DNA from: Oscillatoriales cyanobacterium
GTDB lineage: Bacteria > Cyanobacteriota > Cyanobacteriia > Cyanobacteriales > Microcoleaceae
NCBI GenBank assembly: GCA_004292955.1
Contig: RDXX01000015.1
Span: forward strand, 1-64,000
DNA length: 64,000 nt
Direction: 5' to 3'
The notes beneath the pieces were generated by a model. It was not told the DNA's origin and ran no database searches. It saw only the letters and a program-made list of their open reading frames with translations. Made by a program: the position numbers and the translations under genes. Shown here piece after piece: positions 1-64,000 of the stretch (its first letter is position 1; each line of letters begins with the position of its first letter).

Positions 1-465
1 AAATTTGCATCTACTCAAATTAGTTAGGTGAAAACCAGTTTCCTGTAAGTCACTTCTGCTGAAATTTGCCCCAGTCAAATCCGCTCTGCGAAAGTTAGCC
101 CGCCACAGACAAGCTCCGCTCAGGTTCGCCCCACTCGAATCAGCATCTTCAAAATGCGCGTATGCCAAGTCGAGGTCGCTCAAATCTGCTCCACTAAAAT
201 TGATTCCTTGTCCGTAAAAAACTAGCCGTTGCAAGTCACTTTCCCTGAAGTTAGCCCCACTCAAGTTTACTCCACTAAAGTAACCATCCTTACATTGATC
301 GCCGGTCAAGTTCACTTTAATTAGAGAAAAGTCTCTCTCCCCAGCGTCATAGCGCCTCAGCACTTCTTCAAACCACAACCTTTTTCTACTGTTGCATATT
401 CTCATCCATTCTGCTTCTCGTTTTTCTTCTTCTTCTTCTTCTTCTTCTTCTTCTTCTTCGTTCAT
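1..465 (-). CDS. Pentapeptide repeat protein, 3' end outside window
   Basis: 155 codons are open from the ATG at 465 to the window edge, so the C-terminus is missing. After Met-Asn there are 12 consecutive GAA (Glu) codons at 424-459, then a Lys-Arg-Glu linker. From about residue 55 the protein has pentapeptide repeats of the A(D/N)LXX type, for example SGANF, SGADL, EDADS, SGANL, RRADL. Such proteins fold as a right-handed quadrilateral beta helix; the cellular role of most cyanobacterial members is unknown. The gene is a paralogue of the next gene (596..1273): both share the MNEEEE start, the CNSRK, LRRY and GERDFSL blocks, and almost all repeat segments. The main differences are the length of the poly-Glu run (12 against 4) and scattered substitutions. 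No signal peptide or membrane segment is visible, so it is probably cytoplasmic. It is intact as far as it can be read. Confidence 0.85.
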   Translation of the reverse strand, partial: MNEEEEEEEEEEEEKREAEWMRICNSRKRLWFEEVLRRYDAGERDFSLIKVNLTGDQCKDGYFSGVNLSGANFRESDLQRLVFYGQGINFSGADLSDLDLAYAHFEDADSSGANLSGACLWRANFRRADLTGANFSRSDLQETGFHLTNLSRCKF

Positions 466-526
466 GACTTTATTCCTCGAAGCTGTTGACAATAATAAAA
501 ATGTTGATTCTACTAAAATAGCTTAA
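464..526 (+). pseudogene. Duplicated and truncated 5' end of the small HTH-like ORF
   Basis: The 20 codons from the ATG at 464 (MTLFLEAVDNN...) match the first codons of the ORF starting at 1272 (MTLFLESVENK...), then stop at TAA 524-526. The region just upstream of both pentapeptide genes is thus duplicated along with the genes. This copy lacks the helix-turn-helix part. Probably a non-coding remnant that marks one edge of the duplicated unit. Confidence 0.55.
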
Positions 527-595
527 TGTTTTAAAACTAGCAAATACTTACTTCGGGAGCAATTTTTTATCAACTCATGCCATAGTAGCTATGAA

Positions 596-1273
596 TTAGT
601 CTTCACTGTTCCCAATAGTACCATCGGGCATGATGGTATCTTTAAAGTGAGCATCTGTAAAAATAGCCATTTCAGATTTGTGACTTCTAATTTCATCCAG
701 ATCCAACTCAGTACCAAAAAAGTTAGTTCTCGTCAAGTCAGCCCGATAAAAACGAACGCTATCTTTAAACTTAGCATTCCTAAAATCACTATCGGTTAAG
801 TTAGCATCACCAAAACTTGTCTCAATCATCTTGGCTCCACTTAAGTTTGCTCTACTCAAATTCGCGTCGTAAAACTTAGTCTCCTGCAAATCGGTTTGAG
901 TCAAGTTCGCCCCAGTCAAATCCGCTCTGCCAAAGTTAGCTCGCCACAGACAAGCTCCGCTCAGGTTAGCCCCACTCAAATCCGCATCTTCAAAATGTGC
1001 GCGGGCCAAGTCAAGGTCGCTCAAATCTGAGCCACTAAAATTGATTCCTTGTCCGTACAAAACCAGATGTAGCAAGTCACTTTCCCTGAAGTTAGCTCCA
1101 CTCAAGTTCACTCCACTTAAGTAGCGCTCCTTAGATTGCTCGTCGCTCAAGTACACTTGAATTAGAGAAAAGTCTCTCTCCCCTGCCTCATAGCGCCTGA
1201 GCACTTCTTCTAACCACACCTGTTTTCTACTGTTGCATATTCTGATCCATTCTGCTTCTTCTTCTTCGTTCAT
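596..1273 (-). CDS. Pentapeptide repeat protein
   Basis: 225 residues. The N-terminal ~55 residues are charged (MNEEEEAEW..., then GERDFSLIQVYL). From about residue 55 to 190 there are tandem pentapeptide repeats (SGANF, SGSDL, EDADL, SGANL, GRADL, TGANL, SRANL) with L or F at the central position, predicting a quadrilateral beta helix. It is a close tandem paralogue of the gene cut by the left edge, so this is a recent local duplication. The start ATG overlaps, tail to tail by two bases, the ATG of a divergent small ORF at 1272, leaving no room for independent upstream leaders. No enzymatic motif or signal peptide is present. The role is unknown; some pentapeptide proteins act as gyrase-protecting DNA mimics, but nothing here shows that. 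Confidence 0.9.
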   Translation of the reverse strand: MNEEEEAEWIRICNSRKQVWLEEVLRRYEAGERDFSLIQVYLSDEQSKERYLSGVNLSGANFRESDLLHLVLYGQGINFSGSDLSDLDLARAHFEDADLSGANLSGACLWRANFGRADLTGANLTQTDLQETKFYDANLSRANLSGAKMIETSFGDANLTDSDFRNAKFKDSVRFYRADLTRTNFFGTELDLDEIRSHKSEMAIFTDAHFKDTIMPDGTIGNSED

Positions 1274-1499
1274 GACTTTATTTCTAGAATCTGTTGAGAA
1301 TAAAAATGTTGATACTACTAAAATAACTCAATCTTTGAAGGCTCACAAGGAAGAACAGCAAGCGCGGCTGGCAGCGGAGTCAGCTTTGCGATCGATCTTA
1401 ACTCAAGTTTTAAATTCTGGGATGAATCTGGAACAGGTGGCGCAAATGATGAATTTATCGACTTTGGAGGTGAGACGATTGGTTGGAGAAAACTTTTGA
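1272..1499 (+). CDS. Small ORF with C-terminal HTH-like helix, possible gene fragment
   Basis: 75 residues from the ATG at 1272, though the frame is open from 1233. The first part is polar and helical; the C-terminal ~35 residues (LNSGMNLEQVAQMMNLS...) resemble the EQVAQ..LS...V tail found at the end of cyanobacterial Rpn/PD-(D/E)XK transposase-like proteins. It may therefore be the surviving tail of such a gene, broken by the arrival of the pentapeptide genes whose start codon it overlaps. A truncated copy of its first 20 codons lies at 464-526. No independent evidence of expression. Confidence 0.35.
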   Translation: MTLFLESVENKNVDTTKITQSLKAHKEEQQARLAAESALRSILTQVLNSGMNLEQVAQMMNLSTLEVRRLVGENF

Positions 1500-1609
1500 G
1501 TGCATTGACAACAGTAAGGTGCGCGGGAGCACCTTACTTGACAAAATATTAACAATCAGCAGTCAAGAATTAATATCATGTCCCGTCGAACGACCATAAT
1601 AAGATTGGT

Positions 1610-1672
1610 TTGTAGTGAGGACTTCAGTCCTCGGATTTGGATGCGGACTTGCATTCCTCACTACAAACCATT
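1610..1672. repeat. GTAGTGAGGACTTCAGTCC-type palindromic repeat
   Basis: Imperfect inverted repeat beginning TTTGTAGTGAGGACTTC and ending in CTCACTACAAACC. Further copies are at 18886, 20388, 28803 (partial), 36411 (three in a row) and 44109. All are intergenic. They could form a long hairpin in transcripts. Confidence 0.8.
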
Positions 1673-1745
1673 TTTAGGGCTGATAATTGACACGGTGTGA
1701 CTAAAGTCTTCACTAGAAACGGTTTTTAGCGTAATTGACAGGGCA

Positions 1746-1853
1746 TATAGCCTTTCTCAAAAAGATGAGGTATAACTGACAGCTCGATAACCGCTTAGAC
1801 GTATAGGGCCCAAGCCCAACAACATACCTCATATGAGAGCTAGATTCGCTATA
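1746..1853. mobile_element. MITE-like element, family A (TATAG...CTATA)
   Basis: 108-bp non-coding unit with TATAG at one end and CTATA at the other; subterminal TCTAGCTCTCATAT is found inverted at the right end. A second copy of nearly the same length is at 24321-24430, and a third, interrupted one is at 9577-9730. No ORF inside. Shared ends, size and dispersal suggest a miniature inverted-repeat element. The rest of the 1500-1863 gap shows only the palindromic repeat at 1610. Confidence 0.6.
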
Positions 1854-1863
1854 ATATCAATTA

Positions 1864-3681
1864 TTATTTGAAAGGCTTGTTAGTAGGTTTAAAACCTTGT
1901 TTTTGAAAATAGGTTTTAAATACTTCGTGAGCAATTGGTGCGGCCGAGACGGCACCAAATCCTCCGCCTTCGACTATAACTGCGATCGCAACTTCCGGTT
2001 TGTCAGCGGGAGCAAAACCCACATACATCGAATTGTCAGGATGACCTGGCATTTCCACAGTCCCTGTCTTGCCAGCACTTAAAGGAATTGTACCGTCATT
2101 CAGACCGCGGCCTGTACCCTTTTTCACCACGTCCATCAATCCTTCTTTAATCACCTTTAAAGTAGAAGGTTTAATTCCTGTGGGGATTTTTTTCGTGAGG
2201 GGTGTATTGGTTTGAGATGCCAACAAGTGCGGCTGCACTCGCGAACCGCCGTTAGCAATTGTTGATACCATAACTGCTAATTCTAGGGGTGTGCAAAGTA
2301 CCAAGCCTTGACCGATCGCCATTGTGACGGTATCGCCCACATACCAATCTTCCTTGTACATTTTCTTTTTCTCTGCTGGCGTGGGCACTTGACCGTGATT
2401 GGCACCGTCTATCCCCAAAATATCTAAATTAATCGTCCCGCCAATGCCCATTTTAGACGCCCATTTCGACATTTGTTCCGGGCCTGCCGCCATGCCTACT
2501 TGATAGAAAAATGTATTGCTGCTAAAGGCCAAAGCATCGCGAAAACCGATAACACCTTGACCCGCGCCGTGTTCGTTGAAAGAAATGCCACCGATCGTAA
2601 TTGAAGAAGATGATACTAAAGTCGAGTCAGGAGAAAACTTGCCCGATTCCATGCCGGCGACAGAAGTTACAATCTTAAAAGTGCTGCCGACTGGATAGCC
2701 TTGAACTGCCCGATTTAAAAATGGTTTTTCTGGCCCTTGCAGTCGATCCCATTCTGTTTGAGTCACCTTGCGGGTGAAAATGTTGGGGTCAAATGTCGGC
2801 CAACTAGCCATTGTTAAAAGCGCTCCGGTTTTCACGTCGATCGCTACAACGGCACCCAGGCGATCGCCCAAAGCTTTTTCGGCAGTTTTTTGCATATCTA
2901 AATCTAAAGTTAGCTGCACGGGTTTGCCGGGAATAGGCTCTTTTACGCCTAAATCTTGAATTTCCTCGCCCTTAGCGTTCACCTCGATCAAACGGTTCCC
3001 CCAAACGCCTTCTAAAGTTGGATTGGCTAACTTTTCAACTCCCATTTGACCGACGATCATCCCCATTGGATATGCAGGATTAGCTTTTAATTCGTCTAAA
3101 GTAGCTTCACCGACGTACCCCAAAAGGTGAGCTGCTAATTGCTGGTTGGGATTGTCGCGGCTCGATTCTACGCGAATTTCAACTCCCCGCAAAGTATTGC
3201 TTTGTTCTCCCAAAGCGACGAAAGTAGCGACATCGATATCTTTACTAATTCGCACTGGCAGGGCTGATTTGTAGCCGGCTACATCGATTTTTTTGATGAT
3301 TTCGGTGGCGGGAAGTTTGACGATCGGGCTCAGTGTAGCCGCGACTTCTTGCCAATCCTTTGCCGATCGCTCTTTTGGCCACAAATACACCGATCGCGAT
3401 ACGCGGTTCGCCGCCAAAATTTTGCCGTTGCGATCTAAAATTTGACCGCGAGTCGCTGCGACTGAGACAGGGCGAATGCGGTTATTTTCCGCCCGCTGTC
3501 GGTTGTAGGCTCCCTGTACCAGTTGCAATTCGGCTAGACGAAACATCGGCATCGTCACTAATGTAGTGACGATCAGCATAAAAATCATCACTTGGAGCGA
3601 TCGACTCCGTTGCTGTGCAGGATTGTCCGAGGTATTTTTGTTTAATCGGACTTTAGAGTTAAAAGAAAAATCGCTAGCCAT
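1864..3681 (-). CDS. mrdA: Penicillin-binding protein 2 (class B transpeptidase)
   Basis: 605 residues. One N-terminal membrane anchor (about residues 30-50), a PBP dimerisation domain (about 55-230), then the transpeptidase domain. The catalytic motifs are S333-T-F-K336 (PVGSTFK), S387-S-N389 and K538-T-G-T541. In the family this enzyme cross-links peptidoglycan during cell elongation, in the periplasm, together with a RodA/SEDS glycosyltransferase. The length is normal for PBP2. No mreB, mreC or rodA neighbours are visible in the window; the gene stands alone, with repeat-rich gaps on both sides. FtsI (PBP3) is the alternative class B assignment, but the 'dimerisation plus short linker' layout and the GQG.L.TPLE region fit PBP2 better. 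Confidence 0.9.
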   Translation of the reverse strand: MASDFSFNSKVRLNKNTSDNPAQQRSRSLQVMIFMLIVTTLVTMPMFRLAELQLVQGAYNRQRAENNRIRPVSVAATRGQILDRNGKILAANRVSRSVYLWPKERSAKDWQEVAATLSPIVKLPATEIIKKIDVAGYKSALPVRISKDIDVATFVALGEQSNTLRGVEIRVESSRDNPNQQLAAHLLGYVGEATLDELKANPAYPMGMIVGQMGVEKLANPTLEGVWGNRLIEVNAKGEEIQDLGVKEPIPGKPVQLTLDLDMQKTAEKALGDRLGAVVAIDVKTGALLTMASWPTFDPNIFTRKVTQTEWDRLQGPEKPFLNRAVQGYPVGSTFKIVTSVAGMESGKFSPDSTLVSSSSITIGGISFNEHGAGQGVIGFRDALAFSSNTFFYQVGMAAGPEQMSKWASKMGIGGTINLDILGIDGANHGQVPTPAEKKKMYKEDWYVGDTVTMAIGQGLVLCTPLELAVMVSTIANGGSRVQPHLLASQTNTPLTKKIPTGIKPSTLKVIKEGLMDVVKKGTGRGLNDGTIPLSAGKTGTVEMPGHPDNSMYVGFAPADKPEVAIAVIVEGGGFGAVSAAPIAHEVFKTYFQKQGFKPTNKPFK

Positions 3682-3885
3682 ATTAATTAATCTGCTCTTT
3701 GATTGAATTAACAGGCAGATCTAATTCTCATCCGGATTATTTCGGGGAGGATACAGCGATGACAACTTTTAGCTCTTTAGTGACCGACATAAATATGCCT
3801 ATTGGCAGATACATAAATACGTAAAATCCCGTACAGTTCTTGTTCTACAATTTCCTATTTATTTTCCTATTAGCATAAATAATTG

Positions 3886-4062
3886 CTTGAAAGCCTCTGG
3901 GTTTGGCGTAGAAATTAAAATCAGACGATTCATTACTCCAATCCTCGGACTTCCAGGTAGAGGTTGCCCTCAAGCGGTCAACTGTCAACTAAGAGGGCTC
4001 TCACGGGGGCACTGCCCCTACAACAGATCAACTGTCAACTGTCAACTGTCAACTGTCAACTG
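3886..4062 (+). repeat. Dispersed ~130-bp repeat with TTGACAG heptamer tail
   Basis: Core motifs GAAATTAAAATCAGACGATT and CATTACTCCAATCCTCGGAC, followed by AGGTAGAGGT and several heptamers reading CAACTGT. The tail enters the 3' end of nanE and supplies its last codons. The remainder of the 3682-4041 gap holds the upstream region of the PBP2 gene; I see no gene in it. Other copies of this element: 19721, 26688, 33932, 40041, 50303, 58804, 60563. Confidence 0.8.
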
Positions 4063-4728
4063 AATGAACGACGCATAGGCTGTCACCTTAATATCAATTC
4101 CAGTAATATCTCCACCGACAACAACAGCCGTTGCTCCTAAATTCAATGCTTTTTGAGCCATGGAGGGCCCAGAGATTCCGCCTTCGCAGATAACGGGAAT
4201 CTTGAGCTTTGCTACCATTTGCGCTAGCAAATCAAATCCGGGCGGCGAGAAACTTTCTGTTTGGGGTGTGTAGCCAAAAAGAGTAGTACCGACAGTATCT
4301 GCACCAGCTTCAGCAGCGGCGATCGCAGATTCTATAGTATCTACATCCGCCATGACTAATTTCCCTAATTCTTTGTGAATGCGATCGATTAACGTCTTTA
4401 AGTCTTCGCCAGCAGGGCGGTTTCGCAAAGTCGCGTCAATGGCGATAATATCTGCTCCTGCAAGTGCGATCGCCCGTGCGTCTTCAAACCGAGGAGTAAT
4501 GTAAATCTCGCATCCCGCCAATTGCTGCTTCCAAATGCCAATTACGGGAGCCGATACCTGTTGTCGCACCGCTGCAACGTGAGCCGGGGTGTCAATCCGC
4601 ACGCCCGATGCACCTCGATTGATGGCGGTGCGAGCCATTGCTGCAATCACGATCGGATCGTGCAGCGGCGAATCAGCAGGTGCTTGACAAGAAACAATTA
4701 ATCCTGTGGGAATTTGACAGTTAATCAT
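4042..4728 (-). CDS. nanE: Putative N-acetylmannosamine-6-phosphate 2-epimerase
   Basis: 228 residues from the ATG at 4728 (MINCQIPTGLIVSCQAP). Family enzymes interconvert ManNAc-6-P and GlcNAc-6-P in amino-sugar metabolism and fold as a TIM barrel. Visible NanE features: the N-terminal GLIVSCQAP strand, GASGVRI, PVIGIWKQ, ADIIAIDAT, LVMADVDT with alternating AEAGAD, CEGGI and AVVVGGDIT (phosphate-binding strand). The frame stays open upstream to 4806, but that extension is translated GGGCATG array and is unlikely to be genuine. The array abuts the chosen ATG, so there is no recognisable Shine-Dalgarno sequence. The last five residues (LTVDS) and the TGA come from the TTGACAG array. No other nan genes are nearby. 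Confidence 0.85.
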   Translation of the reverse strand: MINCQIPTGLIVSCQAPADSPLHDPIVIAAMARTAINRGASGVRIDTPAHVAAVRQQVSAPVIGIWKQQLAGCEIYITPRFEDARAIALAGADIIAIDATLRNRPAGEDLKTLIDRIHKELGKLVMADVDTIESAIAAAEAGADTVGTTLFGYTPQTESFSPPGFDLLAQMVAKLKIPVICEGGISGPSMAQKALNLGATAVVVGGDITGIDIKVTAYASFIQLTVDS

Positions 4729-4835
4729 GGGGAATTGGGGAATGGGGAATGGGGCATGGGGCATGGGGCATGGGGCATTGGGCATCGGGCATTGGGCAGG
4801 GGGCATCGGGCATTGGGCAAACAGGGCATTGGGCT
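4729..4835. repeat. GGGCATG/GGGCATT heptamer array
   Basis: Degenerate 7-bp tandem array (GGGCATG, GGGCATT, GGGCATC) directly upstream of nanE and downstream of the four-helix-bundle gene. Not CRISPR: there are no spacers. Confidence 0.85.
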
Positions 4836-4846
4836 TTTTTTGTGAT

Positions 4847-5212
4847 TTATTCCCTGTGTCCTATTGAACTCAAATAAGCGTTAAGTTTTGGTAGTAATTT
4901 ATCGACAATTGGTTTGAATTTGCTTACTTCTTCGCTGGTGATAAGGTGTCTAGCATAGGCTAATCTTAACCAGTTTACGGTTTCGTACAAAGAGCCTCTG
5001 GCAATTTTTACAAAACGCCGATTATCTTGATCATTATAACGACCTCTTCCTTCAGCAATATTAGCACAGACACTATCAGCAGACCGAACTATCTGTTTGC
5101 CCATCGTATCTTTTGTGAAGTAATCCCATTTTTTAACAATCTCCCAAATCTGATTCGCCAAACTTTCCGCCAACTTATAAACCTCTAATTCCTCAAAATC
5201 AGGTCTTCCCAT
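4847..5212 (-). CDS. Four helix bundle protein (23S rRNA IVP family)
   Basis: 121 residues, all-helical. Family signature F.ELEVYK.A..L at residues 6-18, QIVRSADSV.ANIAEG at about 41-56, and RF..IARGS..E at about 65-77. This family (originally found as ORFs in 23S rRNA intervening sequences) forms pentameric four-helix bundles; relatives include the Avd accessory protein of diversity-generating retroelements. No reverse transcriptase or variable repeat is visible here. The stand-alone function is unknown. The gene is enclosed by GGGCATG arrays on both sides (4729-4835, 5240-5284), which makes it look like a small inserted cassette. Confidence 0.85.
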   Translation of the reverse strand: MGRPDFEELEVYKLAESLANQIWEIVKKWDYFTKDTMGKQIVRSADSVCANIAEGRGRYNDQDNRRFVKIARGSLYETVNWLRLAYARHLITSEEVSKFKPIVDKLLPKLNAYLSSIGHRE

Positions 5213-5239
5213 AATTACCTCAAAAACTCAATTATATTA

Positions 5240-5284
5240 AATGCCCCATGCCCCATACCCCATGCCCCATGCCCCATGCCCCAT
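5240..5284. repeat. CCCCATG heptamer array
   Basis: About six 7-bp units (CCCCATG, one CCCCATA) between the four-helix-bundle gene and the histidine kinase stop codon. Confidence 0.85.
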
Positions 5285-7935
5285 TATCCATTAATCCCGG
5301 CCATTAAAGAAAGAATTTTGTCAAGCAATTGCTCGGGGTGAATCGGTTTAGCCAAACAATCGTTAGCTCCCGCCGTCACAAAAGATATTTCATCTGCGGG
5401 AATTTCTTTAGCGCTTAAAGCCAGAATTTTGAGATTTTCAGTAGCGGGTTTTTGGCGAAGTTGTTGAATTATTTCGCAGCCGTTCATCCCGGGTAAACGC
5501 ATATCCACAATCACAGCATTGGGCTGCAAAAGTTCAATTTGTTCTACCGCCGCCGAGCCTTCAATCATCCACACTACCTGCATTCCTGCGGCTGTCAGGA
5601 TATCGCAAATCAGCATGGCAGTTTCTTCATCTTCTTCTACGAGGACGAGGCTGCCCCGCAAGGAGGAAGAGTGCAGCGGTAAAGATGAATTCGATTTTTC
5701 ATATTTGAATTTTGTGGATTCATCTTTGCTTTTAGTTTGCATTGGTATAAAAACTGTAAAAGTAGAGCCAACATCAACTGTAGAGTTGACTTCGATCGCG
5801 CCGCCGTGAAGTTCTACTAATTGTTTAGTTAATGCCAATCCCAGACCTGTGCCGCCGTATTCGCGGCGGTATGGGGAATCTAACTGCTGGAATTTTTGAA
5901 ACAAGAGCGATCGCTGATCTTCGGGAATTCCAATGCCGGTATCTTTGATTTGAAAAACAGCGGTGCTACCTGGGGGTGCAGTACCGGGCTGTCGCACTGC
6001 TGGCGTCCGAGTTTTATCTTCTGTCACCCACACTCGCAGGACGATTCGCCCGCCTTCGGGAGTAAATTTAATCGCATTTCCTAAAAGATTGAACAGAATT
6101 TGTCTCAAGCGGCGCGGGTCTGCGGTGAAGCGATCGCACTCTTGTTTGATCCGCTGTTCTTGCACGAGTTCCACGCCTTTAGCTATAGCTTTTTCTTTGA
6201 AGGCGTGCAGGCTCTGAGAAGCTAATTTAGAAATTGAAAATTCACTAATTTTTAATACTGCTTTTCCTGCTTCTACTTGCGATAAATCTAAAATATCGTT
6301 AATTAATTCTAATAAGTGGTCGCCGCTGTCCCGGATAGTTTGCAGGTACTGTCGCTGTTTGGCAATTGGTACTTCTTTGGTGCCAACTTTGCCGTAAGAC
6401 CACCGCAGCAGCGTGTCCGAAATGCCGATGACGCAGGTGAGGGGAGTCCGCAATTCGTGGCTCATAGCTGCCAAAAATTCGCTTTTGGCGAGGCTGGCAG
6501 ACTGGGCGGTAGCAAGGGCATCGCGCAGTTCTTGCGTTCGCTCTATGACGCGCTGTTCAGAGGTGCACTTTTGCTGCTGGACTTCTGCATAAAGTTCGGC
6601 TTGGTAAATGGCGATCGCCAAATGTTCTGCTATTTGCCGCAAAAATGTTTTTTTGCTTTCTTCCCACTCGCACACAGTACACTGGTGGGCGATTAGCAGC
6701 CCCCACAATTCGTCTTGAACTACGATCGGTACTAGCAACTTCGCCCGCACCTTCGCCCGCCGCATCAACTCTAAAAAACAAGAGTGCGAAGAGTAAGTTA
6801 TTTCCACATCAGTGACGCACAAAGCCAAACCTTTGCGATATTTCTCTCTGTCAATGACTCCATCGGGAAAACACTGGGCGCCTTCACTAAAATTCAGTAC
6901 AGACGAGATAGCATCGCTGGCTAAAGCTTCGTAGGTAACGCGACCTAAATACAAGTAAGAACCGGGATTTTCTTTGACTTCGCCAGAAACCGCCATAGGT
7001 ATTTCTTTACCTAATTCGGCATGGTGGGGGGCTGGCACTTTTTCAAATTGATAAATTAACAGGCGATCGACATCCAAAAACTCTCGCACTCTCGAAACTG
7101 CTTTTGACAAAATTACTGGTAATTCCAAACTCTGGCGGATTTGAGTTGTCACCTGATTCAAAAGTCGCTCTTGTTCTAGCTGCTGCTGCAAAGCATCTTC
7201 CACAGACTGACAAAATGAAATGCAGGGACTGGCAATTTGTAAGTGATTGACGGCTTCGGCAATCTGGTGGTGTAGCGTTTCTGGAGCGATCGGTTTTAAC
7301 GCTGAGTTTCCCTCTATTTCTGTTGGGAGCTTTAGGGGCAGGGGACTGTTTTTGCTGGCATCGGTAGCGAGAAGATCCAGCAAATTTAGGGTGAATTCGC
7401 TTTGTAAAATTGCCGAGTTCGGCTGTATGTTCTTAATTGCTTGTTTGAGGGCGCGAATGTCAATTTGTCTTGGCGGTGCGGGCGTTATTTCTGCGAGTTT
7501 GTCTGCGAGGGGAGAGAGGAATTTGGCGATCGCCCCTGGATCGAAAGTCAAATCCACATTTAATTGCGAAGTGAGATGTTTTTCACTGTGTTTGCGTCCG
7601 TTTGTTGCCAACTCATCTAATGCCTCGCCCCGCAGCAGCGCGCTAAACCGAGCTGATACCACTGCTGCAAACCTTTGGGACGAGTTTCCTTCCCCATTTT
7701 CAGGATTGGCGATCGCATCGTCGGCGAGCCAAATCGCCCCCGGGAGTTCAGCCATTTGCTGTAACAACTGGTAAGCAGCCTCAAAGGTTGCGATCGGCAA
7801 AGTTCGATTTAAGGTTTTTGGTTTCAATCTAGGTATTTTCCCGGTTGTTTTAAAGGACAAAATATGAATGCCGCTGTTTTGGGGAGGGAACCAGGGGCGC
7901 AGCAGACGGGGCCGCTCCAAAAGACTTGAGATCAA
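5284..7935 (-). CDS. Hybrid sensor histidine kinase, GAF-HisKA-HATPase-REC
   Basis: 883 residues, starting at TTG 7935 because an in-frame stop lies a few codons upstream and the next ATG is far inside. Residues 1-230 form an unrecognised N-terminal region; GAF domain about 260-450 (LLNQVTTQIRQSL...DRLLIYQF); HisKA with phospho-acceptor H493 (MSHELRTPL); HATPase about 595-725 (NLLGNAIKF, DTGIGI, GGTGLGLAL); receiver about 760-875 with D811 (VDMRLPG). No transmembrane segment, so it is probably a cytoplasmic sensor. The GAF lacks a PCDIP or phytochrome-type cysteine motif that I can recognise, so chromophore binding is not supported. It is divergent from the 8254 and 9986 genes, which it may serve as a kinase (inference from context only). 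Confidence 0.9.
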   Translation of the reverse strand: MISSLLERPRLLRPWFPPQNSGIHILSFKTTGKIPRLKPKTLNRTLPIATFEAAYQLLQQMAELPGAIWLADDAIANPENGEGNSSQRFAAVVSARFSALLRGEALDELATNGRKHSEKHLTSQLNVDLTFDPGAIAKFLSPLADKLAEITPAPPRQIDIRALKQAIKNIQPNSAILQSEFTLNLLDLLATDASKNSPLPLKLPTEIEGNSALKPIAPETLHHQIAEAVNHLQIASPCISFCQSVEDALQQQLEQERLLNQVTTQIRQSLELPVILSKAVSRVREFLDVDRLLIYQFEKVPAPHHAELGKEIPMAVSGEVKENPGSYLYLGRVTYEALASDAISSVLNFSEGAQCFPDGVIDREKYRKGLALCVTDVEITYSSHSCFLELMRRAKVRAKLLVPIVVQDELWGLLIAHQCTVCEWEESKKTFLRQIAEHLAIAIYQAELYAEVQQQKCTSEQRVIERTQELRDALATAQSASLAKSEFLAAMSHELRTPLTCVIGISDTLLRWSYGKVGTKEVPIAKQRQYLQTIRDSGDHLLELINDILDLSQVEAGKAVLKISEFSISKLASQSLHAFKEKAIAKGVELVQEQRIKQECDRFTADPRRLRQILFNLLGNAIKFTPEGGRIVLRVWVTEDKTRTPAVRQPGTAPPGSTAVFQIKDTGIGIPEDQRSLLFQKFQQLDSPYRREYGGTGLGLALTKQLVELHGGAIEVNSTVDVGSTFTVFIPMQTKSKDESTKFKYEKSNSSLPLHSSSLRGSLVLVEEDEETAMLICDILTAAGMQVVWMIEGSAAVEQIELLQPNAVIVDMRLPGMNGCEIIQQLRQKPATENLKILALSAKEIPADEISFVTAGANDCLAKPIHPEQLLDKILSLMAGING

Positions 7936-8253
7936 AGAAGTCAGTCGATTTTAGATCTTAGATTTTAGATTTTAGATTTACTTGCAGCTTCGTGAATCAC
8001 CGGAGCAGGAACTTCGAGCTAAGATTTTGGGCTGCTCGCAACTTAAGTCGCGCGCTTGTATCCGTTTTTCTGCGGTGTCGTGACTCAAATAACGTAGCCA
8101 GTTAAGGCTGAGGCTGGTCAACACAGCTTGCGAGATATTACTCTTACAAGCTCAGTTCTTTTAAGACTGGGTTGCTGACTACTTTAAACAATCTTAATCC
8201 AGTATAATATCAATATATAATTTGTTAACTTCTACTTAACACTATCCGGGTAA
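7936..8253. other. Divergent intergenic region with GATTTTA heptamers
   Basis: Contains GATTTTA heptamers at about 7949-7979 and a segment ending GCGCTTGTATCCGTTT (about 8052-8068), which recurs at about 56720-56740 after another GATTTTA array. A TATAAT hexamer at 8203-8208 is a plausible -10 for the 8254 gene, but I see no good -35. No gene. Confidence 0.5.
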
Positions 8254-9540
8254 ATGAGCAATCCAACTCAACTCACCCCCGATTTCACGATCGGACATCT
8301 GCCGTGTCACCACTTCCAAGTCAGTGCTGCAACTCCAGGACAGGTAGTGGCTCAAAGATTCGAGCAAGAACCAGACCTACCGGGAGTGATTATTACTCAC
8401 GAATCACAGGTATTGGGCATGATTTCTCGCGTCAAATTTCGAGAACAAATGAGTCTCCCCGATCGCGTAGAAATTTACGGTCAGCATCCGATTCGAGCCT
8501 TGTTAGATTTTATGAGAATACCGCCTTTGCTGATGGAGGAAAACTGGAAAGTTGAGGATGCCGTACAAGCGTCTCTCAACAGGCATAAAGATTTAATTTA
8601 TGAACCAATTATTGTGGTAATGGACAATCAGAGTTTCCGCCTTTTGGACGTTCGGACTCTGGTGATTGCCCAGTCTAAAATTTTAGCTCAAGCTAACAAG
8701 CTTATTCAAAAATACAGAGTAGAAAGACAGAAATATATGGGAATCATTCAACAAGAACAGGCAAAATTTTATGAATGCCAGGAGTTGCTAAAATCCCAAC
8801 ACCTTCAAGCCCAAGTATTGCAGAATACTCCGAGTCGCGAGCAAGTGACACTGGTCAAACAAGCTGAAGAAATTTCTCAAATAAATCAGCGATTTGTGAG
8901 GATTGCGAAGTTAATTTCTTCAGAAGGCCGCCAAGCATTTCAAGCTACTTTTCAAGGTGCTAATTCTATTTGCAATAATACACAGAAAATTTTGGGTATT
9001 AGCAAAGCAATAGCTAATGATTTAGAAACGGTTAACCGCACTTCCCGAACCATCGGGGAGGCGATCGAACAAGTCAGGCATTTAGCAGTACAGGTGGCTG
9101 TAGTTACCAATCAAATGGGAAATCAGCCCAGCGGTCTGAGCAAGGTGAGTTTGGAAATTGGCAGACTGGCAAGTAAAACTTTTGAATTGGGGACCCAAAT
9201 CGAGCAAATTGCCAGCCGATTTAAACTTCGGGTTCACGAACTCACGGAGGCAGCAAGAGCGGGTGCTAATGTAGCTAAATCGGTGACCATCAAGATCGAT
9301 CGTGCGGAAATGGCTTTGTTAGAGTTGGAGGAATTAATAGCGGAAAAAGATTTCAATTCACCGACCGCCATTAAAGAAGATTTGGGAGTTAAAAAAAGTG
9401 TTGTTGCTCATTCTTTAGTTAAAGATTTAGAAGACGCTGAAGCTGAAATTTCTGAATGGGAAGATATAGTTAAGCAGCAAGATTCATCGCAATATCTGAT
9501 TCAAAAAATTCAGCAGGCGCTGAAGTCGAAAAAGCCCTAA
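8254..9540 (+). CDS. CBS-domain protein with degenerate MCP-like signalling helix
   Basis: 428 residues, no membrane segment. Residues ~10-150 look like a CBS pair (PGVIITHESQVLGMISRVKF; EPIIVVMDNQSFRLLDVRTL). A helix follows (~150-200), then ~205-370 is a long coiled coil resembling the cytoplasmic hairpin of methyl-accepting chemotaxis proteins (IGEAIEQVRHLAVQVAVVTN, then LEIGRLASKTFELGTQIEQI). The highly conserved hairpin-tip sequence that contacts CheA/CheW (EAARAGE..GF type) is not intact. It may be a soluble signal transducer or a diverged receptor. It is codirectional with the 9986 regulator and the 12479 phytochrome, though separated from them by repeats. Assignment rests on pattern similarity only. 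Confidence 0.6.
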   Translation: MSNPTQLTPDFTIGHLPCHHFQVSAATPGQVVAQRFEQEPDLPGVIITHESQVLGMISRVKFREQMSLPDRVEIYGQHPIRALLDFMRIPPLLMEENWKVEDAVQASLNRHKDLIYEPIIVVMDNQSFRLLDVRTLVIAQSKILAQANKLIQKYRVERQKYMGIIQQEQAKFYECQELLKSQHLQAQVLQNTPSREQVTLVKQAEEISQINQRFVRIAKLISSEGRQAFQATFQGANSICNNTQKILGISKAIANDLETVNRTSRTIGEAIEQVRHLAVQVAVVTNQMGNQPSGLSKVSLEIGRLASKTFELGTQIEQIASRFKLRVHELTEAARAGANVAKSVTIKIDRAEMALLELEELIAEKDFNSPTAIKEDLGVKKSVVAHSLVKDLEDAEAEISEWEDIVKQQDSSQYLIQKIQQALKSKKP

Positions 9541-9576
9541 AATTCTAGGGCTCATCTGATTTAACTTTTCGATATG

Positions 9577-9730
9577 TATAGCCTTTCTAGCTCTCATATG
9601 AGGTACGAATGGGCATGGGGCATGGGCCAAACAGGGCATAGGGCATGGGGCATAGGGCATGGGGCATGGGGCATGGGGCATGAGGCATCGGCCAAACAGG
9701 GCATACTCACTACGCTTGAGAACCGCTATA
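9577..9730. mobile_element. MITE family A copy interrupted by GGGCATG array
   Basis: Starts TATAGCCTTTCTAGCTCTCA and ends CCGCTATA. The interior carries 9610-9703 filled with GGGCATG/GGGCATA heptamers and ACAGGGCATA units instead of the sequence found in the copies at 1746 and 24321. The remainder of the 9541-9985 gap holds an AT-rich leader of the 9986 gene, with an AAGGAGG at about 9884 that is too far from the ATG to act on it. Confidence 0.55.
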
Positions 9731-9985
9731 TAGGAGAAGGAGAAGGAAAAAGGAAGACGCCTTGAGTTATCGTCGTGATATCTGGAAAAAAGATCGTGTT
9801 TCAAGAACTTCATAATCGTCGGGGCGGTTGGTCTGAAAAAATAAAAAGTAACAATTTTACAATTTGCACAATACTATTTGTTTGAAGGAGGTTAATACGA
9901 ATAAATTAAGAGTTAGGCAACGCTATTTGCATCACAAGATTTTGATTTAAAGTCACAAGAATTGGTCAAATAACAGGCTAGGCTT

Positions 9986-11917
9986 ATGAAAATTTTGCTA
10001 GTAGAAGATGACACAATTACAATCAATTTGCTGACCAGAGCGCTGAATGCTCATAATTACAATGTGAATACGGCGGAAGACGGCGAAACAGCCTTGCAGT
10101 TGGCACAAGCCTACGATTACGACTTGATTGTTTTGGATGTGCTGATTCCTAAACTCGACGGTATTAGTTTGTGTCGGGAATTGCGATCGTCCGGCTGCCA
10201 AATGCCGATTTTATTGCTGACAGCGCTAGATAGCAGTAACGATAGAGTTCAAGGTTTAGAAGCGGGTGCAGACGATTATGTGGTGAAACCCTTTAATCTC
10301 CAAGAATTAATTGCTCGAATTCGGGCTTTGCTGCGCCGGGGTAAGGCAAGTTTGTCGAGTACAAGTTTGACTTGGGAAAAACTGCAAGTCAACCCGGATA
10401 CTACGGAAGTAACTTATGGCGAAAAAGTTCTGCATTTGACTCCCAAAGAGTACAATCTGCTGGAACTTTTCCTGAGAAATCCCCGGCGCATTTTCAGCCG
10501 CAGTGCCATGCTCGATCGCATTTGGTCGGCTGGCGAATTTCCTCAGGAAGAAGCCGTTACCGCTCATATCAAGGGGCTGCGGCACAAGCTGAAAGCAGCC
10601 GGGATGACTGTAGATTTAGTGGAAACGGTGTATGGATTGGGCTACCGGCTCAAAAGTCTGCCGGAGGAGATTGAGAGTCCAAAAGTTGCCCGGGATACGG
10701 CAGAAACTGCTAAAAGTCAAGAAAATGTACCTGCTGAATCGATCGCACACAGCCAGGAATTAAGCAACGATGAGCGCCGTCTCCAAGTCCTGAGTGTGGT
10801 TGCGGAAATTCGGGGCAAGTTAAGAGCTAATTTTATCGAAAAAGTGGCGATATTCGATCGCGCGATCGCCCAACTGAAAACCGGAACCTTGGACAACCAA
10901 CTGCGGCGGGAAGCCCAGGAGCAAGCTCACAAATTAGTCGGTTCTTTGGGAACTTTAGGGCTGCCTAAAGGTTCGGAAGTTGCGCGCAAGATCGAACAGT
11001 TGTTCAAGGCCCAAAACATCTTTAAACCGGAGACTGCTCAGCAGATTGAGGATTTTCAGGATTTGCTCAAACAGATATTCGATCGCCCGCCGGAACCTGA
11101 AAGCGAGCTGGTTACTGCGGTTTCCAAAAAGCGCCGCATTCTGATCGTTGATGATGATACTTTGCAGAGCGATCGACTAAAAGCAGCAGCATCCGGTTCG
11201 GGCTTTGAGATAGAAGTTGCCACATCTGGGCAATCCGCAAGAAGCGCGATTTCTCAACAGCCTCCCGACGCGATTTTACTGGATTTGACATTTTCCAGAA
11301 TTCAGGAAAACGGACTTACTCTCCTAGCCGAGCTCCGCACTGAAAAACCTGATATTCCAGTGATGATTTTTAGCGGGAACAATCAATTGAGCGATCGAAT
11401 TGAAGTTGCTCGTTTGGGAGCTTCGGGCTTTTTACATAAATCTATCTCCCCAGCAGATATACTCAAAGCAGTCGCCCAGGTTCTCGACCAAACAGGCGCT
11501 TCTGAAGCCAAAGTTATGGTAGTAGACGATGATGTGCATCTATTGGCTGCGCTGAAAATGATTCTACAACCTTGGGGATTGCAAGTCACAACATTAGAGC
11601 GGCCCGAAAAGTTCTGGGAGGTACTCGAAACCACTTGTCCAGATTTACTAATTTTAGATGTGGAGATGCCTGGTTATAGTGGTATCGAGCTGTGTTTGGC
11701 GGTGCGGAACGATTTGCGCTGGAGCAAGCTTCCCGTGCTATTTTTGACTGCTCATTCTGAGTCGGAAATAGTGCGTCAAATGTTTGTCGCGGGTGCTGAT
11801 GACTACGTGAATAAGCCGATCGTGGAACCGGAATTAATTGCTCGCATCCTGAATCGTTTGGAGCGGACTCAACTCCGACACAAACTTGCTCTGACACAGT
11901 TGACAGTTGACAGTTGA
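9986..11917 (+). CDS. Multi-domain regulator REC-wHTH-HPt-REC-REC
   Basis: 643 residues. REC1 (1-120, phospho-acceptor D51), OmpR-type winged helix (about 128-225, LTPKEYNLLELFL and ETVYGLGYR), histidine phosphotransfer domain (about 260-350, H315 in AHKLVGSLG), REC2 (about 385-505, D433) and REC3 (about 512-632, D558). The protein combines a DNA-binding response regulator with the intermediate and extra receiver modules of a phosphorelay, so signals from hybrid kinases could be passed inside one molecule. The last six residues (QLTVDS) and the stop come from the TTGACAG array that follows. Neighbours on both sides are sensor proteins, including the phytochrome at 12479, which makes a shared pathway plausible but unproven. 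Confidence 0.9.
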   Translation: MKILLVEDDTITINLLTRALNAHNYNVNTAEDGETALQLAQAYDYDLIVLDVLIPKLDGISLCRELRSSGCQMPILLLTALDSSNDRVQGLEAGADDYVVKPFNLQELIARIRALLRRGKASLSSTSLTWEKLQVNPDTTEVTYGEKVLHLTPKEYNLLELFLRNPRRIFSRSAMLDRIWSAGEFPQEEAVTAHIKGLRHKLKAAGMTVDLVETVYGLGYRLKSLPEEIESPKVARDTAETAKSQENVPAESIAHSQELSNDERRLQVLSVVAEIRGKLRANFIEKVAIFDRAIAQLKTGTLDNQLRREAQEQAHKLVGSLGTLGLPKGSEVARKIEQLFKAQNIFKPETAQQIEDFQDLLKQIFDRPPEPESELVTAVSKKRRILIVDDDTLQSDRLKAAASGSGFEIEVATSGQSARSAISQQPPDAILLDLTFSRIQENGLTLLAELRTEKPDIPVMIFSGNNQLSDRIEVARLGASGFLHKSISPADILKAVAQVLDQTGASEAKVMVVDDDVHLLAALKMILQPWGLQVTTLERPEKFWEVLETTCPDLLILDVEMPGYSGIELCLAVRNDLRWSKLPVLFLTAHSESEIVRQMFVAGADDYVNKPIVEPELIARILNRLERTQLRHKLALTQLTVDS

Positions 11918-12259
11918 CAGTTGACAGTTGACAGTTGACAGTTGTCACGAAGGAAGAAGGAAGAAGGAAGAGTTGACAGTTGACAGTTGACAGTTGACAG
12001 TTGACAATCAAAAATCTTCAATCCCCAATCCCCAATCCAAAATCCAAAATCCAAAATCGTTTGACAGTTGACAGTTGACAGTTGACAGTTGACAGTTGAC
12101 ACGAAGGAAGAAGGAAGAAGGAAGAAGGAAGAAGGAAGAGTTGACAGTTGACAGTTGACAGTTGACAGTTGACAATCAAAAATCTTCAATCCCCAATCGA
12201 AAATCCAAAATCCAAAATCCAAAATCGTTTGACAGTTGACAGTTGACAGTTGACAGTTG
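11897..12259. repeat. Compound heptamer region, duplicated ~165-bp unit
   Basis: Two successive copies (about 11899-12060 and 12061-12229) of the same series: TTGACAG array, GAAGGAA array, second TTGACAG array, ATCAAAAATCTTCAATCCCC, then AAAATCC array ending AAAATCG. Copy numbers of each heptamer differ between the two. A third TTGACAG run closes the region. All arrays have 7-bp units. From 12260 to 12478 nothing further is recognised except the leader of the phytochrome gene. Confidence 0.9.
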
Positions 12260-12478
12260 ACCGCAAGAGGGGGATCTGGCCTCAACGGTAAACGATAGAT
12301 ACAAAAGTTGTTAGGCGATTGTTGACACCTAATGATGCAGCGGGCGTCCGAAACGCCGGTAAGCTTTCGCCAAAACTTGGGATTATTAAATTCTAGGATT
12401 CGGACGCGATGGCGTCGAGGGATGGAGAGCCCGGTCATTTAACAATACAGGCTGATTTAGATCAATGTTCACAATCAA

Positions 12479-15400
12479 ATGAAAGCAATGGTATTAACGT
12501 CAGAGAAAGGCGATCGCGATGACACCGACTGCGAATTAATTTACGCTCCGGCTTCGATTCAACCTCACGGCATCCTGTTGGTGGTGGAATCTACTGTGTT
12601 GAAGATTTTGCAAGTTAGCAATAATACTTTTAAGGCGATCGGCATTTACCCGCAAGAACTTTTGGGCAAGTTTTTACATGGATTTGTCGAGACTGAGGAA
12701 ATTAAGGCGATTCAAAAAGCTTTATGTGAAAACAGCAATCAAACTAACGATATCAGCTTATCATTCAAAATTCAAAACCGCAAGTCTTTTTTTCATGGGA
12801 CGCTGTATCAATTAAGTTCGGTATTAATTTTTGAACTAGAGCAGGTTGTTTCCCCAAAAGCGAGCAATTATTTCAATTCTTATCATTTAGTCCAAAAGCC
12901 GATCGACAAAATCCACAACACGCCAAACCTGCAATTGCTGTGTCAGACAGTGGTAGAAGAGGTGCGGAGGATGATTGGGTTCGATCGGGCGATCGTCTAT
13001 CAATTTGATGCCACAGGTGCGGGAAAAGTCGTCGCCGAAGATAAAGCAGAAAATTTGGCTTCTTTATTGGGAATGCACTATCCGGCTGCCGATATTCCCC
13101 CGCAGGCTAGAAAGCAGTTCACCATGAATTTAATTCGATTTATTCCCGATATTCACTATCAGGCTGTAGAACTAATTCCTGAGTGCAATCCGCTGACCGG
13201 TCGCCCCCTGGATATGGGCTTATCTTTGTTGAGAACAGTTTCGCCTTGCCACGTTCAATATCTCAAGAATATGAACATTGGCGCTAGCATGACCGTGACA
13301 TTAATCAAAGATCGAAAACTCTGGGGATTGATCGCCTGTCACCACCGAACACCAAAGTATATCAACTACGAAACCAGAACGGCTTGCGAACTGGTAGCAA
13401 AGTTTGTAAATCTAGAACTCAGCTACAAACAAGATAGCGAAGACCGGGACTATGCAATTAATTTAAAAGAAATTTGCCATAAATTCATCGCTGAAATTTC
13501 TCAATCACACTGCTTTGTAGAAGGTTTACTTAAATCCCGAGATGAATTGCTGGCATTAGTGGGCGCTATCGGTGGAGTTGTCTGTGCTAATGAAAATCTA
13601 ACAGCCATTGGCACAACCCCAGAATTGGGAGAAATCAGAAACTTAATAGCTTGGATAAAACCTCAAATAAATAATGATGTTTTTTATACAGATTCTCTCT
13701 CAAAACTGTATCCGCCATCGGAGAAATTCAAGAAAATTGCTAGCGGTTTGCTGGTGCTTGCCATATCCGAGATGCAAAATTATTACATTTTGTGGTTCCG
13801 TCCCGAAGCAATTCAAACTGTCAACTGGGCAGGTAAACCCGACTGGCCAATTGAATTTAAACCGGATGGCACCCCATTGATGTCTCCTCGCACTTCCTTT
13901 GAGTTGTGGCAAGAAACTGTGAGGTCAAAATCTTTGCCTTGGCTGCCTTGCGAAATCGAAATTGCCCGAGAACTGCGAGTTGCTATTGCTAGCATTGAGT
14001 TGCGGAAAATTAACCAGCAGCTCAACTTAGCTTTGTCGGCTACCAAAATTGGATTTTGGGACTGGGACATACAGAAAAATCGCATGGTTTGGTCGAGGGA
14101 ACATGAAGAGTTGTTTGGATTGGCGCCTGGAACTTTTGGCGGAACAGATCAAAGTTTTGCAGCTTGCGTTCACCCGGAAGATTTAAAAGCTTTGGAGAAT
14201 GCTAGGAATCAGGCCCTCGCCGAGCGATCGGATTTCTGTCACGAACACCGCGTGGTTTGGCCCGATGGCAGCATTCACTGGATGGAAGGGAAAGGTAAGT
14301 TTTTTTACACCGAAACGGGCGAAGCTGTGCGGATGGTGGGCACAGTTACAGAAATTAGCGATCGCAAAGCTAAAGAATTACAGTTGCATTTGTTGGAATC
14401 AGTCATCACCACGACTAACGACGCGGTGTTAATTACCGAAGCTGAACCGATTGACGAACCGGGCCCGCGAATTCTGTATGTCAACCCAGCTTTCACGCGG
14501 ATGAGCGGCTATACGCTAGAAGAAGTTGTGGGCAAAACGCCGCGCATCTTGCAAGGAGAAAAAACAAATAGGGCAAGTCTCGATCGCATTCGGAGAGCTT
14601 TGGAAACCTGGCAGCCGGTGCGGGTTGACTTGATCAATTACCGCAAAGACGGGACGGAATTTTGGGTAGAATTGAGCATTGTGCCGATCGCAGATGAAAC
14701 TGGTTGGTTTACCCATTGGGTGGCAGTGCAGCGCGACATTAGCGATCGCAAACAAGCTGAAGCCGCCCTCCAACAGCTCAACGAACTCTTAGAAATGCGA
14801 GTTTTGCAGCGCACCAGAGAACTAGAAATTTCTCAAACAGAACTGCGGGAAAGCGAAGCTTTATTTCGTTCTCTGAGCGAGAGTTCTCCTGTCGGCATCT
14901 TCAAAATAGATGCTGAGGGGAAATGTACCTATACAAATCCGCGCTGTCAAGCAATTGGTGGCTTCACAGCCGCAGAAGCTTTAGGAGACGGCTGGATGCG
15001 ATTTGTTCACCCCGAAGATATCAAACTAATTCAGTCTAAGTGGTCGGAATTGCGATCGCCTGGTGAAGAACTTTCCTGCGAATTCCGCCACATCCAGCCA
15101 GATGGAACAATCCGGTTTGGTCGGGCAAAAGCAGCTCCGATTTTTGCCGATGGAGGTCAACTAATTGGTTACGTCGGCACAGTCACAGATATCACAGAAA
15201 GTCGAGCAATTGAAAAAATGAAAAATGAGTTTATTTCCATTGTGAGCCACGAACTGCGAACGCCGCTGACCTCAATTCGCGGTTCTTTAGGTTTGCTGGC
15301 GGCTGGGGTGCTCAAAGATCGACCGGAAACTGCCAAACAGATGTTAGAAATTGCGTCAAGCGATACCGAACGGTTAGTGCGTTTGGTCAACGATATTCTC

Positions 15401-15940
15401 GATTTAGAGCGACTCGATTCGAGCCAAGTTACCATTGTTAAGCAGTGGTGCGATGTGCAGGTTTTGATGCGGAAGTCTGCGGAAGCTGTGATGTCTGTGG
15501 CTGCTGAAAATAAGATTAATTTGTCGATTTTGCCCGCAACGGCACAAATTTGGGCTGACCCGGACAGGATTGTGCAACTGCTGGTAAATTTGTTGAGCAA
15601 TGCGATTAAATTTTCGGCTCCGGGGTGTACAGTAACTGTCAGGGTTGAAGATTTGGTCGATTCCCTACGGGATAGCTACGCTTCACGGGTTTTATTTGAA
15701 GTCAAAGATCGAGGGAGGGGGATTCCTGCTGATAAACTAGAAACTATTTTTGGACGGTTTCAACAGGTCGATGGTTCTGACTCCCGCCAAAAAGGAGGTA
15801 CGGGTTTGGGTTTGGCTATCTGTCGCAGCATCGTGCAGCAGCACGGAGGCAGAATTTGGGCCGAAAGTGTTGTCTCTGAAGGCACGAGTTTCTATTTCAC
15901 AGTGCCTGCACCGCCCGAAGGCGAAGGGGAGAAGTTTTGA
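12479..15940 (+). CDS. Phytochrome-type sensor histidine kinase with three extra PAS domains
   Basis: 1153 residues. PAS (20-130, SIQPHG), GAF (~145-320), PHY (~330-510), PAS domains at ~525-645, 645-785 and 790-910, HisKA with H924 (VSHELRTPL), HATPase ~1030-1145 (GGTGLGLAI). Photosensory residues seen: D205 of PAADIPP, C257-H258 in SPCHVQYLKNM, and the P470-R-T-S-F474 tongue motif. D205, C257 and H258 sit exactly two residues before Cph1 D207, C259 and H260, so a bilin (phycocyanobilin) thioether on C257 and red/far-red photochemistry are expected. The BphP-type N-terminal Cys position holds Thr; a Cys (C18) lies two residues later. The second extra PAS has a LOV-like sequence but Pro replaces the flavin-binding Cys (GKTPRILQG), so it should not be photoactive. 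No bilin biosynthesis gene is adjacent. Confidence 0.92.
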   Translation: MKAMVLTSEKGDRDDTDCELIYAPASIQPHGILLVVESTVLKILQVSNNTFKAIGIYPQELLGKFLHGFVETEEIKAIQKALCENSNQTNDISLSFKIQNRKSFFHGTLYQLSSVLIFELEQVVSPKASNYFNSYHLVQKPIDKIHNTPNLQLLCQTVVEEVRRMIGFDRAIVYQFDATGAGKVVAEDKAENLASLLGMHYPAADIPPQARKQFTMNLIRFIPDIHYQAVELIPECNPLTGRPLDMGLSLLRTVSPCHVQYLKNMNIGASMTVTLIKDRKLWGLIACHHRTPKYINYETRTACELVAKFVNLELSYKQDSEDRDYAINLKEICHKFIAEISQSHCFVEGLLKSRDELLALVGAIGGVVCANENLTAIGTTPELGEIRNLIAWIKPQINNDVFYTDSLSKLYPPSEKFKKIASGLLVLAISEMQNYYILWFRPEAIQTVNWAGKPDWPIEFKPDGTPLMSPRTSFELWQETVRSKSLPWLPCEIEIARELRVAIASIELRKINQQLNLALSATKIGFWDWDIQKNRMVWSREHEELFGLAPGTFGGTDQSFAACVHPEDLKALENARNQALAERSDFCHEHRVVWPDGSIHWMEGKGKFFYTETGEAVRMVGTVTEISDRKAKELQLHLLESVITTTNDAVLITEAEPIDEPGPRILYVNPAFTRMSGYTLEEVVGKTPRILQGEKTNRASLDRIRRALETWQPVRVDLINYRKDGTEFWVELSIVPIADETGWFTHWVAVQRDISDRKQAEAALQQLNELLEMRVLQRTRELEISQTELRESEALFRSLSESSPVGIFKIDAEGKCTYTNPRCQAIGGFTAAEALGDGWMRFVHPEDIKLIQSKWSELRSPGEELSCEFRHIQPDGTIRFGRAKAAPIFADGGQLIGYVGTVTDITESRAIEKMKNEFISIVSHELRTPLTSIRGSLGLLAAGVLKDRPETAKQMLEIASSDTERLVRLVNDILDLERLDSSQVTIVKQWCDVQVLMRKSAEAVMSVAAENKINLSILPATAQIWADPDRIVQLLVNLLSNAIKFSAPGCTVTVRVEDLVDSLRDSYASRVLFEVKDRGRGIPADKLETIFGRFQQVDGSDSRQKGGTGLGLAICRSIVQQHGGRIWAESVVSEGTSFYFTVPAPPEGEGEKF

Positions 15941-15976
15941 GATTATTTTCAGTCTTGAACGCACGCACTCTATATA

Positions 15977-16116
15977 GGGTGGGCACTGCGTATCGGTGTG
16001 CATTGCCCACCCTACTAATATCAAATCGCATCGGAATTATTAGCCGAAATGAGGAGACGGCTTGGCCTTAGTCCCTACAATTAATCTGGGGTAGGGACTA
16101 AGGCTAAGCCGTCTCC
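15977..16116. repeat. Two hairpin elements between phytochrome and receiver genes
   Basis: First hairpin: AGGGTGGGCA ... TGCCCACCCT (about 15977-16014). Second: two 26-base arms at 16053-16078 and 16091-16116 (GGAGACGG... against ...CCGTCTCC) with a single mismatch and a 12-base loop. These are strong enough to act as a transcriptional block or RNA-processing site between the 12479 and 16204 genes. Confidence 0.75.
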
Positions 16117-16203
16117 TTTCCTCTATCATGTATGAGCGCAGCCGGAATTGATATAAGTTTTCTTTCAGTTTACGATGATTAATTTAAAATAAGGGTTTTA
16201 ATT

Positions 16204-16590
16204 ATGTCAGCAAAGCAGATTCTGGTAATCGATGACGAACAAAACCTCTGTAGCGTGATTCAGGCTTGTCTAGAACATTTAGGTGGCTGGAGGGTGCTGA
16301 TTTCGCCCGAGGCCAGCAAAGGATTGGTTTTAGCTGAAACTCAAGTCCCTGATGCTATTCTACTCGATGTAATGATGCCCGATATGGACGGAGTTACTTT
16401 GTTTGGTTTGCTGCAAAAAAATGCGACTACTCGAGAGATTCCGGTGATTTTTCTGACGGCTAAGGTGCAGGCGATGGATTTGAACGAGTTTGCTGATTTG
16501 GGGGTAGCAGGGGTGATTGCCAAGCCTTTCGATCCTTTGAGTTTGGCGCAGCAAGTTGCGGGAATTTTGGGTTGGGAAACGTTGCTTTAA
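16204..16590 (+). CDS. Single-domain response regulator
   Basis: 128 residues, receiver domain only. DDEQ at 11-14, phospho-acceptor D55 (LLDVMMPD), FLTAK near residue 85, and the conserved lysine in IAKPFDP near residue 106. No output domain, so it probably acts by protein interaction or as a phosphorelay intermediate, like Rcp1 for Cph1. It follows the phytochrome gene on the same strand, about 260 bp downstream, which supports (but does not prove) that it is the phytochrome's partner. The strong palindrome between the two could separate their transcription. Confidence 0.92.
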   Translation: MSAKQILVIDDEQNLCSVIQACLEHLGGWRVLISPEASKGLVLAETQVPDAILLDVMMPDMDGVTLFGLLQKNATTREIPVIFLTAKVQAMDLNEFADLGVAGVIAKPFDPLSLAQQVAGILGWETLL

Positions 16591-17663
16591 GCTGGGGAAA
16601 GTTGACTGTTAACTCTCAGCAAAGGAGGACACGGCAATGCCGTTTCTTGCGCCGCAAAATAATCGTAGCACGGGCTCTCTTGCTCTCTTGCCATCGCGCG
16701 ATCGAGAAATATAACCATCGCAAGCATTTATTGTAGGGACACGGCACTGCCGTGTCCTTTCTGTGGGTAATATTAATTCCGATGCTACGGGATTTGATCT
16801 AACGGGGAATTTAAGCCGGATGGCGATCGGAAATCCGGTTTATGGTTCTCAGCCTCTTGCTAAAATCTCGCAATTATCTTGGTGAACCGACTTTCTCCGT
16901 CCCGGAAAGTCGAAGTTTTCGGGCTGTTTTCAGAATTTCCTCATTTTTTTGATTTAGCTTTGAGATCGATCGGTGATTGGTTACTTCAAACCCTGATTCC
17001 CTAGAAGTTCCAGAGATAACCTCAGGGAGTCGGGGTCTTTTGTTGCCCATAAAGTCGATCGGCTTTATGCGTATTTATACTTAGATTACTGTTGTATAAA
17101 TTACAGATTGTTGCTCGATCGACCAAATGGTTTAAGCCATACTCCCTAATACAGCGAAGTTGGTAGGGAAAAACCCGGTTTCTGCCTAAGTGTTATAATC
17201 CATGCTTTGAGCAAAATATATTGATTTAAAACAATGACGATCTTCATAATTTCCTCATATTTTTTAGATAATGTTTATCCCAGGTTCTTCAAGTGAAGGT
17301 CGCACTCTCAGTAGCATCCGGCTGCCAAAAAACAAACCTGTTGTCAGGAGAGTTTGGTGAGTGACGGTACTTTTGATTGAGGAGTGCGACAACACAACCA
17401 ACCTGAATCAATCAGGGGTTAGGCACTGCATACCAACCAAACTGGGTTTTTCAACCGGAAAAAACTGGTTTCGGTGCAAGTATTCTAAGTGTTGGCAGGA
17501 AAAATCAATCAAAAATAAATTAATAACTGAGGATGTGATTCGTGCTGTCGAATAACGTCGAGAAAATAAGTAGGTCATTTTGTCAACAGCCAAACTCGCA
17601 ATTGCGACGAATAGGCAAAGCGAAGTCTGAGTAAGTTTTTTAAAGAGTGTGGAGATTTCTCAA
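16591..17663. other. ~1.07-kb intergenic region, no convincing protein gene
   Basis: Contains a GGACACGGCA/TGCCGTGTCC palindrome (16737-16757, a related half at 16625), a stem-loop at 16990-17041, AAACCCGGTTTCT at about 17167, a TATAAT-like hexamer near 17194 and an AT-rich stretch before the DUF1830 gene. A 64-codon frame at 17361-17555 has no family resemblance or good start. The region could contain a small RNA. Confidence 0.4.
16990..17041 (+). terminator. Stem-loop with short T-run, possible terminator or sRNA 3' end
   Basis: Arms ACCCTGATTCCCT (16990-17002) and AGGGAGTCGGGGT (17024-17036) pair with G-T wobbles; CTTTT follows. About 400 bp from the nearest upstream stop codon, so it may end an unannotated transcript rather than the 16204 gene. 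Confidence 0.4.
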
Positions 17664-17972
17664 ATGTCATATCAGCTATCTTCTCAAGGTAACAACCAAA
17701 TCTTGTGCTATTACGCCAATGCTACTAACCAAATTCAGGTTTTGCGGATTGGAAACATTCCTAATTGGTACTTTGAAAGAGTGATGTTTCCGGGGCAGCG
17801 AATGATGTTTGAAGCTGCGGCAACAGCAGTATTAGAAATTCATACAGGCGCGGTGGCAAGTGCTATTTTATCGGACAATATTCCCTGCTACGTGCTGCGG
17901 GTTATAGAAGAGGTAAGTTCTGAGTTCGATCGGGTTATTCCGGAAGCAAAATATGCGGTATTAGCGCGCTAA
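17664..17972 (+). CDS. DUF1830 domain-containing protein
   Basis: 102 residues from the ATG at 17664, preceded by GGAG at a spacing of nine; a GTG five codons upstream is possible but lies on that ribosome-binding site. The family pattern is clear: ILCYYANATNQIQVLRI, NIPNWYFERVMFPGQR, LEIHTGAVASAILSDNIPC. DUF1830 is almost confined to cyanobacteria; its function is not known. No membrane segment or catalytic motif. The neighbour downstream is a ComFB-like gene in the same direction, 76 bp away. Confidence 0.85.
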   Translation: MSYQLSSQGNNQILCYYANATNQIQVLRIGNIPNWYFERVMFPGQRMMFEAAATAVLEIHTGAVASAILSDNIPCYVLRVIEEVSSEFDRVIPEAKYAVLAR

Positions 17973-18048
17973 AGTTCCGGAGAAATGAGACGAACTGGAT
18001 CGGGGGCAACAAATATCTAAGTTCAGTAGTATTTGGGAAATTGGGAAA

Positions 18049-18399
18049 ATGCAGAAAAATCTTGTCAATATCACCTTGGGCGTAGTCACAGAGGAAGTAG
18101 AAATTATCTTGGGGTCTTATCCCAACCATCCCCACCAACAGGTTTTTTCACACTCGGGCTTGCGGCAGGATTTAATTGCTTACGTGCTGAGCAGAGTTCC
18201 TAATAAATATACTGCGATCGACTCCGGCGAGTCAGCGAACCAAAAAGTTCAGGTTCGCTGTTCTTCAGAACAGTTGCTACAGATAGAAAATTTGATTCAT
18301 ACTGGCATTCGCGACTTACTGCACAGCTATCAGAAGGTAGATTATCGCGTTCGGGAAGAAGTTAAATTCGATTCTAGAGTTGGTAGTTGGTTTAGATAG
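18049..18399 (+). CDS. ComFB-like protein (late competence family)
   Basis: 116 residues. An N-terminal helix (NLVNITLGVVTEEVEII) and DLIAYVLSRVPNKYTAI resemble the ComFB pattern (NVME.LV.EE..., then DV.AYALNRLPP.Y). In Synechocystis a ComFB-family protein (CdgR) binds c-di-GMP and affects cell size and motility. The cysteines of the Bacillus protein are absent. The C-terminal 30 residues do not match anything I recognise. Function in this organism is inferred from family only. Confidence 0.6.
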   Translation: MQKNLVNITLGVVTEEVEIILGSYPNHPHQQVFSHSGLRQDLIAYVLSRVPNKYTAIDSGESANQKVQVRCSSEQLLQIENLIHTGIRDLLHSYQKVDYRVREEVKFDSRVGSWFR

Positions 18400-18485
18400 T
18401 TTTCGGTAATTGAGGGAGATGCCGAGATCCTCGGCACTCTCGATCGCCCGATCGAGCTAAAATTGTCTGTACGCAGAGCTTGCAT

Positions 18486-18839
18486 TCAACACTTTTGGTA
18501 ATCGCGGCAGCCCTCGCAGGGGCCATTGGGGTTGACAGCACAGCGCAGAATTTCCGATCGAGCGTTAAAGTGGCAGCTAGCAACTCCGATAACCCAGATG
18601 CCGCTGACAAATGTTCTTTCCGTCGGCGGTGCGGCAGACTGCACGTACAAGGCAATTTTTTGCAGTTGGTAGCGCCCGGATTTGAGTTGATAGCGGTGGT
18701 GGCGTTCCAAGACAGCGTAGGTTTTTCCCTCTAAATCCAGATAGTTCCCCGGTTGTGGCGTCCAATCCAGCCGAATGTTCCCTAGGGATTGGCGGGAGTG
18801 AGAGAGAATCACTTCTACTGGTAAAGTATTTTGTTCCAT
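18486..18839 (-). CDS. DUF6464 family protein
   Basis: 117 residues from the ATG at 18839. The conserved sequence SLGNIRLDWTPQPGNYLDLE, then YAVLERHHRYQLKSGRY and a cysteine-rich end (CAVNPNGPCEGC) match a cyanobacterial family of unknown function. The four C-terminal cysteines could form a metal-binding or disulfide cluster. It converges with the ComFB-like gene (86-bp gap). Confidence 0.75.
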   Translation of the reverse strand: MEQNTLPVEVILSHSRQSLGNIRLDWTPQPGNYLDLEGKTYAVLERHHRYQLKSGRYQLQKIALYVQSAAPPTERTFVSGIWVIGVASCHFNARSEILRCAVNPNGPCEGCRDYQKC

Positions 18840-18885
18840 GTGCGGTGCGACAAGCGAGTACAAGCTGATGGTATCGCAATCTCCG

Positions 18886-18953
18886 TGTTTGTAGTGAGGA
18901 CTTCAGTCCTCTGATCTTATGAGGACTAAAGTCCTCACTACGAACCTTTAATG
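18886..18953. repeat. GTAGTGAGGACTTCAGTCC-type palindromic repeat
   Basis: Near-perfect inverted repeat (TTTGTAGTGAGGACTTCAGT ... AAAGTCCTCACTACGAACC) between the DUF6464 start and the spp stop. Confidence 0.85.
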
Positions 18954-18966
18954 GCCTTTTATACCA

Positions 18967-19698
18967 TCAAAATTCCCAAAAATAAGTCATTCCTTCCATG
19001 ATTCCCCCAGCGCAAGCAGAGCCAGCTAAATAATGATTTTCAGTACCATATTCGCGATGCCATGCTAAGAGTTCTGACATAGCATTAGCAACGATTATTC
19101 CCCGAACATCCTGTTCAAACATACTAATATCATTGCCAGAATCGCCGCAAACTAATGTTGCGTCCGATGGAATTTGGAGGCGCTGTTGTAAATAAGTTAG
19201 GGCATTGCCTTTATTGCTAGTTTTTGGTAAGATATCTAGATCGCGATTGCTGCTAAAAATGATTTGAGCGGCTAGTCCCGATGCGGTTAATTTTTGCTGC
19301 AATTCCTGGAGAATCGAGCTGTTGTCTGCTTCTGGTTCCAGACAATAACTGATTTTCCAAGGATTTTGTTCTGTTAGGGATTGGGGTTTAAGCTGCTTAA
19401 ACTGTTGAGCTAAAGAGGCGATCGCAATTTTATCCCAGTTTTGAGAAATATATTCCGCCCAATCTAAATCGAGGGTGGCATTTTGGTAAATCTCGCTGCC
19501 TACACCTGCGATCGTATAGTCGGGGGCTAGCAGTTGCTTTTGGGAAATTAACTCGCAGGTTGAAGCATGGGAACGCCCGGTAGCGTAAACTAAACAAATT
19601 TGCGATCGCTTTGATCGCAAGTGCTGGTTTAAAAGTTGAGTTGCTTCGTCATCTCCGACTAATGTGTTGTCTAAATCTGTCACTAATAAGAATTTCAT
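18967..19698 (-). CDS. spp: Sucrose-phosphate phosphatase
   Basis: 243 residues from the ATG at 19698, close to the 244 residues of the Synechocystis enzyme. HAD superfamily with a C2-type cap: motif I is DLDNTLVGDD (residues 8-17; nucleophile D8, acid D10), motif II is YATGRS, motif III contains the Lys of TSNKGNAL, and motif IV is CGDSGNDISMF. The family hydrolyses sucrose-6F-phosphate to sucrose, the last step of compatible-solute sucrose synthesis. No sucrose-phosphate synthase is adjacent. The frame remains open upstream through a TTGACAG array, but that stretch is repeat. A mannosylglycerate- or mannosyl-phosphatase of the same fold is the alternative. Confidence 0.85.
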   Translation of the reverse strand: MKFLLVTDLDNTLVGDDEATQLLNQHLRSKRSQICLVYATGRSHASTCELISQKQLLAPDYTIAGVGSEIYQNATLDLDWAEYISQNWDKIAIASLAQQFKQLKPQSLTEQNPWKISYCLEPEADNSSILQELQQKLTASGLAAQIIFSSNRDLDILPKTSNKGNALTYLQQRLQIPSDATLVCGDSGNDISMFEQDVRGIIVANAMSELLAWHREYGTENHYLAGSACAGGIMEGMTYFWEF

Positions 19699-19720
19699 TT
19701 TGATAATTGGGAATTGTTCA

Positions 19721-19875
19721 GTTGACAGTTGACAGTTGACAGTTGACAGTTGACAGTTGATAGTTGACCGATTGAGGACACTTGACAAAGGAAGTCCGAG
19801 GATTGGACTAATGAATAGTCTGATTTTAATTTCTCCCGATCGGGCGGGCGGGCTTTCAACCAATTGTTTCTGGTA
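19721..19875 (-). repeat. Dispersed ~130-bp repeat with TTGACAG tail
   Basis: Inverted relative to the copy at 3886: TTGACAG heptamers at 19721-19765, then GTCCGAGGATTGGACTAATG, AATAGTCTGATTTTAATTTC and a TTTCTGGTAA end. It lies in the leader of spp. Confidence 0.85.
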
Positions 19876-20387
19876 ATTCCTTAATTACAAGACTTAATTA
19901 CAAGAATAAAATTATCTTAGTTTTTGTTATCTTTTGTTGGTTTGTGGTGCGACAGGGGGCGTCAAGCTGCCACAATGGATTAGGTTCAGGATAACTCAAG
20001 TCCAGAAGTTGCGCTAGCGAGGGAGTCTGTCAGACGAAAGGCTGATGGGGGTTGAGGTGGAAGTGTCGCAGCTATGGGGGAGAAGGGCTGGCGGATTGAT
20101 TGAATTGTCGATCGAGCTTTATGACAAGATACAGCACGCGGGCGATCGCAGCAACAGCCCCAAAAGTAAGGGGGCAATTCGTAAATTGCCCCCAAATGAG
20201 TTAGAAATTACAAACTTTCCTCAGTCTGAAAAAGCTACTGAAGTCGGTACAGTCCCGAAACTAGCAGCCAGACTGACACCTCTGATCTCCTTAGTATACA
20301 ACAAGACGCGACAGAAGTCATAGGATTTGAGATTTTAGATTTGGGAATGACTGATATGGTGTCCGCTGGATTAACCGGACTACGAAA
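19876..20387. other. Intergenic segment, no recognised gene
   Basis: Codon frames here (for example 20045-20323) show no family features. One perfect hairpin at 20170-20193 stands out. Otherwise I see nothing that I can name. Confidence 0.4.
20170..20193 (+). terminator. Perfect GC-rich hairpin
   Basis: GGGGGCAATT and AATTGCCCCC with a four-base loop. It has no T-run on either side, so an intrinsic terminator is only one possibility. Confidence 0.3.
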
Positions 20388-20450
20388 GGTTTGTAGTGCG
20401 GACTTCAGTCCGTAAAATGCTGCGGACTGAAGTCCGCACTACAAACCATT
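20388..20450. repeat. GTAGTGCGGACTTCAGTCC-type palindromic repeat
   Basis: Variant with GTGCGGAC in place of GTGAGGAC; both arms carry the compensating change (GTCCGCACTAC), so the hairpin is preserved. Confidence 0.85.
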
Positions 20451-20589
20451 TTTGTTATGGTAATCGACCGGACATGATATGATTAGTATCTGTAGGTTGC
20501 GTCGCAGAAATATCGTACCAAAAAAAGAGCGAAAATCGAGCGACGCCAAGCACGAAAATATTTGAGAAAACAACGATTTTTTATTTTTT

Positions 20590-20712
20590 GGGTGCATCTC
20601 AATGCAAGCAAATATATCCGTAGGGGCGAAGCATGACCGTAGAAAATATGGGATTATAACTAATAACTTATATGCGGTCATGCTTCGCCCTCTTCAAAAA
20701 CCAGATGCACCC
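20590..20712. mobile_element. MITE-like element, family C
   Basis: Ends GGGTGCATCT and AGATGCACCC. The interior holds a second inverted pair, GGGGCGAAGCATGACCG against CGGTCATGCTTCGCCC, and ATTATAACTAATAACTTATA. A second copy is at 25591-25714 with the same architecture. Confidence 0.65.
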
Positions 20713-20779
20713 GATTTTTTTTTCTTGGTATTAGATCGAATATGGTACAAGGTGGAAGAAACGAGCTTAGGATCGCATA

Positions 20780-20890
20780 TTAAATAATTTACACTCTTGA
20801 AAGTGGGATGGGCGTCCCGCCCGTACAGAAAGGACGGGGGGGACGCCCATCCCACAAGAACAATAAAGATTATAAGTTATTTAATTCTCA
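20780..20890. mobile_element. MITE-like element, family D
   Basis: GC-rich hairpin GTGGGATGGGCGTCCCGCCC...CCCATCCCAC (20803-20855) within AT-rich arms ending ATTAAATAATTTACAC and GTTATTTAATTCTC. A second copy lies at 55890-56016. The right arm adjoins the stop codon of the LOV kinase. Confidence 0.6.
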
Positions 20891-20894
20891 TTTC

Positions 20895-23800
20895 TTATTG
20901 AATTGGAAGTTCGATGATAAACTCAGTGCCTTTCCCAGGTTCCGAGAGGCACTGCAATTTACCTTTGTGTTTTTCAACCACAATTTGATGCGAAATTGAC
21001 AAACCCAAACCAGTGCCTTTACCTACGGGCTTTGTGGTAAAAAATGGGTCAAATAAACGCACGATATTATCTTGGGGAATTCCCGGACCGTTGTCTGAGA
21101 TGCGAATATAAATTCTATTGTTATCAATCATTTCAGTTTTGATTGTGATTGCTGGAAAAATTGAATTGGGGGTATTTGTGGCTGGGCTGCTGCTTTCTTC
21201 TAAAGCGTCGATTGCATTTGCCAAGATATTCATAAATACCTGATTGAGCTGTCCGGGATGACATGGTATTTTTGGCAGTTCTCCGTATTCTTTAATTACT
21301 TCAATTCCCTGCCAGTGTGCCTTGGCTTTTAGCCTGCTGTTCAACATTAACAAGGTACTTTCTAAACCTTCGTGAAGGTCGGCAGGCTTGAATTTAGCTT
21401 CGTCTGCCCGGGAAAAATTGCGGAGAGTTTGAATGATTTCTACAATTCGATCGCATCCTGTGTGCATCGAATTTAGCAATTTGGGCAGGTCTTCTGCTAA
21501 AAATTCTAAGTCTATATCTTCAGCTTGTTTCTGAATTTTGGCTGGGGGATTCGGCAATTCTTCTCGATACATCTGCACGATGTCTAGCAAGTCGAGAACG
21601 TAGCCGCGGACGTGGCAGAGATTGCCGGCGACAAAGCCAACTGGGTTGTTAATTTCGTGGGCAATTCCTGCTAGCACTTGCCCGAGGGAAGACATTTTTT
21701 CGGTTTGGACTAATTGCATTTGAGTTTGTTGCAATTCGCGCAAAGCTGTTTGCAATTCCTGGGATTTTTGTCGATCGCGATCGGCAGCAGCAGCCCGTTC
21801 TTCCTCAACTCCGATCGCCCCAGCGATAATTCCGATCAGCTTGCAGTCGGCTTCTGTGGGTGCGATCGACTCGGTGTAGACTACGCACACGGCACCCACG
21901 TAATTCTCACCCAGCCTGACTGCTTGTCCCAGATAGCTTTTGAGTTGGTAGCGGATGACAGCGGGATCGATTTCGCCGTAGATCGTGTTCTGCAAGTCAG
22001 GAATCGCCACAGCCCGATCGCTGGCTTGGTGGCAGACATCGGTGCAGACATGGCCTTCGGCGCGATCGACCTCTGGGTAATCGGGCGGCGCTTGCCAAGT
22101 CGCGATCGCGCGCAGCAGCCCGCCTCCGACGTGGCTGTAGATGGCGCTGCTTCCCCCCAAAAGCTCGCCAGCTAAGGATGTCAGGCGCTGAATGTTCAAG
22201 CCCGCGTCGGTGGTGAATCCCAAAAAGCACTCGTTGATTTTGCTGAGGCGGTACTCTGCTTGTCTGCGCGCCGTCATGTCGCGAGAGTTGATCGCAATTC
22301 CGTTCACAGCGGGGTCTGCTAGCAAGTTAATGCCGACTCCTTCGAGAAAACACCAAGAACCGTCAGGGCGCCGGAACCGACCTTTGAGGGCGATCGGATC
22401 GCCGGGATTTGCGAGCAGTTTTTTACCGTCGGAAATCGCCGAGGGAATGTCATCCGGGTGAATGAAATCGAGGGCAATTTGACCGATGAGTTCCTCTGGT
22501 TCGTAGTCCAATACTGTTTCTACAGAAGGGCTTTCGTAAACAATGCGACCGCAGCCGTCGAGAATGGTAATGATGTCGGAACTGTTGAGAATTAGCGATC
22601 GCCACTTAGCTTCATTTTGCAGTAAAGCTGATTCGGCAAGTTTGCGATCGGTAATATCCTCTACCATTTCCAAAATAAACTGTGGCGTTTCGTGACTGCT
22701 GTGGATGACAGAGGCGCTGAGGCGTCCCCACCTAATGCTGCCGTCTGGGCGGAGGTAGCGCTTCTCGATTTGGTAAGCTTCGCGCGATCCTGATGCCAAC
22801 TGTTGGCGCAATTGGCGATCGGACTTTGCGTCTTCCGGATGCGCCCAGTCGTCGATGCCGGCGCCGCGCAGTTCGGCTTCCGATCGCCCCAGCATAGCTT
22901 GAAATGCCGGATTAGTCGCGATCGCCACGCCTTCGAGGGTAGCCACTGTCATGCCGATCGCAGCGCGTTCAAAAATTGCCCGAAACCGCTGTTCGCTGTC
23001 CCGTAAAGCTGCCTCTGCTTCGACTTCCTGAGTGATGTCCCGCCCCGCCACTGCCATGCCTTTGCGGGAACCGTCGGGGTTAAACAGCGGCACTTTCCGC
23101 ACTTCAAACCAATTGCTGCCGCCTGTAGGTAAGGAGACAACTTGGCGGGTGCAAGTCAGAGTACCGGCTTCCCAGGTAGTTTCCTCGGTTTCTTGCCAAG
23201 TTAGCAGGATTTCTCTGACTCTCGGATCGGCAGTAGCAGCAAGTTCGGCGGTAGTTTTGCCCTGGTAGTCTGAGGTATCGAGGCCCAAAAGTTGGAGGGC
23301 GCAGTCGTTAGCAATCAGCCAGCGCCCCTCGCTGTCTGTGAGGTTGACTGCGTCGGGTACGGCATCGATCGCGGTTTTCAGCCAATATTCTCGATCGCCC
23401 AGGGCTGCTTCAGCGCGCTTGCGATCGGCGATTTCGGCGACGGTTCCCTCGTAGTAAAGGAGTTCGCCGTTTTCGCCCTCAACTTCGCGCACGTTTTCCG
23501 AGATCCAGGTAGTGCTGCCGTCCCGGCGGAGTATGCAGGACTCAAACTCTTTCAGGGAGCCTTTTTTGGTAATAGTAGCGACGAATTGGGCGCGGCGGGT
23601 GCGATCGACATAAATGTTTGTTGCCGAACATTTTGCGATCAGTTCTGACGGAGAATCGTAGCCGTAGATGCGGGCGAGTGCCGGGTTGGCGCTGAGGTAG
23701 CGCCCGTCTGGGGCGATTTGAAATATGCCTTCGGTGGCGTTTTCAAAGATGCTGCGGTATTTTGCCTCGGCTTGTTTGAGGGCTTCTTCTGCTTGAATGC

Positions 23801-24239
23801 GATCGGTGATCTCAGCTTGGACGCCGATGAAGTGGGTAACGGTGCCGCTGCTATCGCGCACCGGTGAGATGGTGAGTTCATTCCAGAAGGGCGTGCCGTC
23901 TTTGCGGTAGTTTTTCAGAACTACTTTGCAGTCGTGTTGTTCTCGCAGGGCTGCGCGGATGCGATCGACGGCTGCGCGATCGGTATCCGGGCCTTGCAGG
24001 AAACGGCAGTTGTGTCCGATGATTTCGCTGCGATCGTAGCCTGTAATCTTCTCGAAGGCTGGGTTGCAGTAGACGATTGGGTTGTCCGGAAGTGTAGCGT
24101 CCGCGATCGCGATGCCGTTGCTGGTAGCTGCCAGGGCGCGATCGTACAGCCTCCATACTTCTTCTATTAAATTCGGTGCATTGGGGCCGGTACGATTCGG
24201 CGATAGATTGTCAAAAGGAATACTTATATCGATCTGCAT
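20895..24239 (-). CDS. LOV-PAS4-GAF histidine kinase (putative blue-light sensor)
   Basis: 1114 residues. Residues ~25-150 form a LOV domain: GHNCRFLQG with flavin-adduct C78, then NYRKDGTPFWNELTISPV and HFIGVQ, so all usual FMN contacts are present. Four more PAS domains follow (~155-275, 280-405, 410-530, 535-660), a GAF (~665-815), a coiled coil, a HisKA-like helix pair with H861 (GIAHEINNPVGF) and HATPase (~975-1110; NAIDAL, DNGPGI, GTGLGLSIS). No receiver domain or membrane segment. LOV domains form a flavin-cysteinyl adduct in blue light; here this would control kinase activity (inference). The start ATG at 24239 gives 25 residues before the LOV core. The stop codon borders a MITE arm. 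No response regulator gene is adjacent. Confidence 0.92.
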   Translation of the reverse strand: MQIDISIPFDNLSPNRTGPNAPNLIEEVWRLYDRALAATSNGIAIADATLPDNPIVYCNPAFEKITGYDRSEIIGHNCRFLQGPDTDRAAVDRIRAALREQHDCKVVLKNYRKDGTPFWNELTISPVRDSSGTVTHFIGVQAEITDRIQAEEALKQAEAKYRSIFENATEGIFQIAPDGRYLSANPALARIYGYDSPSELIAKCSATNIYVDRTRRAQFVATITKKGSLKEFESCILRRDGSTTWISENVREVEGENGELLYYEGTVAEIADRKRAEAALGDREYWLKTAIDAVPDAVNLTDSEGRWLIANDCALQLLGLDTSDYQGKTTAELAATADPRVREILLTWQETEETTWEAGTLTCTRQVVSLPTGGSNWFEVRKVPLFNPDGSRKGMAVAGRDITQEVEAEAALRDSEQRFRAIFERAAIGMTVATLEGVAIATNPAFQAMLGRSEAELRGAGIDDWAHPEDAKSDRQLRQQLASGSREAYQIEKRYLRPDGSIRWGRLSASVIHSSHETPQFILEMVEDITDRKLAESALLQNEAKWRSLILNSSDIITILDGCGRIVYESPSVETVLDYEPEELIGQIALDFIHPDDIPSAISDGKKLLANPGDPIALKGRFRRPDGSWCFLEGVGINLLADPAVNGIAINSRDMTARRQAEYRLSKINECFLGFTTDAGLNIQRLTSLAGELLGGSSAIYSHVGGGLLRAIATWQAPPDYPEVDRAEGHVCTDVCHQASDRAVAIPDLQNTIYGEIDPAVIRYQLKSYLGQAVRLGENYVGAVCVVYTESIAPTEADCKLIGIIAGAIGVEEERAAAADRDRQKSQELQTALRELQQTQMQLVQTEKMSSLGQVLAGIAHEINNPVGFVAGNLCHVRGYVLDLLDIVQMYREELPNPPAKIQKQAEDIDLEFLAEDLPKLLNSMHTGCDRIVEIIQTLRNFSRADEAKFKPADLHEGLESTLLMLNSRLKAKAHWQGIEVIKEYGELPKIPCHPGQLNQVFMNILANAIDALEESSSPATNTPNSIFPAITIKTEMIDNNRIYIRISDNGPGIPQDNIVRLFDPFFTTKPVGKGTGLGLSISHQIVVEKHKGKLQCLSEPGKGTEFIIELPIQ

Positions 24240-24320
24240 AAGTTTTTATAGATTGAGTTTATTATCGATCGCGATCGGCAGCATACCCTGCAATTTTAAC
24301 AAAAATTTCCTATTTTCTTA

Positions 24321-24430
24321 TATAGCCTTTCTCAAAAAGATGAGGTATGACTGACAGCTTATATAACCCTTAAATTAAGAGGGCCCTCTTCCCAACAACG
24401 TCCGCGAATATGAGAGCTAGATCCACTATA
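24321..24430. mobile_element. MITE-like element, family A
   Basis: Begins TATAGCCTTTCTCAAAAAGA and ends GAGCTAGATCCACTATA; about 110 bp, matching the copy at 1746-1853 at both ends and more loosely in the middle. The rest of the 24240-24851 gap is AT-rich with no recognisable gene. Confidence 0.65.
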
Positions 24431-24851
24431 TGTCGAAGTTAGAAAATCATCCTCCAAAATTTATGCATTAAATTATACCAACAATAAATCAGTGTGCCGG
24501 GTTTTTCTTGCCTTCTACCTTGTAATTTTTGCATTCAAACGACTCTTACCCGTTAACTTATAATAGTTGTTGCCGCGCCTTCTCTATCTCTGGTATAGTT
24601 TATACCATTTGAGATTTTAGACTTTAGATTGGGACTTGCTGATGAATCTCGCAGTTGGGAGTTTACCTACAGTTGCATTCATTTTTAAAACTAATATTAA
24701 TTAACAGCGTTTAGTCGGCTTACTGCTGCCGGCAATAAAGTTTTACCTCTAGAGCCAAAATAGAAACTCTAGCTCTAGTGAAATGTTTTTAATCAAATCT
24801 TTTTTAGTTGTTAAACGATCCAAACTATTCTGAAAAAAAACCGAGTCAAGA

Positions 24852-25511
24852 TTAATTTTGAACGATCGCAGCCAGTTCGGAAATATCATCGATCGCAAAA
24901 GTCGGTGCTAGGGCCAGACACTCAGCGCGATCGCCATATCCGTAAGCCGCCCAACAAACATCTATCCCAGCATTTTTAGCAAACAGCAAATCAACCGCTG
25001 TATCGCCAACCATTAACACTTGACTGTGATCCAAATCCGGGAACAGCGGTTTAATTATCGAGTGAAAAACACTTGGATTGGGTTTTTGAATAATTTGTCC
25101 GTCATCACCTAAAATCAAATCAAAAAAACCGTTAATTCTCAACTTTTCCAGGAACAGATTTACAAAACTAACGTGTTTGTTGCTGAAAACTATCAAGCTC
25201 AATCCCGACTTGCTCGCCAACTGCAAAATTTGCTTGGTACCAGGAAATAAATCGAGCTGCTTTTCACCTTCAGTCCGATAATAAGAGCGGTAAGTTTCAA
25301 CCCATTCGGGAATTGCGCTTTCCTCGATCGCCGGATGCAGCATTTTAAAAGTATTTGGTAAATTAATGCCGATCGTCCCTTGAATTATATCTGCCTCAGG
25401 CGGTGTATTACCAAAACTTTCAAAAGTTTTAGTAATGCAAGATATAATGGCTTTATGAGTAATTGCCAAAGTGCCGTCAAAGTCGAAAATAATTAACTTG
25501 TACTGACTCAT
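24852..25511 (-). CDS. HAD hydrolase, phosphoglycolate phosphatase-like
   Basis: 219 residues from the ATG at 25511 (a TTG two codons upstream is the other option). Motif I FDFDGTLA (nucleophile D9, acid D11), motif II VFSNK, motif III Lys in QKPNPSVF, motif IV VGDTAVDLLFA. A four-helix cap is inserted after motif I. The fold and the GDTAVD motif fit Gph/PGP-type phosphatases acting on small phosphorylated metabolites; the substrate cannot be read from sequence. It stands alone, downstream of a repeat-rich gap. Confidence 0.8.
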   Translation of the reverse strand: MSQYKLIIFDFDGTLAITHKAIISCITKTFESFGNTPPEADIIQGTIGINLPNTFKMLHPAIEESAIPEWVETYRSYYRTEGEKQLDLFPGTKQILQLASKSGLSLIVFSNKHVSFVNLFLEKLRINGFFDLILGDDGQIIQKPNPSVFHSIIKPLFPDLDHSQVLMVGDTAVDLLFAKNAGIDVCWAAYGYGDRAECLALAPTFAIDDISELAAIVQN

Positions 25512-25590
25512 ATTCAAAATTCCCTAGATAGCAACATGAGGCTGAAAACGATGATACAATAGAATTGTCAATCTATAAATAACAATAAAC

Positions 25591-25714
25591 GGGTTGCATC
25601 GGGAGTTTGGGAAATATATCTGTAGGGGCGAAGCATGACCGCAGTGAATATGAGATTATAACTAATAACTTATATGCGGTCATGCTTCGCCCTCTTCAAA
25701 GTTGAGATGCACCC
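25591..25714. mobile_element. MITE-like element, family C
   Basis: Second copy of the element at 20590. GGGTTGCATC at the left and AGATGCACCC at the right; internal pair GGGGCGAAGCATGACCG / CGGTCATGCTTCGCCC. About 124 bp. The remaining bases of the 25512-25840 gap hold only the Uma2 leader. Confidence 0.65.
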
Positions 25715-25840
25715 AATAAACCAGTATACTATTACTCAATTAAGTAATGTGTGCTGGCAATTACATTTTTCCCAATTACCAATTCCCAATTCCCAACTTT
25801 TAGTGACTGCCGATAATCTTTCAACATTCAAGAGGTCAAG

Positions 25841-26605
25841 ATGAATGTCACCGAAAAACCCGAATTTTTAGCAACAGACTTTCCAGACCACACTCAATTA
25901 CCAGACTCCGACGGTACTTTTGTGAAAAACTTTCAAGAACACCCTCAAAGCATCCTCTTAACAACATCAATTAGACCTATTCTAGACCAAGTTCATCCCG
26001 ACGGACAATACTGCATCGGTCAAGATTCAGGTATTTACTGGCGAGTAGCGCAACCCCCGGAACCGCCCGAAAAAGGAGCCGAAGCACCAGATTGGTTTTA
26101 CGTGCCCGACGTGCCGCCAACTCTCGACGGAAATATGCGGCGTTCCTATGTGATGTGGAAAGAATTAATGCCGCCGTTAATTATACTAGAATTTGTTTCG
26201 GGAGATGGCAGCGAAGAAAGAGATAAAACTCCCAAAAAGGGGAAATTCTGGATTTACGAACGGATTATTAGACCTGCTTTTTACGGAATTTATGAAGTCA
26301 AAAAAGCCAAAATAGAATGCTATCATTTGGTAGAAGATAGATTTGAGTTAATGTCAGAAAATCAGCGCGGACATTACCAAATCGAGCCAATGGGATTGGA
26401 ATTGGGCATTTGGCAAGGAGTTTATCAGGGCGTAGAACTGCCTTGGCTGCGCTGGTGGGATGCTGAGGGGAATTTGCTGCTGGCCGCTGATGAACGGGCA
26501 GAACAAGCCGAATTAGCAGCAGAACAAGAACGACAAAGGCGCATAGAAGCTGAGTTGCGAATTCAAGCTTTGGAAGCGCGTTTGCGAGAGTTAGAAGGCA
26601 GCTAA
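25841..26605 (+). CDS. Uma2 family (DUF820) putative endonuclease
   Basis: 254 residues. PD-(D/E)XK-fold pattern: PDVPPTLDGN near residue 90, LIILEFVSGDGSEERD near 110-127 and K residues in KTPKKGKFWIYE; the C-terminal tail is the typical coiled coil (ADERAEQAELAAEQERQRRIEAELRIQ). Cyanobacteria carry many Uma2 paralogues; their role is unknown, with nuclease activity proposed from fold. No toxin or restriction partner is adjacent. Confidence 0.85.
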   Translation: MNVTEKPEFLATDFPDHTQLPDSDGTFVKNFQEHPQSILLTTSIRPILDQVHPDGQYCIGQDSGIYWRVAQPPEPPEKGAEAPDWFYVPDVPPTLDGNMRRSYVMWKELMPPLIILEFVSGDGSEERDKTPKKGKFWIYERIIRPAFYGIYEVKKAKIECYHLVEDRFELMSENQRGHYQIEPMGLELGIWQGVYQGVELPWLRWWDAEGNLLLAADERAEQAELAAEQERQRRIEAELRIQALEARLRELEGS

Positions 26606-26611
26606 TAGGTA

Positions 26612-26813
26612 GCCAGAAACCGGGTTTTTCCGCCAAAATATTCGCAAAAAATCCTCAATCTCCCAAAAACCCGGTTTCTTTGAACCTACCAGAAAGAATT
26701 GCTTGAAAGCCCAAAGCCCGATCGGGAGAAATTAAAATCAGACTATTCATTACTCCAATCCTCGGACTTAAGGGTAGAGGTCGCTCTCAAACTGTCAACT
26801 GTCAACTGTCAAC
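26612..26813 (+). repeat. AAACCGGG palindrome followed by dispersed repeat
   Basis: 26612-26685: AAACCGGGTTTTTCCGCC ... AAAAACCCGGTTTCTT inverted pair. 26688-26813: the dispersed element, opening ACCAGAAAGAATTGCTTGAA and ending in CAACTGT heptamers. A short frame across this region encodes only repeat. Another AAACCCGGTTTCTT follows at about 26850. Confidence 0.85.
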
Positions 26814-26971
26814 TGGCCCAAGTATTCGATTCAAACCCTCAATCTCGCCAAAAACCCGGTTTCTTGATTGGCAGCTACCAGCCCCAAAAACAAGATTGAC
26901 ATCGGTTCTAATCCAGAATTTGCGTATATTAATTGATTAGTAAAGTATTGCATCACTTTTGTGTAAGTCCT

Positions 26972-28780
26972 ATGGCACTAATTGTTCAGAAATATGGTGG
27001 AACATCGGTTGGTACAGTCGATCGCATTTTAGAAGTAGCCCGACGAGTAGTCAAAACAGTACAGCTTGGAAACTCCCTCGTCGTCGTACTTTCAGCAATG
27101 GGGAAAACCACCGACGGTTTAGTGAAACTCGCTAAGGAAATTTCCCCAAATCCCAACAAACGGGAAATGGATATGTTGCTTTCCACTGGGGAACAAGTAT
27201 CGATCGCCCTTTTGAGTATGGCATTGCAGGAAATGGGACAGCCCGCCATTTCCCTCACCGGCGCCCAAGTCGGCATTGTCACCGAAGCCGCCCACACCCG
27301 CGCCCGGATTTTGCGAATCGATCCGGCGCGCATGGAAACCCAGTTAAATAGCGGAAAAGTTGTCGTCGTTGCCGGTTTTCAAGGCATCGCCGACGCCGGA
27401 GAATTGGAAATCACCACCTTGGGGCGCGGCGGTTCCGATACCACAGCAGTAGCCCTCGCCGCAGCCTTGCGCGCCGACAGATGCGAAATTTATACCGACG
27501 TGCCCGGAATTCTAACTACAGATCCGCGCTTGGTAGCCGACGCGCAATTGATGGATGAGATCACCTGCGACGAAATGCTGGAATTGGCGAGTTTGGGTGC
27601 AAAAGTCCTGCATCCGCGCGCGGTAGAGATTGCCAAAAATTACGGCGTGCCGCTGATCGTGCTTTCTAGCTGGAGTGACGCCCCCGGTACGCGGGTGGTG
27701 TCGCCTCCCCCCCAACCCCGGCCTTTGGAGGGCTTGGAGCTCGCAAAAGCGGTCGATGCGGTGGAATTTGACTTGGATCAGGCGGGGGTGTCGCTGTTGC
27801 GTTTGCCCGATCGCCCGGGAGTAGCAGCGCGGTTGTTTGGTGCGATCGCGCAACAACACCTCGATATAGACTTAATTATCCAATCAATTCACGAAGGAAA
27901 TACGAACGATATCGCCTTTACAGTCAGGCGAAATTCCCTGAATCAAGCTGTCGCGGTTGCAGATGCAATTGTCCCCGCCTTGGGTAAGAATTCTCGCCCA
28001 GAATTGGGGGAACCCGAAGTGAAAGCAGAGGAACGACCCATAGCTAAAGTTAGCATTGCGGGTGCGGGAATGATCGGGCGGCCGAGGGTAGCAGCCGAGA
28101 TGTTTAAGACTTTGGCGGATGCGGGAATTAACATTCAGATGATTTCCACTTCCGAGGTGAAGGTTAGTTGTACGATCGATGCTACGGATTGCGATCGGGC
28201 AGTTGCCGAACTCTGCAAAGCATTTGATGTCGCCAACTCCCCTGTCGGGCTGCATTCCTCATCGAACAAACCGCCCGCAGTCAGGGCTGTAGCGTTGGAT
28301 CTCAATCAAGCGCGTCTGGCAATTCGTCAATTACCCGATCGCCCTGGAGTAGCAGCAAAACTGTTCGGACTGTTAGCCGAAGAAAATATCAGCGTAGATA
28401 CAATCATTCAATCGCAACGCTGCCACAATATCGACGGCATCTTAACCCGCGACATAGCATTTACCGTAGCACAAATAGACGCCGCCGCAGCTAAAGAAGT
28501 CCTAGAAAAATCAGCAGTTGAATTCGGCTGGGGCGAAGTCGCAGTCGATACAGAAATCGCCAAAGTTAGCGTAGTAGGTTCCGGGATGGTAGCGCATCCG
28601 GGAGTAGCCGCGAAGATGTTTGAAGCGCTTTCGCAGCACAAAATCAACATTCAAATGATTGCGACTTCTGAGATTAAGATTAGCTGCGTTGTGGATGAAG
28701 CACAAGGTGTCACAGCTTTGAAAGCAATTCACGCCGCGTTTGAGCTTTCGGGGAGTGAAAGAATCCAAGTTCCCGCCTGA
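26972..28780 (+). CDS. lysC: Aspartate kinase with four ACT domains
   Basis: 602 residues from the ATG at 26972 ([14 protein letters not shown]), the usual start in this family. The catalytic amino-acid-kinase domain covers ~1-245 (KYGGTSVG 6-13, [27 protein letters not shown]). The regulatory half contains two tandem ACT pairs (~265-425 and ~440-600), each with the [10 protein letters not shown] and NIQMI.TSE motifs. The enzyme phosphorylates L-aspartate, the first step to lysine, threonine and methionine; ACT pairs mediate feedback by lysine/threonine. Cyanobacterial LysC proteins share this four-ACT, ~600-residue form. No pathway genes are adjacent. Confidence 0.93.
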
Positions 28781-28802
28781 TAAAGGTTCGGACTCAGGAC
28801 TT

Positions 28803-28855
28803 TAGTCCTTTCTTACAGGTTTGTAGTAAGGACTTCAGTCCTAATTTATTATGAA
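28803..28855. repeat. Partial GTAGTGAGGACTTCAGTCC-type repeat
   Basis: GGACTTTAGTCC and GTAGTAAGGACTTCAGTCC are present, but the second arm has decayed (AAAGTTCTTACTGCAAATTC). Confidence 0.6.
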
Positions 28856-28942
28856 CTAGCAACAAAAGTTCTTACTGCAAATTCCCGAGCATTAAACTGT
28901 GTTAGGATCGAATTGGCGATCGACTAAAAGGAATTTAATCTT

Positions 28943-29353
28943 ATGACAGTAGCTAACGAACAGATTACTGATGCCAGCAGCAATAGCGGTTTATCGAATT
29001 TTCGCATCACTGTTGAAGGTCTGCTAGAACTTTTAGATTTAGAAGAAGAGGATGAGTACGGAATTTTAAGACCAACTGAATATGCTTTCAGGACAGCGAT
29101 GAAATTAATTGCTGAAGCCTATGATAGTATGGGGAACAGTTTTCCTAAATGCTCGATTGGTACAGATGACCAAGGTAGTATTAGACTGGCTTGGCAAAAT
29201 CTAAATACTGATTGTAGAGTCAGGTTATTCTGCCCATCTAATGCCGAGGGGAAAGCTTACATTTATCATCAGAAGAATCAGGAATATAAATCGGAAGATC
29301 TCATTTCCGCGTCAACGTTAGTTCATTGGCTAGAGTGGTTTAACCAGGTATGA
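28943..29353 (+). CDS. Conserved hypothetical protein, first gene of a small pair
   Basis: 136 residues, acidic, soluble. Central pattern PKCSIGTDDQGSIRLAWQ, then RVRLFCPSNAEGKAYIYHQ and a C-terminal LVHWLEWF. I have the impression of a recurring cyanobacterial family paired with the following gene, but I cannot name it. The GTDDQGSIRLAW strand-turn-strand suggests a small alpha+beta fold. No catalytic motif or helix-turn-helix is evident. Confidence 0.65.
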   Translation: MTVANEQITDASSNSGLSNFRITVEGLLELLDLEEEDEYGILRPTEYAFRTAMKLIAEAYDSMGNSFPKCSIGTDDQGSIRLAWQNLNTDCRVRLFCPSNAEGKAYIYHQKNQEYKSEDLISASTLVHWLEWFNQV

Positions 29354-29481
29354 CTGATAAATTTTAGAGGAGTCACTCAGATGCAGTCTTAAATATGTAA
29401 TGAAGTGCTATAATAATTATTGTTCGTGGATAAAATTTATCCAATTTGTTCTGCGAATGACATTTTTATGACTAAATACTT

Positions 29482-29868
29482 ATGACTACAAACTATGAAT
29501 TCGATTCTTTAGCTGACAGTGCTATTGTCTATAGAGCTTTACTTCGGAGACAATGGATTGATGAAACCAGCGATATAGTTTTACTTTTCGCTTATTTACT
29601 TCGACCCAATGAGCCTGGTTTATCGGTAACAATTGCCAGTGTTTGTTCACCCGAACAATGTGCAGCAAAATTCAGAAATTGTTACGGAGTTGCTAGTCTG
29701 CAAGTAGGACAAATTCGTGAATTAGGTTTAGATGCAGTACCTGATTCAGCATCCCACGCTCAGATTGTCGGTTTACCTTATGTGACAGATGACCGAGACA
29801 GGGCTGAAAGATTAGCTGATTTGTTAGCAGAGCGATCGAGAATTGTATGGACACCTTCGCAAACATAG
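29482..29868 (+). CDS. Conserved hypothetical protein, second gene of a small pair
   Basis: 128 residues. YRALLRRQWIDE near the N-terminus, GLSVTIASVCSPEQCAAKF in the middle, VGQIRELGLDAVPDSASHAQ and GLPYVTDDRDRAERLADLLA near the end. The Arg-rich start and H in ASHAQI give it an enzyme-like or RES/ART-toxin-like look, but I cannot assign a family. It lies 128 bp after the 28943 gene, same strand, and converges on an orphan methyltransferase. A toxin/antitoxin-like module is one possibility; nothing in the sequence proves it. Confidence 0.65.
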   Translation: MTTNYEFDSLADSAIVYRALLRRQWIDETSDIVLLFAYLLRPNEPGLSVTIASVCSPEQCAAKFRNCYGVASLQVGQIRELGLDAVPDSASHAQIVGLPYVTDDRDRAERLADLLAERSRIVWTPSQT

Positions 29869-29925
29869 CTGAGCAAGTTTGCAAATTAAATCCGGGTTAA
29901 AAACCCCTGATAATACTCGGCGGTT

Positions 29926-30888
29926 TCAACCGTCGAGTATTTCTTTCGCGATCGCCTCCACCACCGGCACGCAAACCGAATTTCCAATTTGCTTGTAACT
30001 TTCCCCCGCACTCGGATAACTCTTAAAATCTTCAGGAAAACCCATCAGACGGTAGCATTCCTTCAGCGTCAGCTTTCGCACCAAATCTCGATCGCGAAAA
30101 TAGACAAAAAACCTGCCCGATGTTTCTTGCGAAGGAATAGTCGGATGGACGCCATCCACCGAATAAATGCGATTCGGCTGTCTGTGCACCCTCGATAAAT
30201 GTTCTGTATTCGGCCTGACGCCAGTTTTCCAAGTACCTTTATTCCTATAGCCTACAAATAACAATCCCGAATCTTGCTTTCTCGGAGACTCAATTAAAGT
30301 ATACTCGGATTTATCCAATATTTCAAAATCCCCTGTCTCGTCTAGAAATTCCCTGAGTTTTGGCGGAAACTTGGTTTTGAGACGAGAAAAATTGAATTCT
30401 TTACCCTTAGTTGCAATAATAAATATTCTTTCGCGGTGTTGGGGAATTCCAAAGTCTTTAGCATTAAGCATTTTGTAATTCACGCTGTATCCCAAATCTT
30501 CAAGGCTGGCAATAATTACTTTTAAGGTATTTCCCTTGTCGTGATGGATCAAGTGCTTGACATTTTCCAGCACAACTACTTGAGGTTGCTTTACTTTAAT
30601 AATTTTACAAATCTCGAAAAACAGCGTCCCTCTAGTATCTTCAAAACCCAGCTTTTTGCCGCAGATGCTAAAAGGTTGGCACGGAAACCCAGCTACTAAA
30701 ACATCAAAGTCTGCCAACTCGGCTGGATTGATGTTACTGATGTCTGGAAAAGGCAATTCTCCGAAATTATCTGCGTACACTTCCCGGCATTTGCTGTTAA
30801 TTTCGCAGGAAAAAACACATTCAAAGCCCATTTTTTCAAAACCTTGTCTGAAACCTCCTATGCCTGAAAATAAGTCTATAAATTTCAT
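29926..30888 (-). CDS. DNA (cytosine-5) methyltransferase
   Basis: 320 residues. Motif I DLFSGIGGFRQGF (5-17), motif IV GFPCQPFS with catalytic C70, motif VI ENVKHL, motif VIII QHRERIFII, a target-recognition region ~190-265, and motifs IX-X (KECYRLMGFPEDF, YKQIGNSVCVPVVEAIA). It transfers a methyl group from SAM to C5 of cytosine in a defined site. No restriction endonuclease or Vsr gene is adjacent, so it appears to be an orphan. Cyanobacterial orphan m5C enzymes include those acting on CGATCG, the core of HIP1, which is frequent here; the recognition site cannot be read from the sequence. Confidence 0.92.
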   Translation of the reverse strand: MKFIDLFSGIGGFRQGFEKMGFECVFSCEINSKCREVYADNFGELPFPDISNINPAELADFDVLVAGFPCQPFSICGKKLGFEDTRGTLFFEICKIIKVKQPQVVVLENVKHLIHHDKGNTLKVIIASLEDLGYSVNYKMLNAKDFGIPQHRERIFIIATKGKEFNFSRLKTKFPPKLREFLDETGDFEILDKSEYTLIESPRKQDSGLLFVGYRNKGTWKTGVRPNTEHLSRVHRQPNRIYSVDGVHPTIPSQETSGRFFVYFRDRDLVRKLTLKECYRLMGFPEDFKSYPSAGESYKQIGNSVCVPVVEAIAKEILDG

Positions 30889-31149
30889 CTATAATTTAAC
30901 GTAAAACATTACTAAATCTAATAATAACAGATTTTGTTCCTCTCTCTTCTTCCACTCTGCGCTCTCTGCGCTCTCTGTGGTTCAAAAAACTAATCTAAAC
31001 AAAAACCGACATCCCACAGGGAATTGCCGTGTATGCAGATATCGGGTAGAATGTCGATCGCCCAAAAAACTCCCAAACTTGTCCCGCAGCCCACTAAACT
31101 AGAAATAGCAGAACCAAATACAGCCATTATCTACTTCCTTTCACCAACC

Positions 31150-31533
31150 ATGAGTCAAACCTTGGAAAACCTCACCGCCATCGACGACAAGCTGTCCAAA
31201 CGCCACATCGACCTCGATCCGGGCGGCTACTTCATCATTTACATCGATCGCGAAACCAGCCTAATTTGCGCCAAACACTTCACCAACATTATCGACGATC
31301 GCGGCCTCGCCGTCGATCCCGAAACCGGCAAACCCATCCCCGCCCGCGGCAAAGTAGAACGCACTCAGTGCACGCTTTTTAGTGGCAGAACCGCCAAAGA
31401 ACTTTGCGTCAAAATCCTAGAAGAAACCCGCCCCAGCCCGGTGACAATGTTCGATCACGCGGCTTATCTGGGACGGGAATTTGTGCGGGCAGAACTTGCT
31501 TTGTTGAACGATCGAGAATACGTTCAAGATTAG
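31150..31533 (+). CDS. DUF4346 domain-containing protein
   Basis: 127 residues from the ATG at 31150 (MSQTLENLTAIDDKLSKRHI). An upstream in-frame extension to 31024 exists but does not fit the family. Conserved blocks: IDLDPGGYFIIYIDRE, ICAKHFTNIIDDRGLAVDPE, SGRTAKELCVKI, FDHAAYLGREFVRAELAL. DUF4346 is nearly universal in cyanobacteria; a related domain accompanies archaeal MtrA-like proteins. Its function is unknown. It converges with psb32; only a TTGACAG array separates the two stops. Confidence 0.82.
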   Translation: MSQTLENLTAIDDKLSKRHIDLDPGGYFIIYIDRETSLICAKHFTNIIDDRGLAVDPETGKPIPARGKVERTQCTLFSGRTAKELCVKILEETRPSPVTMFDHAAYLGREFVRAELALLNDREYVQD

Positions 31534-31541
31534 TCCCAGCG

Positions 31542-31577
31542 TCAACTGTCAACTGTCAACTGTCAACTGTCAACTGT
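31542..31577. repeat. TTGACAG/CTGTCAA heptamer array
   Basis: About five 7-bp units between convergent genes; the degenerate last unit (CTGTTCA) overlaps the TGA of psb32. Confidence 0.9.
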
Positions 31578-32297
31578 TCAAGAAAAACCTTGGTACCAGA
31601 AATAAGTCACCATCGGAATCACTGTCGCCAACACCAACAGCACAACCACAACAACTGTGGCATTACCTTGGTCTGTTTCTTCAGCTTTTTTAAACGTGCC
31701 TTCAACTTGAATGTTATCAACAACTTTAGGCGCGCCCGGATCTGGTTCGCCGGACATCACAGTCGCAATCCGGGAACTAGCTTCGGAAAATGCCTCGTTG
31801 TATTTATTACCTTCTCGCAGCGGCACTTGCACAGTTTCCCCAGCTACACTCTGGGCAATTTCATCGCTTAGCAGTGACTTTACCCCTTCGCCGGTGCGAA
31901 TTCCCGCGCTGTTGGTAACAGTGTCGAGAACGAGTAAAATTTGGTTATCCTGGTCTTCTTTTGCGGGAAACCACTGTTCAAACAGTTGGTCGGTGAAAGT
32001 CGCAGCCGTTTCGCCGTAGTCTAGGCGGTGGATAGTGACAAACCTGACTTGTTTTCCTGTTTTCTGTTCCAGGGTGTCGAGCACGCTGCTGACGTTGCTT
32101 TCGGTACTCCGGCTGAGTACGTCGCCTTTGTCCCACACCCAAGTTCGATCGCCCGCCGACAACACTGGCATTTCGTAAACGCCCGTCGCCAATGCCGGCA
32201 ATACCGCTATCTGGGATGCGATCAGGACGATCGCGATCGCCACAGCCGCTTGTTGGAGATAATTTCTCCAGTTAAATAATTGCTCTAGTCTAGTCAT
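31578..32297 (-). CDS. psb32: TPM domain protein, photosystem II repair protein Psb32
   Basis: 239 residues from the ATG at 32297. An N-terminal signal/anchor (residues ~15-35, AVAIAIVLIASQIAVLPALA), a TPM domain (~40-185: WVWDKGDVLSRSTESNVSS, TGKQVRFVTIHRLDYGE, QILLVLDTVTNSAGIRTGEG) and one C-terminal membrane helix (~210-232). The layout is that of cyanobacterial Psb32, related to plant TLP18.3, a lumenal thylakoid protein helping photosystem II repair in strong light. The candidate IS200/IS605-type right end upstream ends only a few bases before the start codon, which leaves almost no leader of its own. Confidence 0.82.
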   Translation of the reverse strand: MTRLEQLFNWRNYLQQAAVAIAIVLIASQIAVLPALATGVYEMPVLSAGDRTWVWDKGDVLSRSTESNVSSVLDTLEQKTGKQVRFVTIHRLDYGETAATFTDQLFEQWFPAKEDQDNQILLVLDTVTNSAGIRTGEGVKSLLSDEIAQSVAGETVQVPLREGNKYNEAFSEASSRIATVMSGEPDPGAPKVVDNIQVEGTFKKAEETDQGNATVVVVVLLVLATVIPMVTYFWYQGFS

Positions 32298-32302
32298 CAG
32301 AA

Positions 32303-32690
32303 AAATGGGTTTGAAACCCCGTCCTTTCAGGACGGCTTTACATTTGTTGTTACTACCGCCTTGGAGTCGCAAGAGTTCGGTGTGATGAAAGTGTTGCACT
32401 TTCAACGGGACAATTACCGTTTCAAATTTTGCGACCCTGTACGCATAGTGTTTGCTACCGAAAAGTTGCGGTAAGCCCTATTTCTAGGTGTATATTTCCC
32501 TTCGCCACTGACTGCCAAAGTGGTTAAAAACGCTGCGGTGGCATTCTTAACGTTTTGCGGGATACCACTCCCAGACAGTTCAGTTTGTCTTAAAGACGTA
32601 GGCTAGACACTGGTTTAGTCCTGAATTTGTGAAGGTGGTGAGCCTTCCTCTTTCAAGCCCCATGCCTTTGGGCTGGGGTCAATGACGAGG
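32303..32690 (-). ncRNA. Possible IS200/IS605-type right end / omega-RNA remnant
   Basis: Read on the minus strand, this ~390-base stretch contains several paired segments and ends with CCGTCCTGAAAGGACGG and GGGTTTCAAACCC, a layout I associate with the region downstream of tnpB in cyanobacterial IS200/IS605 elements. No tnpB or tnpA is present. It ends 8 bp before the psb32 ATG. The resemblance is from memory of the family; it may be another kind of structured repeat. The gap 32691-32818 holds the leader of the next gene. Confidence 0.35.
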
Positions 32691-32818
32691 TTAACCGTAA
32701 CACTGACTTTTTTCCAAAAATACTATAGAACCCCCTGTAAAATTCATTTTACACGGTGCAATATTTATAATTAGGTCGTCAGTCCAACTCCCCGCCGGAT
32801 TATTTTACGATTTTAAGT

Positions 32819-33049
32819 ATGGAACCAGCAGACACTTATAAAGGTTGGATTCTTCAATCCCAGAAAGTATTCTACGTCGAAGTTTGGGATAGCTGCGGCA
32901 ACCGCCACGTCGCCGTCCAAAATGCCAAAACTGAAGAGGAAGCTTTGGAATTGGCCAAAAAGTGGATTGACAACTATGAGTCTAAACCCGGAAGAATGCC
33001 GATCGACGTACCGCATCCTTTCGGGGATGCGATCGATATGCCATTTTAA
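32819..33049 (+). CDS. Small conserved hypothetical protein
   Basis: 76 residues. WILQSQKVFYVEVWDSCGNR followed by a helix (TEEEALELAKKWIDNYE) and a short proline-rich end. A compact beta-beta-alpha protein seems likely. I do not recognise a named family. An upstream TTTTAAGT sits at the ATG, without a clear ribosome-binding site. It is followed by TTGACAG heptamers at 33053-33083. Confidence 0.6.
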   Translation: MEPADTYKGWILQSQKVFYVEVWDSCGNRHVAVQNAKTEEEALELAKKWIDNYESKPGRMPIDVPHPFGDAIDMPF

Positions 33050-33095
33050 TTCAGTTGACAGTTGACAGTTGACAGTTGACAGTTAGGAAAATGTG

Positions 33096-33641
33096 TTACG
33101 AAATTCCTCGCAATTTTTTAGTATTTTCTACCAAACTCATAGCAAATTCATCGAACCTTTGAGACAGTTTTTCATCCAACAATTTACCATCAGGACTAAA
33201 AGCTTTCCAAGCTTGTCCGATCGCAATTTGTTCGGGAATTACCCAAGCGTGTACCCATCTCAGAATCGTTCGCAAATCGTTAAGGGCGTTGTTGTTGACT
33301 TGTCCTCCCAACACGCTGATTGCACCCGCAACTTTCCCGTCCAAATGCTCGAAACTCATCAAATCCAGGGCATTCTTGAGAACACCGCTAACGCTACCGT
33401 GATACTCCGGCGTTGCCAAAATTAAACCGTCGGCTTGGCGTACCGCATTCCGCAGCTTTTCCACATCCGGGTAATCGTGATAATCATTCTCGCCGTCGCA
33501 GAAGGGCAGATCGAGCGATCGCAAATCGAATATTTCAACTTCTGCGCCCAGGGCCTGCGCCCGTCCTGCTGCTACCGTCAGCGCTAACTGGCTGTAGGAG
33601 CCAGCCCGCAAACTTCCACCAATGCCGACAATCTTTACCAT
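33096..33641 (-). CDS. NAD(P)H-dependent FMN reductase
   Basis: 181 residues, flavodoxin-like fold. GSLRAGSYSQLAL (9-21) is the FMN phosphate loop, ATPEYHGSVSGVLKNALD (~80-97) binds the isoalloxazine, and GGQVNNNALNDLR (~117-129) is also typical. The family reduces free flavin, quinones or azo/chromate compounds with NAD(P)H; candidates are SsuE-, ArsH- or ChrR-like enzymes. The physiological acceptor cannot be told. No arsenic or sulfonate genes are near. Confidence 0.85.
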   Translation of the reverse strand: MVKIVGIGGSLRAGSYSQLALTVAAGRAQALGAEVEIFDLRSLDLPFCDGENDYHDYPDVEKLRNAVRQADGLILATPEYHGSVSGVLKNALDLMSFEHLDGKVAGAISVLGGQVNNNALNDLRTILRWVHAWVIPEQIAIGQAWKAFSPDGKLLDEKLSQRFDEFAMSLVENTKKLRGIS

Positions 33642-33757
33642 AGGAGTTGAAAAACAATAACTGCTTGACTAAGACGTACTCATTACGACTATGATTAGTC
33701 TAACAAGTGCGATCGGCAAATGTCAATCGATTTTAGATTTGGGATTTGACGTGGCCG

Positions 33758-34149
33758 AGAAACCGGGTTTTTGCCAAGATTCTTGGTGAAAGCCACAGAT
33801 TTGGTAAAAAACCCGGTTTCTGAGTCGCAGAGAGTGGGAGGGGCCGAGAAACCGGGTTTTTGCCAAAATTCTTGGTGAGAGCCGACAGATTTGGTAAAAA
33901 ACCCGGTTTCTGAGTCGCAGTGCGTAAATTCAGTTGACAGTTGACAGTTGACAGTTAAGAGCGACCTCTACCTGGAAGTCCGAGGATTGGAGTAATGAAT
34001 AGTCGGATTTTAATTTCTCCCGCTCAAGGTTCCGGCTTTAAACGAATTCTTTCTGGTAAGTTCAGTGGAGGGACAGAGAAACCGGGTTTTTGCCAAAATT
34101 CTTGGTGAAAGCCCCTGATGCCGCGAAAAAACCCGGTTTCTGAGTCGCA
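33758..34149. repeat. Three AAACCGGG palindromes and one dispersed repeat
   Basis: Three near-identical ~70-base units at 33758-33826, 33843-33918 and 34079-34149: AAACCGGGTTTTTGCCAA, CTTGGTGA, then AAAAACCCGGTTTCTGAGTC. Between the second and third lies the dispersed element 33932-34059 (inverse orientation, TTGACAG end at left). Upstream of ftsH. Confidence 0.88.
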
Positions 34150-34299
34150 GTGGGTTCAAAATCCTGCATCTTCAGGTACCTATTGAGATGTCATCGACAG
34201 ATAAACCCATTGAACACCCGGCATCTTGTTAAAATAAACGAACGTAGCAAACCACAAGCGGTCAATCTTGGCAGTATTCCACCTTGGGCAAAAAGTAAT

Positions 34300-36243
34300 A
34301 TGAAAAATTCTTGGAAACACGCATGGCTGGGACATCTAGCTGAAAACAAAGACAAATCGAGCCAGCAGAATCCTAAAAAATCAATTCCAGGACGAAATCT
34401 TTGGCGCATCCTGGGTAGTTTGGTGATTTCTCAAGGAATATTGCTCTCTACCCCGGTGTTTGCCGACAGCGCGCCAAACAACACGATGAGTTACAGCCAA
34501 CTCATCGACAACATAGAAAAAGGACAAGTCAGTAAAGTCGAAATAGATGAAATCCAAAGAACTGCCAAAGTTAGGCTAAAAGATCAAAAAAGCGATCAGG
34601 CGCAAATTGTTACTCTCTTCGACTACAACAACCGAGAACTCTACTCGCAAATCCGCGCCAAAAAGATCGACTTTGAAGTCAAACAAACAGCCGACAACGC
34701 GGCCGCAGTTAGTTTAGTAGTAAACTTGCTGGTAATTTTTGCAGTGTTGGCAGTGTTGATGGCTATCCTGCGCCGATCGACCCAATCGCAAGGAAATGCC
34801 ATGAACTTCGGCAAATCCCGAGCCCGTTTCCAAATGGAAGCCAAAACCGGCGTGATGTTCGACGACGTAGCAGGTATCGAAGAAGCTAAAGAAGAACTGC
34901 AAGAAGTTGTCACTTTCCTGAAAAAACCCGAACGCTTCAACGCCATCGGCGCCAAAATTCCCAGAGGAGTTCTGTTAATCGGGCCTCCGGGAACAGGTAA
35001 AACCATGTTGGCAAAAGCGATCGCAGGTGAAGCAGCCGTCCCATTCTTCAGCATCTCCGGTTCCGAATTTGTGGAAATGTTCGTCGGAGTCGGCGCCTCC
35101 CGCGTCCGCGACTTGTTCCGCAAAGCTAAAGAAAATGCGCCCTGCATCGTCTTCATCGATGAAATAGACGCCGTAGGAAGGCAGCGCGGTGCTGGTATTG
35201 GCGGCGGAAATGACGAACGCGAACAAACTCTCAATCAGTTGCTGACAGAGATGGACGGCTTTGAGGGTAACAGCGGCGTGATTGTGATTGCAGCTACTAA
35301 CCGCCCCGACGTGCTCGATACTGCCTTGCTGCGGCCCGGTAGGTTCGATCGCCAAGTAACGGTAGATTTGCCCAGTTACAAAGGGCGTTTGGGGATTTTG
35401 GAAGTGCACGCGCGCAACAAAAAACTCGACGAGGAAGTTGCCCTAGACATGATTGCCCGTCGCACTCCAGGCTTTTCCGGCGCTGATTTGGCAAACTTGC
35501 TCAATGAAGCAGCTATTCTGACAGCGAGGCGACGCAAAGACACGATTGGTACTTTGGAAGTTAATGATGCGATCGACCGAATTACGATCGGGCTGACTCT
35601 GAATCCGCTGCTCGACAGTAAGAAAAAGTGGCTAGTAGCATACCACGAAATCGGACACGCCCTCGTATCAACTATGCTCAAAAATACCGACACCCTAGAA
35701 AAAGTAACGATTATTCCCCGTTCCGGTGGCATCGCAGGCTTTGCCAACTACGTACTCGACGAAGAAATGCTTGACAGCGAAGGTTTGAGGAGTCGGGCGT
35801 GGCTGTTAAGCCGGATTACGGTAGCTTTGGGGGGACGGGCTGCGGAGGCAGAAGTTTACGGCGATGCGGAAGTAACTCTGGGCGCCAGCAGCGATATCAC
35901 AGAAGTCAGCAAACTAGCGAGACAGATGGTAACGCTTTACGGAATGTCGGATTTGGGGCCTGTGGCTTTGGAAAGTCCGAACAATGAGGTGTTTTTGGGC
36001 CGAGACTGGAATTCGCGATCGGATTATTCTGAAGCAATGGCGATGAAGATCGATCGGCAAGTCCGAGAAATCGCTATTCACTGCTACGAAGAAGCCCGCC
36101 AAATTATCCGCGAAAACCGCGCTTTGGTAGACAAGCTGGTGGAAGCGCTGTTGGATGAAGAAACCATCGATGGTGAGGAATTCCGCCGAATTGTCGATCG
36201 ATACACCGAGTTGACAACAAAAAAAGAGTTAGCCCCAACGTGA
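34300..36243 (+). CDS. ftsH: ATP-dependent zinc metalloprotease FtsH
   Basis: 647 residues from the ATG at 34300; 50 further in-frame codons upstream run into repeat and are unlikely. Two membrane segments (~30-55, ~135-160) flank a short lumenal/periplasmic domain. AAA+ ATPase: Walker A GPPGTGKT (228-235), Walker B IVFIDEID, second region of homology RPGRFDRQV. Zinc site H449-E-I-G-H453. FtsH hexamers degrade membrane and damaged proteins; cyanobacteria use several for photosystem II repair. Which paralogue this is cannot be settled here; the N-terminal sequence ([16 protein letters not shown]) differs from the FtsH2/3 forms I remember. psb32, another PSII-repair gene, lies 2 kb upstream. 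Confidence 0.93.
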
Positions 36244-36284
36244 ATTAGTCAGCAGTGATTAAATGTTTGCAGTAAGGTTTGTAG

Positions 36285-36406
36285 GGGAGCATCTCAGTTT
36301 TGCAAGAAGCATTTTTTCTTCACAGTGCGAGCGTCCCCGCTCGCGTGCGTATACAAGCACGCGAGCGGGGACGCTCGCACTATAAATGCAAAACTGAGAT
36401 GCTCCC
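36285..36406. mobile_element. MITE-like element, family B
   Basis: 122 bp with terminal inverted GGGAGCATCTCAGTTTTGCA and GCAAAACTGAGATGCTCCC and an inner palindrome GTGCGAGCGTCCCCGCTCGC / GCGAGCGGGGACGCTCGCAC. Other copies: 51850-51965, 57328-57411, and a decayed one at 60178-60290. Confidence 0.75.
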
Positions 36407-36410
36407 GGTT

Positions 36411-36613
36411 TGTAGTGAGGACTTCAGTCCTTCTTTTTGGAAGAATTAAGACTAAAGTCCTCACTACAGTAAGGTTTGTAGTGAGGACTTCAGTCCTTCT
36501 TTTTGGAAGAATTAGGACTAAAGTCCTCACTACAAACTAAGAAGAATTAGGACTAAAGTCCTCACTACAAACCTAAAAATTACAAGTTTGTAGTGAGGAC
36601 TTCAGTCCTCATT
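36411..36613. repeat. Triplicated GTAGTGAGGACTTCAGTCC-type repeat
   Basis: Three consecutive copies of the palindromic repeat (about 36411-36472, 36475-36536, 36540-36613), the first two nearly identical including the CTTCTTTTTGGAAGAATTA loop, adjoining the family-B element. Fills the gap between ftsH and the M23 peptidase gene. Confidence 0.85.
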
Positions 36614-36623
36614 CCCAGACTAA

Positions 36624-37244
36624 TTAAGATTGATTGGAATACATTTCACGAAGTACCAAAGCCGGATCTACCCAGCGGCCGCCGTACTTCAATCCCCAAT
36701 GCAGGTGAGGCCCACTCGTGCGCCCTGTCATACCGACTCTGGCAATTCTCGCACCGGCCGGCACAGTTTGACCCTGCCAAATTTGCAGGCCGCCTTCACG
36801 ATCGATATAATAACGCCCGCCGTTAGCGGTTTGCACCCTACCTTTGAGGTGACAGTAGATGTGATCCCAATTTCCCGATCGCACTACCATACCAGTACCG
36901 CACCTGCCATCTTCCCAAACTTCCACAACTTGACCCCCCCACCAATTGCGGATGTAGCTGCCTTCCGGGGCCGCCATGTCCAAACCGTAATGAAAATCCC
37001 CGCCGCGGGGGCCGAAGGGGGAAGTATAGGCTTCAAAACTTTCCACTGGAAAAGAAGCTTCTTGCCACAAATTACCCGTCGCTACTCTGCTTGGTAAACC
37101 TGACTGAGCTTTGACCACCTGCTGCTGCAAATAAGGGCTGATCAACACAATGCCGATCGAAAGTGCCAGCAGCAGCATCTGTCTGAAACGAAAAAAGCGT
37201 TTTACCGTCAGCGGGCCTCTAGAGTCTTGCAGGATTTTTTTCAC
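36624..37244 (-). CDS. M23 family metallopeptidase
   Basis: 206 residues if started at GTG 37244; the frame is also open to a TTG at 37301, and an ATG at 37178 would still leave the signal sequence, so the start is uncertain. A hydrophobic signal/anchor (MLLLALSIGIVLISPYL) is followed by a linker and an M23 (LytM) domain: zinc ligands in FHYGLD and GPHLHWGL, plus the SPFGPRGG and GRTSGPH motifs. M23 enzymes cut peptidoglycan peptide cross-bridges in the periplasm. A three-cysteine feature (RCGTG, IYCHL) is present in the insertion between the ligands. No coiled-coil or LysM domain. Confidence 0.85.
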   Translation of the reverse strand: MKKILQDSRGPLTVKRFFRFRQMLLLALSIGIVLISPYLQQQVVKAQSGLPSRVATGNLWQEASFPVESFEAYTSPFGPRGGDFHYGLDMAAPEGSYIRNWWGGQVVEVWEDGRCGTGMVVRSGNWDHIYCHLKGRVQTANGGRYYIDREGGLQIWQGQTVPAGARIARVGMTGRTSGPHLHWGLKYGGRWVDPALVLREMYSNQS

Positions 37245-37535
37245 GGCGAACAAGTTGAATGTGTGTGCGAGTGTGCGTTGAGGAGTGCCAATTCGCTGCA
37301 AGATGGCGTCTGATATCTACCCTTCCTTCGCGAATCAGTTTATCAACAACGTGTATCTTACTCCATCCAAAACCCGTGTCAAGGCTTCCGGGCATTTACG
37401 CGGGGGTAAGGCAAAAAAAAATGGCCTCAGAATTTCGGCTGCGGTTGAATTCGATCGAGCTTTTGCTTGACACTATAGTAGTTCGGGGATTTTGGATGTC
37501 GTCTGAAATCTCAAATTTATAACACACATCAAGCA

Positions 37536-37916
37536 ATGCTTACTGAAATTTTTCCTTTTAGTTTTGCCATAGACGCAACTGCGATCGCCGGTGCGTCATT
37601 ATGGTCTTTAGCCCTGTATTGGGGTCTCTCACCCATCACAGAATGGGTAATCCTGCAACTCAACCGCTGGATGAATTTTGCCGAAAGATCCCTCTACACC
37701 TCGGAAGCGGAGTTTGAGAGAACCCGCCAAGCCCGAGAAGCTCAAAATGCCTTTTATGCTTCCCTGTTGAGTATTCTGCCCTTTTTGATTGTGGGCGGAT
37801 TGTGCAATTGGGGCGTCGAATTGTCGTTGGGTGCCAGTTGGGCGGTATCTATGGGGACGATCGCCTGTATTGGCGGTGGCGTGTACGAACTCGGGCGCCG
37901 AGACGGCGAGTCTTAG
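37536..37916 (+). CDS. Conserved hypothetical membrane protein
   Basis: 126 residues with three hydrophobic segments at about 12-32, 76-95 and 99-118 separated by a charged amphipathic middle (RSLYTSEAEFERTRQAREAQ). It matches no family I can name. The short N-terminal part could insert as a helix-loop hairpin. Followed by an AAACCGGG palindrome. Confidence 0.65.
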   Translation: MLTEIFPFSFAIDATAIAGASLWSLALYWGLSPITEWVILQLNRWMNFAERSLYTSEAEFERTRQAREAQNAFYASLLSILPFLIVGGLCNWGVELSLGASWAVSMGTIACIGGGVYELGRRDGES

Positions 37917-37963
37917 GCAATTTTAGATTTTGGATTTGGGACACTCCTGGACGCGCAGGTAGT

Positions 37964-38034
37964 CAGAAACCGGGTTTTTGCGACAATATTTCGTTGTCAC
38001 CCGCAGATTCGCTAAAAAACCCGGTTTCTTTTGT
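37964..38034. repeat. AAACCGGG palindrome
   Basis: AAACCGGGTTTTTGCGAC ... AAAAAACCCGGTTTCTTTT inverted pair, same family as at 26612, 33758, 33843, 34079 and 53696. Confidence 0.85.
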
Positions 38035-38086
38035 TGAAGCAGGTAATTCCTGTATGATTGTCGCTCAAAAATTACAATGTAAAGCT

Positions 38087-38452
38087 ATGAAACTAAAGTG
38101 GTTGATACCTGCAATTATCTCATCTTTTTCGATCGTTGTTATTCCTGCGAAAGCGGCTGAAACCAGGTGCGGATGGTTGATTAATCCCACGCCTGCTAAT
38201 TGGTATCTCAAAGACAAATATGCTCAGTGGATTATCTCGGCGCAAGGGGGATATCAAGCCGGAGGAATGGATAATATTCCTCCTTTTAACGACGATGAAT
38301 ATGTCAAAACTAATGTCAATTATGGATATGGTTGTGCTTGTTTGGATGTGGTAACAGATAGAAATCGAATCAGAATTACCACGATACAAGGTGGCGAACA
38401 ATTACCACTCTCGACTTGTCGCCAAGATCCGAATTTACCAAAAATTCGTTAG
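38087..38452 (+). CDS. DUF4087 domain-containing secreted protein
   Basis: 121 residues from the ATG at 38087; longer in-frame starts upstream (for example 38054) overlap repeat. Signal peptide MKLKWLIPAIISSFSIVVIPAKA, then ETRCGWLINPTPANWYLKD, NYGYGCACLDV and STCRQDPNLPK: the DUF4087 pattern, with four conserved cysteines likely to form two disulfides. Periplasmic; function unknown. Lies 36 bp before recQ on the same strand. Confidence 0.78.
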   Translation: MKLKWLIPAIISSFSIVVIPAKAAETRCGWLINPTPANWYLKDKYAQWIISAQGGYQAGGMDNIPPFNDDEYVKTNVNYGYGCACLDVVTDRNRIRITTIQGGEQLPLSTCRQDPNLPKIR

Positions 38453-38488
38453 TTGTGGCAAAACTAGACATTTTTTTAACTCAGTAAA

Positions 38489-39931
38489 ATGAAATACGAA
38501 CCAACATCATTAAATCAAGCCCGCGCCGCCTTCAAACAAATCTGGGGATACGACGACTTTCGGCCGCCTCAAGGAGAAATCGTCAGCAGTTTGTTAGCCG
38601 GGAAAGATACAATGATAATTATGCCGACAGGTGGTGGCAAATCAATCTGCTTTCAACTGCCAGCTTTATTACAAACAGGCTTAACTTTGGTGATTTCGCC
38701 GTTAGTCGCACTGATGGAAAATCAAGTGCAAGAATTGCGCGATCGCAATTTACCCGCTGCCCTCCTCCACAGTCAATTACCAGCACAGCAACGCCAACAA
38801 ACTATGCAATCGCTACAACAAAATAAGTTGAGATTGCTGTACCTATCTCCCGAAACATTGCTCAGCAAACCTGTTTGGGAAATTATCAGTCAGCCGCACA
38901 TCCCAATCAACGGTTTAATATTAGATGAAGCTCACTGTTTAGTCCAGTGGGGCGATACTTTTCGACCAGCTTACCGCCGTTTGGGTACAGTGCGATCGGC
39001 TTTGTTAAAATCTAAGCCGGAAGGAACTAAAATTGCGATCGCAGCTTTCACCGCCACCGCCAACCCCCAAGCGCAGCAAACAATCAACAAAGTCTTGCAA
39101 CTACACAAGCCGGAAGCTTTTTTGCTCAGTCCGTACCGTTCTAACCTGCACCTGCAAGTGCAAACTGTCTGGACACGCAGAGGGCGGAGACAACAGTTAT
39201 TAAATTTTATCAAAGCTCGACCAAAAGAAGCAGGTTTAGTCTACGTCCGCACTAGAAAAGATAGCGAAAACTTGGCGGATTTGTTGGAAGATGCGGGTTA
39301 TAAAACGGCAGCCTATCATGCAGGTTTGAGTCCAGAATCGCGGCGAAAAATAGAAACAGCTTGGCTGAATAACGATCTGAAATTTGTTGTTTGTAGCTGC
39401 GCCTTCGGGATGGGAATTAATAAGCCGGATGTGCGCTGGGTTGTTCATTTTCAAGCACCTTTGCTATTATCGGAATACATTCAGGAAATAGGTAGAGGCG
39501 GACGCGACGGCAAATCTGCGATCGCCCTGACGTTGATTAGCGAACCGACGGGTTTGCTTTATCCCGATGACAAACAAAGAGCACAATTTTTTCAAGACAA
39601 ATTGCGATCGCAATTTCGAGAAGCCCAGCAGTTGGCGAAACAACTCCCGGCTAAGGGCGATGCAGATGCTGTGGGGCGGGAATTCCCTGAAAGTGCGATC
39701 GCCCTTTCGATCTTGCACAGCAGCGGACAGTTAAGATGGGAAGATCCTTTCAATTATGCGATCGACAAATCCGCACAACAAAAAAGTGTCAAACAAAACT
39801 TTACCGCCCCCGAAGAAATGGCAAAATATCTCAAGCATCGGGAGTGCAGGTGGCAATTTTTGCTGCAAGCTTTTGGCTTTACCAAGGAAGCTACATCTAT
39901 GCGCTGCGGGCACTGCGATAATTGTCGGTGA
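38489..39931 (+). CDS. recQ: ATP-dependent DNA helicase RecQ
   Basis: 480 residues. Helicase core: motif 0 FRPPQGEIV, motif I MPTGGGKS (~50), motif II LDEAHC, motif III FTATAN, motif VI QEIGRGGRDGK; then a RecQ-Ct zinc-binding region with CRWQFLLQAF and C-terminal CGHCDNC. No HRDC domain, giving the short RecQ form common in cyanobacteria. It unwinds 3'-5' at recombination and replication intermediates. Ends shortly before a nested repeat structure. Confidence 0.92.
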   Translation: MKYEPTSLNQARAAFKQIWGYDDFRPPQGEIVSSLLAGKDTMIIMPTGGGKSICFQLPALLQTGLTLVISPLVALMENQVQELRDRNLPAALLHSQLPAQQRQQTMQSLQQNKLRLLYLSPETLLSKPVWEIISQPHIPINGLILDEAHCLVQWGDTFRPAYRRLGTVRSALLKSKPEGTKIAIAAFTATANPQAQQTINKVLQLHKPEAFLLSPYRSNLHLQVQTVWTRRGRRQQLLNFIKARPKEAGLVYVRTRKDSENLADLLEDAGYKTAAYHAGLSPESRRKIETAWLNNDLKFVVCSCAFGMGINKPDVRWVVHFQAPLLLSEYIQEIGRGGRDGKSAIALTLISEPTGLLYPDDKQRAQFFQDKLRSQFREAQQLAKQLPAKGDADAVGREFPESAIALSILHSSGQLRWEDPFNYAIDKSAQQKSVKQNFTAPEEMAKYLKHRECRWQFLLQAFGFTKEATSMRCGHCDNCR

Positions 39932-39971
39932 AATTGACAATTAGACTAAAAAATGTTAGAATATAAAGAGC

Positions 39972-40255
39972 AGACGGCGGTTGAAACCGCTGCTATACAA
40001 ACGATGTCCGCCTCCGCGGACTAAGAGAGGATAACTTCAACAGTTGACAGTTGACAGTTGACAGTTGACAGTTTGAGAGCGACCTCTACCTAGAAGGAAG
40101 AGGATTGGAGCAATGAATAGTCTGATTTTAATTTCTCCCTCAAAGGGAGAGGCTTTCAACCAATTCTTTCTGGTAATTTTAATTGCCTTTGTCTTCAACC
40201 CGCGGAGGCGGGTTTTGTTTTTATAGACGCGGTTTCAACCGCCCTGTCTTCTTTT
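39972..40255. repeat. Palindromic element with a dispersed repeat inserted inside it
   Basis: Outer element: AGACGGCGGTTGAAACCGC and CCGCCTCCGCGG at left, CCCGCGGAGGCGGG and GCGGTTTCAACCGCC at right, mutually inverted. In its centre (about 40041-40176) sits the dispersed repeat, TTGACAG end first. This nesting shows that the dispersed repeat can insert into an existing element. Confidence 0.7.
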
Positions 40256-40299
40256 TACGCAATTCCTGCTTAATAAAGGCAAAAAACAGTAAAAATTAA

Positions 40300-41265
40300 A
40301 TGATAGAAACAAAGACTACGGCACAGATATATACAGTAGAAAATACAGAGGAATTTAATCAAACTAATGTCACTCAGCGATTAGATATTTGGCTGTCAAA
40401 CCAGATACCAGACTTATCGAGATCGCGAATCCAAACTCTGATATCACAAGGCAACGTCAAAGTCAACGACGCAACCTGCACCTCGAAAAAAATATCAGTC
40501 AAAACGGGCGATCGCATCCACATCACTTTACCCGAAGCCCAGCCCACAAAATTAGAACCCCAAGCAATTCCCCTCGACATCCTCTACGAAGACGACAGCC
40601 TAATAATCATCAACAAACCAGCCGGATTAGTCGTCCATCCAGCCGCCGGACATCTAGACGGTACCTTAGTCAACGCCCTGTTAGCCCACTGTCCCCTCGC
40701 AGAAATCGGCGGCGTTCAACGCCCCGGAATCGTCCACAGATTAGACAAAGATACAACAGGTGCGATCGCGATCGCCAAAACCGACATCGCCCACCAAAAC
40801 CTGCAAGCCCAACTCAAAACCAAAACCGCCCGCCGGGAATATTTAGGCGTAGTTTACGGAGTTCCTAACGCCGAAACAGGTACAATAGACCTACCCATCG
40901 GCCGGCATCCCACAGACCGCAAAAAAATGGCAGTAGTACCAGAACAAAAAGGCGGCCGCCCCTCCGTTACTCACTGGACAATCAAAGAAAGAATCGGCAA
41001 CTATTGCTTAATGCACTATCAATTAGAAACAGGCCGCACCCATCAAATTCGCGTCCACACAGCCGAAATTAAACATCCCATAGTCGGCGACCCCATGTAC
41101 AGTTCCAACCGTTCCATCGGCGTAAATTTAACCGGACAAGCCCTCCACGCATGGCGCCTGCAATTGCAGCATCCGTTAACCGGAGAGTTGATTGAGGCGA
41201 TCGCGCCTTTACCCGATCAATTCAACACTCTGCTAAAAATATTGCGCCTGCGAGCTCATATTTGA
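40300..41265 (+). CDS. RluA family pseudouridine synthase
   Basis: 321 residues. An S4 RNA-binding domain (~25-90, QRLDIWLSNQIPDLSRSRIQ) precedes the RluA catalytic domain (~95-315): INKPAGLVVHPAAGH, the HRLDKDTTGAI signature with the catalytic Asp, and LETGRTHQIRVHT. The family isomerises uridines in rRNA, the S4-bearing type being RluD/RluC-like (23S rRNA helix 69 or others). The exact target is not determined. The N-terminal ~20 residues are variable. Confidence 0.9.
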   Translation: MIETKTTAQIYTVENTEEFNQTNVTQRLDIWLSNQIPDLSRSRIQTLISQGNVKVNDATCTSKKISVKTGDRIHITLPEAQPTKLEPQAIPLDILYEDDSLIIINKPAGLVVHPAAGHLDGTLVNALLAHCPLAEIGGVQRPGIVHRLDKDTTGAIAIAKTDIAHQNLQAQLKTKTARREYLGVVYGVPNAETGTIDLPIGRHPTDRKKMAVVPEQKGGRPSVTHWTIKERIGNYCLMHYQLETGRTHQIRVHTAEIKHPIVGDPMYSSNRSIGVNLTGQALHAWRLQLQHPLTGELIEAIAPLPDQFNTLLKILRLRAHI

Positions 41266-41319
41266 TAATTGGTAACTGAGTATGGGGAATTAATAATTGG
41301 GAATTGATGACTACTAACT

Positions 41320-41478
41320 ACTGTTCGCGAGCGGGGACAGCACTACTACTGTTTGCGAGCGGGGACAGCACTACTAACCACTAACCACTAACCACTAACC
41401 ACTAACCACTAACCACTAACCACTAACTACTAACCACTAACCACTAACTACTAACCACTAACTACTAACTACTAACCA
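41320..41478. repeat. ACTAACC heptamer array after a duplicated 32-bp unit
   Basis: Direct duplication of CTACTGTTCGCGAGCGGGGA..., then about fifteen heptamers ACTAACC/ACTAACT at 41372-41478. Downstream of it, 41495-41570 contains CTCAAAACTCAAGACTCAAA-like short repeats. No gene in 41266-41627. Confidence 0.88.
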
Positions 41479-41627
41479 CGGACAAAAAATTATGAGTCCT
41501 GAGTTTTGGATTCCGAGTTTAATAAAAAACTCAAACCTCAAAACTCAAGACTCAAAACTCTCTCAGCCTAAAAACTGATCGATTAAATCCATAGCCCGAC
41601 ACAAACAATAGTACCAAGCAGTATCAA

Positions 41628-42383
41628 TTAGCGGCGAGGAACCATCGTGGCAATATTGATATTAGCCAGAGATACGCGCTGCGGCGGAGTAGCAGGCATG
41701 GACATATTCCGAGCCATATTCAAATAGTTCGACGGATCGCCAGCCTTCGCTTGCTGTTCTTGAGGAACAAAACGGCGAACTGTACTCTGCCAAATGATTT
41801 GCGGGAAGCCAAGCTGCGAGCGGTGGTACTCGTTGTAGCGAGGTGTCTTCAAATTGAAAGGAGTTTCCCCTCCAACACGCTGAGGCAAAATTCGGCGTTT
41901 TTGGTAAGGAATTGTATCGTAGCCGAAGTTGTCGAGGTACTCATCGCTATTGACCAATTCGTCAATAAACCCTTGAGGCCCCTTGGTTGCAACTACGATC
42001 GACCAAGCAATCTTTTCGCGATCGCTGTACACATCCCGGCCCAAAACGCGCTGCACGCACATTTCCACAAACCGGTAGTTGCTGTTAGTTTGGTAATTCC
42101 GCTCCAAGAAAGGCCCCGAAGTCGCCAAACCGCGAATGAAATCCCGCACAGTAATTTGGCCGAACTTGAGTTGCGACTCCAAAGACTTTTGGCGGTTGCT
42201 CTTCAGGATTTGGTGTTCGCTGTAAATCTGACGATATCCAGCCCAAATCAAATTTTCCATGTCCCCGGACGAGAGCACATTTTCAGTTGTGAAAACTCTG
42301 GGCTGCTCGTCGCCCCCTACTTCATAACCAGCAACGCGCTGGTTTTGACTCTTGGGGGCGTAGCTTAATAAAGGAAGCGCCAC
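41628..42383 (-). CDS. cpcG: Phycobilisome rod-core linker CpcG
   Basis: 251 residues beginning [10 protein letters not shown], characteristic of CpcG. The pfam linker domain (PBS_linker) spans ~15-190: [70 protein letters not shown]. The C-terminal ~60 residues are variable and basic, with no hydrophobic helix, so it is the CpcG1 (rod-core) rather than the CpcG2/CpcL type. It attaches phycocyanin rods to the allophycocyanin core. Located 213 bp downstream of cpcS in the same direction. Confidence 0.95.
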
Positions 42384-42535
42384 GTTAAAATCTCCGTTAT
42401 CTCAAATTTCAGAAATAGTTGACACCGCGAGCTGCCAGCATAACGGATACAACTAACCAACATACAGATTAGGGGATTCCCGCAATCTAAATCCGATTTT
42501 CCTGAATTTTTGCAACAATCTGTAACATTTGTTGT

Positions 42536-42588
42536 CAGTGGGCAGTGGGCAGTGGGCAGTGGGCAGTGGGCAGTGGGCAGTGGGCAGC
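42536..42588. repeat. GTGGGCA heptamer array
   Basis: About seven perfect units of GTGGGCA between cpcS and cpcG. Confidence 0.92.
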
Positions 42589-42596
42589 AAAATAAA

Positions 42597-43193
42597 TTAC
42601 CAGCCCAGAGCCGAGTAAAACTGGCTGGGAGGGGCTTGATCCTCTGCTGCTGGCTTAGCTGCATCGGAGTCTGGTTCCACTCGAACTTCCGTACAAAAAG
42701 TCGATGTGCTGAAACCGCCAAAGCGCTTTACCGCACTTGTCCGCATCCGCACGTTCGGAGTCGCAAACCAAAAACGCTCGATCGAACTCATGGTCTCGTA
42801 TTCGGTAATCAGCAACAGCGCATCTTCATCATCCATCTCAAAACGGCCAGCCACCGGCACAATTTCCGCGTAGCCCCGTTCCCGCAACATCAAACCCTGC
42901 CGCGGATTTTCAGGATCGGGGACGATCGCGAATACGGTAGACCCCTTATGATTCTCATCATCCTTATCCCACGCCATAGTGCCGTGCCAAGTCACAAACG
43001 CTCCCCCAGCAGCCCGACTCGGATCGACTTCGTGCATCTGGCAAATCTCAGCCACTCGATCGTCATCCGCACCCAGCGCCGTTACTTGAATATTTGAATC
43101 TCCAATCTCCGCTTGGCGAAAAGCCAGATGGTGAGTGCTGCGCTGCGATCGCCACTCCCCAGCACTGCTCTGAAAAAACTCCATTGCATCCAT
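42597..43193 (-). CDS. cpcS: Phycobiliprotein bilin lyase CpcS
   Basis: 198 residues from the ATG at 43193 (MDAMEFFQSSAGEWRSQRST), the expected family start; 30 further upstream codons do not fit. CpcS/CpeS lyases are ten-stranded beta barrels of the lipocalin type that attach phycocyanobilin to Cys-84 of beta-phycocyanin and allophycocyanin subunits. Features: SQRSTHHLAFR, AFVTWHGTMAWD, RERGYAEIVPVAGRFEMDDE, ERFWFATPNVRMR. The C-terminal 25 residues (AAKPAAEDQAPPSQ) are low complexity. Divergent from nblA, with 234 bp between start codons. Confidence 0.92.
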   Translation of the reverse strand: MDAMEFFQSSAGEWRSQRSTHHLAFRQAEIGDSNIQVTALGADDDRVAEICQMHEVDPSRAAGGAFVTWHGTMAWDKDDENHKGSTVFAIVPDPENPRQGLMLRERGYAEIVPVAGRFEMDDEDALLLITEYETMSSIERFWFATPNVRMRTSAVKRFGGFSTSTFCTEVRVEPDSDAAKPAAEDQAPPSQFYSALGW

Positions 43194-43304
43194 ACAAAAT
43201 AGCTCCTTTGGCTTAGGCTTCCCGGTTTTTATCCCTGTTTTATGATAAAGCTCCCCCCACTTAGATGTACTTTTGCGACACAAATTAGTTTCAAAATGTG
43301 TACT

Positions 43305-43344
43305 TTGGACATATTGTCAAGCAGATGTTATGATAGTTTACAAT
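43305..43344 (+). promoter_or_regulatory. Possible nblA promoter
   Basis: TTGGAC at 43305 and TATGAT at 43329 with an 18-base spacer; an alternative is TTGTCA at 43314 and TACAAT at 43339 (19-base spacer). The position fits either, with an 80-120 base leader. Prediction only. Confidence 0.35.
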
Positions 43345-43427
43345 AGAGGGAACACAACAAAGCCTGCGGAACGTCATTCCGATCTATCTCGCATCGATCT
43401 CACGTAACAAACTGGAGGAGCGATTTT

Positions 43428-43598
43428 ATGGATATGCCTACAACCAGCCTCAGCATGGAACAGCAGTTTAAATTGCAACTGCTGCGCGAACAAGTCAAAA
43501 CATTGAGTCAAGACCAAGCTCAGGAATACTTGCTAGAAGTGATGCGACAAAACATGGTCAAAGAAAACCTGTTAAAGTATTGGATGAAGAAGATGTGA
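43428..43598 (+). CDS. nblA: Phycobilisome degradation protein NblA
   Basis: 56 residues from the ATG at 43428, with CTGGAGGAG eight bases upstream as a strong ribosome-binding site. The sequence carries the NblA pattern: LSMEQQFKLQLLREQVKTLS, then QAQEYLLEVMRQNMVKENL and a basic end (LKYWMKKM). NblA is a small four-helix dimer that binds phycobiliprotein alpha subunits and ClpC and directs phycobilisomes to proteolysis during nitrogen or other starvation. Its neighbours are cpcS (divergent) and cpcG. Confidence 0.93.
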   Translation: MDMPTTSLSMEQQFKLQLLREQVKTLSQDQAQEYLLEVMRQNMVKENLLKYWMKKM

Positions 43599-43676
43599 GC
43601 TTTTCGAGAACTTCTTCAACAAAATCAGCTACTTGTATCTGCAAAAAGTACGATCGAGCTTTTAAACATAAAAACC

Positions 43677-43711
43677 AAGAATCTCGGCTCCTCCAAGAAA
43701 CCGGGATTCTT
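43677..43711 (+). terminator. Stem-loop downstream of nblA
   Basis: AAGAATCTCGG (43677-43687) pairs with CCGGGATTCTT (43701-43711), an 11-bp stem including one G-T pair. A poly-T run is missing, so it may be an RNA 3' end stabiliser or weak terminator. Confidence 0.45.
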
Positions 43712-43915
43712 CAGTTATCAAGAAATTGGGTTTAAAACCCTTTCTTCAGTGGCCGGCTTTTTCCATAATTAAGTAATGTAACATAGTATTGACTTTGGGG
43801 GCAATCAATTCTAGTCTAAAATTAGATTTTAAGGATTAAGTATCTCGCTGCAAAGCCAGGAAAAATCGTAATTAAAGTCAATCACAAACAACTAAAGATC
43901 AAGTTTTAGAAATGG

Positions 43916-44100
43916 TACGCGGGCCAGGACGTGAAACCAGGGATTTTAAATCCCTAAACGCTTGAGGAGCTTGTTGTAAGACAAGGATAGCAGCCCACCT
44001 TTTAAGGCAAAAGGATTGCGCCCAAGAACCCACGCTTGCGCGGGATATTAAGATCGAAATGTCTTAAGAATCCTCGTGCCTTAAGGCCGAGGAGTGTCAA
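43916..44100 (+). ncRNA. Orphan IS200/IS605-type right end with putative omega/reRNA
   Basis: A ~185-base structured stretch with GGGATTTTAAATCCC, CTTGTTGTAAGACAAG and GGATAGCAGCCCACC, ending GAATCCTCG, GCCTTAAGGCCGAGG and AGTGTCAA. The final GAATCC(C/T)C...GAGGAGTGTCAA hairpin is the right-end signature I know from cyanobacterial tnpB-bearing elements. No transposase, tnpB or iscB reading frame occurs on either side. Between nblA's stem-loop and this element (43712-43915) I see nothing named. Confidence 0.5.
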
Positions 44101-44108
44101 GTCCGAAT

Positions 44109-44168
44109 TGGTTCGTAGTAAGGACTTTAGTCCTGTGACGGATGAGGACTAAAGTCCTCACTACGAAC
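44109..44168. repeat. GTAGTAAGGACTTTAGTCC-type palindromic repeat
   Basis: TTGGTTCGTAGTAAGGACTT ... AAGTCCTCACTACGAACCAA inverted pair, beginning only eight bases after the orphan right end. Confidence 0.85.
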
Positions 44169-44229
44169 CAATTTGATTGTCGTCGTTGGTGTAGCGTGAT
44201 TGTTTCAACCTGTTGGAGACTCCGGCAAA

Positions 44230-45027
44230 TCAACCAAAACGGCCGCTAACATAATCCATAGTAGACTCTTCCTTCGGATTTTGGAAAATCACCTCAGTCC
44301 TGTCGCACTCCACAAGATAGCCAAACCGCTTCCCATCGTCAGAAAGTTTAGCATTGAAAAAAGCAGTCAAGTCAGAAACCCGAGTAGCCTGCTGCATATT
44401 GTGAGTCACGATTACAATCGTATACTTCTCCTTGAGTTCCCGCATCAACTCCTCAATCTTAATCGTCGAAATCGGGTCAAGGGAAGCGCAAGGTTCATCC
44501 ATCAATACTACATCAGGATTAATTGCGATCGCCCGAGCAATACACAAACGCTGCTGCTGGCCACCCGAAAGCGAAAAACCGCTTTGTTTCAGCTTATCCT
44601 TCACCTCATCCCAAAGATACGCTTGTTTGAGCGACTTTTCCACCAGCTCATCCATATCTCCCTTATAATTATTCACCCTCGCACCGTAAGCAATATTGTC
44701 ATAAATCGACTTGGGGAAAGGATTCGGCTTTTGAAACACCATCCCAATCTTGCGGCGCACCTCCACAGCATCAATATCAGGATCGTAAAGATTTTGGCCG
44801 TAATAATCAATTCGGCCTTCTAAACGAAAACCGTTAACCAAATCATTGAGGCGGTTAAAACATCGCAGAATTGTACTTTTTCCGCAGCCAGACGGCCCGA
44901 TTAAAGCAGTAATCTGATTTTTGGGAATCTCCATGCAAACATTTTTTACCGCGTGAAAAGCGCCGTAAAAAATATTGATATTCTCAGTACGTAAAACAGT
45001 TTCAGTCTTATTTGCCAGATTCATCAT
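44230..45027 (-). CDS. pstB: Phosphate ABC transporter ATP-binding protein
   Basis: 265 residues from the ATG at 45027 (or the adjacent ATG 45024); an upstream frame to 45120 is intergenic. ABC ATPase: Walker [10 protein letters not shown] (~42-50), Q-loop [15 protein letters not shown], signature [14 protein letters not shown], Walker [13 protein letters not shown], His switch VTHNMQQA. Motifs such as [11 protein letters not shown] and DLNDL.. mark PstB. It powers high-affinity phosphate uptake with PstA and PstC. Last gene of the pst cluster; an ACAAATA heptamer array (45109-45139) lies between pstA and pstB. Confidence 0.95.
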
Positions 45028-45147
45028 ACACTTAATACTCCAATCGAATTTTACAAATGAAAATGTTATTGGTGATTGGTTATTGGTTCTTGGCCACCCC
45101 CAACGAATGACAAATAACAAATAACAAATAACAAATAACTAATGACT

Positions 45148-46041
45148 TCAATAAACCTTTTGGCGAGTAGCCCAACGAGACAGAATACTCGTCAGCAAAA
45201 CCATCAACACCAAAATCAAAGAAGCAGCCCAAGCCAATTCTTTCTGTGCCTTAAAAGGAACCGTTGCAAAGTTGTAAACCAAAACCGAAAGACTCGGAGT
45301 TGGCTTATCAAATCCAGCCGGCCAAAAAGGCGAATTCAGCGCCGTGAAAATCAAAGGAGCAGTTTCACCAGCAGCGCGAGCAACCGCCAAAGTCACACCA
45401 GTTAAAATAGCCGGAATTGCCGCAGGTAAAACCACCTGCAACACTGTTTGATAATTAGAAGCACCCACACCAACCGACGCCCATCTGATATCCTGCGGGA
45501 CAATTTGTAGAGCTTCGTCAGTAGTCCGCACAATCGTCGGTAACATCAGCACAGCCAGCGCCGCGCCTCCTGCAATTGCCGAAAAACCTCCCATATTTAC
45601 CACGAACAAACCGTAGGCAAATACACCTGCAATAATCGATGGAACTCCGCTGAGGACATTAGTTGCAAAGCGCACCCAGCGAGCGACTTCGCCGCTGCTG
45701 AACTCTGACAAATAAACGGCGGCCAATACGCCAAAAGGAACAGCAATTAGAGAGGCAATTCCTACGGTCATTAATGTACCGATAATTGCGTTAGCGATAC
45801 CGCCTCCCGACAGTCCAGGCGGGGGTGGCAATTTGGTAAATAAGTCTAAATTTAGGCGGTTAAAACCCTGTATGGTTACGTAGGAAAGGACTGCAAACAA
45901 AGGCAGCAGAGTGATAGCCATACAAGCTCCAGCTATTCCGGTCATCGCCAGATTTAACAGAGTTCTAGGGCTATTTTTGACCTTCTTTAAACTGCCTACT
46001 TTCTGTTCTAAAGAATTCTCGTCAGGGACGGGATTTGACAT
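45148..46041 (-). CDS. pstA: Phosphate ABC transporter permease PstA
   Basis: 297 residues from the ATG at 46041 (MSNPVPDENS); the frame is open upstream into pstC but this start leaves a 32-bp gap. Six membrane helices with the ABC-2-type EAA loop (VVPQDIRWASVGVGAS) and PstA-typical motifs GGGIANAIIGT, PFGVLAAVYLSEF, ARAAGETAPL. Forms the transmembrane channel with PstC. Confidence 0.93.
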   Translation of the reverse strand: MSNPVPDENSLEQKVGSLKKVKNSPRTLLNLAMTGIAGACMAITLLPLFAVLSYVTIQGFNRLNLDLFTKLPPPPGLSGGGIANAIIGTLMTVGIASLIAVPFGVLAAVYLSEFSSGEVARWVRFATNVLSGVPSIIAGVFAYGLFVVNMGGFSAIAGGAALAVLMLPTIVRTTDEALQIVPQDIRWASVGVGASNYQTVLQVVLPAAIPAILTGVTLAVARAAGETAPLIFTALNSPFWPAGFDKPTPSLSVLVYNFATVPFKAQKELAWAASLILVLMVLLTSILSRWATRQKVY

Positions 46042-46073
46042 AAATAAAGCTATTAGGAAATTGTGGCAAACTT

Positions 46074-47030
46074 CTAGTTGTACTTGGCTCTTACTTGAGA
46101 AACAATCCACTCTGCCAAAACATTAACAATCAGCGTCATGATAAACAGAATTAGTCCCGTGTACATCAGAGCAGACACTTGCAAGCCGGAAGCTTCGGCA
46201 AATTGATTTGCCATCAAAGAAGCAATAGTATTTGCAGGAGCTAGCACAGAAGCACTTAACTGATTGGAATTGCCAATTAACAGGGTGGCTGCCATTGTTT
46301 CTCCCATCGCGCGGCCCAGGCCGAGCATGATTCCGCCGACAATCCCGGAAAAAGCTGCGGGTACTAGCACTCTAAAAATTGTTGTCCAGCGAGTTGCTCC
46401 CAAACCTAGAGATGCTTGTCGCAATTCGGGCGGGAGACTGGCTAAAGAGTCGCGGGAGATAGCAGTAATAATGGGCAAAGTCATGATTCCCAAGATTACT
46501 CCGGCAGGTAACATTCCCGGGCCAACTGGCGGAGTGCTAAAAATCGGCAGCCATCCAAAGTTACCGTTGAGAAACTTTCCGATGCTGGTAAGTATGGGAA
46601 TCAATACAGCAATTCCCCACAAACCGTAGACTACGCTGGGAATGGCGGCTAAAAGTTCTACTAAAAAAACTAAAGCTGTGCGTACTGGGAGCGGCAAAAA
46701 ATCTTCGCTCAGGAAGATTGCAGTCCCTACTCCTAATGGTACCGCAATTAGGAGCGCGATCGCCGAACTGACGATCGTCCCATAAATCATCGGCAGCGCG
46801 CCGTACTCTTCTTTAACCGGATTCCAGCTACTGCTAAATAGAAATCCCAAACCGTACTGTTGAATCGCAGGTAACGCTCTATAAGCAACCGTCACGGCGA
46901 TTACCAGCAAGATTACACCCACTCCGATGCCCAAAATGCGCGTCAGCCAGATAAAGGCTTGGTCTAACGACTTTTCTGCTCTTGAGCGCGATCGACTCTC
47001 TAATTGAGGGCTATTATTATCTGAAACCAT
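46074..47030 (-). CDS. pstC: Phosphate ABC transporter permease PstC
   Basis: 318 residues from the ATG at 47030 (MVSDNNSPQLESRS). Six to seven hydrophobic segments; PstC motifs PVKEEYGALPMIYGT, VPLGVGTAIFLSE, SVVYGLWG, PPELRQASLGLGATRWTT (EAA loop), GRAMGETMAA. Partner of PstA. Follows pstS after a 284-bp gap that contains hairpin repeats, so expression relative to pstS may be reduced. Confidence 0.93.
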   Translation of the reverse strand: MVSDNNSPQLESRSRSRAEKSLDQAFIWLTRILGIGVGVILLVIAVTVAYRALPAIQQYGLGFLFSSSWNPVKEEYGALPMIYGTIVSSAIALLIAVPLGVGTAIFLSEDFLPLPVRTALVFLVELLAAIPSVVYGLWGIAVLIPILTSIGKFLNGNFGWLPIFSTPPVGPGMLPAGVILGIMTLPIITAISRDSLASLPPELRQASLGLGATRWTTIFRVLVPAAFSGIVGGIMLGLGRAMGETMAATLLIGNSNQLSASVLAPANTIASLMANQFAEASGLQVSALMYTGLILFIMTLIVNVLAEWIVSQVRAKYN

Positions 47031-47125
47031 AAACAAAAAACCCAAATAATAGTAGTGAGAAAGATTAATTTTAAGAAAAAGCTAGCTGGAAGAAAGCAGA
47101 AAGAAAAAGAATAAAAAAATCAAAG

Positions 47126-47283
47126 GGGCGGGTTGATTAATCCCGTGACTTTTCAACAAATATTTCTGGTGAAGCCCGCCGCTTTGATTTTGAAAGACGT
47201 AGATTGCGATTTACCTTTGGGTGGGGGCGGGTTTACGAGATTATTGGTTTTAGGCAATTATTGTTGGTGAATCCGCCCCTACA
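47126..47283. repeat. Two GGGGCGGGTT...CCGCCCC hairpins between pstS and pstC
   Basis: GGGGCGGGTTGATTAATCCC ... GTGAAGCCCGCC (47126-47181) and GGGGGCGGGTTTACGAG ... GTGAATCCGCCCC (47223-47281) are degenerate copies of one palindrome with ATTATTGTTGGTGAA-like arms. Position inside the pst operon suggests a possible attenuation or processing site. Confidence 0.65.
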
Positions 47284-47314
47284 GAAATATCTCTCTTCTT
47301 TCTTCCTTCAATCG

Positions 47315-48496
47315 CTATTTGGCAACTTCAATTTTGTAGTCGGCGCTGATGCCGTCGGCCGCCGCGGCTACTTTTTCTTTAACACTTGCAGGCAAAGGAA
47401 CGTAGCCCAATTCAGAACTAACTTTTTGACCTTCATTTAAGCCGTATTCAACCATTGCCTCGATGGTTTTAGCTTTGTTGGGGTCAGCAACTTTTTTGGG
47501 GACGAGCATCCAAGTGTAGGTGACAATTGGATAGGATTCAGCGCCTTCTGGGTCTTCGATAAATGCTCGCAGGTTTTCCGGCAGGGGCACTGTTGCTAGA
47601 GCTTTAGAAGCTGAGTCGTCGGTAGGTGTGACAAAGGTGCCTGCTTTGTTTTGCAAAGATGCAAATTTGACGTTGTTGTTTTTGGCATAGCCGTATTCTA
47701 TGTAGCCGACGCTGCCTGCGGTTTGCAGGATTTGGGCTGTGATGCCTTCGTTGCCTTTTGCACCAATAAAAGTACCTGTTTTGGGCCACTCTACTGTTTT
47801 GCCGTCACCTACTGCGGTTTTCCAGTCAGGGCTGATGGCACTCAGGTGTTTGGTGAAGACGGCTGTTGTACCGCTACCGTCGGAACGGTGGATGACGGTG
47901 ATGGCTTGGTCTGGCAATTTAGCGCCTGGATTGGCTGCGGCAATTTTGGGGTCGTTCCACTTGGTAATTTTACCTTGGAAGATTTCTGTGTAAACATCCC
48001 GTGGCAGTTTGAGTTCGGGTACGTCTGGCAGGTTGTAGCCGATAACGATGCTGCCGGCTGTCATGGGCAACAAAATCACGCCTTTGTCTGCTGGAACTTT
48101 GGCGATTTCGTCGTCTTTCATGGCGGTGTCGCTAGCGCCAAAGTCTACTGTGCCTTTGGTGAATTGTTCGATTCCGGCGCCGCTACCTACTGATTGATAG
48201 TTAATTTGTACTTTGGGGTTGATTTTGTTGAAGTCTTGAAACCAACGCTGGTATAGAGGTGCGGGGAATGATGCGCCTGCTGCTGTGATTGCTACGTCTG
48301 AGGCGAGGGCGAGTTTGGTGTTGGTTGCTGCTGCAACGGGGGCAGCGCCGGGGGTTGCTGCGGTGTCGCTGCCGGGGCTGGGGCTGCTGCTGGTGGTGCT
48401 GCCACCGCCGCAAGCTGCTAAGCTGAGGGCGATCGCCATAGCAGAAATTGCTGTGGTAACACGATTCGGATTTATCAAGTTGATACGAAAAATCAT
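47315..48496 (-). CDS. pstS: Phosphate ABC transporter substrate-binding protein PstS
   Basis: 393 residues. Lipoprotein signal with lipobox LAA-C29 (LSLAACGGG), then a Ser/Pro/Ala-rich linker (~30-65) and the periplasmic binding domain: AAGASFPAPLYQRWF, INYQSVGSGAG, FGASDTAMKDDEI, HRSDGSGTTAVFTKHLS, GSVGYIEYGYAK. The phosphate-contacting S, D and SGTT residues are present. First gene of pstSCAB, preceded by a six-unit Pho-box-like array. The longer, low-complexity linker is typical of cyanobacterial PstS. Confidence 0.95.
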   Translation of the reverse strand: MIFRINLINPNRVTTAISAMAIALSLAACGGGSTTSSSPSPGSDTAATPGAAPVAAATNTKLALASDVAITAAGASFPAPLYQRWFQDFNKINPKVQINYQSVGSGAGIEQFTKGTVDFGASDTAMKDDEIAKVPADKGVILLPMTAGSIVIGYNLPDVPELKLPRDVYTEIFQGKITKWNDPKIAAANPGAKLPDQAITVIHRSDGSGTTAVFTKHLSAISPDWKTAVGDGKTVEWPKTGTFIGAKGNEGITAQILQTAGSVGYIEYGYAKNNNVKFASLQNKAGTFVTPTDDSASKALATVPLPENLRAFIEDPEGAESYPIVTYTWMLVPKKVADPNKAKTIEAMVEYGLNEGQKVSSELGYVPLPASVKEKVAAAADGISADYKIEVAK

Positions 48497-48551
48497 AAGT
48501 ATAGAAATTTGCGATCGTTATACGGGTGTCGCGCACTAGCATATCGCGCGA

Positions 48552-48614
48552 AAGTAAAGCTTAGGTTAAAAATCTTTACATTTTATCTTAATCTAATGTT
48601 AACCAAGATTAAAT
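48552..48614 (-). promoter_or_regulatory. Pho box: six direct octamers at 11-bp spacing
   Basis: Read on the minus strand toward pstS: ATTTAATC, GTTAACAT, ATTAAGAT, ATGTAAAG, TTTAACCT, CTTTACTT, each 8 bases with 3-base spacers (+ strand positions 48552, 48563, 48574, 48585, 48596, 48607). The cyanobacterial Pho box recognised by SphR is of the form (C/T)TTAA(C/T)(C/T)(T/A) repeated with a 3-bp spacer. Five of six have two or fewer mismatches to a loose TTAA-centred pattern. The array lies 56-118 bp upstream of the pstS start codon. Confidence 0.7.
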
Positions 48615-48860
48615 TCATTCATGAGCTTGACAAGTGTGATTTTTTTAGATATGTGCCAAATAAATTAGTAGAGAAACAAGGATGCGATCGCGCGATCGCG
48701 AACAATTCCACATTAGGCGATCGGCACATCCAGACTTGAGAACCATAAAACCCTACAATGGTGGTTGTTTTGACAAGGTGCTAGTATTGAGAACTTAAAT
48801 GCTGCTAGCGTTGAAGCTGGCATCTGAGGAATACCTTCTGACGAACACCGTTTGACGATC

Positions 48861-49439
48861 ATGCCTGCTCCTATCGAATTAATCTGGGCTGTTATTGGTT
48901 TGCTCCTAACGATAGGAGGCACTTTTTTGCCTGCATCTGTGACAATGCCGATCGGGTTTTGGGACGATCGCGGACTTCAGGCGTACTCTTTAGGTGTTAC
49001 CTATCAAATTGGAGCAGTATTGCTAGTAGGCTGCATGGGTGGCAAAAATGCGGCGGCTCTCTCGCAAATTGCCTATTTGGTATTAGGATTGACTTTGTGG
49101 CCAGTTTTTGCTCAAGGTGGCGGCATCGGCTACATTAAAGAAGCGAGTTTTGGGTATTTGTTGGGTTTCGTGCCTGGTGCTTGGGTGTGCGGCTGGGTCG
49201 CTTTTAAGGTTGCTTCGCGGTTGGAATCGATCGCTTTTAGTTGTTTGTGCGGTTTATTTACAGTTCACGCGATCGGCTTAATTTATCTGATTTTTAATTA
49301 CTTGCTGATTCCGGGCAAAAAAACACCTTTATTGAATGAGATTCTAAAATATTCTGTTTATCCTCTACCGGGACAATTGGCTGTAGTTTGTGCGATCGCA
49401 CTTCTGTCATTTACTTTGCGCCGCTTGATGTTTTATTAA
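48861..49439 (+). CDS. bioY: Biotin transporter BioY
   Basis: 192 residues from the ATG at 48861 (a TTG three codons upstream is also in frame). Six hydrophobic segments and the BioY hallmark GYLLGFVPGAWVCGW (~100-114). It is the S-component of an ECF transporter for biotin and can work with a shared EcfAAT module. It precedes lspA on the same strand, an arrangement I have seen in other cyanobacteria. Divergent from pstS; the 48497-48860 gap otherwise contains only the Pho box and unremarkable sequence. Confidence 0.85.
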   Translation: MPAPIELIWAVIGLLLTIGGTFLPASVTMPIGFWDDRGLQAYSLGVTYQIGAVLLVGCMGGKNAAALSQIAYLVLGLTLWPVFAQGGGIGYIKEASFGYLLGFVPGAWVCGWVAFKVASRLESIAFSCLCGLFTVHAIGLIYLIFNYLLIPGKKTPLLNEILKYSVYPLPGQLAVVCAIALLSFTLRRLMFY

Positions 49440-49443
49440 TTGG

Positions 49444-49486
49444 GGAATTGGGGCATAGGGCATAGGGCATAGGGCATAGGGCATTG
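49444..49486. repeat. GGGCATA heptamer array
   Basis: About five units of GGGCATA/GGGCATT directly after the bioY stop codon. Confidence 0.88.
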
Positions 49487-49631
49487 GTAATTGTGCAAAA
49501 TTGGGTTATAGTATCATTCTGCAACGGGAAAGTCATCTCGCTGCGGGTGGGAAAGATCGGCTAAACTGCTGAAACGCGAGATTTGAGTGAATTATCCCAT
49601 GCCCGATGCCCTATCTTTTATTCCCTAATCC

Positions 49632-50141
49632 ATGCGTTTTAAAAGAAATCCCTTGTTCTGGGTAGCTGCTATTATCAGTTTAGTTTTAGACCACCTGAGC
49701 AAGTTTTGGGTGGTGCAAAATTTTGACTTGACGGTTCCTCCGCAGACTCAGCCGCTGTTACCGGGGATATTTCACTTCACTTATGTTGTTAATACCGGTG
49801 CGGCTTTTAGTTTGTTTAGCAATGGTGGGGCGAGTTGGTTGCGCTGGCTGTCTTTGGGTGTGAGTGTGGGATTGATGATTTTGGCTTGGTTCGGGCCGCG
49901 AATTAACCGCTGGGAACAAGCTGGCTACGGTTTGATTTTGGGGGGCGCACTGGGTAACGGGATCGATCGATTTATTTTGGGCCACGTTGTAGATTTTATC
50001 GATTTTCGGATCATTCGGTTCCCGGTATTTAATCTGGCCGATGTGTTTATTAATGCTGGGATTATCTGTTTGCTGATTGCAACTTTTCACGGTGCACCGC
50101 CGCCGAGAAACCGAGATGATAGCGATTCTATTTCAGAGTAA
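49632..50141 (+). CDS. lspA: Lipoprotein signal peptidase
   Basis: 169 residues. Four membrane helices and the LspA motifs: LDHLSKFWV (~20), VVNTGAAFSLF (52-62), GALGNGIDR with VVDFIDF (catalytic D121) and FNLADVFI (catalytic D137). It cleaves the signal peptide of prolipoproteins such as PstS. The C-terminal 15 residues (PPPRNRDDSDSISE) are a polar tail. Confidence 0.93.
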   Translation: MRFKRNPLFWVAAIISLVLDHLSKFWVVQNFDLTVPPQTQPLLPGIFHFTYVVNTGAAFSLFSNGGASWLRWLSLGVSVGLMILAWFGPRINRWEQAGYGLILGGALGNGIDRFILGHVVDFIDFRIIRFPVFNLADVFINAGIICLLIATFHGAPPPRNRDDSDSISE

Positions 50142-50302
50142 TAGGATTTTTATCAAGTCTTTGTACGACATAATTGTTGGCGGAGTCAAACGAATGTTGT
50201 TTGCACTCTGCTGGCGATAACACAGGTGCGTCGCTACTCGAAAAGTCGATTTTTTTGAGAGATTGTGAATGGCGACGCACCCTACGGGTTTCTCACTCAT
50301 TT

Positions 50303-50437
50303 ACCAGAAGAATTGGTTGAAAGCCTCTCCCTTTGAGGGAGAAATTAAAATCAGACTATTCATTATTCCAATCCTCGAACTTAAGGGTAGAGGTCGCTAT
50401 CAAACTGTCAACTGTCAACTGTCAACTGTCAACTGTT
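50303..50437 (+). repeat. Dispersed ~130-bp repeat with CTGTCAA tail
   Basis: ACCAGAAGAATTGGTTGAAA ... CTCCCTTTGAGGGAGAAATT ... then CTGTCAA heptamers. The tail enters the 3' end of the DUF1501 gene. Confidence 0.88.
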
Positions 50438-51660
50438 GAAACTAACCCAACGATTCGATTTGATTGATAACCGGGAAAAACTCGATCGACCTTTTCCCCA
50501 TCCAGCCGTAAATGACTCTGCAACAAAGTAGCAATTACATCTCGAAAATCCGTCGTCACGGCTAAATCGCGCTTTTGATACAACTGACTTTCATCCAATC
50601 CCGGCCACTCGCCATAAACTTTGCCGCCCTTAATATTACCACCCAAAAGCCACATCGCATTTCCGTGTCCGTGATCCGTGCCGCCGTTACCGTTTTCGCG
50701 CACAGTGCGGCCGAATTCTGAGATAACTACGATCGCACTTTCGGAGTAAACATCACCCAATCCCTGCACCAAATTCGCTAAACCCTGTCCCAGAGGGCGC
50801 AATCTTGCGGCTAATTGGCCTTGGGAACTTCCTTGATTGATGTGGGTATCCCAGCCTCCGAGGGCGAGGAAAGCTAGCTGAATGCTGGAGTCTCTCGCCA
50901 TCAGCCGCCCCAATTGCGTCGCGTCGCCGGGGAAACCATCGGCTAAGGGTGCGCCGTTATTGGCGGCTTTCATTTCTGCATCTAAGTTAGCCAGCAGGGT
51001 TTGGCGGGCGGCGCGACTTTCTCGGTATGCTTGACCTAGTTGGTCGCTATCGCTGTAAAGTCGATCGAATGCGGTACCGATTTGGGGTTTGTCAATGGCG
51101 ATCGGGCGGCTGGCATTTTTACCTAGTCTAAAGCTGGCAACTGCCATTTTTCCCGACAGGATGCGGGGTGTGGAGGTGCCACCATTCAAGGCTTGGACGG
51201 GGGAATTGGCGGATATGACTGACAGCAGGCGGTTCATCCAGCCGTCGGGGGTCTTGTTTTTGCCGGGAGTGCCACTTTCCATGTAGTCTTGCGCCTCGAA
51301 GTGCGATCGGGTGGGATCGGGAGAACCGCAAGCGTGGGCAAATGCGAGGGTTCCTTGCTGCCACAGCGGGGCGATCGCGATGAGTGCGGGGTGGAGTCCA
51401 AAACGGCCGTCAAGGTCGATCGCACCGCCTTGCAGCCCCGGTTTTGGGATAGCTATTTTGGGTCGAGATTGATAGTAATTCGCTTCTTGGTAGGGAACAA
51501 TTACGTTTAAGCCATCGACTGCGCCGCGCAAAAAGATGACAATTAATCGTTTGCTGTTCTTGGGTGCGGCGGCTTTCACGGCTAAACCGTGGAGTCCGAC
51601 AGACATAATTGTCGAAGTTGAAAGCAATCCGGTTTGGATTAAAAATTGGCGTCTGTTCAT
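50422..51660 (-). CDS. DUF1501 domain-containing Tat-exported protein
   Basis: 412 residues. Twin-arginine signal MNRRQFLIQTG...GLAVKA, then LIVIFLRGAVDGLNVIVPY, GLHPAL..I..LW, HACGSPDPTRSHFEAQDYMESG, ALGGWDTHINQG, VVISEFGRTVRENGNGGTDHGHG: an alkaline-phosphatase/sulfatase-like fold. Members are typically encoded next to a DUF1800 protein, as here. The function of the pair is unknown, though both are exported. Start ATG at 51660 immediately follows a TAATGGG array with no Shine-Dalgarno. The last residues (STVDS) and the TGA are encoded by the CTGTCAA array. Confidence 0.9.
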   Translation of the reverse strand: MNRRQFLIQTGLLSTSTIMSVGLHGLAVKAAAPKNSKRLIVIFLRGAVDGLNVIVPYQEANYYQSRPKIAIPKPGLQGGAIDLDGRFGLHPALIAIAPLWQQGTLAFAHACGSPDPTRSHFEAQDYMESGTPGKNKTPDGWMNRLLSVISANSPVQALNGGTSTPRILSGKMAVASFRLGKNASRPIAIDKPQIGTAFDRLYSDSDQLGQAYRESRAARQTLLANLDAEMKAANNGAPLADGFPGDATQLGRLMARDSSIQLAFLALGGWDTHINQGSSQGQLAARLRPLGQGLANLVQGLGDVYSESAIVVISEFGRTVRENGNGGTDHGHGNAMWLLGGNIKGGKVYGEWPGLDESQLYQKRDLAVTTDFRDVIATLLQSHLRLDGEKVDRVFPGYQSNRIVGLVSTVDS

Positions 51661-51830
51661 GGTAATGGGTAATGGGTAATGGGTAATGGGTAATGGGTAA
51701 TGGGTAATGGGTAATGGGTAATGGGTAATGGGTAATGGGTAATGGGTAATGGGTAATGGAATTGGTAATTGGTAATTGGTAATTGGTAATTGGGAATTGG
51801 TAATTGGGAATTGGTAATTGGAAGTTAAAG
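51661..51830. repeat. TAATGGG heptamer array
   Basis: About thirteen TAATGGG units (51661-51757), then TAATTGG/GAATTGG variants, directly adjoining the DUF1501 start codon. Confidence 0.92.
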
Positions 51831-51849
51831 TGCTAACGCTCTTCCCTCT

Positions 51850-51965
51850 GGGAGCATCTCAGTTTTACAAGAAGCATTTTTTATTGTAGTGCTGTCCCCG
51901 CTCGCGTGCTTATACACCCACGCGAGTTCTCGACAGCACTATAAATGCAAAACTGAGATGCTCCC
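51850..51965. mobile_element. MITE-like element, family B
   Basis: GGGAGCATCTCAGTTTTACA at left, GCAAAACTGAGATGCTCCC at right; inner GTGCTGTCCCCGCTCGCGTG versus CACGCGAGTTCTCGACAGCA. 116 bp. Confidence 0.75.
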
Positions 51966-52035
51966 TTCCTTCTTCCTTCTTCCTTCTTCCCTCTTCCTTC
52001 TTCCTTCTTCCTTCTTCCTTCTTCCTTCTTCCTTC
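51966..52035. repeat. CTTCCTT heptamer array
   Basis: About ten 7-bp units ending two bases before the DUF1800 stop codon. Confidence 0.92.
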
Positions 52036-52037
52036 TT

Positions 52038-53600
52038 TTATCGGCGCATAAATTCTGGACTGCCCAAAATCAAAGCGGGGCGTAAATTAGCCGGACTGGA
52101 GGCGATCGCACTTTTGGTATTCGCCGAGAAATCATTCCCCAAAATATTAGCTAACTGCGACGGATCTATTAACTGGTTGCTATTTCTCGGGCCCATTGGC
52201 AAAGAGGAGTTAGAAGGAGTTGCGATCGCAGGTAACATCCATCCCGACTGATTGTTGTCAGCGGGAGGAGAGTTTAAATACAAGGGATTGGTGGCCAAAG
52301 CCGTGACAAAACTCAACCGACGGGCGATCGCATCTGGATTCAGCCAAGCATCTTGAGTATTCTTGTAACCGTCGGGAGTTGGGCAGCCGTAAGGTGCCAT
52401 TCCTAGCTGTAGCAAAGTTGTGTACAGCGGTTGAAAATTTTCTACTGTCTTATTTGTCGATCGCACCGCCGATATAACGTATTGGTAGGGAGTTTTAAAC
52501 TTAGCGCTGTAATTTTTTTTATCCCAGAATTCTCGGCTGCGGAACAAAGTATTTAAGACTTCGCGGATATCTCCATCAGTTTCGAGAAAGCGCTGGCTGA
52601 GGCGATCGACTAACGCATTTGGCGGGCTGTCAGCCACAAAATATTGAGCTAATTTATAACTGACGTGTTTGGCTGTGGCTGGGCTTTTGGCTAAAATATT
52701 TAAAGCTTGTTTTCCCTCGGTTTCGCCCGAACCTTTGATAGTTTTCCCGAGAAATATTTTATCGCTAAAATCATGGCGTTTGGCATCAAAATAAAAGCTG
52801 TAACCGTCCTTTTCAGATGGTCGCGGCCCAAATCCCCAACCTGTAAAAATGCGAGCTAATGCGATAACATCTTGTTGCGTATAACCCCCATTGACGCCTA
52901 AGGTATGCAGCTCCATTAACTCCCGCGCATAATTCTCATTTAATCCCCGAAATCCGCCTTTGGCTCCGATACTTTTTGGATCGGTATTTTGCCAATTATC
53001 TAAATAATACAACATGGCAGGATGACGGGAAGTTGCACCTAGCAAGTCCCGGAATTTACCCAGAGCGTAGGGTCTAATTGCTTCTTGTTCGTAGGCTCCT
53101 ACCCAGAGTTTATTTAATCCTTTATCTGAGTAAACATTAAAGTGATTGTACCAAAAATCCACCATAACTTCTTGCAATTGGCGGGGACTTTCTGCCGATC
53201 GCAATAAACGAGCTTTAACTGCTTCTTGGAGAATTATCCGAGCCTTGATGCTGGCGGCTCTGATTGCTTCTGGCGTTGGTTTTTGACCGTTTTGCGATCG
53301 GCGGACACCGTATTCGACAAAGAGTTCTGCTGGTGTTTTTTGCAGGGTTTCTAACCTGTTGATGCGAGAGGTAAGGTTCTGAGGTTCGGGGATGGTTTCT
53401 GGGGAGAGTTGCTGTTGGATGTAATTTTCTGTGCCGTGCGATCGCACTTTTTCGATATCGCCCAATCGCGGGCCAAAACTAATGCGGTTGAGGAGATGCA
53501 GAATTTTGGAATTGTCGGGGGGACTGGCGGCGCTGCTGGAGGCGATCGGGCACAGCCACAAGTAGAGAAATAATGCCCCATGTTTGAGTTTCAGTTTCAT
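52038..53600 (-). CDS. DUF1800 family secreted protein
   Basis: 520 residues with a Sec-type signal (MKLKLKHGALFLYLWLCPIASSSA). Family blocks: HLLNRISFGPRLGDIEKV, LQEVMVDFWYNHFNVYSDKG, RDLLGATSRHPAMLYYLDNW, NENYARELMELHTLGVNGGYT, DVIALARIFTGWGF, and a C-terminal CPTPDGY. DUF1800 proteins are encoded with DUF1501 partners across bacteria; a role at the cell surface has been suggested but not established. It is upstream of DUF1501 in transcription direction; between them lie heptamer arrays and a MITE, so cotranscription is possible but not obvious. Confidence 0.9.
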   Translation of the reverse strand: MKLKLKHGALFLYLWLCPIASSSAASPPDNSKILHLLNRISFGPRLGDIEKVRSHGTENYIQQQLSPETIPEPQNLTSRINRLETLQKTPAELFVEYGVRRSQNGQKPTPEAIRAASIKARIILQEAVKARLLRSAESPRQLQEVMVDFWYNHFNVYSDKGLNKLWVGAYEQEAIRPYALGKFRDLLGATSRHPAMLYYLDNWQNTDPKSIGAKGGFRGLNENYARELMELHTLGVNGGYTQQDVIALARIFTGWGFGPRPSEKDGYSFYFDAKRHDFSDKIFLGKTIKGSGETEGKQALNILAKSPATAKHVSYKLAQYFVADSPPNALVDRLSQRFLETDGDIREVLNTLFRSREFWDKKNYSAKFKTPYQYVISAVRSTNKTVENFQPLYTTLLQLGMAPYGCPTPDGYKNTQDAWLNPDAIARRLSFVTALATNPLYLNSPPADNNQSGWMLPAIATPSNSSLPMGPRNSNQLIDPSQLANILGNDFSANTKSAIASSPANLRPALILGSPEFMRR

Positions 53601-53695
53601 AGTAGCTGCTGGGGGAACTATTGGTTAATTCTGTATGCCTTAGACTGGTTGGGCGGCAAAAAGGTTCAATAGTTTAGGATTTCGGCACTGGCGAT

Positions 53696-53766
53696 GGAAA
53701 ACCGGATTTTTTAACCAATACTTGCTTAAAACTCTCAATAAGAGTTAAAAAAACCCGGTTTCTTTG
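53696..53766. repeat. AAACCGGG-type palindrome
   Basis: AAAACCGGATTTTTTAACC ... AAAAAAACCCGGTTTCTTTG, between DUF1800 and the radical SAM gene. The rest of the 53601-53936 gap holds no visible gene. Confidence 0.75.
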
Positions 53767-53936
53767 TGGGCGAGTGCGTAACTCCTACGGTTGTTAGTCA
53801 TCAACGCCCAACATGGATACGCGGATGACACAAATTTATTATCCGTATCTCCGCAGGCGATCGCTGTCCGGCGGTCAGTCCATAGCATAAAATTAGAAAA
53901 GAAACAGATATTATTTTCCTAAAGCTAAACTTGCCA

Positions 53937-55550
53937 GTGACCCCTAATCCATTTGCCGAAGAACGCCTGCTATTTGCCCCAGCAACCCCCGATGCTGATG
54001 CTATTCCGACTATTTTTGCATTTCCCAACGAGTACACGGTTGGGATTACCAGTCTCGGCTATCAGATAGTGTGGGCAACTTTGGCCGTGCGATCGGATAT
54101 TGAAGTCAGCCGTTTATTTACTGATATCAACGAACCACTTCCCCGACATCCAGAATTGCTGGGATTTTCGCTTTCTTGGGAACTCGATTATGTAAATATT
54201 CTCAATTTATTGGAATCTCTAGAAATTCCGATTTGGGCTTCAAAAAGAACTGACAATCATCCAATAGTATTTGGTGGCGGCCCGGTTCTTACGGCGAATC
54301 CGGAACCTTTTGCAGATTTTTTTGATGTAATTTTGCTGGGAGATGGCGAACATCTCATTGATAATTTTATTGATGCTTGTAAAGAAGTTCGTAGTGCCGA
54401 CAGACAAACTAAATTGCGGCATTTAGCGCAAGTTCCTGGGGTTTACGTTCCTAGTTTGTACGAAGTAACTTATTTGGATGCCACGGAGGGGATTAAATCG
54501 ATTCATCCTGTGGATTCTGAAATTCCTAGTATGGTGGAAAAACAGACTTATCGCGGCAATACTTTGTCTGCTTCTACTGTAGTGACAGAAAAAGCGGCTT
54601 GGGAAAATATTTATATGGTGGAAGTGGTGCGGAGTTGCCCAGAAATGTGCCGTTTCTGTTTGGCAAGTTATCTCACTTTACCATTTAGAACTGCGAGTTT
54701 GGAGGATTCGCTAATTCCGGCGATCGATCGCGGTTTAGCTGTGACTAATCGTTTGGGTTTGTTGGGTGCTTCTGTGACTCAGCACCCAGAATTTGAAGCA
54801 TTGCTGGAGCATTTAAACCATCCGAAATACGACGGAGTGCGGCTGAGTCTTTCTTCGGTACGCACGAACACGGTGACAGTTAAGTTAGCGGAAATATTGA
54901 CAAACAGAGATAGCAAGTCTGTGACGATTGCGGTGGAAAGTGGTAGCGAACAAGTTCGCAAGATTGTGAATAAAAAACTCACTAACGATGAAATTATTCA
55001 AGCTGCTATTAATGCTAAGGCTGGTGGCTTAAAAGGGATTAAGCTTTACGGTATGGCGGGAATCCCCGGCGAAGAGATGGAGGATTTGGAGGAGACAGTG
55101 GCGATGATGAAGGCGATTAGAAAAGCCGCTCCGGGTTTGCGCTTGACTCTGGGATGCAGCACTTTTGTCCCGAAATCTCATACTCCTTTTCAGTGGTTTG
55201 GTGTGAATAAAGATGCAGAGAAGAGGCTGAAGTTTTTAGATAAAGAATTGCGGAAGTTGGGATTAGAATTTAGACCTGAAAGCTATAACTGGTCTGTGAT
55301 TCAGGGTTTGCTATCAAAGGGCGATCGCAGATTGTCTAAGCTGTTGGAATTAGTGCGACACTACGGAGATACTTTGGGAAGTTATCGGCGGGCTTTTAAG
55401 GAGTTGCGGGGAGAGTTACCGGAAATGGATTTTTATGTTTTCCAAGAGTGGGATTTAAATCAGGTTTTGCCTTGGAGTCATTTAAAAGGGCCCTTACCAG
55501 AAGCGACTTTGAAGAAGCATTTGGCTGAGGCTATGAGTCATTCGATTTGA
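53937..55550 (+). CDS. Radical SAM protein with N-terminal B12-binding-like domain
   Basis: 537 residues from GTG 53937 (TTG 53931 is two codons upstream; I prefer GTG). N-terminal ~200 residues resemble a Rossmann/B12-binding domain (NEYTVGITSLGYQIVWATLA, PIVFGGGPVLTANPEPF, LLGDGE). The radical SAM domain has C-P-E-M-C-R-F-C, i.e. CX3CX2C (about residue 235), followed by GVRLSLSSVRTN, VAVESGSEQVRKIVNKK and GIKLYGMAGIPGEE. It matches the YgiQ/MiaB-like 'TIGR03960-type' cyanobacterial radical SAM proteins in layout. Substrate unknown; may be a methylthiotransferase-like or other B12-dependent enzyme. Confidence 0.82.
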   Translation: MTPNPFAEERLLFAPATPDADAIPTIFAFPNEYTVGITSLGYQIVWATLAVRSDIEVSRLFTDINEPLPRHPELLGFSLSWELDYVNILNLLESLEIPIWASKRTDNHPIVFGGGPVLTANPEPFADFFDVILLGDGEHLIDNFIDACKEVRSADRQTKLRHLAQVPGVYVPSLYEVTYLDATEGIKSIHPVDSEIPSMVEKQTYRGNTLSASTVVTEKAAWENIYMVEVVRSCPEMCRFCLASYLTLPFRTASLEDSLIPAIDRGLAVTNRLGLLGASVTQHPEFEALLEHLNHPKYDGVRLSLSSVRTNTVTVKLAEILTNRDSKSVTIAVESGSEQVRKIVNKKLTNDEIIQAAINAKAGGLKGIKLYGMAGIPGEEMEDLEETVAMMKAIRKAAPGLRLTLGCSTFVPKSHTPFQWFGVNKDAEKRLKFLDKELRKLGLEFRPESYNWSVIQGLLSKGDRRLSKLLELVRHYGDTLGSYRRAFKELRGELPEMDFYVFQEWDLNQVLPWSHLKGPLPEATLKKHLAEAMSHSI

Positions 55551-55633
55551 GATTTTGGATTTTAGATTTGGAATCAATATTTCTGGTTCTCGATATTTCA
55601 ATCGATTGCATTTGTCATGGAAAAATGTAGATT

Positions 55634-55770
55634 TTAAGACAATAATGGTACGTAGTTGCGCTTCAGCGCTCTTTCTTATATATAAAGCAATACGGTTCAC
55701 TTAAGATAATAAAGGTACGTAGTTGCGCTTCAGCGCTCTTTCTTATATATAAAGCAATACGGTTCACTCA
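55634..55770. repeat. 67-bp tandem duplication
   Basis: GGTACGTAGTTGCGCTTCAG through AATACGGTTCAC occurs at 55647 and again at 55714, almost identical. CTTAAGTAAACCGTATT at about 55839 is the inverse of the unit end. Non-coding. Confidence 0.85.
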
Positions 55771-55889
55771 TGTACTGCTAGTCGTGAAACTCCCATGAAA
55801 AATAGATACAGTTTGCTTCGTTCCTCTCGAAAGACAATCTTAAGTAAACCGTATTAGATTTTAAAATGGAGTATTTGCAGTTTAAGAGT

Positions 55890-56016
55890 TAGGAATGAAA
55901 ATTTAATAACTTACACTTTGATGATTGTTGTGGGATGGGCGTCCCGCCCGTCCTTTCTGCACGGGCGGGACGCCCATCCCACAAATTTGCTTAAGTTATT
56001 TAATTTCTATTCCTTA
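55890..56016. mobile_element. MITE-like element, family D
   Basis: Terminal inverted AGGAATGAAAATTTAATAAC and GTTATTTAATTTCTATTCCT; central GTGGGATGGGCGTCCCGCCC hairpin with CGGGCGGGACGCCCATCCCAC as second arm. Copy of 20780-20890. From 56017 to 56337 no gene is seen; an AAACGGCACTGCCGTGTCC palindrome lies at about 56225. Confidence 0.7.
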
Positions 56017-56337
56017 GGAAATGGCGGAATGCAAAAGAAAGTTTGACAGTTATCCTATTTTCAGGCTCTAGGGGGTTAGTTTGATTTTAGGCGATCGACT
56101 TTATTTGCGATCTGGCGAGTGCAGAGGTGCGGATCTTTGAGATTTTCGATATGCAAGTTAGGGATTCTTCGCAGGATCCACACCCTACAATTACTGTTGC
56201 TTTGATCGTCAAATTTCCCGCAGGGAAACGGCACTGCCGTGTCCGAATTTCGGGGCAATTGTCGATCCGATTTAAAACTGCTATAATTTCTACCAAAAGG
56301 TCGATCGCCCAATCAAAACTCGATCGCCAAACAGCAC

Positions 56338-56556
56338 CTACTTTTCCATGATGACCACAAAATCCTCAATCATCACGTCAAAAGTGCGGGCCAACTTGTA
56401 CACTGCGGCAAAGTCAACCATCGCCATCCCCTGAGAGCGGGCATAATTGCTAATCGTACTGTACCCCACGCCCGATCGCTGGGCAACCTCCTTCAGCGTC
56501 CATCCCTTCTCGGCCGCCAACTCTCGAACCCGCAACCTGACTAAACCTTTACTCAT
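56338..56556 (-). CDS. XRE-type helix-turn-helix regulator
   Basis: 72 residues, a single HTH_XRE domain: VRLRVRELAAEKGWTLKEVA with RSGVGYSTISNYARSQ as the recognition helix region, then VDFAAVYKLARTFDVMIEDF. A stand-alone DNA-binding protein; orphan, with no toxin or HipA-like partner on either side. Confidence 0.88.
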   Translation of the reverse strand: MSKGLVRLRVRELAAEKGWTLKEVAQRSGVGYSTISNYARSQGMAMVDFAAVYKLARTFDVMIEDFVVIMEK

Positions 56557-56622
56557 ATAAACTATTTACAAAATTTTGGATTTAGTATAATATAGCAAAA
56601 AGCGATCGCCCAGGTCATTCGA

Positions 56623-56740
56623 TTTTAGATTTTAGATTTTAGATTTTAGATTGACTCTAAAGATGAATCTAGAAGCTGGAACGTTGGTCTAAAATTTGGG
56701 GCCGCTTACGGGAGAAATCGGCGCTTGTATCCGTTTGGCG
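56623..56740. repeat. GATTTTA heptamers and a segment shared with 7949-8068
   Basis: GATTTTAGATTTTAGATTTT array at 56623-56652; then AAGATGAATCTAGAAGCTGG ... GCGCTTGTATCCGTTT. Resembles the region upstream of the 8254 gene; a shorter match lies at 24610-24660. Confidence 0.55.
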
Positions 56741-56852
56741 GCAGAGTCAACGAAACTAAAGGCGATCGCCCGTTATAATTAATGCCGAGAGATAATTACT
56801 GTCGATCGCACCTAGCAGATAGACTGAGCTACCACCACCAGATGCAACTACA

Positions 56853-57326
56853 ATGATATTAGAGAATCAGTTAAGATCGTCGTCAGCGATCGGCGCCTCA
56901 AAAATTATTCACAAATCGTTGACGGTCAATCCGCGATCGAGATTTGTCACCGAAGAAACCGTAGCACTTTTGTTCAACATCACGCCCGACCAAATTTACC
57001 GAATCGAATGCTGTCACAACATGGTGTACGTACACGCCAAAGGCCTCAGCAGATTCGTCAGCTACGCCGATTTCCCCCCAATCTTAGAAGTAAAACCGGC
57101 CTGCACCCAAGACTATCTCGGCTGGTACAAACGCTGGAAACGCACCCAAGCACCAGAATTTTGGACTAAATTTTATACGTACAACTTCAAAGCCGCTGTT
57201 TCAGTTGACAGCTTGCACGAGTGGGGTAAATTAGTCGCTACAGTTAAATTGGTAATTTCTGCCTCAGCATTGCAACAATTGCGCGATGTTTACGCTCAAG
57301 AAAAAACCTTAATGGAAAGTTTCTAA
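56853..57326 (+). CDS. Conserved hypothetical protein
   Basis: 157 residues. VTEETVALLFNITPDQIYRI, then YVHAKGLSRFVSYADFPPIL and a C-terminal helical half (LGWYKRWKRTQAPEFWTKFY, KLVATVKLVISASALQQLRD). The first part resembles a DNA-binding or ParB-like helix pair only loosely. I do not recognise the family. Followed immediately by a family-B MITE. Confidence 0.65.
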   Translation: MILENQLRSSSAIGASKIIHKSLTVNPRSRFVTEETVALLFNITPDQIYRIECCHNMVYVHAKGLSRFVSYADFPPILEVKPACTQDYLGWYKRWKRTQAPEFWTKFYTYNFKAAVSVDSLHEWGKLVATVKLVISASALQQLRDVYAQEKTLMESF

Positions 57327-57327
57327 A

Positions 57328-57411
57328 GGGAGCATCTCATTTTGGTAAAAAGCATTTTTTCTTTGAGTGCGAGCGGGGACAGCACTACAAATGCAAAACT
57401 GAGATGCTCCC
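57328..57411. mobile_element. MITE-like element, family B (short form)
   Basis: 84 bp: GGGAGCATCTCATTTTGGTA at left and GCAAAACTGAGATGCTCCC at right, with half of the inner palindrome lost. Starts one base after the stop codon of the 56853 gene. Confidence 0.75.
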
Positions 57412-57586
57412 GAAGCTTTCTTGCCCTATCTTTTTTTAGGCGATTTGTCTAGGATTGCCGGACTGTCTGATTTTCAGGCAACCTGTCACCCCGTCAGCTC
57501 GATTATTCTCCTGCATCACCAACTAAGCGCGTGAGTCATTGCGCCAGCAGCAGCAACGATCGTTTCGCCTGATTCCGATCGCCCCC

Positions 57587-58801
57587 CTATACAAAATTAG
57601 CCGGATCTTGATCTCGCCGGTGCTTCACGGGAATAGGCTCACCTTGACCGTCACCCACGAGGGCGGCAGTTTCCTCTAAGCTTTCCCTCAGCCGTTTGGC
57701 CGCGTAAATGGACATATCGCGGGGCACATTTACCCGATCGCGCAAATACCGCAAAGCCCCATCAGAACCAACCGGCGGCGTACAACTTTCGCCAGTCACC
57801 ATCAAAGTTAAAGCACAGCGCAAAGCCTCATCGAATAAGTTGTCATCAGCAGGGTTGACTTGAACGATCTTGTGGCGGTGTTTGATGACGCGCTGGAGTG
57901 CTTCAGCGCGGGAGGTTTCCGGTTCTGGATACATGACATCCGGGAGTCCGGCCCAAGGCCCATTATCTACGCGGGTTTTGTTGACTAGCATCTGCGGTTC
58001 ACCGTTTTCATAGCACCCGCCCATTTGAGGTGGCAAATCGTGGACGTGCGTGTGGAAGTCGCTTTGAGTGCCGCGATAGGTGGGGCGACTTTCCATCCCT
58101 GCAAACCAGTCAGCAAAGCGCGGGTTTTCTTCCCGCATGGAATATCCCTTGTAGTAATAAAGACTGGCATTCATCCGTTCGACGTAGGGCGTAAAAATTA
58201 CATCCGCAGTGCCAAACTCATCCAGAAAATATGGCCCGGGCGATCGCGCGAGTGCTGCTTCGACATCGGCGACGACGCTGATAAATTGCTTGCGGTTGTG
58301 TTGTTCTATTGCGGTTGAACTCGCCGGGTAGCACAGCCAAGAGCACCACGCTCTAAACAGCAGTCGCTCTAGGCGCCGCAGCGGAAGGACTTCGGGGTTT
58401 TTCATGCCCAAACTCAAGGGGCCGAAGACTTGTTCGAGGGCGATTAAGATATCATCGCTTTCGGTAATGATGCGGCCGTCTAGTTCGATCGCGGGTAACA
58501 TTCCCGACGGCACTTTACGCTTGTACCAACTTTCTTTTGCCCCATAGCAGAACATGGTAACTTTTTCAATGCGGTAGGGAATTTGTTTTTCTTCCAACCA
58601 CAGCCAGATTTTTTGGCAATAGGGACACCAGCCATGATTGTCGCGGTACAGGGTGACTCTCACATCGGATTCGGTTTTTCCGAAGAGGCGCAAGCGGGAT
58701 TGAGAGTTGGTGGGGCCGTTGACTGTATCGACTTGAAAGTCGGTAAGGGCTTCTAGTTGTGTCCAGGTTAGGGGAGTGGCGATCATCGTAGTAGATGTCA
58801 T
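57587..58801 (-). CDS. Glutathione S-transferase family protein (large form)
   Basis: 404 residues, about twice a normal GST. A thioredoxin-like N-terminal domain (~50-135) carries C-P-Y-C ([17 protein letters not shown]) and [20 protein letters not shown]; the helical domain follows (~140-250, [19 protein letters not shown]). The last ~150 residues ([20 protein letters not shown]...) have no parallel in ordinary GSTs. Plant and cyanobacterial proteins of this length are usually annotated as GST, C-terminal like; activity unknown. The start ATG directly follows a TTGACAG array. Confidence 0.82.
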
Positions 58802-58803
58802 AG

Positions 58804-58953
58804 TTCAGTTGACAGTTGACAGTTGACAGTTGACAGTTGAGCTGGGACAGCTATCTCTCCATAAAACGAAGAGGATTGGAGCAATGAATAATTTTGTTTT
58901 ATTTTCCCCTAAAAGGAGGAGGCTTTAAACTTTAAACCCATTCTTCTTGGTAA
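58804..58953 (-). repeat. Dispersed ~130-bp repeat with TTGACAG tail
   Basis: TTGACAG heptamers at 58805-58838 beside the GST start codon, then AGAGGATTGGAGCAATGAAT and TTTTATTTTCCCCTAAAAGG; end TTCTTCTTGGTAAT. The 58954-59221 gap carries a GATTTTAGATTTTAGATTT segment and no gene. Confidence 0.85.
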
Positions 58954-59221
58954 TATTATTTTAGACTTGGGATTTTAGATTTTAGATTTCAAATTGGAGA
59001 TTGGATTAACTGATTCTAAGGATCTGCCTTGGAATCCATATCCAAGAGTACATTTTTGCTCAGGAATCATGTAAAAATAAGTTGCGTAACTTTTTAATTG
59101 GAGCCTTTAAATTAAATACAGTTTAGCAATGCACCTGATCAAGTTATTTTTACACGGCTCCTCAGCTAAAAAATGCTTTTAGGACTCTCCATCCTCACGA
59201 CTAACCTAACTAGAATTCTAG

Positions 59222-60097
59222 TTACAATTGGGGAGATGGTGGGGCGTCTTGAATTTTGGCGAGTGCTGCTTTAATTTGGGGAGTTGCCAGGAAGTTTTGG
59301 GTGGCTGCAATCAAGCGATCGCCCCAGAGGTTGTCTTTGAGAAAAGTTACTGTGGCATAGCGTTTGTCCAATTTCAGGGCGGCTTCTCCCAGGGATAAAC
59401 CTTTTTCTTTGTCGCCTTTGGTGTAAAGTGCTACTGCTAGAGCTAGCATTGGTTCTGCTGCTTTGTCGTCGATCGCGATCGCTTCTTGCCAGCGGCGGAT
59501 GGCGTTATCGATATCTCCCATTTCGTATTTGACTAATCCAATATTGTTGACAGCCGGCCAGAGTTTTTTTTCTAAAGCAAAGGCTTTTTCATATTGGGCG
59601 ATCGCGCGATCGAACTGCTTTAGCTTGTAAAAAGCGTTACCTAAATCAAATAATGCGCCCGGAGTGTCGGGCTTTATTTTTAACCCTGCTTGCAAGTATT
59701 CGGCTGCTTTCTCGTAGTTCGCTTTCCGAAAGTGAGCTTCTCCCAAGACAAATTTAATTGACGCATTTTCTGGCGACAGAGATTGAGCTTGCCCTAAAGC
59801 TTCAATGCCTTTGTCAAACTGCTCGATTTGAAGGTACAAGCTGCCTAACAAAGTCCAAGTTTGAGCATTCTTGGGGGCTAACTGCGTCGCGAGTTCGGCG
59901 CTGGGGACGGCGAGTTGGAACTGCTGGAGTCTCGCTAGCTGAACGGCTCGTTCTGCAAGGCTCAAGGCTGTCTGTTCGAGTCCGGCTGAGTCGATTTGCA
60001 GGGTGTAAGGCAGGAGTGCCTGACAGGCAACGGGCTTGGGCATTGTCCACAAACCGAGTGCGAGTAACAGAGATATTAGAGGAAGACGATTAGGCAC
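59222..60097 (-). CDS. Tetratricopeptide repeat protein
   Basis: 291 residues from GTG 60097. Signal sequence MPNRLPLISLLLALGLWTMPKPVACQA, so probably exported or lumenal. At least six TPR units from about residue 38 (QFQLAVPSAELATQLAPKNA; QFDKGIEALGQAQSLSPENA; NYEKAAEYLQAGLKIKPDTP; QFDRAIAQYEKAFALEKKLW; DIDNAIRRWQEAIAIDDKAA; DKEKGLSLGEAALKLDKRYA). A binding scaffold; the partner cannot be inferred. Ends with a short polar tail. Confidence 0.85.
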   Translation of the reverse strand: MPNRLPLISLLLALGLWTMPKPVACQALLPYTLQIDSAGLEQTALSLAERAVQLARLQQFQLAVPSAELATQLAPKNAQTWTLLGSLYLQIEQFDKGIEALGQAQSLSPENASIKFVLGEAHFRKANYEKAAEYLQAGLKIKPDTPGALFDLGNAFYKLKQFDRAIAQYEKAFALEKKLWPAVNNIGLVKYEMGDIDNAIRRWQEAIAIDDKAAEPMLALAVALYTKGDKEKGLSLGEAALKLDKRYATVTFLKDNLWGDRLIAATQNFLATPQIKAALAKIQDAPPSPQL

Positions 60098-60177
60098 GCT
60101 ATCAGCCCCAGCAAAAAATATAATGGTTTCTCGATCGCCTATAATAACTCATATTTTTGACTTTTGATATTGTTTCT

Positions 60178-60290
60178 GGGAGCAGCTCAATTTTGATTTT
60201 ATAGTGCGAGCGGGGAGGCTCGCTGGTTTATCTAACTAAGCGAGCGGGGACAGCACTCCAATAAAAAAATCCTTTTTACAAAAATCAGAT
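60178..60290. mobile_element. Decayed family-B MITE
   Basis: GGGAGCAGCTCAATTTTGAT at left; inner AGTGCGAGCGGGGA and GCGAGCGGGGACAGCACT; right end CAGATGTTTTC has decayed. Confidence 0.5.
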
Positions 60291-60431
60291 GTTTTCTTGT
60301 TTCCTGACTCGCAACGCTGCGCGGTTTTCCCTAAAATAGTTTCCTGAATTTGTTTTTACTCCTAAGCAATACTTTTTATTAACTGCTTTCGAGAGCGCTG
60401 AAATTCTCACGGTAAATGGGTAATATCAAAT

Positions 60432-60540
60432 CCGGTTGCATCGAAATTATGTAGTGCGAGCGTCACGAAGAGCGGCCTGAATCGCTCTTCGTGACGCTCG
60501 CACGCTCAACGATTCAAATATATAATTCCGATGCAACCGG
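60432..60540. repeat. CCGGTTGCATCG inverted-repeat element
   Basis: CCGGTTGCATCGAAATTAT at left, ATAATTCCGATGCAACCGG at right, with an internal hairpin GCGAGCGTCACGAAGAGCG / CGCTCTTCGTGACGCTCGC. A single copy in the window, but similar in style to the MITE families. Confidence 0.65.
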
Positions 60541-60562
60541 AAACGATATAATTTATTCATTT

Positions 60563-60710
60563 TTACCAGAAAGAATTGGTTGAAAGCCCTTGCGCCCGAT
60601 CGGGAGAAATTAAAATCAGACTATTCATTACTCCAATCCTCTTACTTCCAGGCAAAGGTCAATCGATTTTAGATTTTACATTTTAGATTTTAGATTTTAG
60701 AGGCGACCCC
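60563..60710 (+). repeat. Dispersed repeat followed by GATTTTA heptamers
   Basis: ACCAGAAAGAATTGGTTGAA ... CATTACTCCAATCCTC, then GATTTTA heptamers at 60664-60705. CTGTCAACTGTTAACTGTC remains at 60780-60798 close to the kinase stop codon. Between 60098 and 60814 I see no gene. Confidence 0.8.
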
Positions 60711-60814
60711 ACGGATAAATTCGGGGGAAGAGAGGATTTTCGATTTTCGATTTGGGATTGATTCCACGGATAAATCACCTGTCAACTGTTAACTGTCAAT
60801 TGAATGAATCGACT

Positions 60815-63800
60815 TTATTTAGTTAATAAAGTCTGTTGAATTTTGTCTAACAATTGTGCTGCTGACAAGGAAGAAGGCAAAATTTTGGCAGATACTTCTT
60901 GCAGCAGAAAGTCGATCGCCTCCGATTCCGAATTTACAGCAGATCGATCGTCCCAGACTAAAATTGGCAGTTTGACAGCCATTTGCCGCAGGTTCGATAG
61001 CGCTTGCAGCATCGCGGACGATTCTGAGGGAGTATCGCGCAAGCACAGCAACACTAAGTCCACACTTTGATATTGCAATTGCTGCAAAACTTCTGTCCAG
61101 CAGGGAGCGATCGCCCCTCGAAAGCCGGCCGTTTGGATGTACTGAATCAAAGCTTGAAAGTTGGGAGTAGAAAACTTGGCATGGGGTACGGGAATCTCGG
61201 CTTTGGTCGATCGATCGCCCTTTGCCAATTCTCCCGTCGGATTCACCCGAGTCGTGCAGTGCAAGTCCGGTAATGTCAAAATGTCAGCAAATAAAATGCT
61301 GGGCTTCCAACTCATGCCCGCAGCTACTTGAATCACTTGCCACAAGGCAGATGCCCCCAACCCGGTGCCTGAGGTTTCACTGCCTTCAGGACTCCCGCCT
61401 GACAAACAGGGAAATACCGACAATCCTTTGACTTGATTTGCTAGTTGCGTCGTTACGGGGTCTAAAGTCACTAAGGGCAGAGAACCCAAATTTCGAGACA
61501 GACTTAACTGTTCGATAAAAGCTAAGGGATTTTGCAGTTGGCTGGTACTGTCCAAGACGATCGCATCGGGCCGCCAAATTCGGGCCACGAGTTCTGCTTG
61601 GCCGAGGTCGTCTGCTTCCAAAACTCGGCAGTAGTTGGGGTTGAGGAGTAAAGCAGAACCTTGAGAGGAACTGTTTTGCGGGCTGAGCCACAACACGGTT
61701 AAAGAACTCCTGACCTTGCTCGTACTGGCATCGGGGCGACCGATCGAGTCTGCCAACAGCCGCCGTAAAGCGGCTTCTTCCACCGGCAAGCTCAAAAAGC
61801 CTTCGGCGCGGTTGACAGAAGCCCGTTCTTTTTCGCCTCTGGTGGCTGTGACGATCGCCGGAATCGATCGAGTATCCGGATCGCTCTTCAGCAGCGTCAG
61901 CACGTCCCAGCCGGACAGCAGCGGCAGCAGCGGGTTGAGGAAAATCGCTTCGGGACTGAACCTGCGAGCTTTTTCCAGCGCTTCGGTGCCGGAACGGGCG
62001 ACTATTACTTGGTAGCCCAAACCAGAGAGGACTTTGCTTAAATCTTCGATATATTTAGGAACTGCTTCGACTATTAACACTAAACGAGAGCGAGAATTGG
62101 CGATCGGAATCTGATATTTTGGTTTGAATAATTCTTCCTCGTTCCCTGTATGTGCTGGGAATTCTTCCCCGCTATTTCCCGGAGGATTTGGGGGCAGCAA
62201 CAATGTAAATTCAGAGCCTTGGTTTTCTGAGGAAATAAACGAAACGTCTCCGCCGTGGAGACGGGCGAGCCGTTGAGTCAGTACCAGTCCCAGTCCGGTT
62301 CCTTGAAAGCGCCTGGTGAGCGGGCTTTCAAGCTGTTGAAATTTCTGAAAGATCAGGTGCTGTTTGTCAGCCGGGATGCCGATGCCGGTATCCCAAACTG
62401 TGAAGGCGAGCCAACCTTCCCAAACATTTACTTTCAATCCTATTTTGCCGCCAGCTTCGGTGAATTTTAGGGCGTTGGAAAGCAAGTTAACGAGCATTTG
62501 CCGCAGCCTTAGTTCGTCGGCAATTAAATAGCTCAGTCCCGGCTCTATTTCGAGTGTAAATTCAATTTTTACAGGTGGTTCTTCTTGAGAAGCTTCGCCC
62601 TTGGTTTGGCTGGGCTGGGAAGGTGATTTTTCTTCTTGCTGTTGCAGTTGTTTTGCTTGTTCAAAGGCTCTTTTGCAGGTGGCTGCTATTTCGACTGGTT
62701 CCGGAATTAGTTCTAGCTGCCCGGTTTCCATCCGGGTCAAGTCTAAAATGTCGTTCACTATTGTCATCAAATGCCGCCCGCTTTGATGGATTAGTTTGGC
62801 GTAGCGTGTTTGGCGATCGTTGAGTTCTCCGATCAATTTATCTTTGAGGAGGCTGGACAAACCGAGGACGGCGGTGAGAGGGGTTTTTAGTTCGTGGCTG
62901 ATGCAGGACAAAAATTCGTCTTTTAGTCGGTTGAGGTGGATTAAATCTGCATTTTTTGCTGCTAGTTCTTTGGCGACTAAATGTTCTTCGGTGACATCTT
63001 GTCCCATTACTAAAATTAGTTGATTTGAGAGAGGCTGTTTGACAAATTGCCAGATCCGTTCTTGACCTGTTTGTACGGGACAGTCACAAATATATGTATC
63101 TGGTTTGCCGGCGGTGGGACACCAAGCTGGAGCGGTTAAGGTAGATGGAGAGGCGGCGGCGTACAGGGGTAGCGGACAACTGGTGGCTGCGGTTCCATCA
63201 CGCGCGGCGAAGCTATCCCGCAGCCCCTCGCCCGATCGACTTGCTCCTACTAGGCTCCTGCACTCAGATGTGACGGCATCTACTTCAACGCTCTTGTATT
63301 CTGTTGCTACATGGCTTGGTTTGTGGGGCGAGTGTTTGCCCAAATTTGCTGTTGGTTCGGGAACTGGATCTGGGCCAGCTCCCAGCAAAATCCGCCACGC
63401 TGCGTTTTGGCTGACTATTTGGCCGGTGGGAGTTTGCAATCTCAGGGGTAGGGGCAGTTTTTCTAGGAGTTGGACTAGGGAGTTGAGGTTTTCCGAGGGT
63501 TTCAATCCTGCTTCTAGGAAGCGCACTTGAGATCCTAGGGCTGTGGCGATGGCTGCGGAAACCGTGGTTAATTCAATTTCTTTGACTGCTGTGGCTTCGG
63601 GCCTCAGGCTGCTGTTAACTGCGGCGAATTGCAGCAGGCTCTGACACTCTAGCATTCCTAAAAATTTCCCGCTGGCATCTGTCAGGCCGATCGGGCTTTT
63701 GGAGCCACCACCGGCGCTAAGGCCAGACTCCGCAGGGGTGTTAAGTTCCTCTATTTGCAAATATTCCCAGAATTCGCTGACGCTCAGAGTCCCAGGGATT

Positions 63801-64000
63801 ACCCGGATCGGCTCGATCGGCAGCGAACTTGCTGACAAAGGTTGCTCCCAGTCGTTTGTGCGATCGATCGCCCAGACCCAAAAGCGGCTCAGGTAAACTA
63901 ATCCTAGGGGTTGTAGCTGTTCGTTGACTACTGCAATTCGATCGCAGTTGCCCTGGCTGAAAATTGACTGTAGCGATGATAGCGTCGCCGTTTGGAGGCA
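60815..64000 (-). CDS. CBS-type hybrid histidine kinase, start beyond right edge
   Basis: The frame stays open from the TGA end at 60815 to the right edge of the window with no stop, so the N-terminus is missing; the TTG at 63838 is not a credible start, because the 54 upstream codons (including SIFSQGNCDRIAVVNEQLQP) continue a CBS-like domain. At least 1061 residues are visible. Order: CBS-like domain(s), a short PAS-like region split by a low-complexity insertion, HisKA with ISHELKTPL (His at visible residue 369), HATPase (NLLSNALKF, DTGIGI, GTGLGLVL), a degenerate receiver (LIVEAVPKYIEDL...AIFLNPLLP), and further receiver-like domains (AIVLDSTSQ; VDLVLLCLRD) with missing phospho-acceptors. 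The first receiver has Asn in place of the phospho-acceptor Asp, so these domains may serve interaction rather than phosphotransfer. Confidence 0.85.
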   Translation of the reverse strand, partial: CLQTATLSSLQSIFSQGNCDRIAVVNEQLQPLGLVYLSRFWVWAIDRTNDWEQPLSASSLPIEPIRVIPGTLSVSEFWEYLQIEELNTPAESGLSAGGGSKSPIGLTDASGKFLGMLECQSLLQFAAVNSSLRPEATAVKEIELTTVSAAIATALGSQVRFLEAGLKPSENLNSLVQLLEKLPLPLRLQTPTGQIVSQNAAWRILLGAGPDPVPEPTANLGKHSPHKPSHVATEYKSVEVDAVTSECRSLVGASRSGEGLRDSFAARDGTAATSCPLPLYAAASPSTLTAPAWCPTAGKPDTYICDCPVQTGQERIWQFVKQPLSNQLILVMGQDVTEEHLVAKELAAKNADLIHLNRLKDEFLSCISHELKTPLTAVLGLSSLLKDKLIGELNDRQTRYAKLIHQSGRHLMTIVNDILDLTRMETGQLELIPEPVEIAATCKRAFEQAKQLQQQEEKSPSQPSQTKGEASQEEPPVKIEFTLEIEPGLSYLIADELRLRQMLVNLLSNALKFTEAGGKIGLKVNVWEGWLAFTVWDTGIGIPADKQHLIFQKFQQLESPLTRRFQGTGLGLVLTQRLARLHGGDVSFISSENQGSEFTLLLPPNPPGNSGEEFPAHTGNEEELFKPKYQIPIANSRSRLVLIVEAVPKYIEDLSKVLSGLGYQVIVARSGTEALEKARRFSPEAIFLNPLLPLLSGWDVLTLLKSDPDTRSIPAIVTATRGEKERASVNRAEGFLSLPVEEAALRRLLADSIGRPDASTSKVRSSLTVLWLSPQNSSSQGSALLLNPNYCRVLEADDLGQAELVARIWRPDAIVLDSTSQLQNPLAFIEQLSLSRNLGSLPLVTLDPVTTQLANQVKGLSVFPCLSGGSPEGSETSGTGLGASALWQVIQVAAGMSWKPSILFADILTLPDLHCTTRVNPTGELAKGDRSTKAEIPVPHAKFSTPNFQALIQYIQTAGFRGAIAPCWTEVLQQLQYQSVDLVLLCLRDTPSESSAMLQALSNLRQMAVKLPILVWDDRSAVNSESEAIDFLLQEVSAKILPSSLSAAQLLDKIQQTLLTK

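What the first reader, a model, noticed from the sequence alone, without database searches (positions are those of the whole stretch)
4042..50440. Heptamer arrays supply the last codons and stop of three unrelated proteins
The proteins encoded at 4042 (nanE), 9986 (REC-wHTH-HPt-REC-REC) and 50422 (DUF1501) all end in TVDS followed by TGA, and in each case these codons are the TTGACAG (or CAACTGT) array itself. The unrelated sequence before that (SFIQL, LALTQ, RIVGL) shows that the tail was acquired separately. psb32 ends at the border of the same array. The arrays therefore extend into the 3' ends of coding regions and can remodel C-termini; 7-bp units also shift frame when the copy number changes.
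Basis: seen in the sequence. Interest (0 to 1): 0.75.

Follow-up and report, generated by a model that had tools for sequence, protein, structure and literature searches.

The report
Mobile element that replaces stop codons
In this cyanobacterium (probably Microcoleus) a tiny transposable element, one end of which is a run of 7-base repeats, inserts at some gene ends and gives the protein new last residues and a new stop codon, so that unrelated proteins can end in the same letters.

Summary
In detail: nanE, the REC-wHTH-HPt-REC-REC gene and the DUF1501 gene end in TVDS plus TGA read from a TTGACAG array. In 1.258 Mb of this genome 8 of 746 predicted genes end in TVDS; no other C-terminal tetrapeptide occurs more than twice. 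Filled/empty pairs show insertion next to GTAA, no duplication seen (12 of 22 pairs with GTAA at the junction; GTAA follows 116 of 146 copies). On the other strand this is TTAC, the IS608 target. I read it as a non-autonomous IS200/IS605-type MITE. Among 84 GTAA-retaining copies, 5 are entered by a frame with coding support, and all 5 sit exactly in an NNG|TAA stop codon; DUF1501 fits the same logic. nanE was hit before its stop; the REC gene lost its native stop beside an array. Copy-number change does not alter these tails. 71 of 118 sampled TTGACAG arrays show no trace of the element. Arrays over stops, and array polarity, were already published; this element I found in no paper searched.

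The parts
4042..4728 (-). nanE; native ...SVIGK* (as in G006) replaced by ...SFIQLTVDS*
3874..4068 (-). type-1 element in nanE: array end at 4068, left tip at 3874, with an extra ~50-bp piece inside the array that G011 lacks; the target now reads CTAA (3870-3873)
   Evidence: window 3871-4068 replaces 3 bases of G006
50422..51660 (-). DUF1501 gene; ancestral end ...GLV* (GTG TAA inferred from the flanks; G020 has GTT TAG) now ...GLVSTVDS*
50305..50440 (-). type-1 element at the DUF1501 stop; TTAC at 50301-50304 (+ strand)
   Evidence: coordinates read; G011 keeps an array without the core
9986..11917 (+). REC-wHTH-HPt-REC-REC gene; native ...LALTQR* lost in this genome
   Evidence: 0 of 24 relatives read end TVDS; Pfam
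11896..12261 (+). composite heptamer array (TTGACAG, GAAGGAA, AATCCAA units, two ~168-bp blocks) that took over the REC stop; no type-1 core seen beside it
31541..31577 (-). array directly after the TGA of the TPM-domain (psb32) gene, 7 bp from the stop of the convergent predicted gene 31051-31533
19719..19877 (+). type-1 copy (right limit approximate)
26683..26820 (-). type-1 copy (limits approximate)
33931..34063 (+). type-1 copy (right limit approximate)
40035..40176 (+). type-1 copy (limits approximate)
58804..58949 (+). subtype copy: TTGACAG array, variant core (TGAATAATTTTGTTTTATTT), related left tip, then GTAA
60559..60701 (-). type-1 core joined to a GATTTTA array instead of TTGACAG (left limit approximate)

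Best explanation
Type 1 is a ~140-bp non-autonomous element of the IS200/IS605 kind. Its left end is CAGAAAGAATTGGTTGAAAGCC, directly 3' of TTAC; its right end is a heptamer array (TGTCAAC)n ending TGAA. Seen from the other strand it lies directly 5' of GTAA with the array outermost. GTAA contains the ochre codon, so a gene ending NNG TAA offers a target at its stop. Insertion there gives NN-T TCA ACA GTT GAC AGT TGA, a tail STVDS and a new stop (SFS with the TTCATTCAG end). Because the array direction carries TGA in all frames, insertions near a gene's end in this orientation do little harm and persist. Shown: element limits, target, no duplication in readable pairs, position in stop codons, a tnpA/tnpB element in the same genome with a related left tip behind TTAC. 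Inferred: that such a TnpA moves it, and survivorship. A separate route, seen at REC, is loss of the native stop beside an array.
For: Constant ends, unrelated flanks in the 24 of 30 own-genome loci printed. 22 filled/empty pairs: 12 with GTAA at the junction (in two, bases on the far side have diverged; one empty site is a paralogous place), 3 one base off, 7 unreadable; no duplication in the 15 readable (by eye). GTAA after 116 of 146 copies. 84 copies with both ends (script required GTAA): 8 have a >=100-codon frame running in, 5 of these with coding support; all 5 give NNG|TAA on joining flanks (chance of that phase 5 times 0.004). Four of the 5 have Pfam families: Uma2, O-methyltransferase, two histidine kinases. 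At C1:72430 CCT TGA against empty CCG TAA. Left tip >=92% conserved at 19 of 22 positions, AAAG in 82 of 84. IS608: TTAC, C preferred next, guide AAAG (PMC5934647, passages). Related tips behind TTAC beside tnpA/tnpB on own contig C35 and before a TnpB ORF elsewhere; control: 7 coreless tip matches in 1.258 Mb, both strands, at least 4 of them clearly related left ends.
Against: In the own sample 7 array-held gene ends have a type-1 core nearby or further downstream; only 4 are NNG|TAA (C1:151923, C1:72430, C2:147833, DUF1501), 3 are not (nanE, C2:175574, the 64357 gene). 83 of 118 TTGACAG arrays lack a core within 90 bp and 71 of 118 lack even the left tip within 300 bp, including most that hold a stop. 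Right end TGAA, not the TCAA of IS608. The in-genome tnpA/tnpB element has no heptamer array. Left hairpin weak: mean z -1.0. REC is not an insertion. No transposition observed.
Confidence: 0.82

Rival explanations
1. The arrays are plain microsatellites grown by polymerase slippage next to stop codons; no mobile element is needed.
For: 71 of 118 TTGACAG arrays show neither core nor left tip. The BioY gene carries three different heptamers at one place in three species, and a GAAGGAA array sits on a native AAGAAG after the gene at 52038-53600. The REC stop loss fits local slippage or deletion.
Against: For type-1 copies: constant ends, fixed tetranucleotide, clean empty sites, and the insert in nanE.
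Confidence: 0.4
2. Insertion is steered to stop codons by a process tied to translation or transcription, beyond the GTAA target itself.
For: Roughly 4 of 80 G-TAA stops are occupied against 33 of 3386 intergenic GTAA, P 0.0097 (the 33 were not each checked for GTAA). Heptamer clusters of any unit crowd at stops: 46 within 10 bp of a 3' end, about 4 expected, plus 30 containing a stop, of 264.
Against: Only 4 occupied stops; better survival there would look the same. Arrays also crowd, mirrored, just upstream of starts.
Confidence: 0.15
3. The TVDS tail itself is selected as a C-terminal signal.
For: 8 of 746 genes share it.
Against: It follows from the repeat in every frame; the same element also gives SFS* or no new residue; Pfam shows several unrelated proteins.
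Confidence: 0.03

Closest known systems
IS200/IS605 family and its MITEs (IS608: passages of PMC5934647)
   Same: Insertion 3' of TTAC, target kept, C next, AAAG near the left end, left tip related to that of tnpA/tnpB elements
   Different: Right end is a heptamer array ending TGAA; no gene; weak left hairpin; can replace stop codons
TAACTGA heptamer arrays of Beggiatoaceae and cyanobacteria (MacGregor 2015, PMC4679880: abstract, passages, section 15)
   Same: Forward arrays with stops in all frames overlap stop codons of upstream genes (13 of 25 proteins that contain or overlap arrays); mobility raised as an 'if'
   Different: Other unit; no element, target or empty site in what I read
G-rich heptamers GGGAATC and GGGGA(C/T)T of Xanthomonas and Nostoc (Rehm 2015, PMC4692102: abstract, passages, sections 13 and 16)
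   Same: Same polarity: near stops on the coding strand, near starts on the non-coding strand, some overlapping the stop
   Different: No mechanism; authors generally found no link to insertion sequences or transposable elements; other units
Recalled, not tested: STRR heptamers and small dispersed repeats of cyanobacteria; MIRU of mycobacteria at stop/start overlaps
   Same: Tandem heptamers or small mobile repeats in intergenic DNA; a repeat landing on stop codons
   Different: Known to me from memory only

Membership tests
IS200/IS605-type MITE | Insertion next to a fixed short target without duplication | tested here: met
   12 of 22 pairs with GTAA at the junction, 3 one base off, 7 unreadable; GTAA after 116 of 146 copies
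IS200/IS605-type MITE | No terminal inverted repeats | tested here: met
   By inspection: CAGAAAGAATTGG... against ...TGAA
IS200/IS605-type MITE | Left end related to that of a tnpA/tnpB element with the same target | tested here: met
   L352 TTACCAAAGAAATGGGTTTAAAGCCCC, L349 TTACCAGAAAAATGGGTTGAAAGCCCC; related by eye and pattern, not identical; rate control
IS200/IS605-type MITE | Subterminal hairpins at both ends | tested here: inconclusive
   Mean z -1.0 left, -0.6 right over 84 copies
IS200/IS605-type MITE | Right cleavage site as in IS608 (TCAA) | tested here: not met
   All 84 end TGAA, partly by the script's pattern; TCAA is the IS608 site, not one the whole family needs (recalled)
IS200/IS605-type MITE | Moved in trans by TnpA on single-stranded DNA | not testable with these tools
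   No experiment; 13 Y1_Tnp matches in the genome
Described RNA family (Rfam 15) | Match at gathering score | tested here: not met
   0 matches in the window

The most novel reading that the evidence does not exclude
The abundant heptamer arrays of cyanobacterial (and perhaps Xanthomonas) intergenic DNA are in general the outer right ends, whole or left over, of MITEs that transpose as single-stranded DNA, each family with its own unit: type 1 TTGACAG, type 2 GATTTTA, and type-1 relatives in other genera with other units. This would explain the published polarity rule, why arrays abut coding regions, and why stop codons are repeatedly replaced. Lowered from 0.35 after one search showed no trace of the element at 71 of 118 arrays.
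Probability: 0.3. Interest if true: 0.78.

Novelty: new variant of a known kind. Interest (0 to 1): 0.6.

Why it matters
It gives a mechanism, with a target and empty sites, for part of the heptamer arrays of cyanobacteria and a testable account of their published polarity. It also shows a transposable element whose target contains a stop codon and which brings its own stop in every frame, so it can sit at gene ends at little cost. Annotators should treat ...TVDS and ...SFS tails in this group as likely element-derived.

Tried and rejected
Rejected: conserved RNA in the core (alifold -5 kcal/mol, z near 0; Rfam none). Not shown: polar growth of arrays; arrays far from genes extend alike on both sides (0.48 and 0.50, n=173). 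Rejected: frame shifting by copy number. Not found: a partner sharing both ends. No type-1 core and no left tip within 8 substitutions in 13 Y1_Tnp loci; a looser search gave the related tip of L302/L352. Among the 30 TnpB loci fetched (94 matches) L334 holds a type-1 copy that looks like a separate insertion, and two others weak matches. The 'backwards' control is useless because the array is mirror-symmetric. That the 64357 gene lost its stop by one substitution is undecided: relatives read TAG or CGG there, and the core lies downstream in both. Type-2 empty sites allow a GTCA duplication or a TGAC target. On recheck, one search showed that 2 of the 7 frames I had first counted at G-TAA stops (L206, L258) have no coding support; they are dropped, 5 of 5 remain, and confidence went from 0.85 to 0.82. 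Null model and gene calls are home-made; runs in one cluster are not independent.
Full report
Observation. The three ORFs end as described and the TVDS TGA is array DNA. The window holds 44 overlapping (TTGACAG)x2 matches against none in 100 shuffles. In 1.258 Mb of this 7.29-Mb genome, window included, my own gene caller finds 746 genes; 8 end in TVDS, and no other terminal tetrapeptide occurs more than twice. TTGACAG in this direction has TGA in every frame; the reverse direction has none. Any frame entering the array ends within 21 nt, so a shared TVDS needs no selection.

Orthologues. nanE: of 23 relatives read, only G011, 97% identical and with the array, shares the tail (of 28 relatives, 4 were missed by my motif and 1 is frameshifted). 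REC gene: 24 of 24 relatives read (26 loci) end one residue after ...Q; 7 have TTGACAG units just after the stop, and in one of these (G026) the stop is itself a TGA of the array. DUF1501: 4 of 5 end RIIGLI* or RIVGLV*; G011 shares the tail.

The element. Seven places in the window repeat a core beside an array, six with TTGACAG and one with GATTTTA; an eighth, variant copy lies at 58804-58949. The 24 own-genome loci printed (of 30) read TTCAACAGTTGAC(AGTTGAC)n ... core ... GGCTTTCAACCAATTCTTTCTG or close variants, with unrelated flanks. The whole-genome search scored 40 copies from 223 candidates; 37 cores lie in the 1.258 Mb. Median length 138 bp over 84 copies.

Insertion. Against G006, nanE has 198 bases in place of 3. 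Among 170 elements in all DNA held, 22 distinct filled/empty pairs were printed: 12 have GTAA at the junction, 3 are one base off (nanE GTGA, GTAG, GCAA), 7 cannot be read cleanly. None of the 15 readable pairs shows a duplicated target. GTAA follows 116 of 146 distinct copies. On the complementary strand the element sits 3' of TTAC and begins with C. IS608 inserts 3' of TTAC, prefers C next and has the left guide AAAG (PMC5934647, passages); type 1 has AAAG there in 82 of 84 copies. An own-genome element on contig C35 with tnpA and tnpB, and a TnpB element of another family, have related tips behind TTAC. The same loose tip pattern occurs 32 times in 1.258 Mb, both strands: 25 with a type-1 core, 7 without, at least 4 of which are clearly related left ends.

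Stop codons. I took 84 copies with both ends readable; the script required GTAA, so copies with a mutated target are left out. Eight are entered by a frame of at least 100 codons. One search gave 5 of these coding support; 3 (L206, L258, C145) lack it. For all 5, joining the flanks gives NNG TAA in frame: a Uma2 protein and an unassigned protein of this genome, a PAS histidine kinase (L121, this genome), a phytochrome-type kinase of G020 (named by its orthologue in the window), and an O-methyltransferase (L239). At C1:72430, not among the 84, CCG TAA became CCT TGA with no new residue. DUF1501 has the same geometry: GT|G TAA from the flanks, and G020 ends GTT TAG at that codon. Against this, nanE, C2:175574 and the 64357 gene carry the element or its core but were not hit at NNG|TAA. 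Occupied G-TAA stops are about 4 of 80 against 33 of 3386 intergenic GTAA (P 0.0097); small numbers.

The REC gene. The window lacks CGG TAA, which G011 and G006 keep directly before arrays; loss of 7 bases (CGGTAAG, against the G011 allele) would give the window sequence. This is array encroachment, not insertion.

Wider pattern. Of 264 clusters of perfect heptamer runs of any unit, 30 contain a stop and 46 lie within 10 bp of a gene's 3' end, about 4 expected. Within 60 bp of stops, overlaps included, the G-rich strand is the coding strand in 101 of 120 runs (5 reverse, 14 neutral); within 60 bp of starts it is the non-coding strand in 44 of 48 (3 reverse, 1 neutral); at 61-100 bp the bias is gone. 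163 of 332 runs have their G-strand 5' edge within 60 bp of a coding region or overlapping it, 12 of 332 their 3' edge. In G003 (54 runs) the figures are 8 of 11 at stops and 15 of 15 at starts. Rehm et al. 2015 had published this polarity for other heptamers, without a mechanism (PMC4692102), and MacGregor 2015 TAACTGA arrays over stops (PMC4679880). If arrays are the outer ends of elements with a 3' module of 100 bp or so, the polarity follows. This is shown for type 1 only. The left tip lies within 300 bp behind 47 of 118 TTGACAG arrays (17 of 2000 random positions); 71 of 118 have no trace. Type 2 (GATTTTA, 18-20 copies, two sites compared with empty ones) looks alike but its mechanism is open. 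Of ten loci fetched from other genera, L346 and L351 carry other heptamers, L345 the same one and L350 a heptamer-like repeat; the rest share the left tip only.

Spread. In the order, 20 of 243 genomes match, strongly only in genus-mates and one genome of another family; only 3 candidates per genome were scored.

Novelty. Eight searches of open-access papers listed no paper that, from titles, abstract openings and the passages I read, describes this element or insertion into G-TAA stops. I file it as a new variant of a known kind.

Noticed in passing
window 49440-49520; loci L133, L134: Just after the BioY gene stop three related species carry three different heptamer arrays (AGGGCAT, GAAGGAA, TTGTCAT/TTAGTCA) between conserved flanks.
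   Followed up: partly
G000 C1, C2, C112, C145, C30; G003; G006: A second dispersed element with a GATTTTA array at one end and a ~110-bp core ending ...CTTGTATCCGTTTTTGGGC; flanks suggest GTCA at its border.
   Followed up: partly
L137 (G010:C14), near the orthologue of window 12479-15940; C30:121909-122122: Foldback arrangements: a G-rich array, a long palindrome, then the inverted array.
   Followed up: no
own genome: 94 TnpB zinc-ribbon (PF07282) matches against 13 Y1 transposase (PF01797) matches.
   Followed up: no
window 4726-4819: The longest nanE ORF begins inside a CATGGGG heptamer array; the likely start is near 4728-4737, so the longest ORF is probably too long.
   Followed up: no
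L039 against L034: A different insert (ATATAGCCTTTCTCA... with inverted-looking ends) carries an internal GATTTTA array.
   Followed up: no
orthologues of window 12479-15940 in G020, G023, G010: The phytochrome-type histidine kinase ends natively in the window; G020 and G023 have a TTCATTCAG element end in the last codons (SFS*), and G010 reads EGLTVDS.
   Followed up: partly
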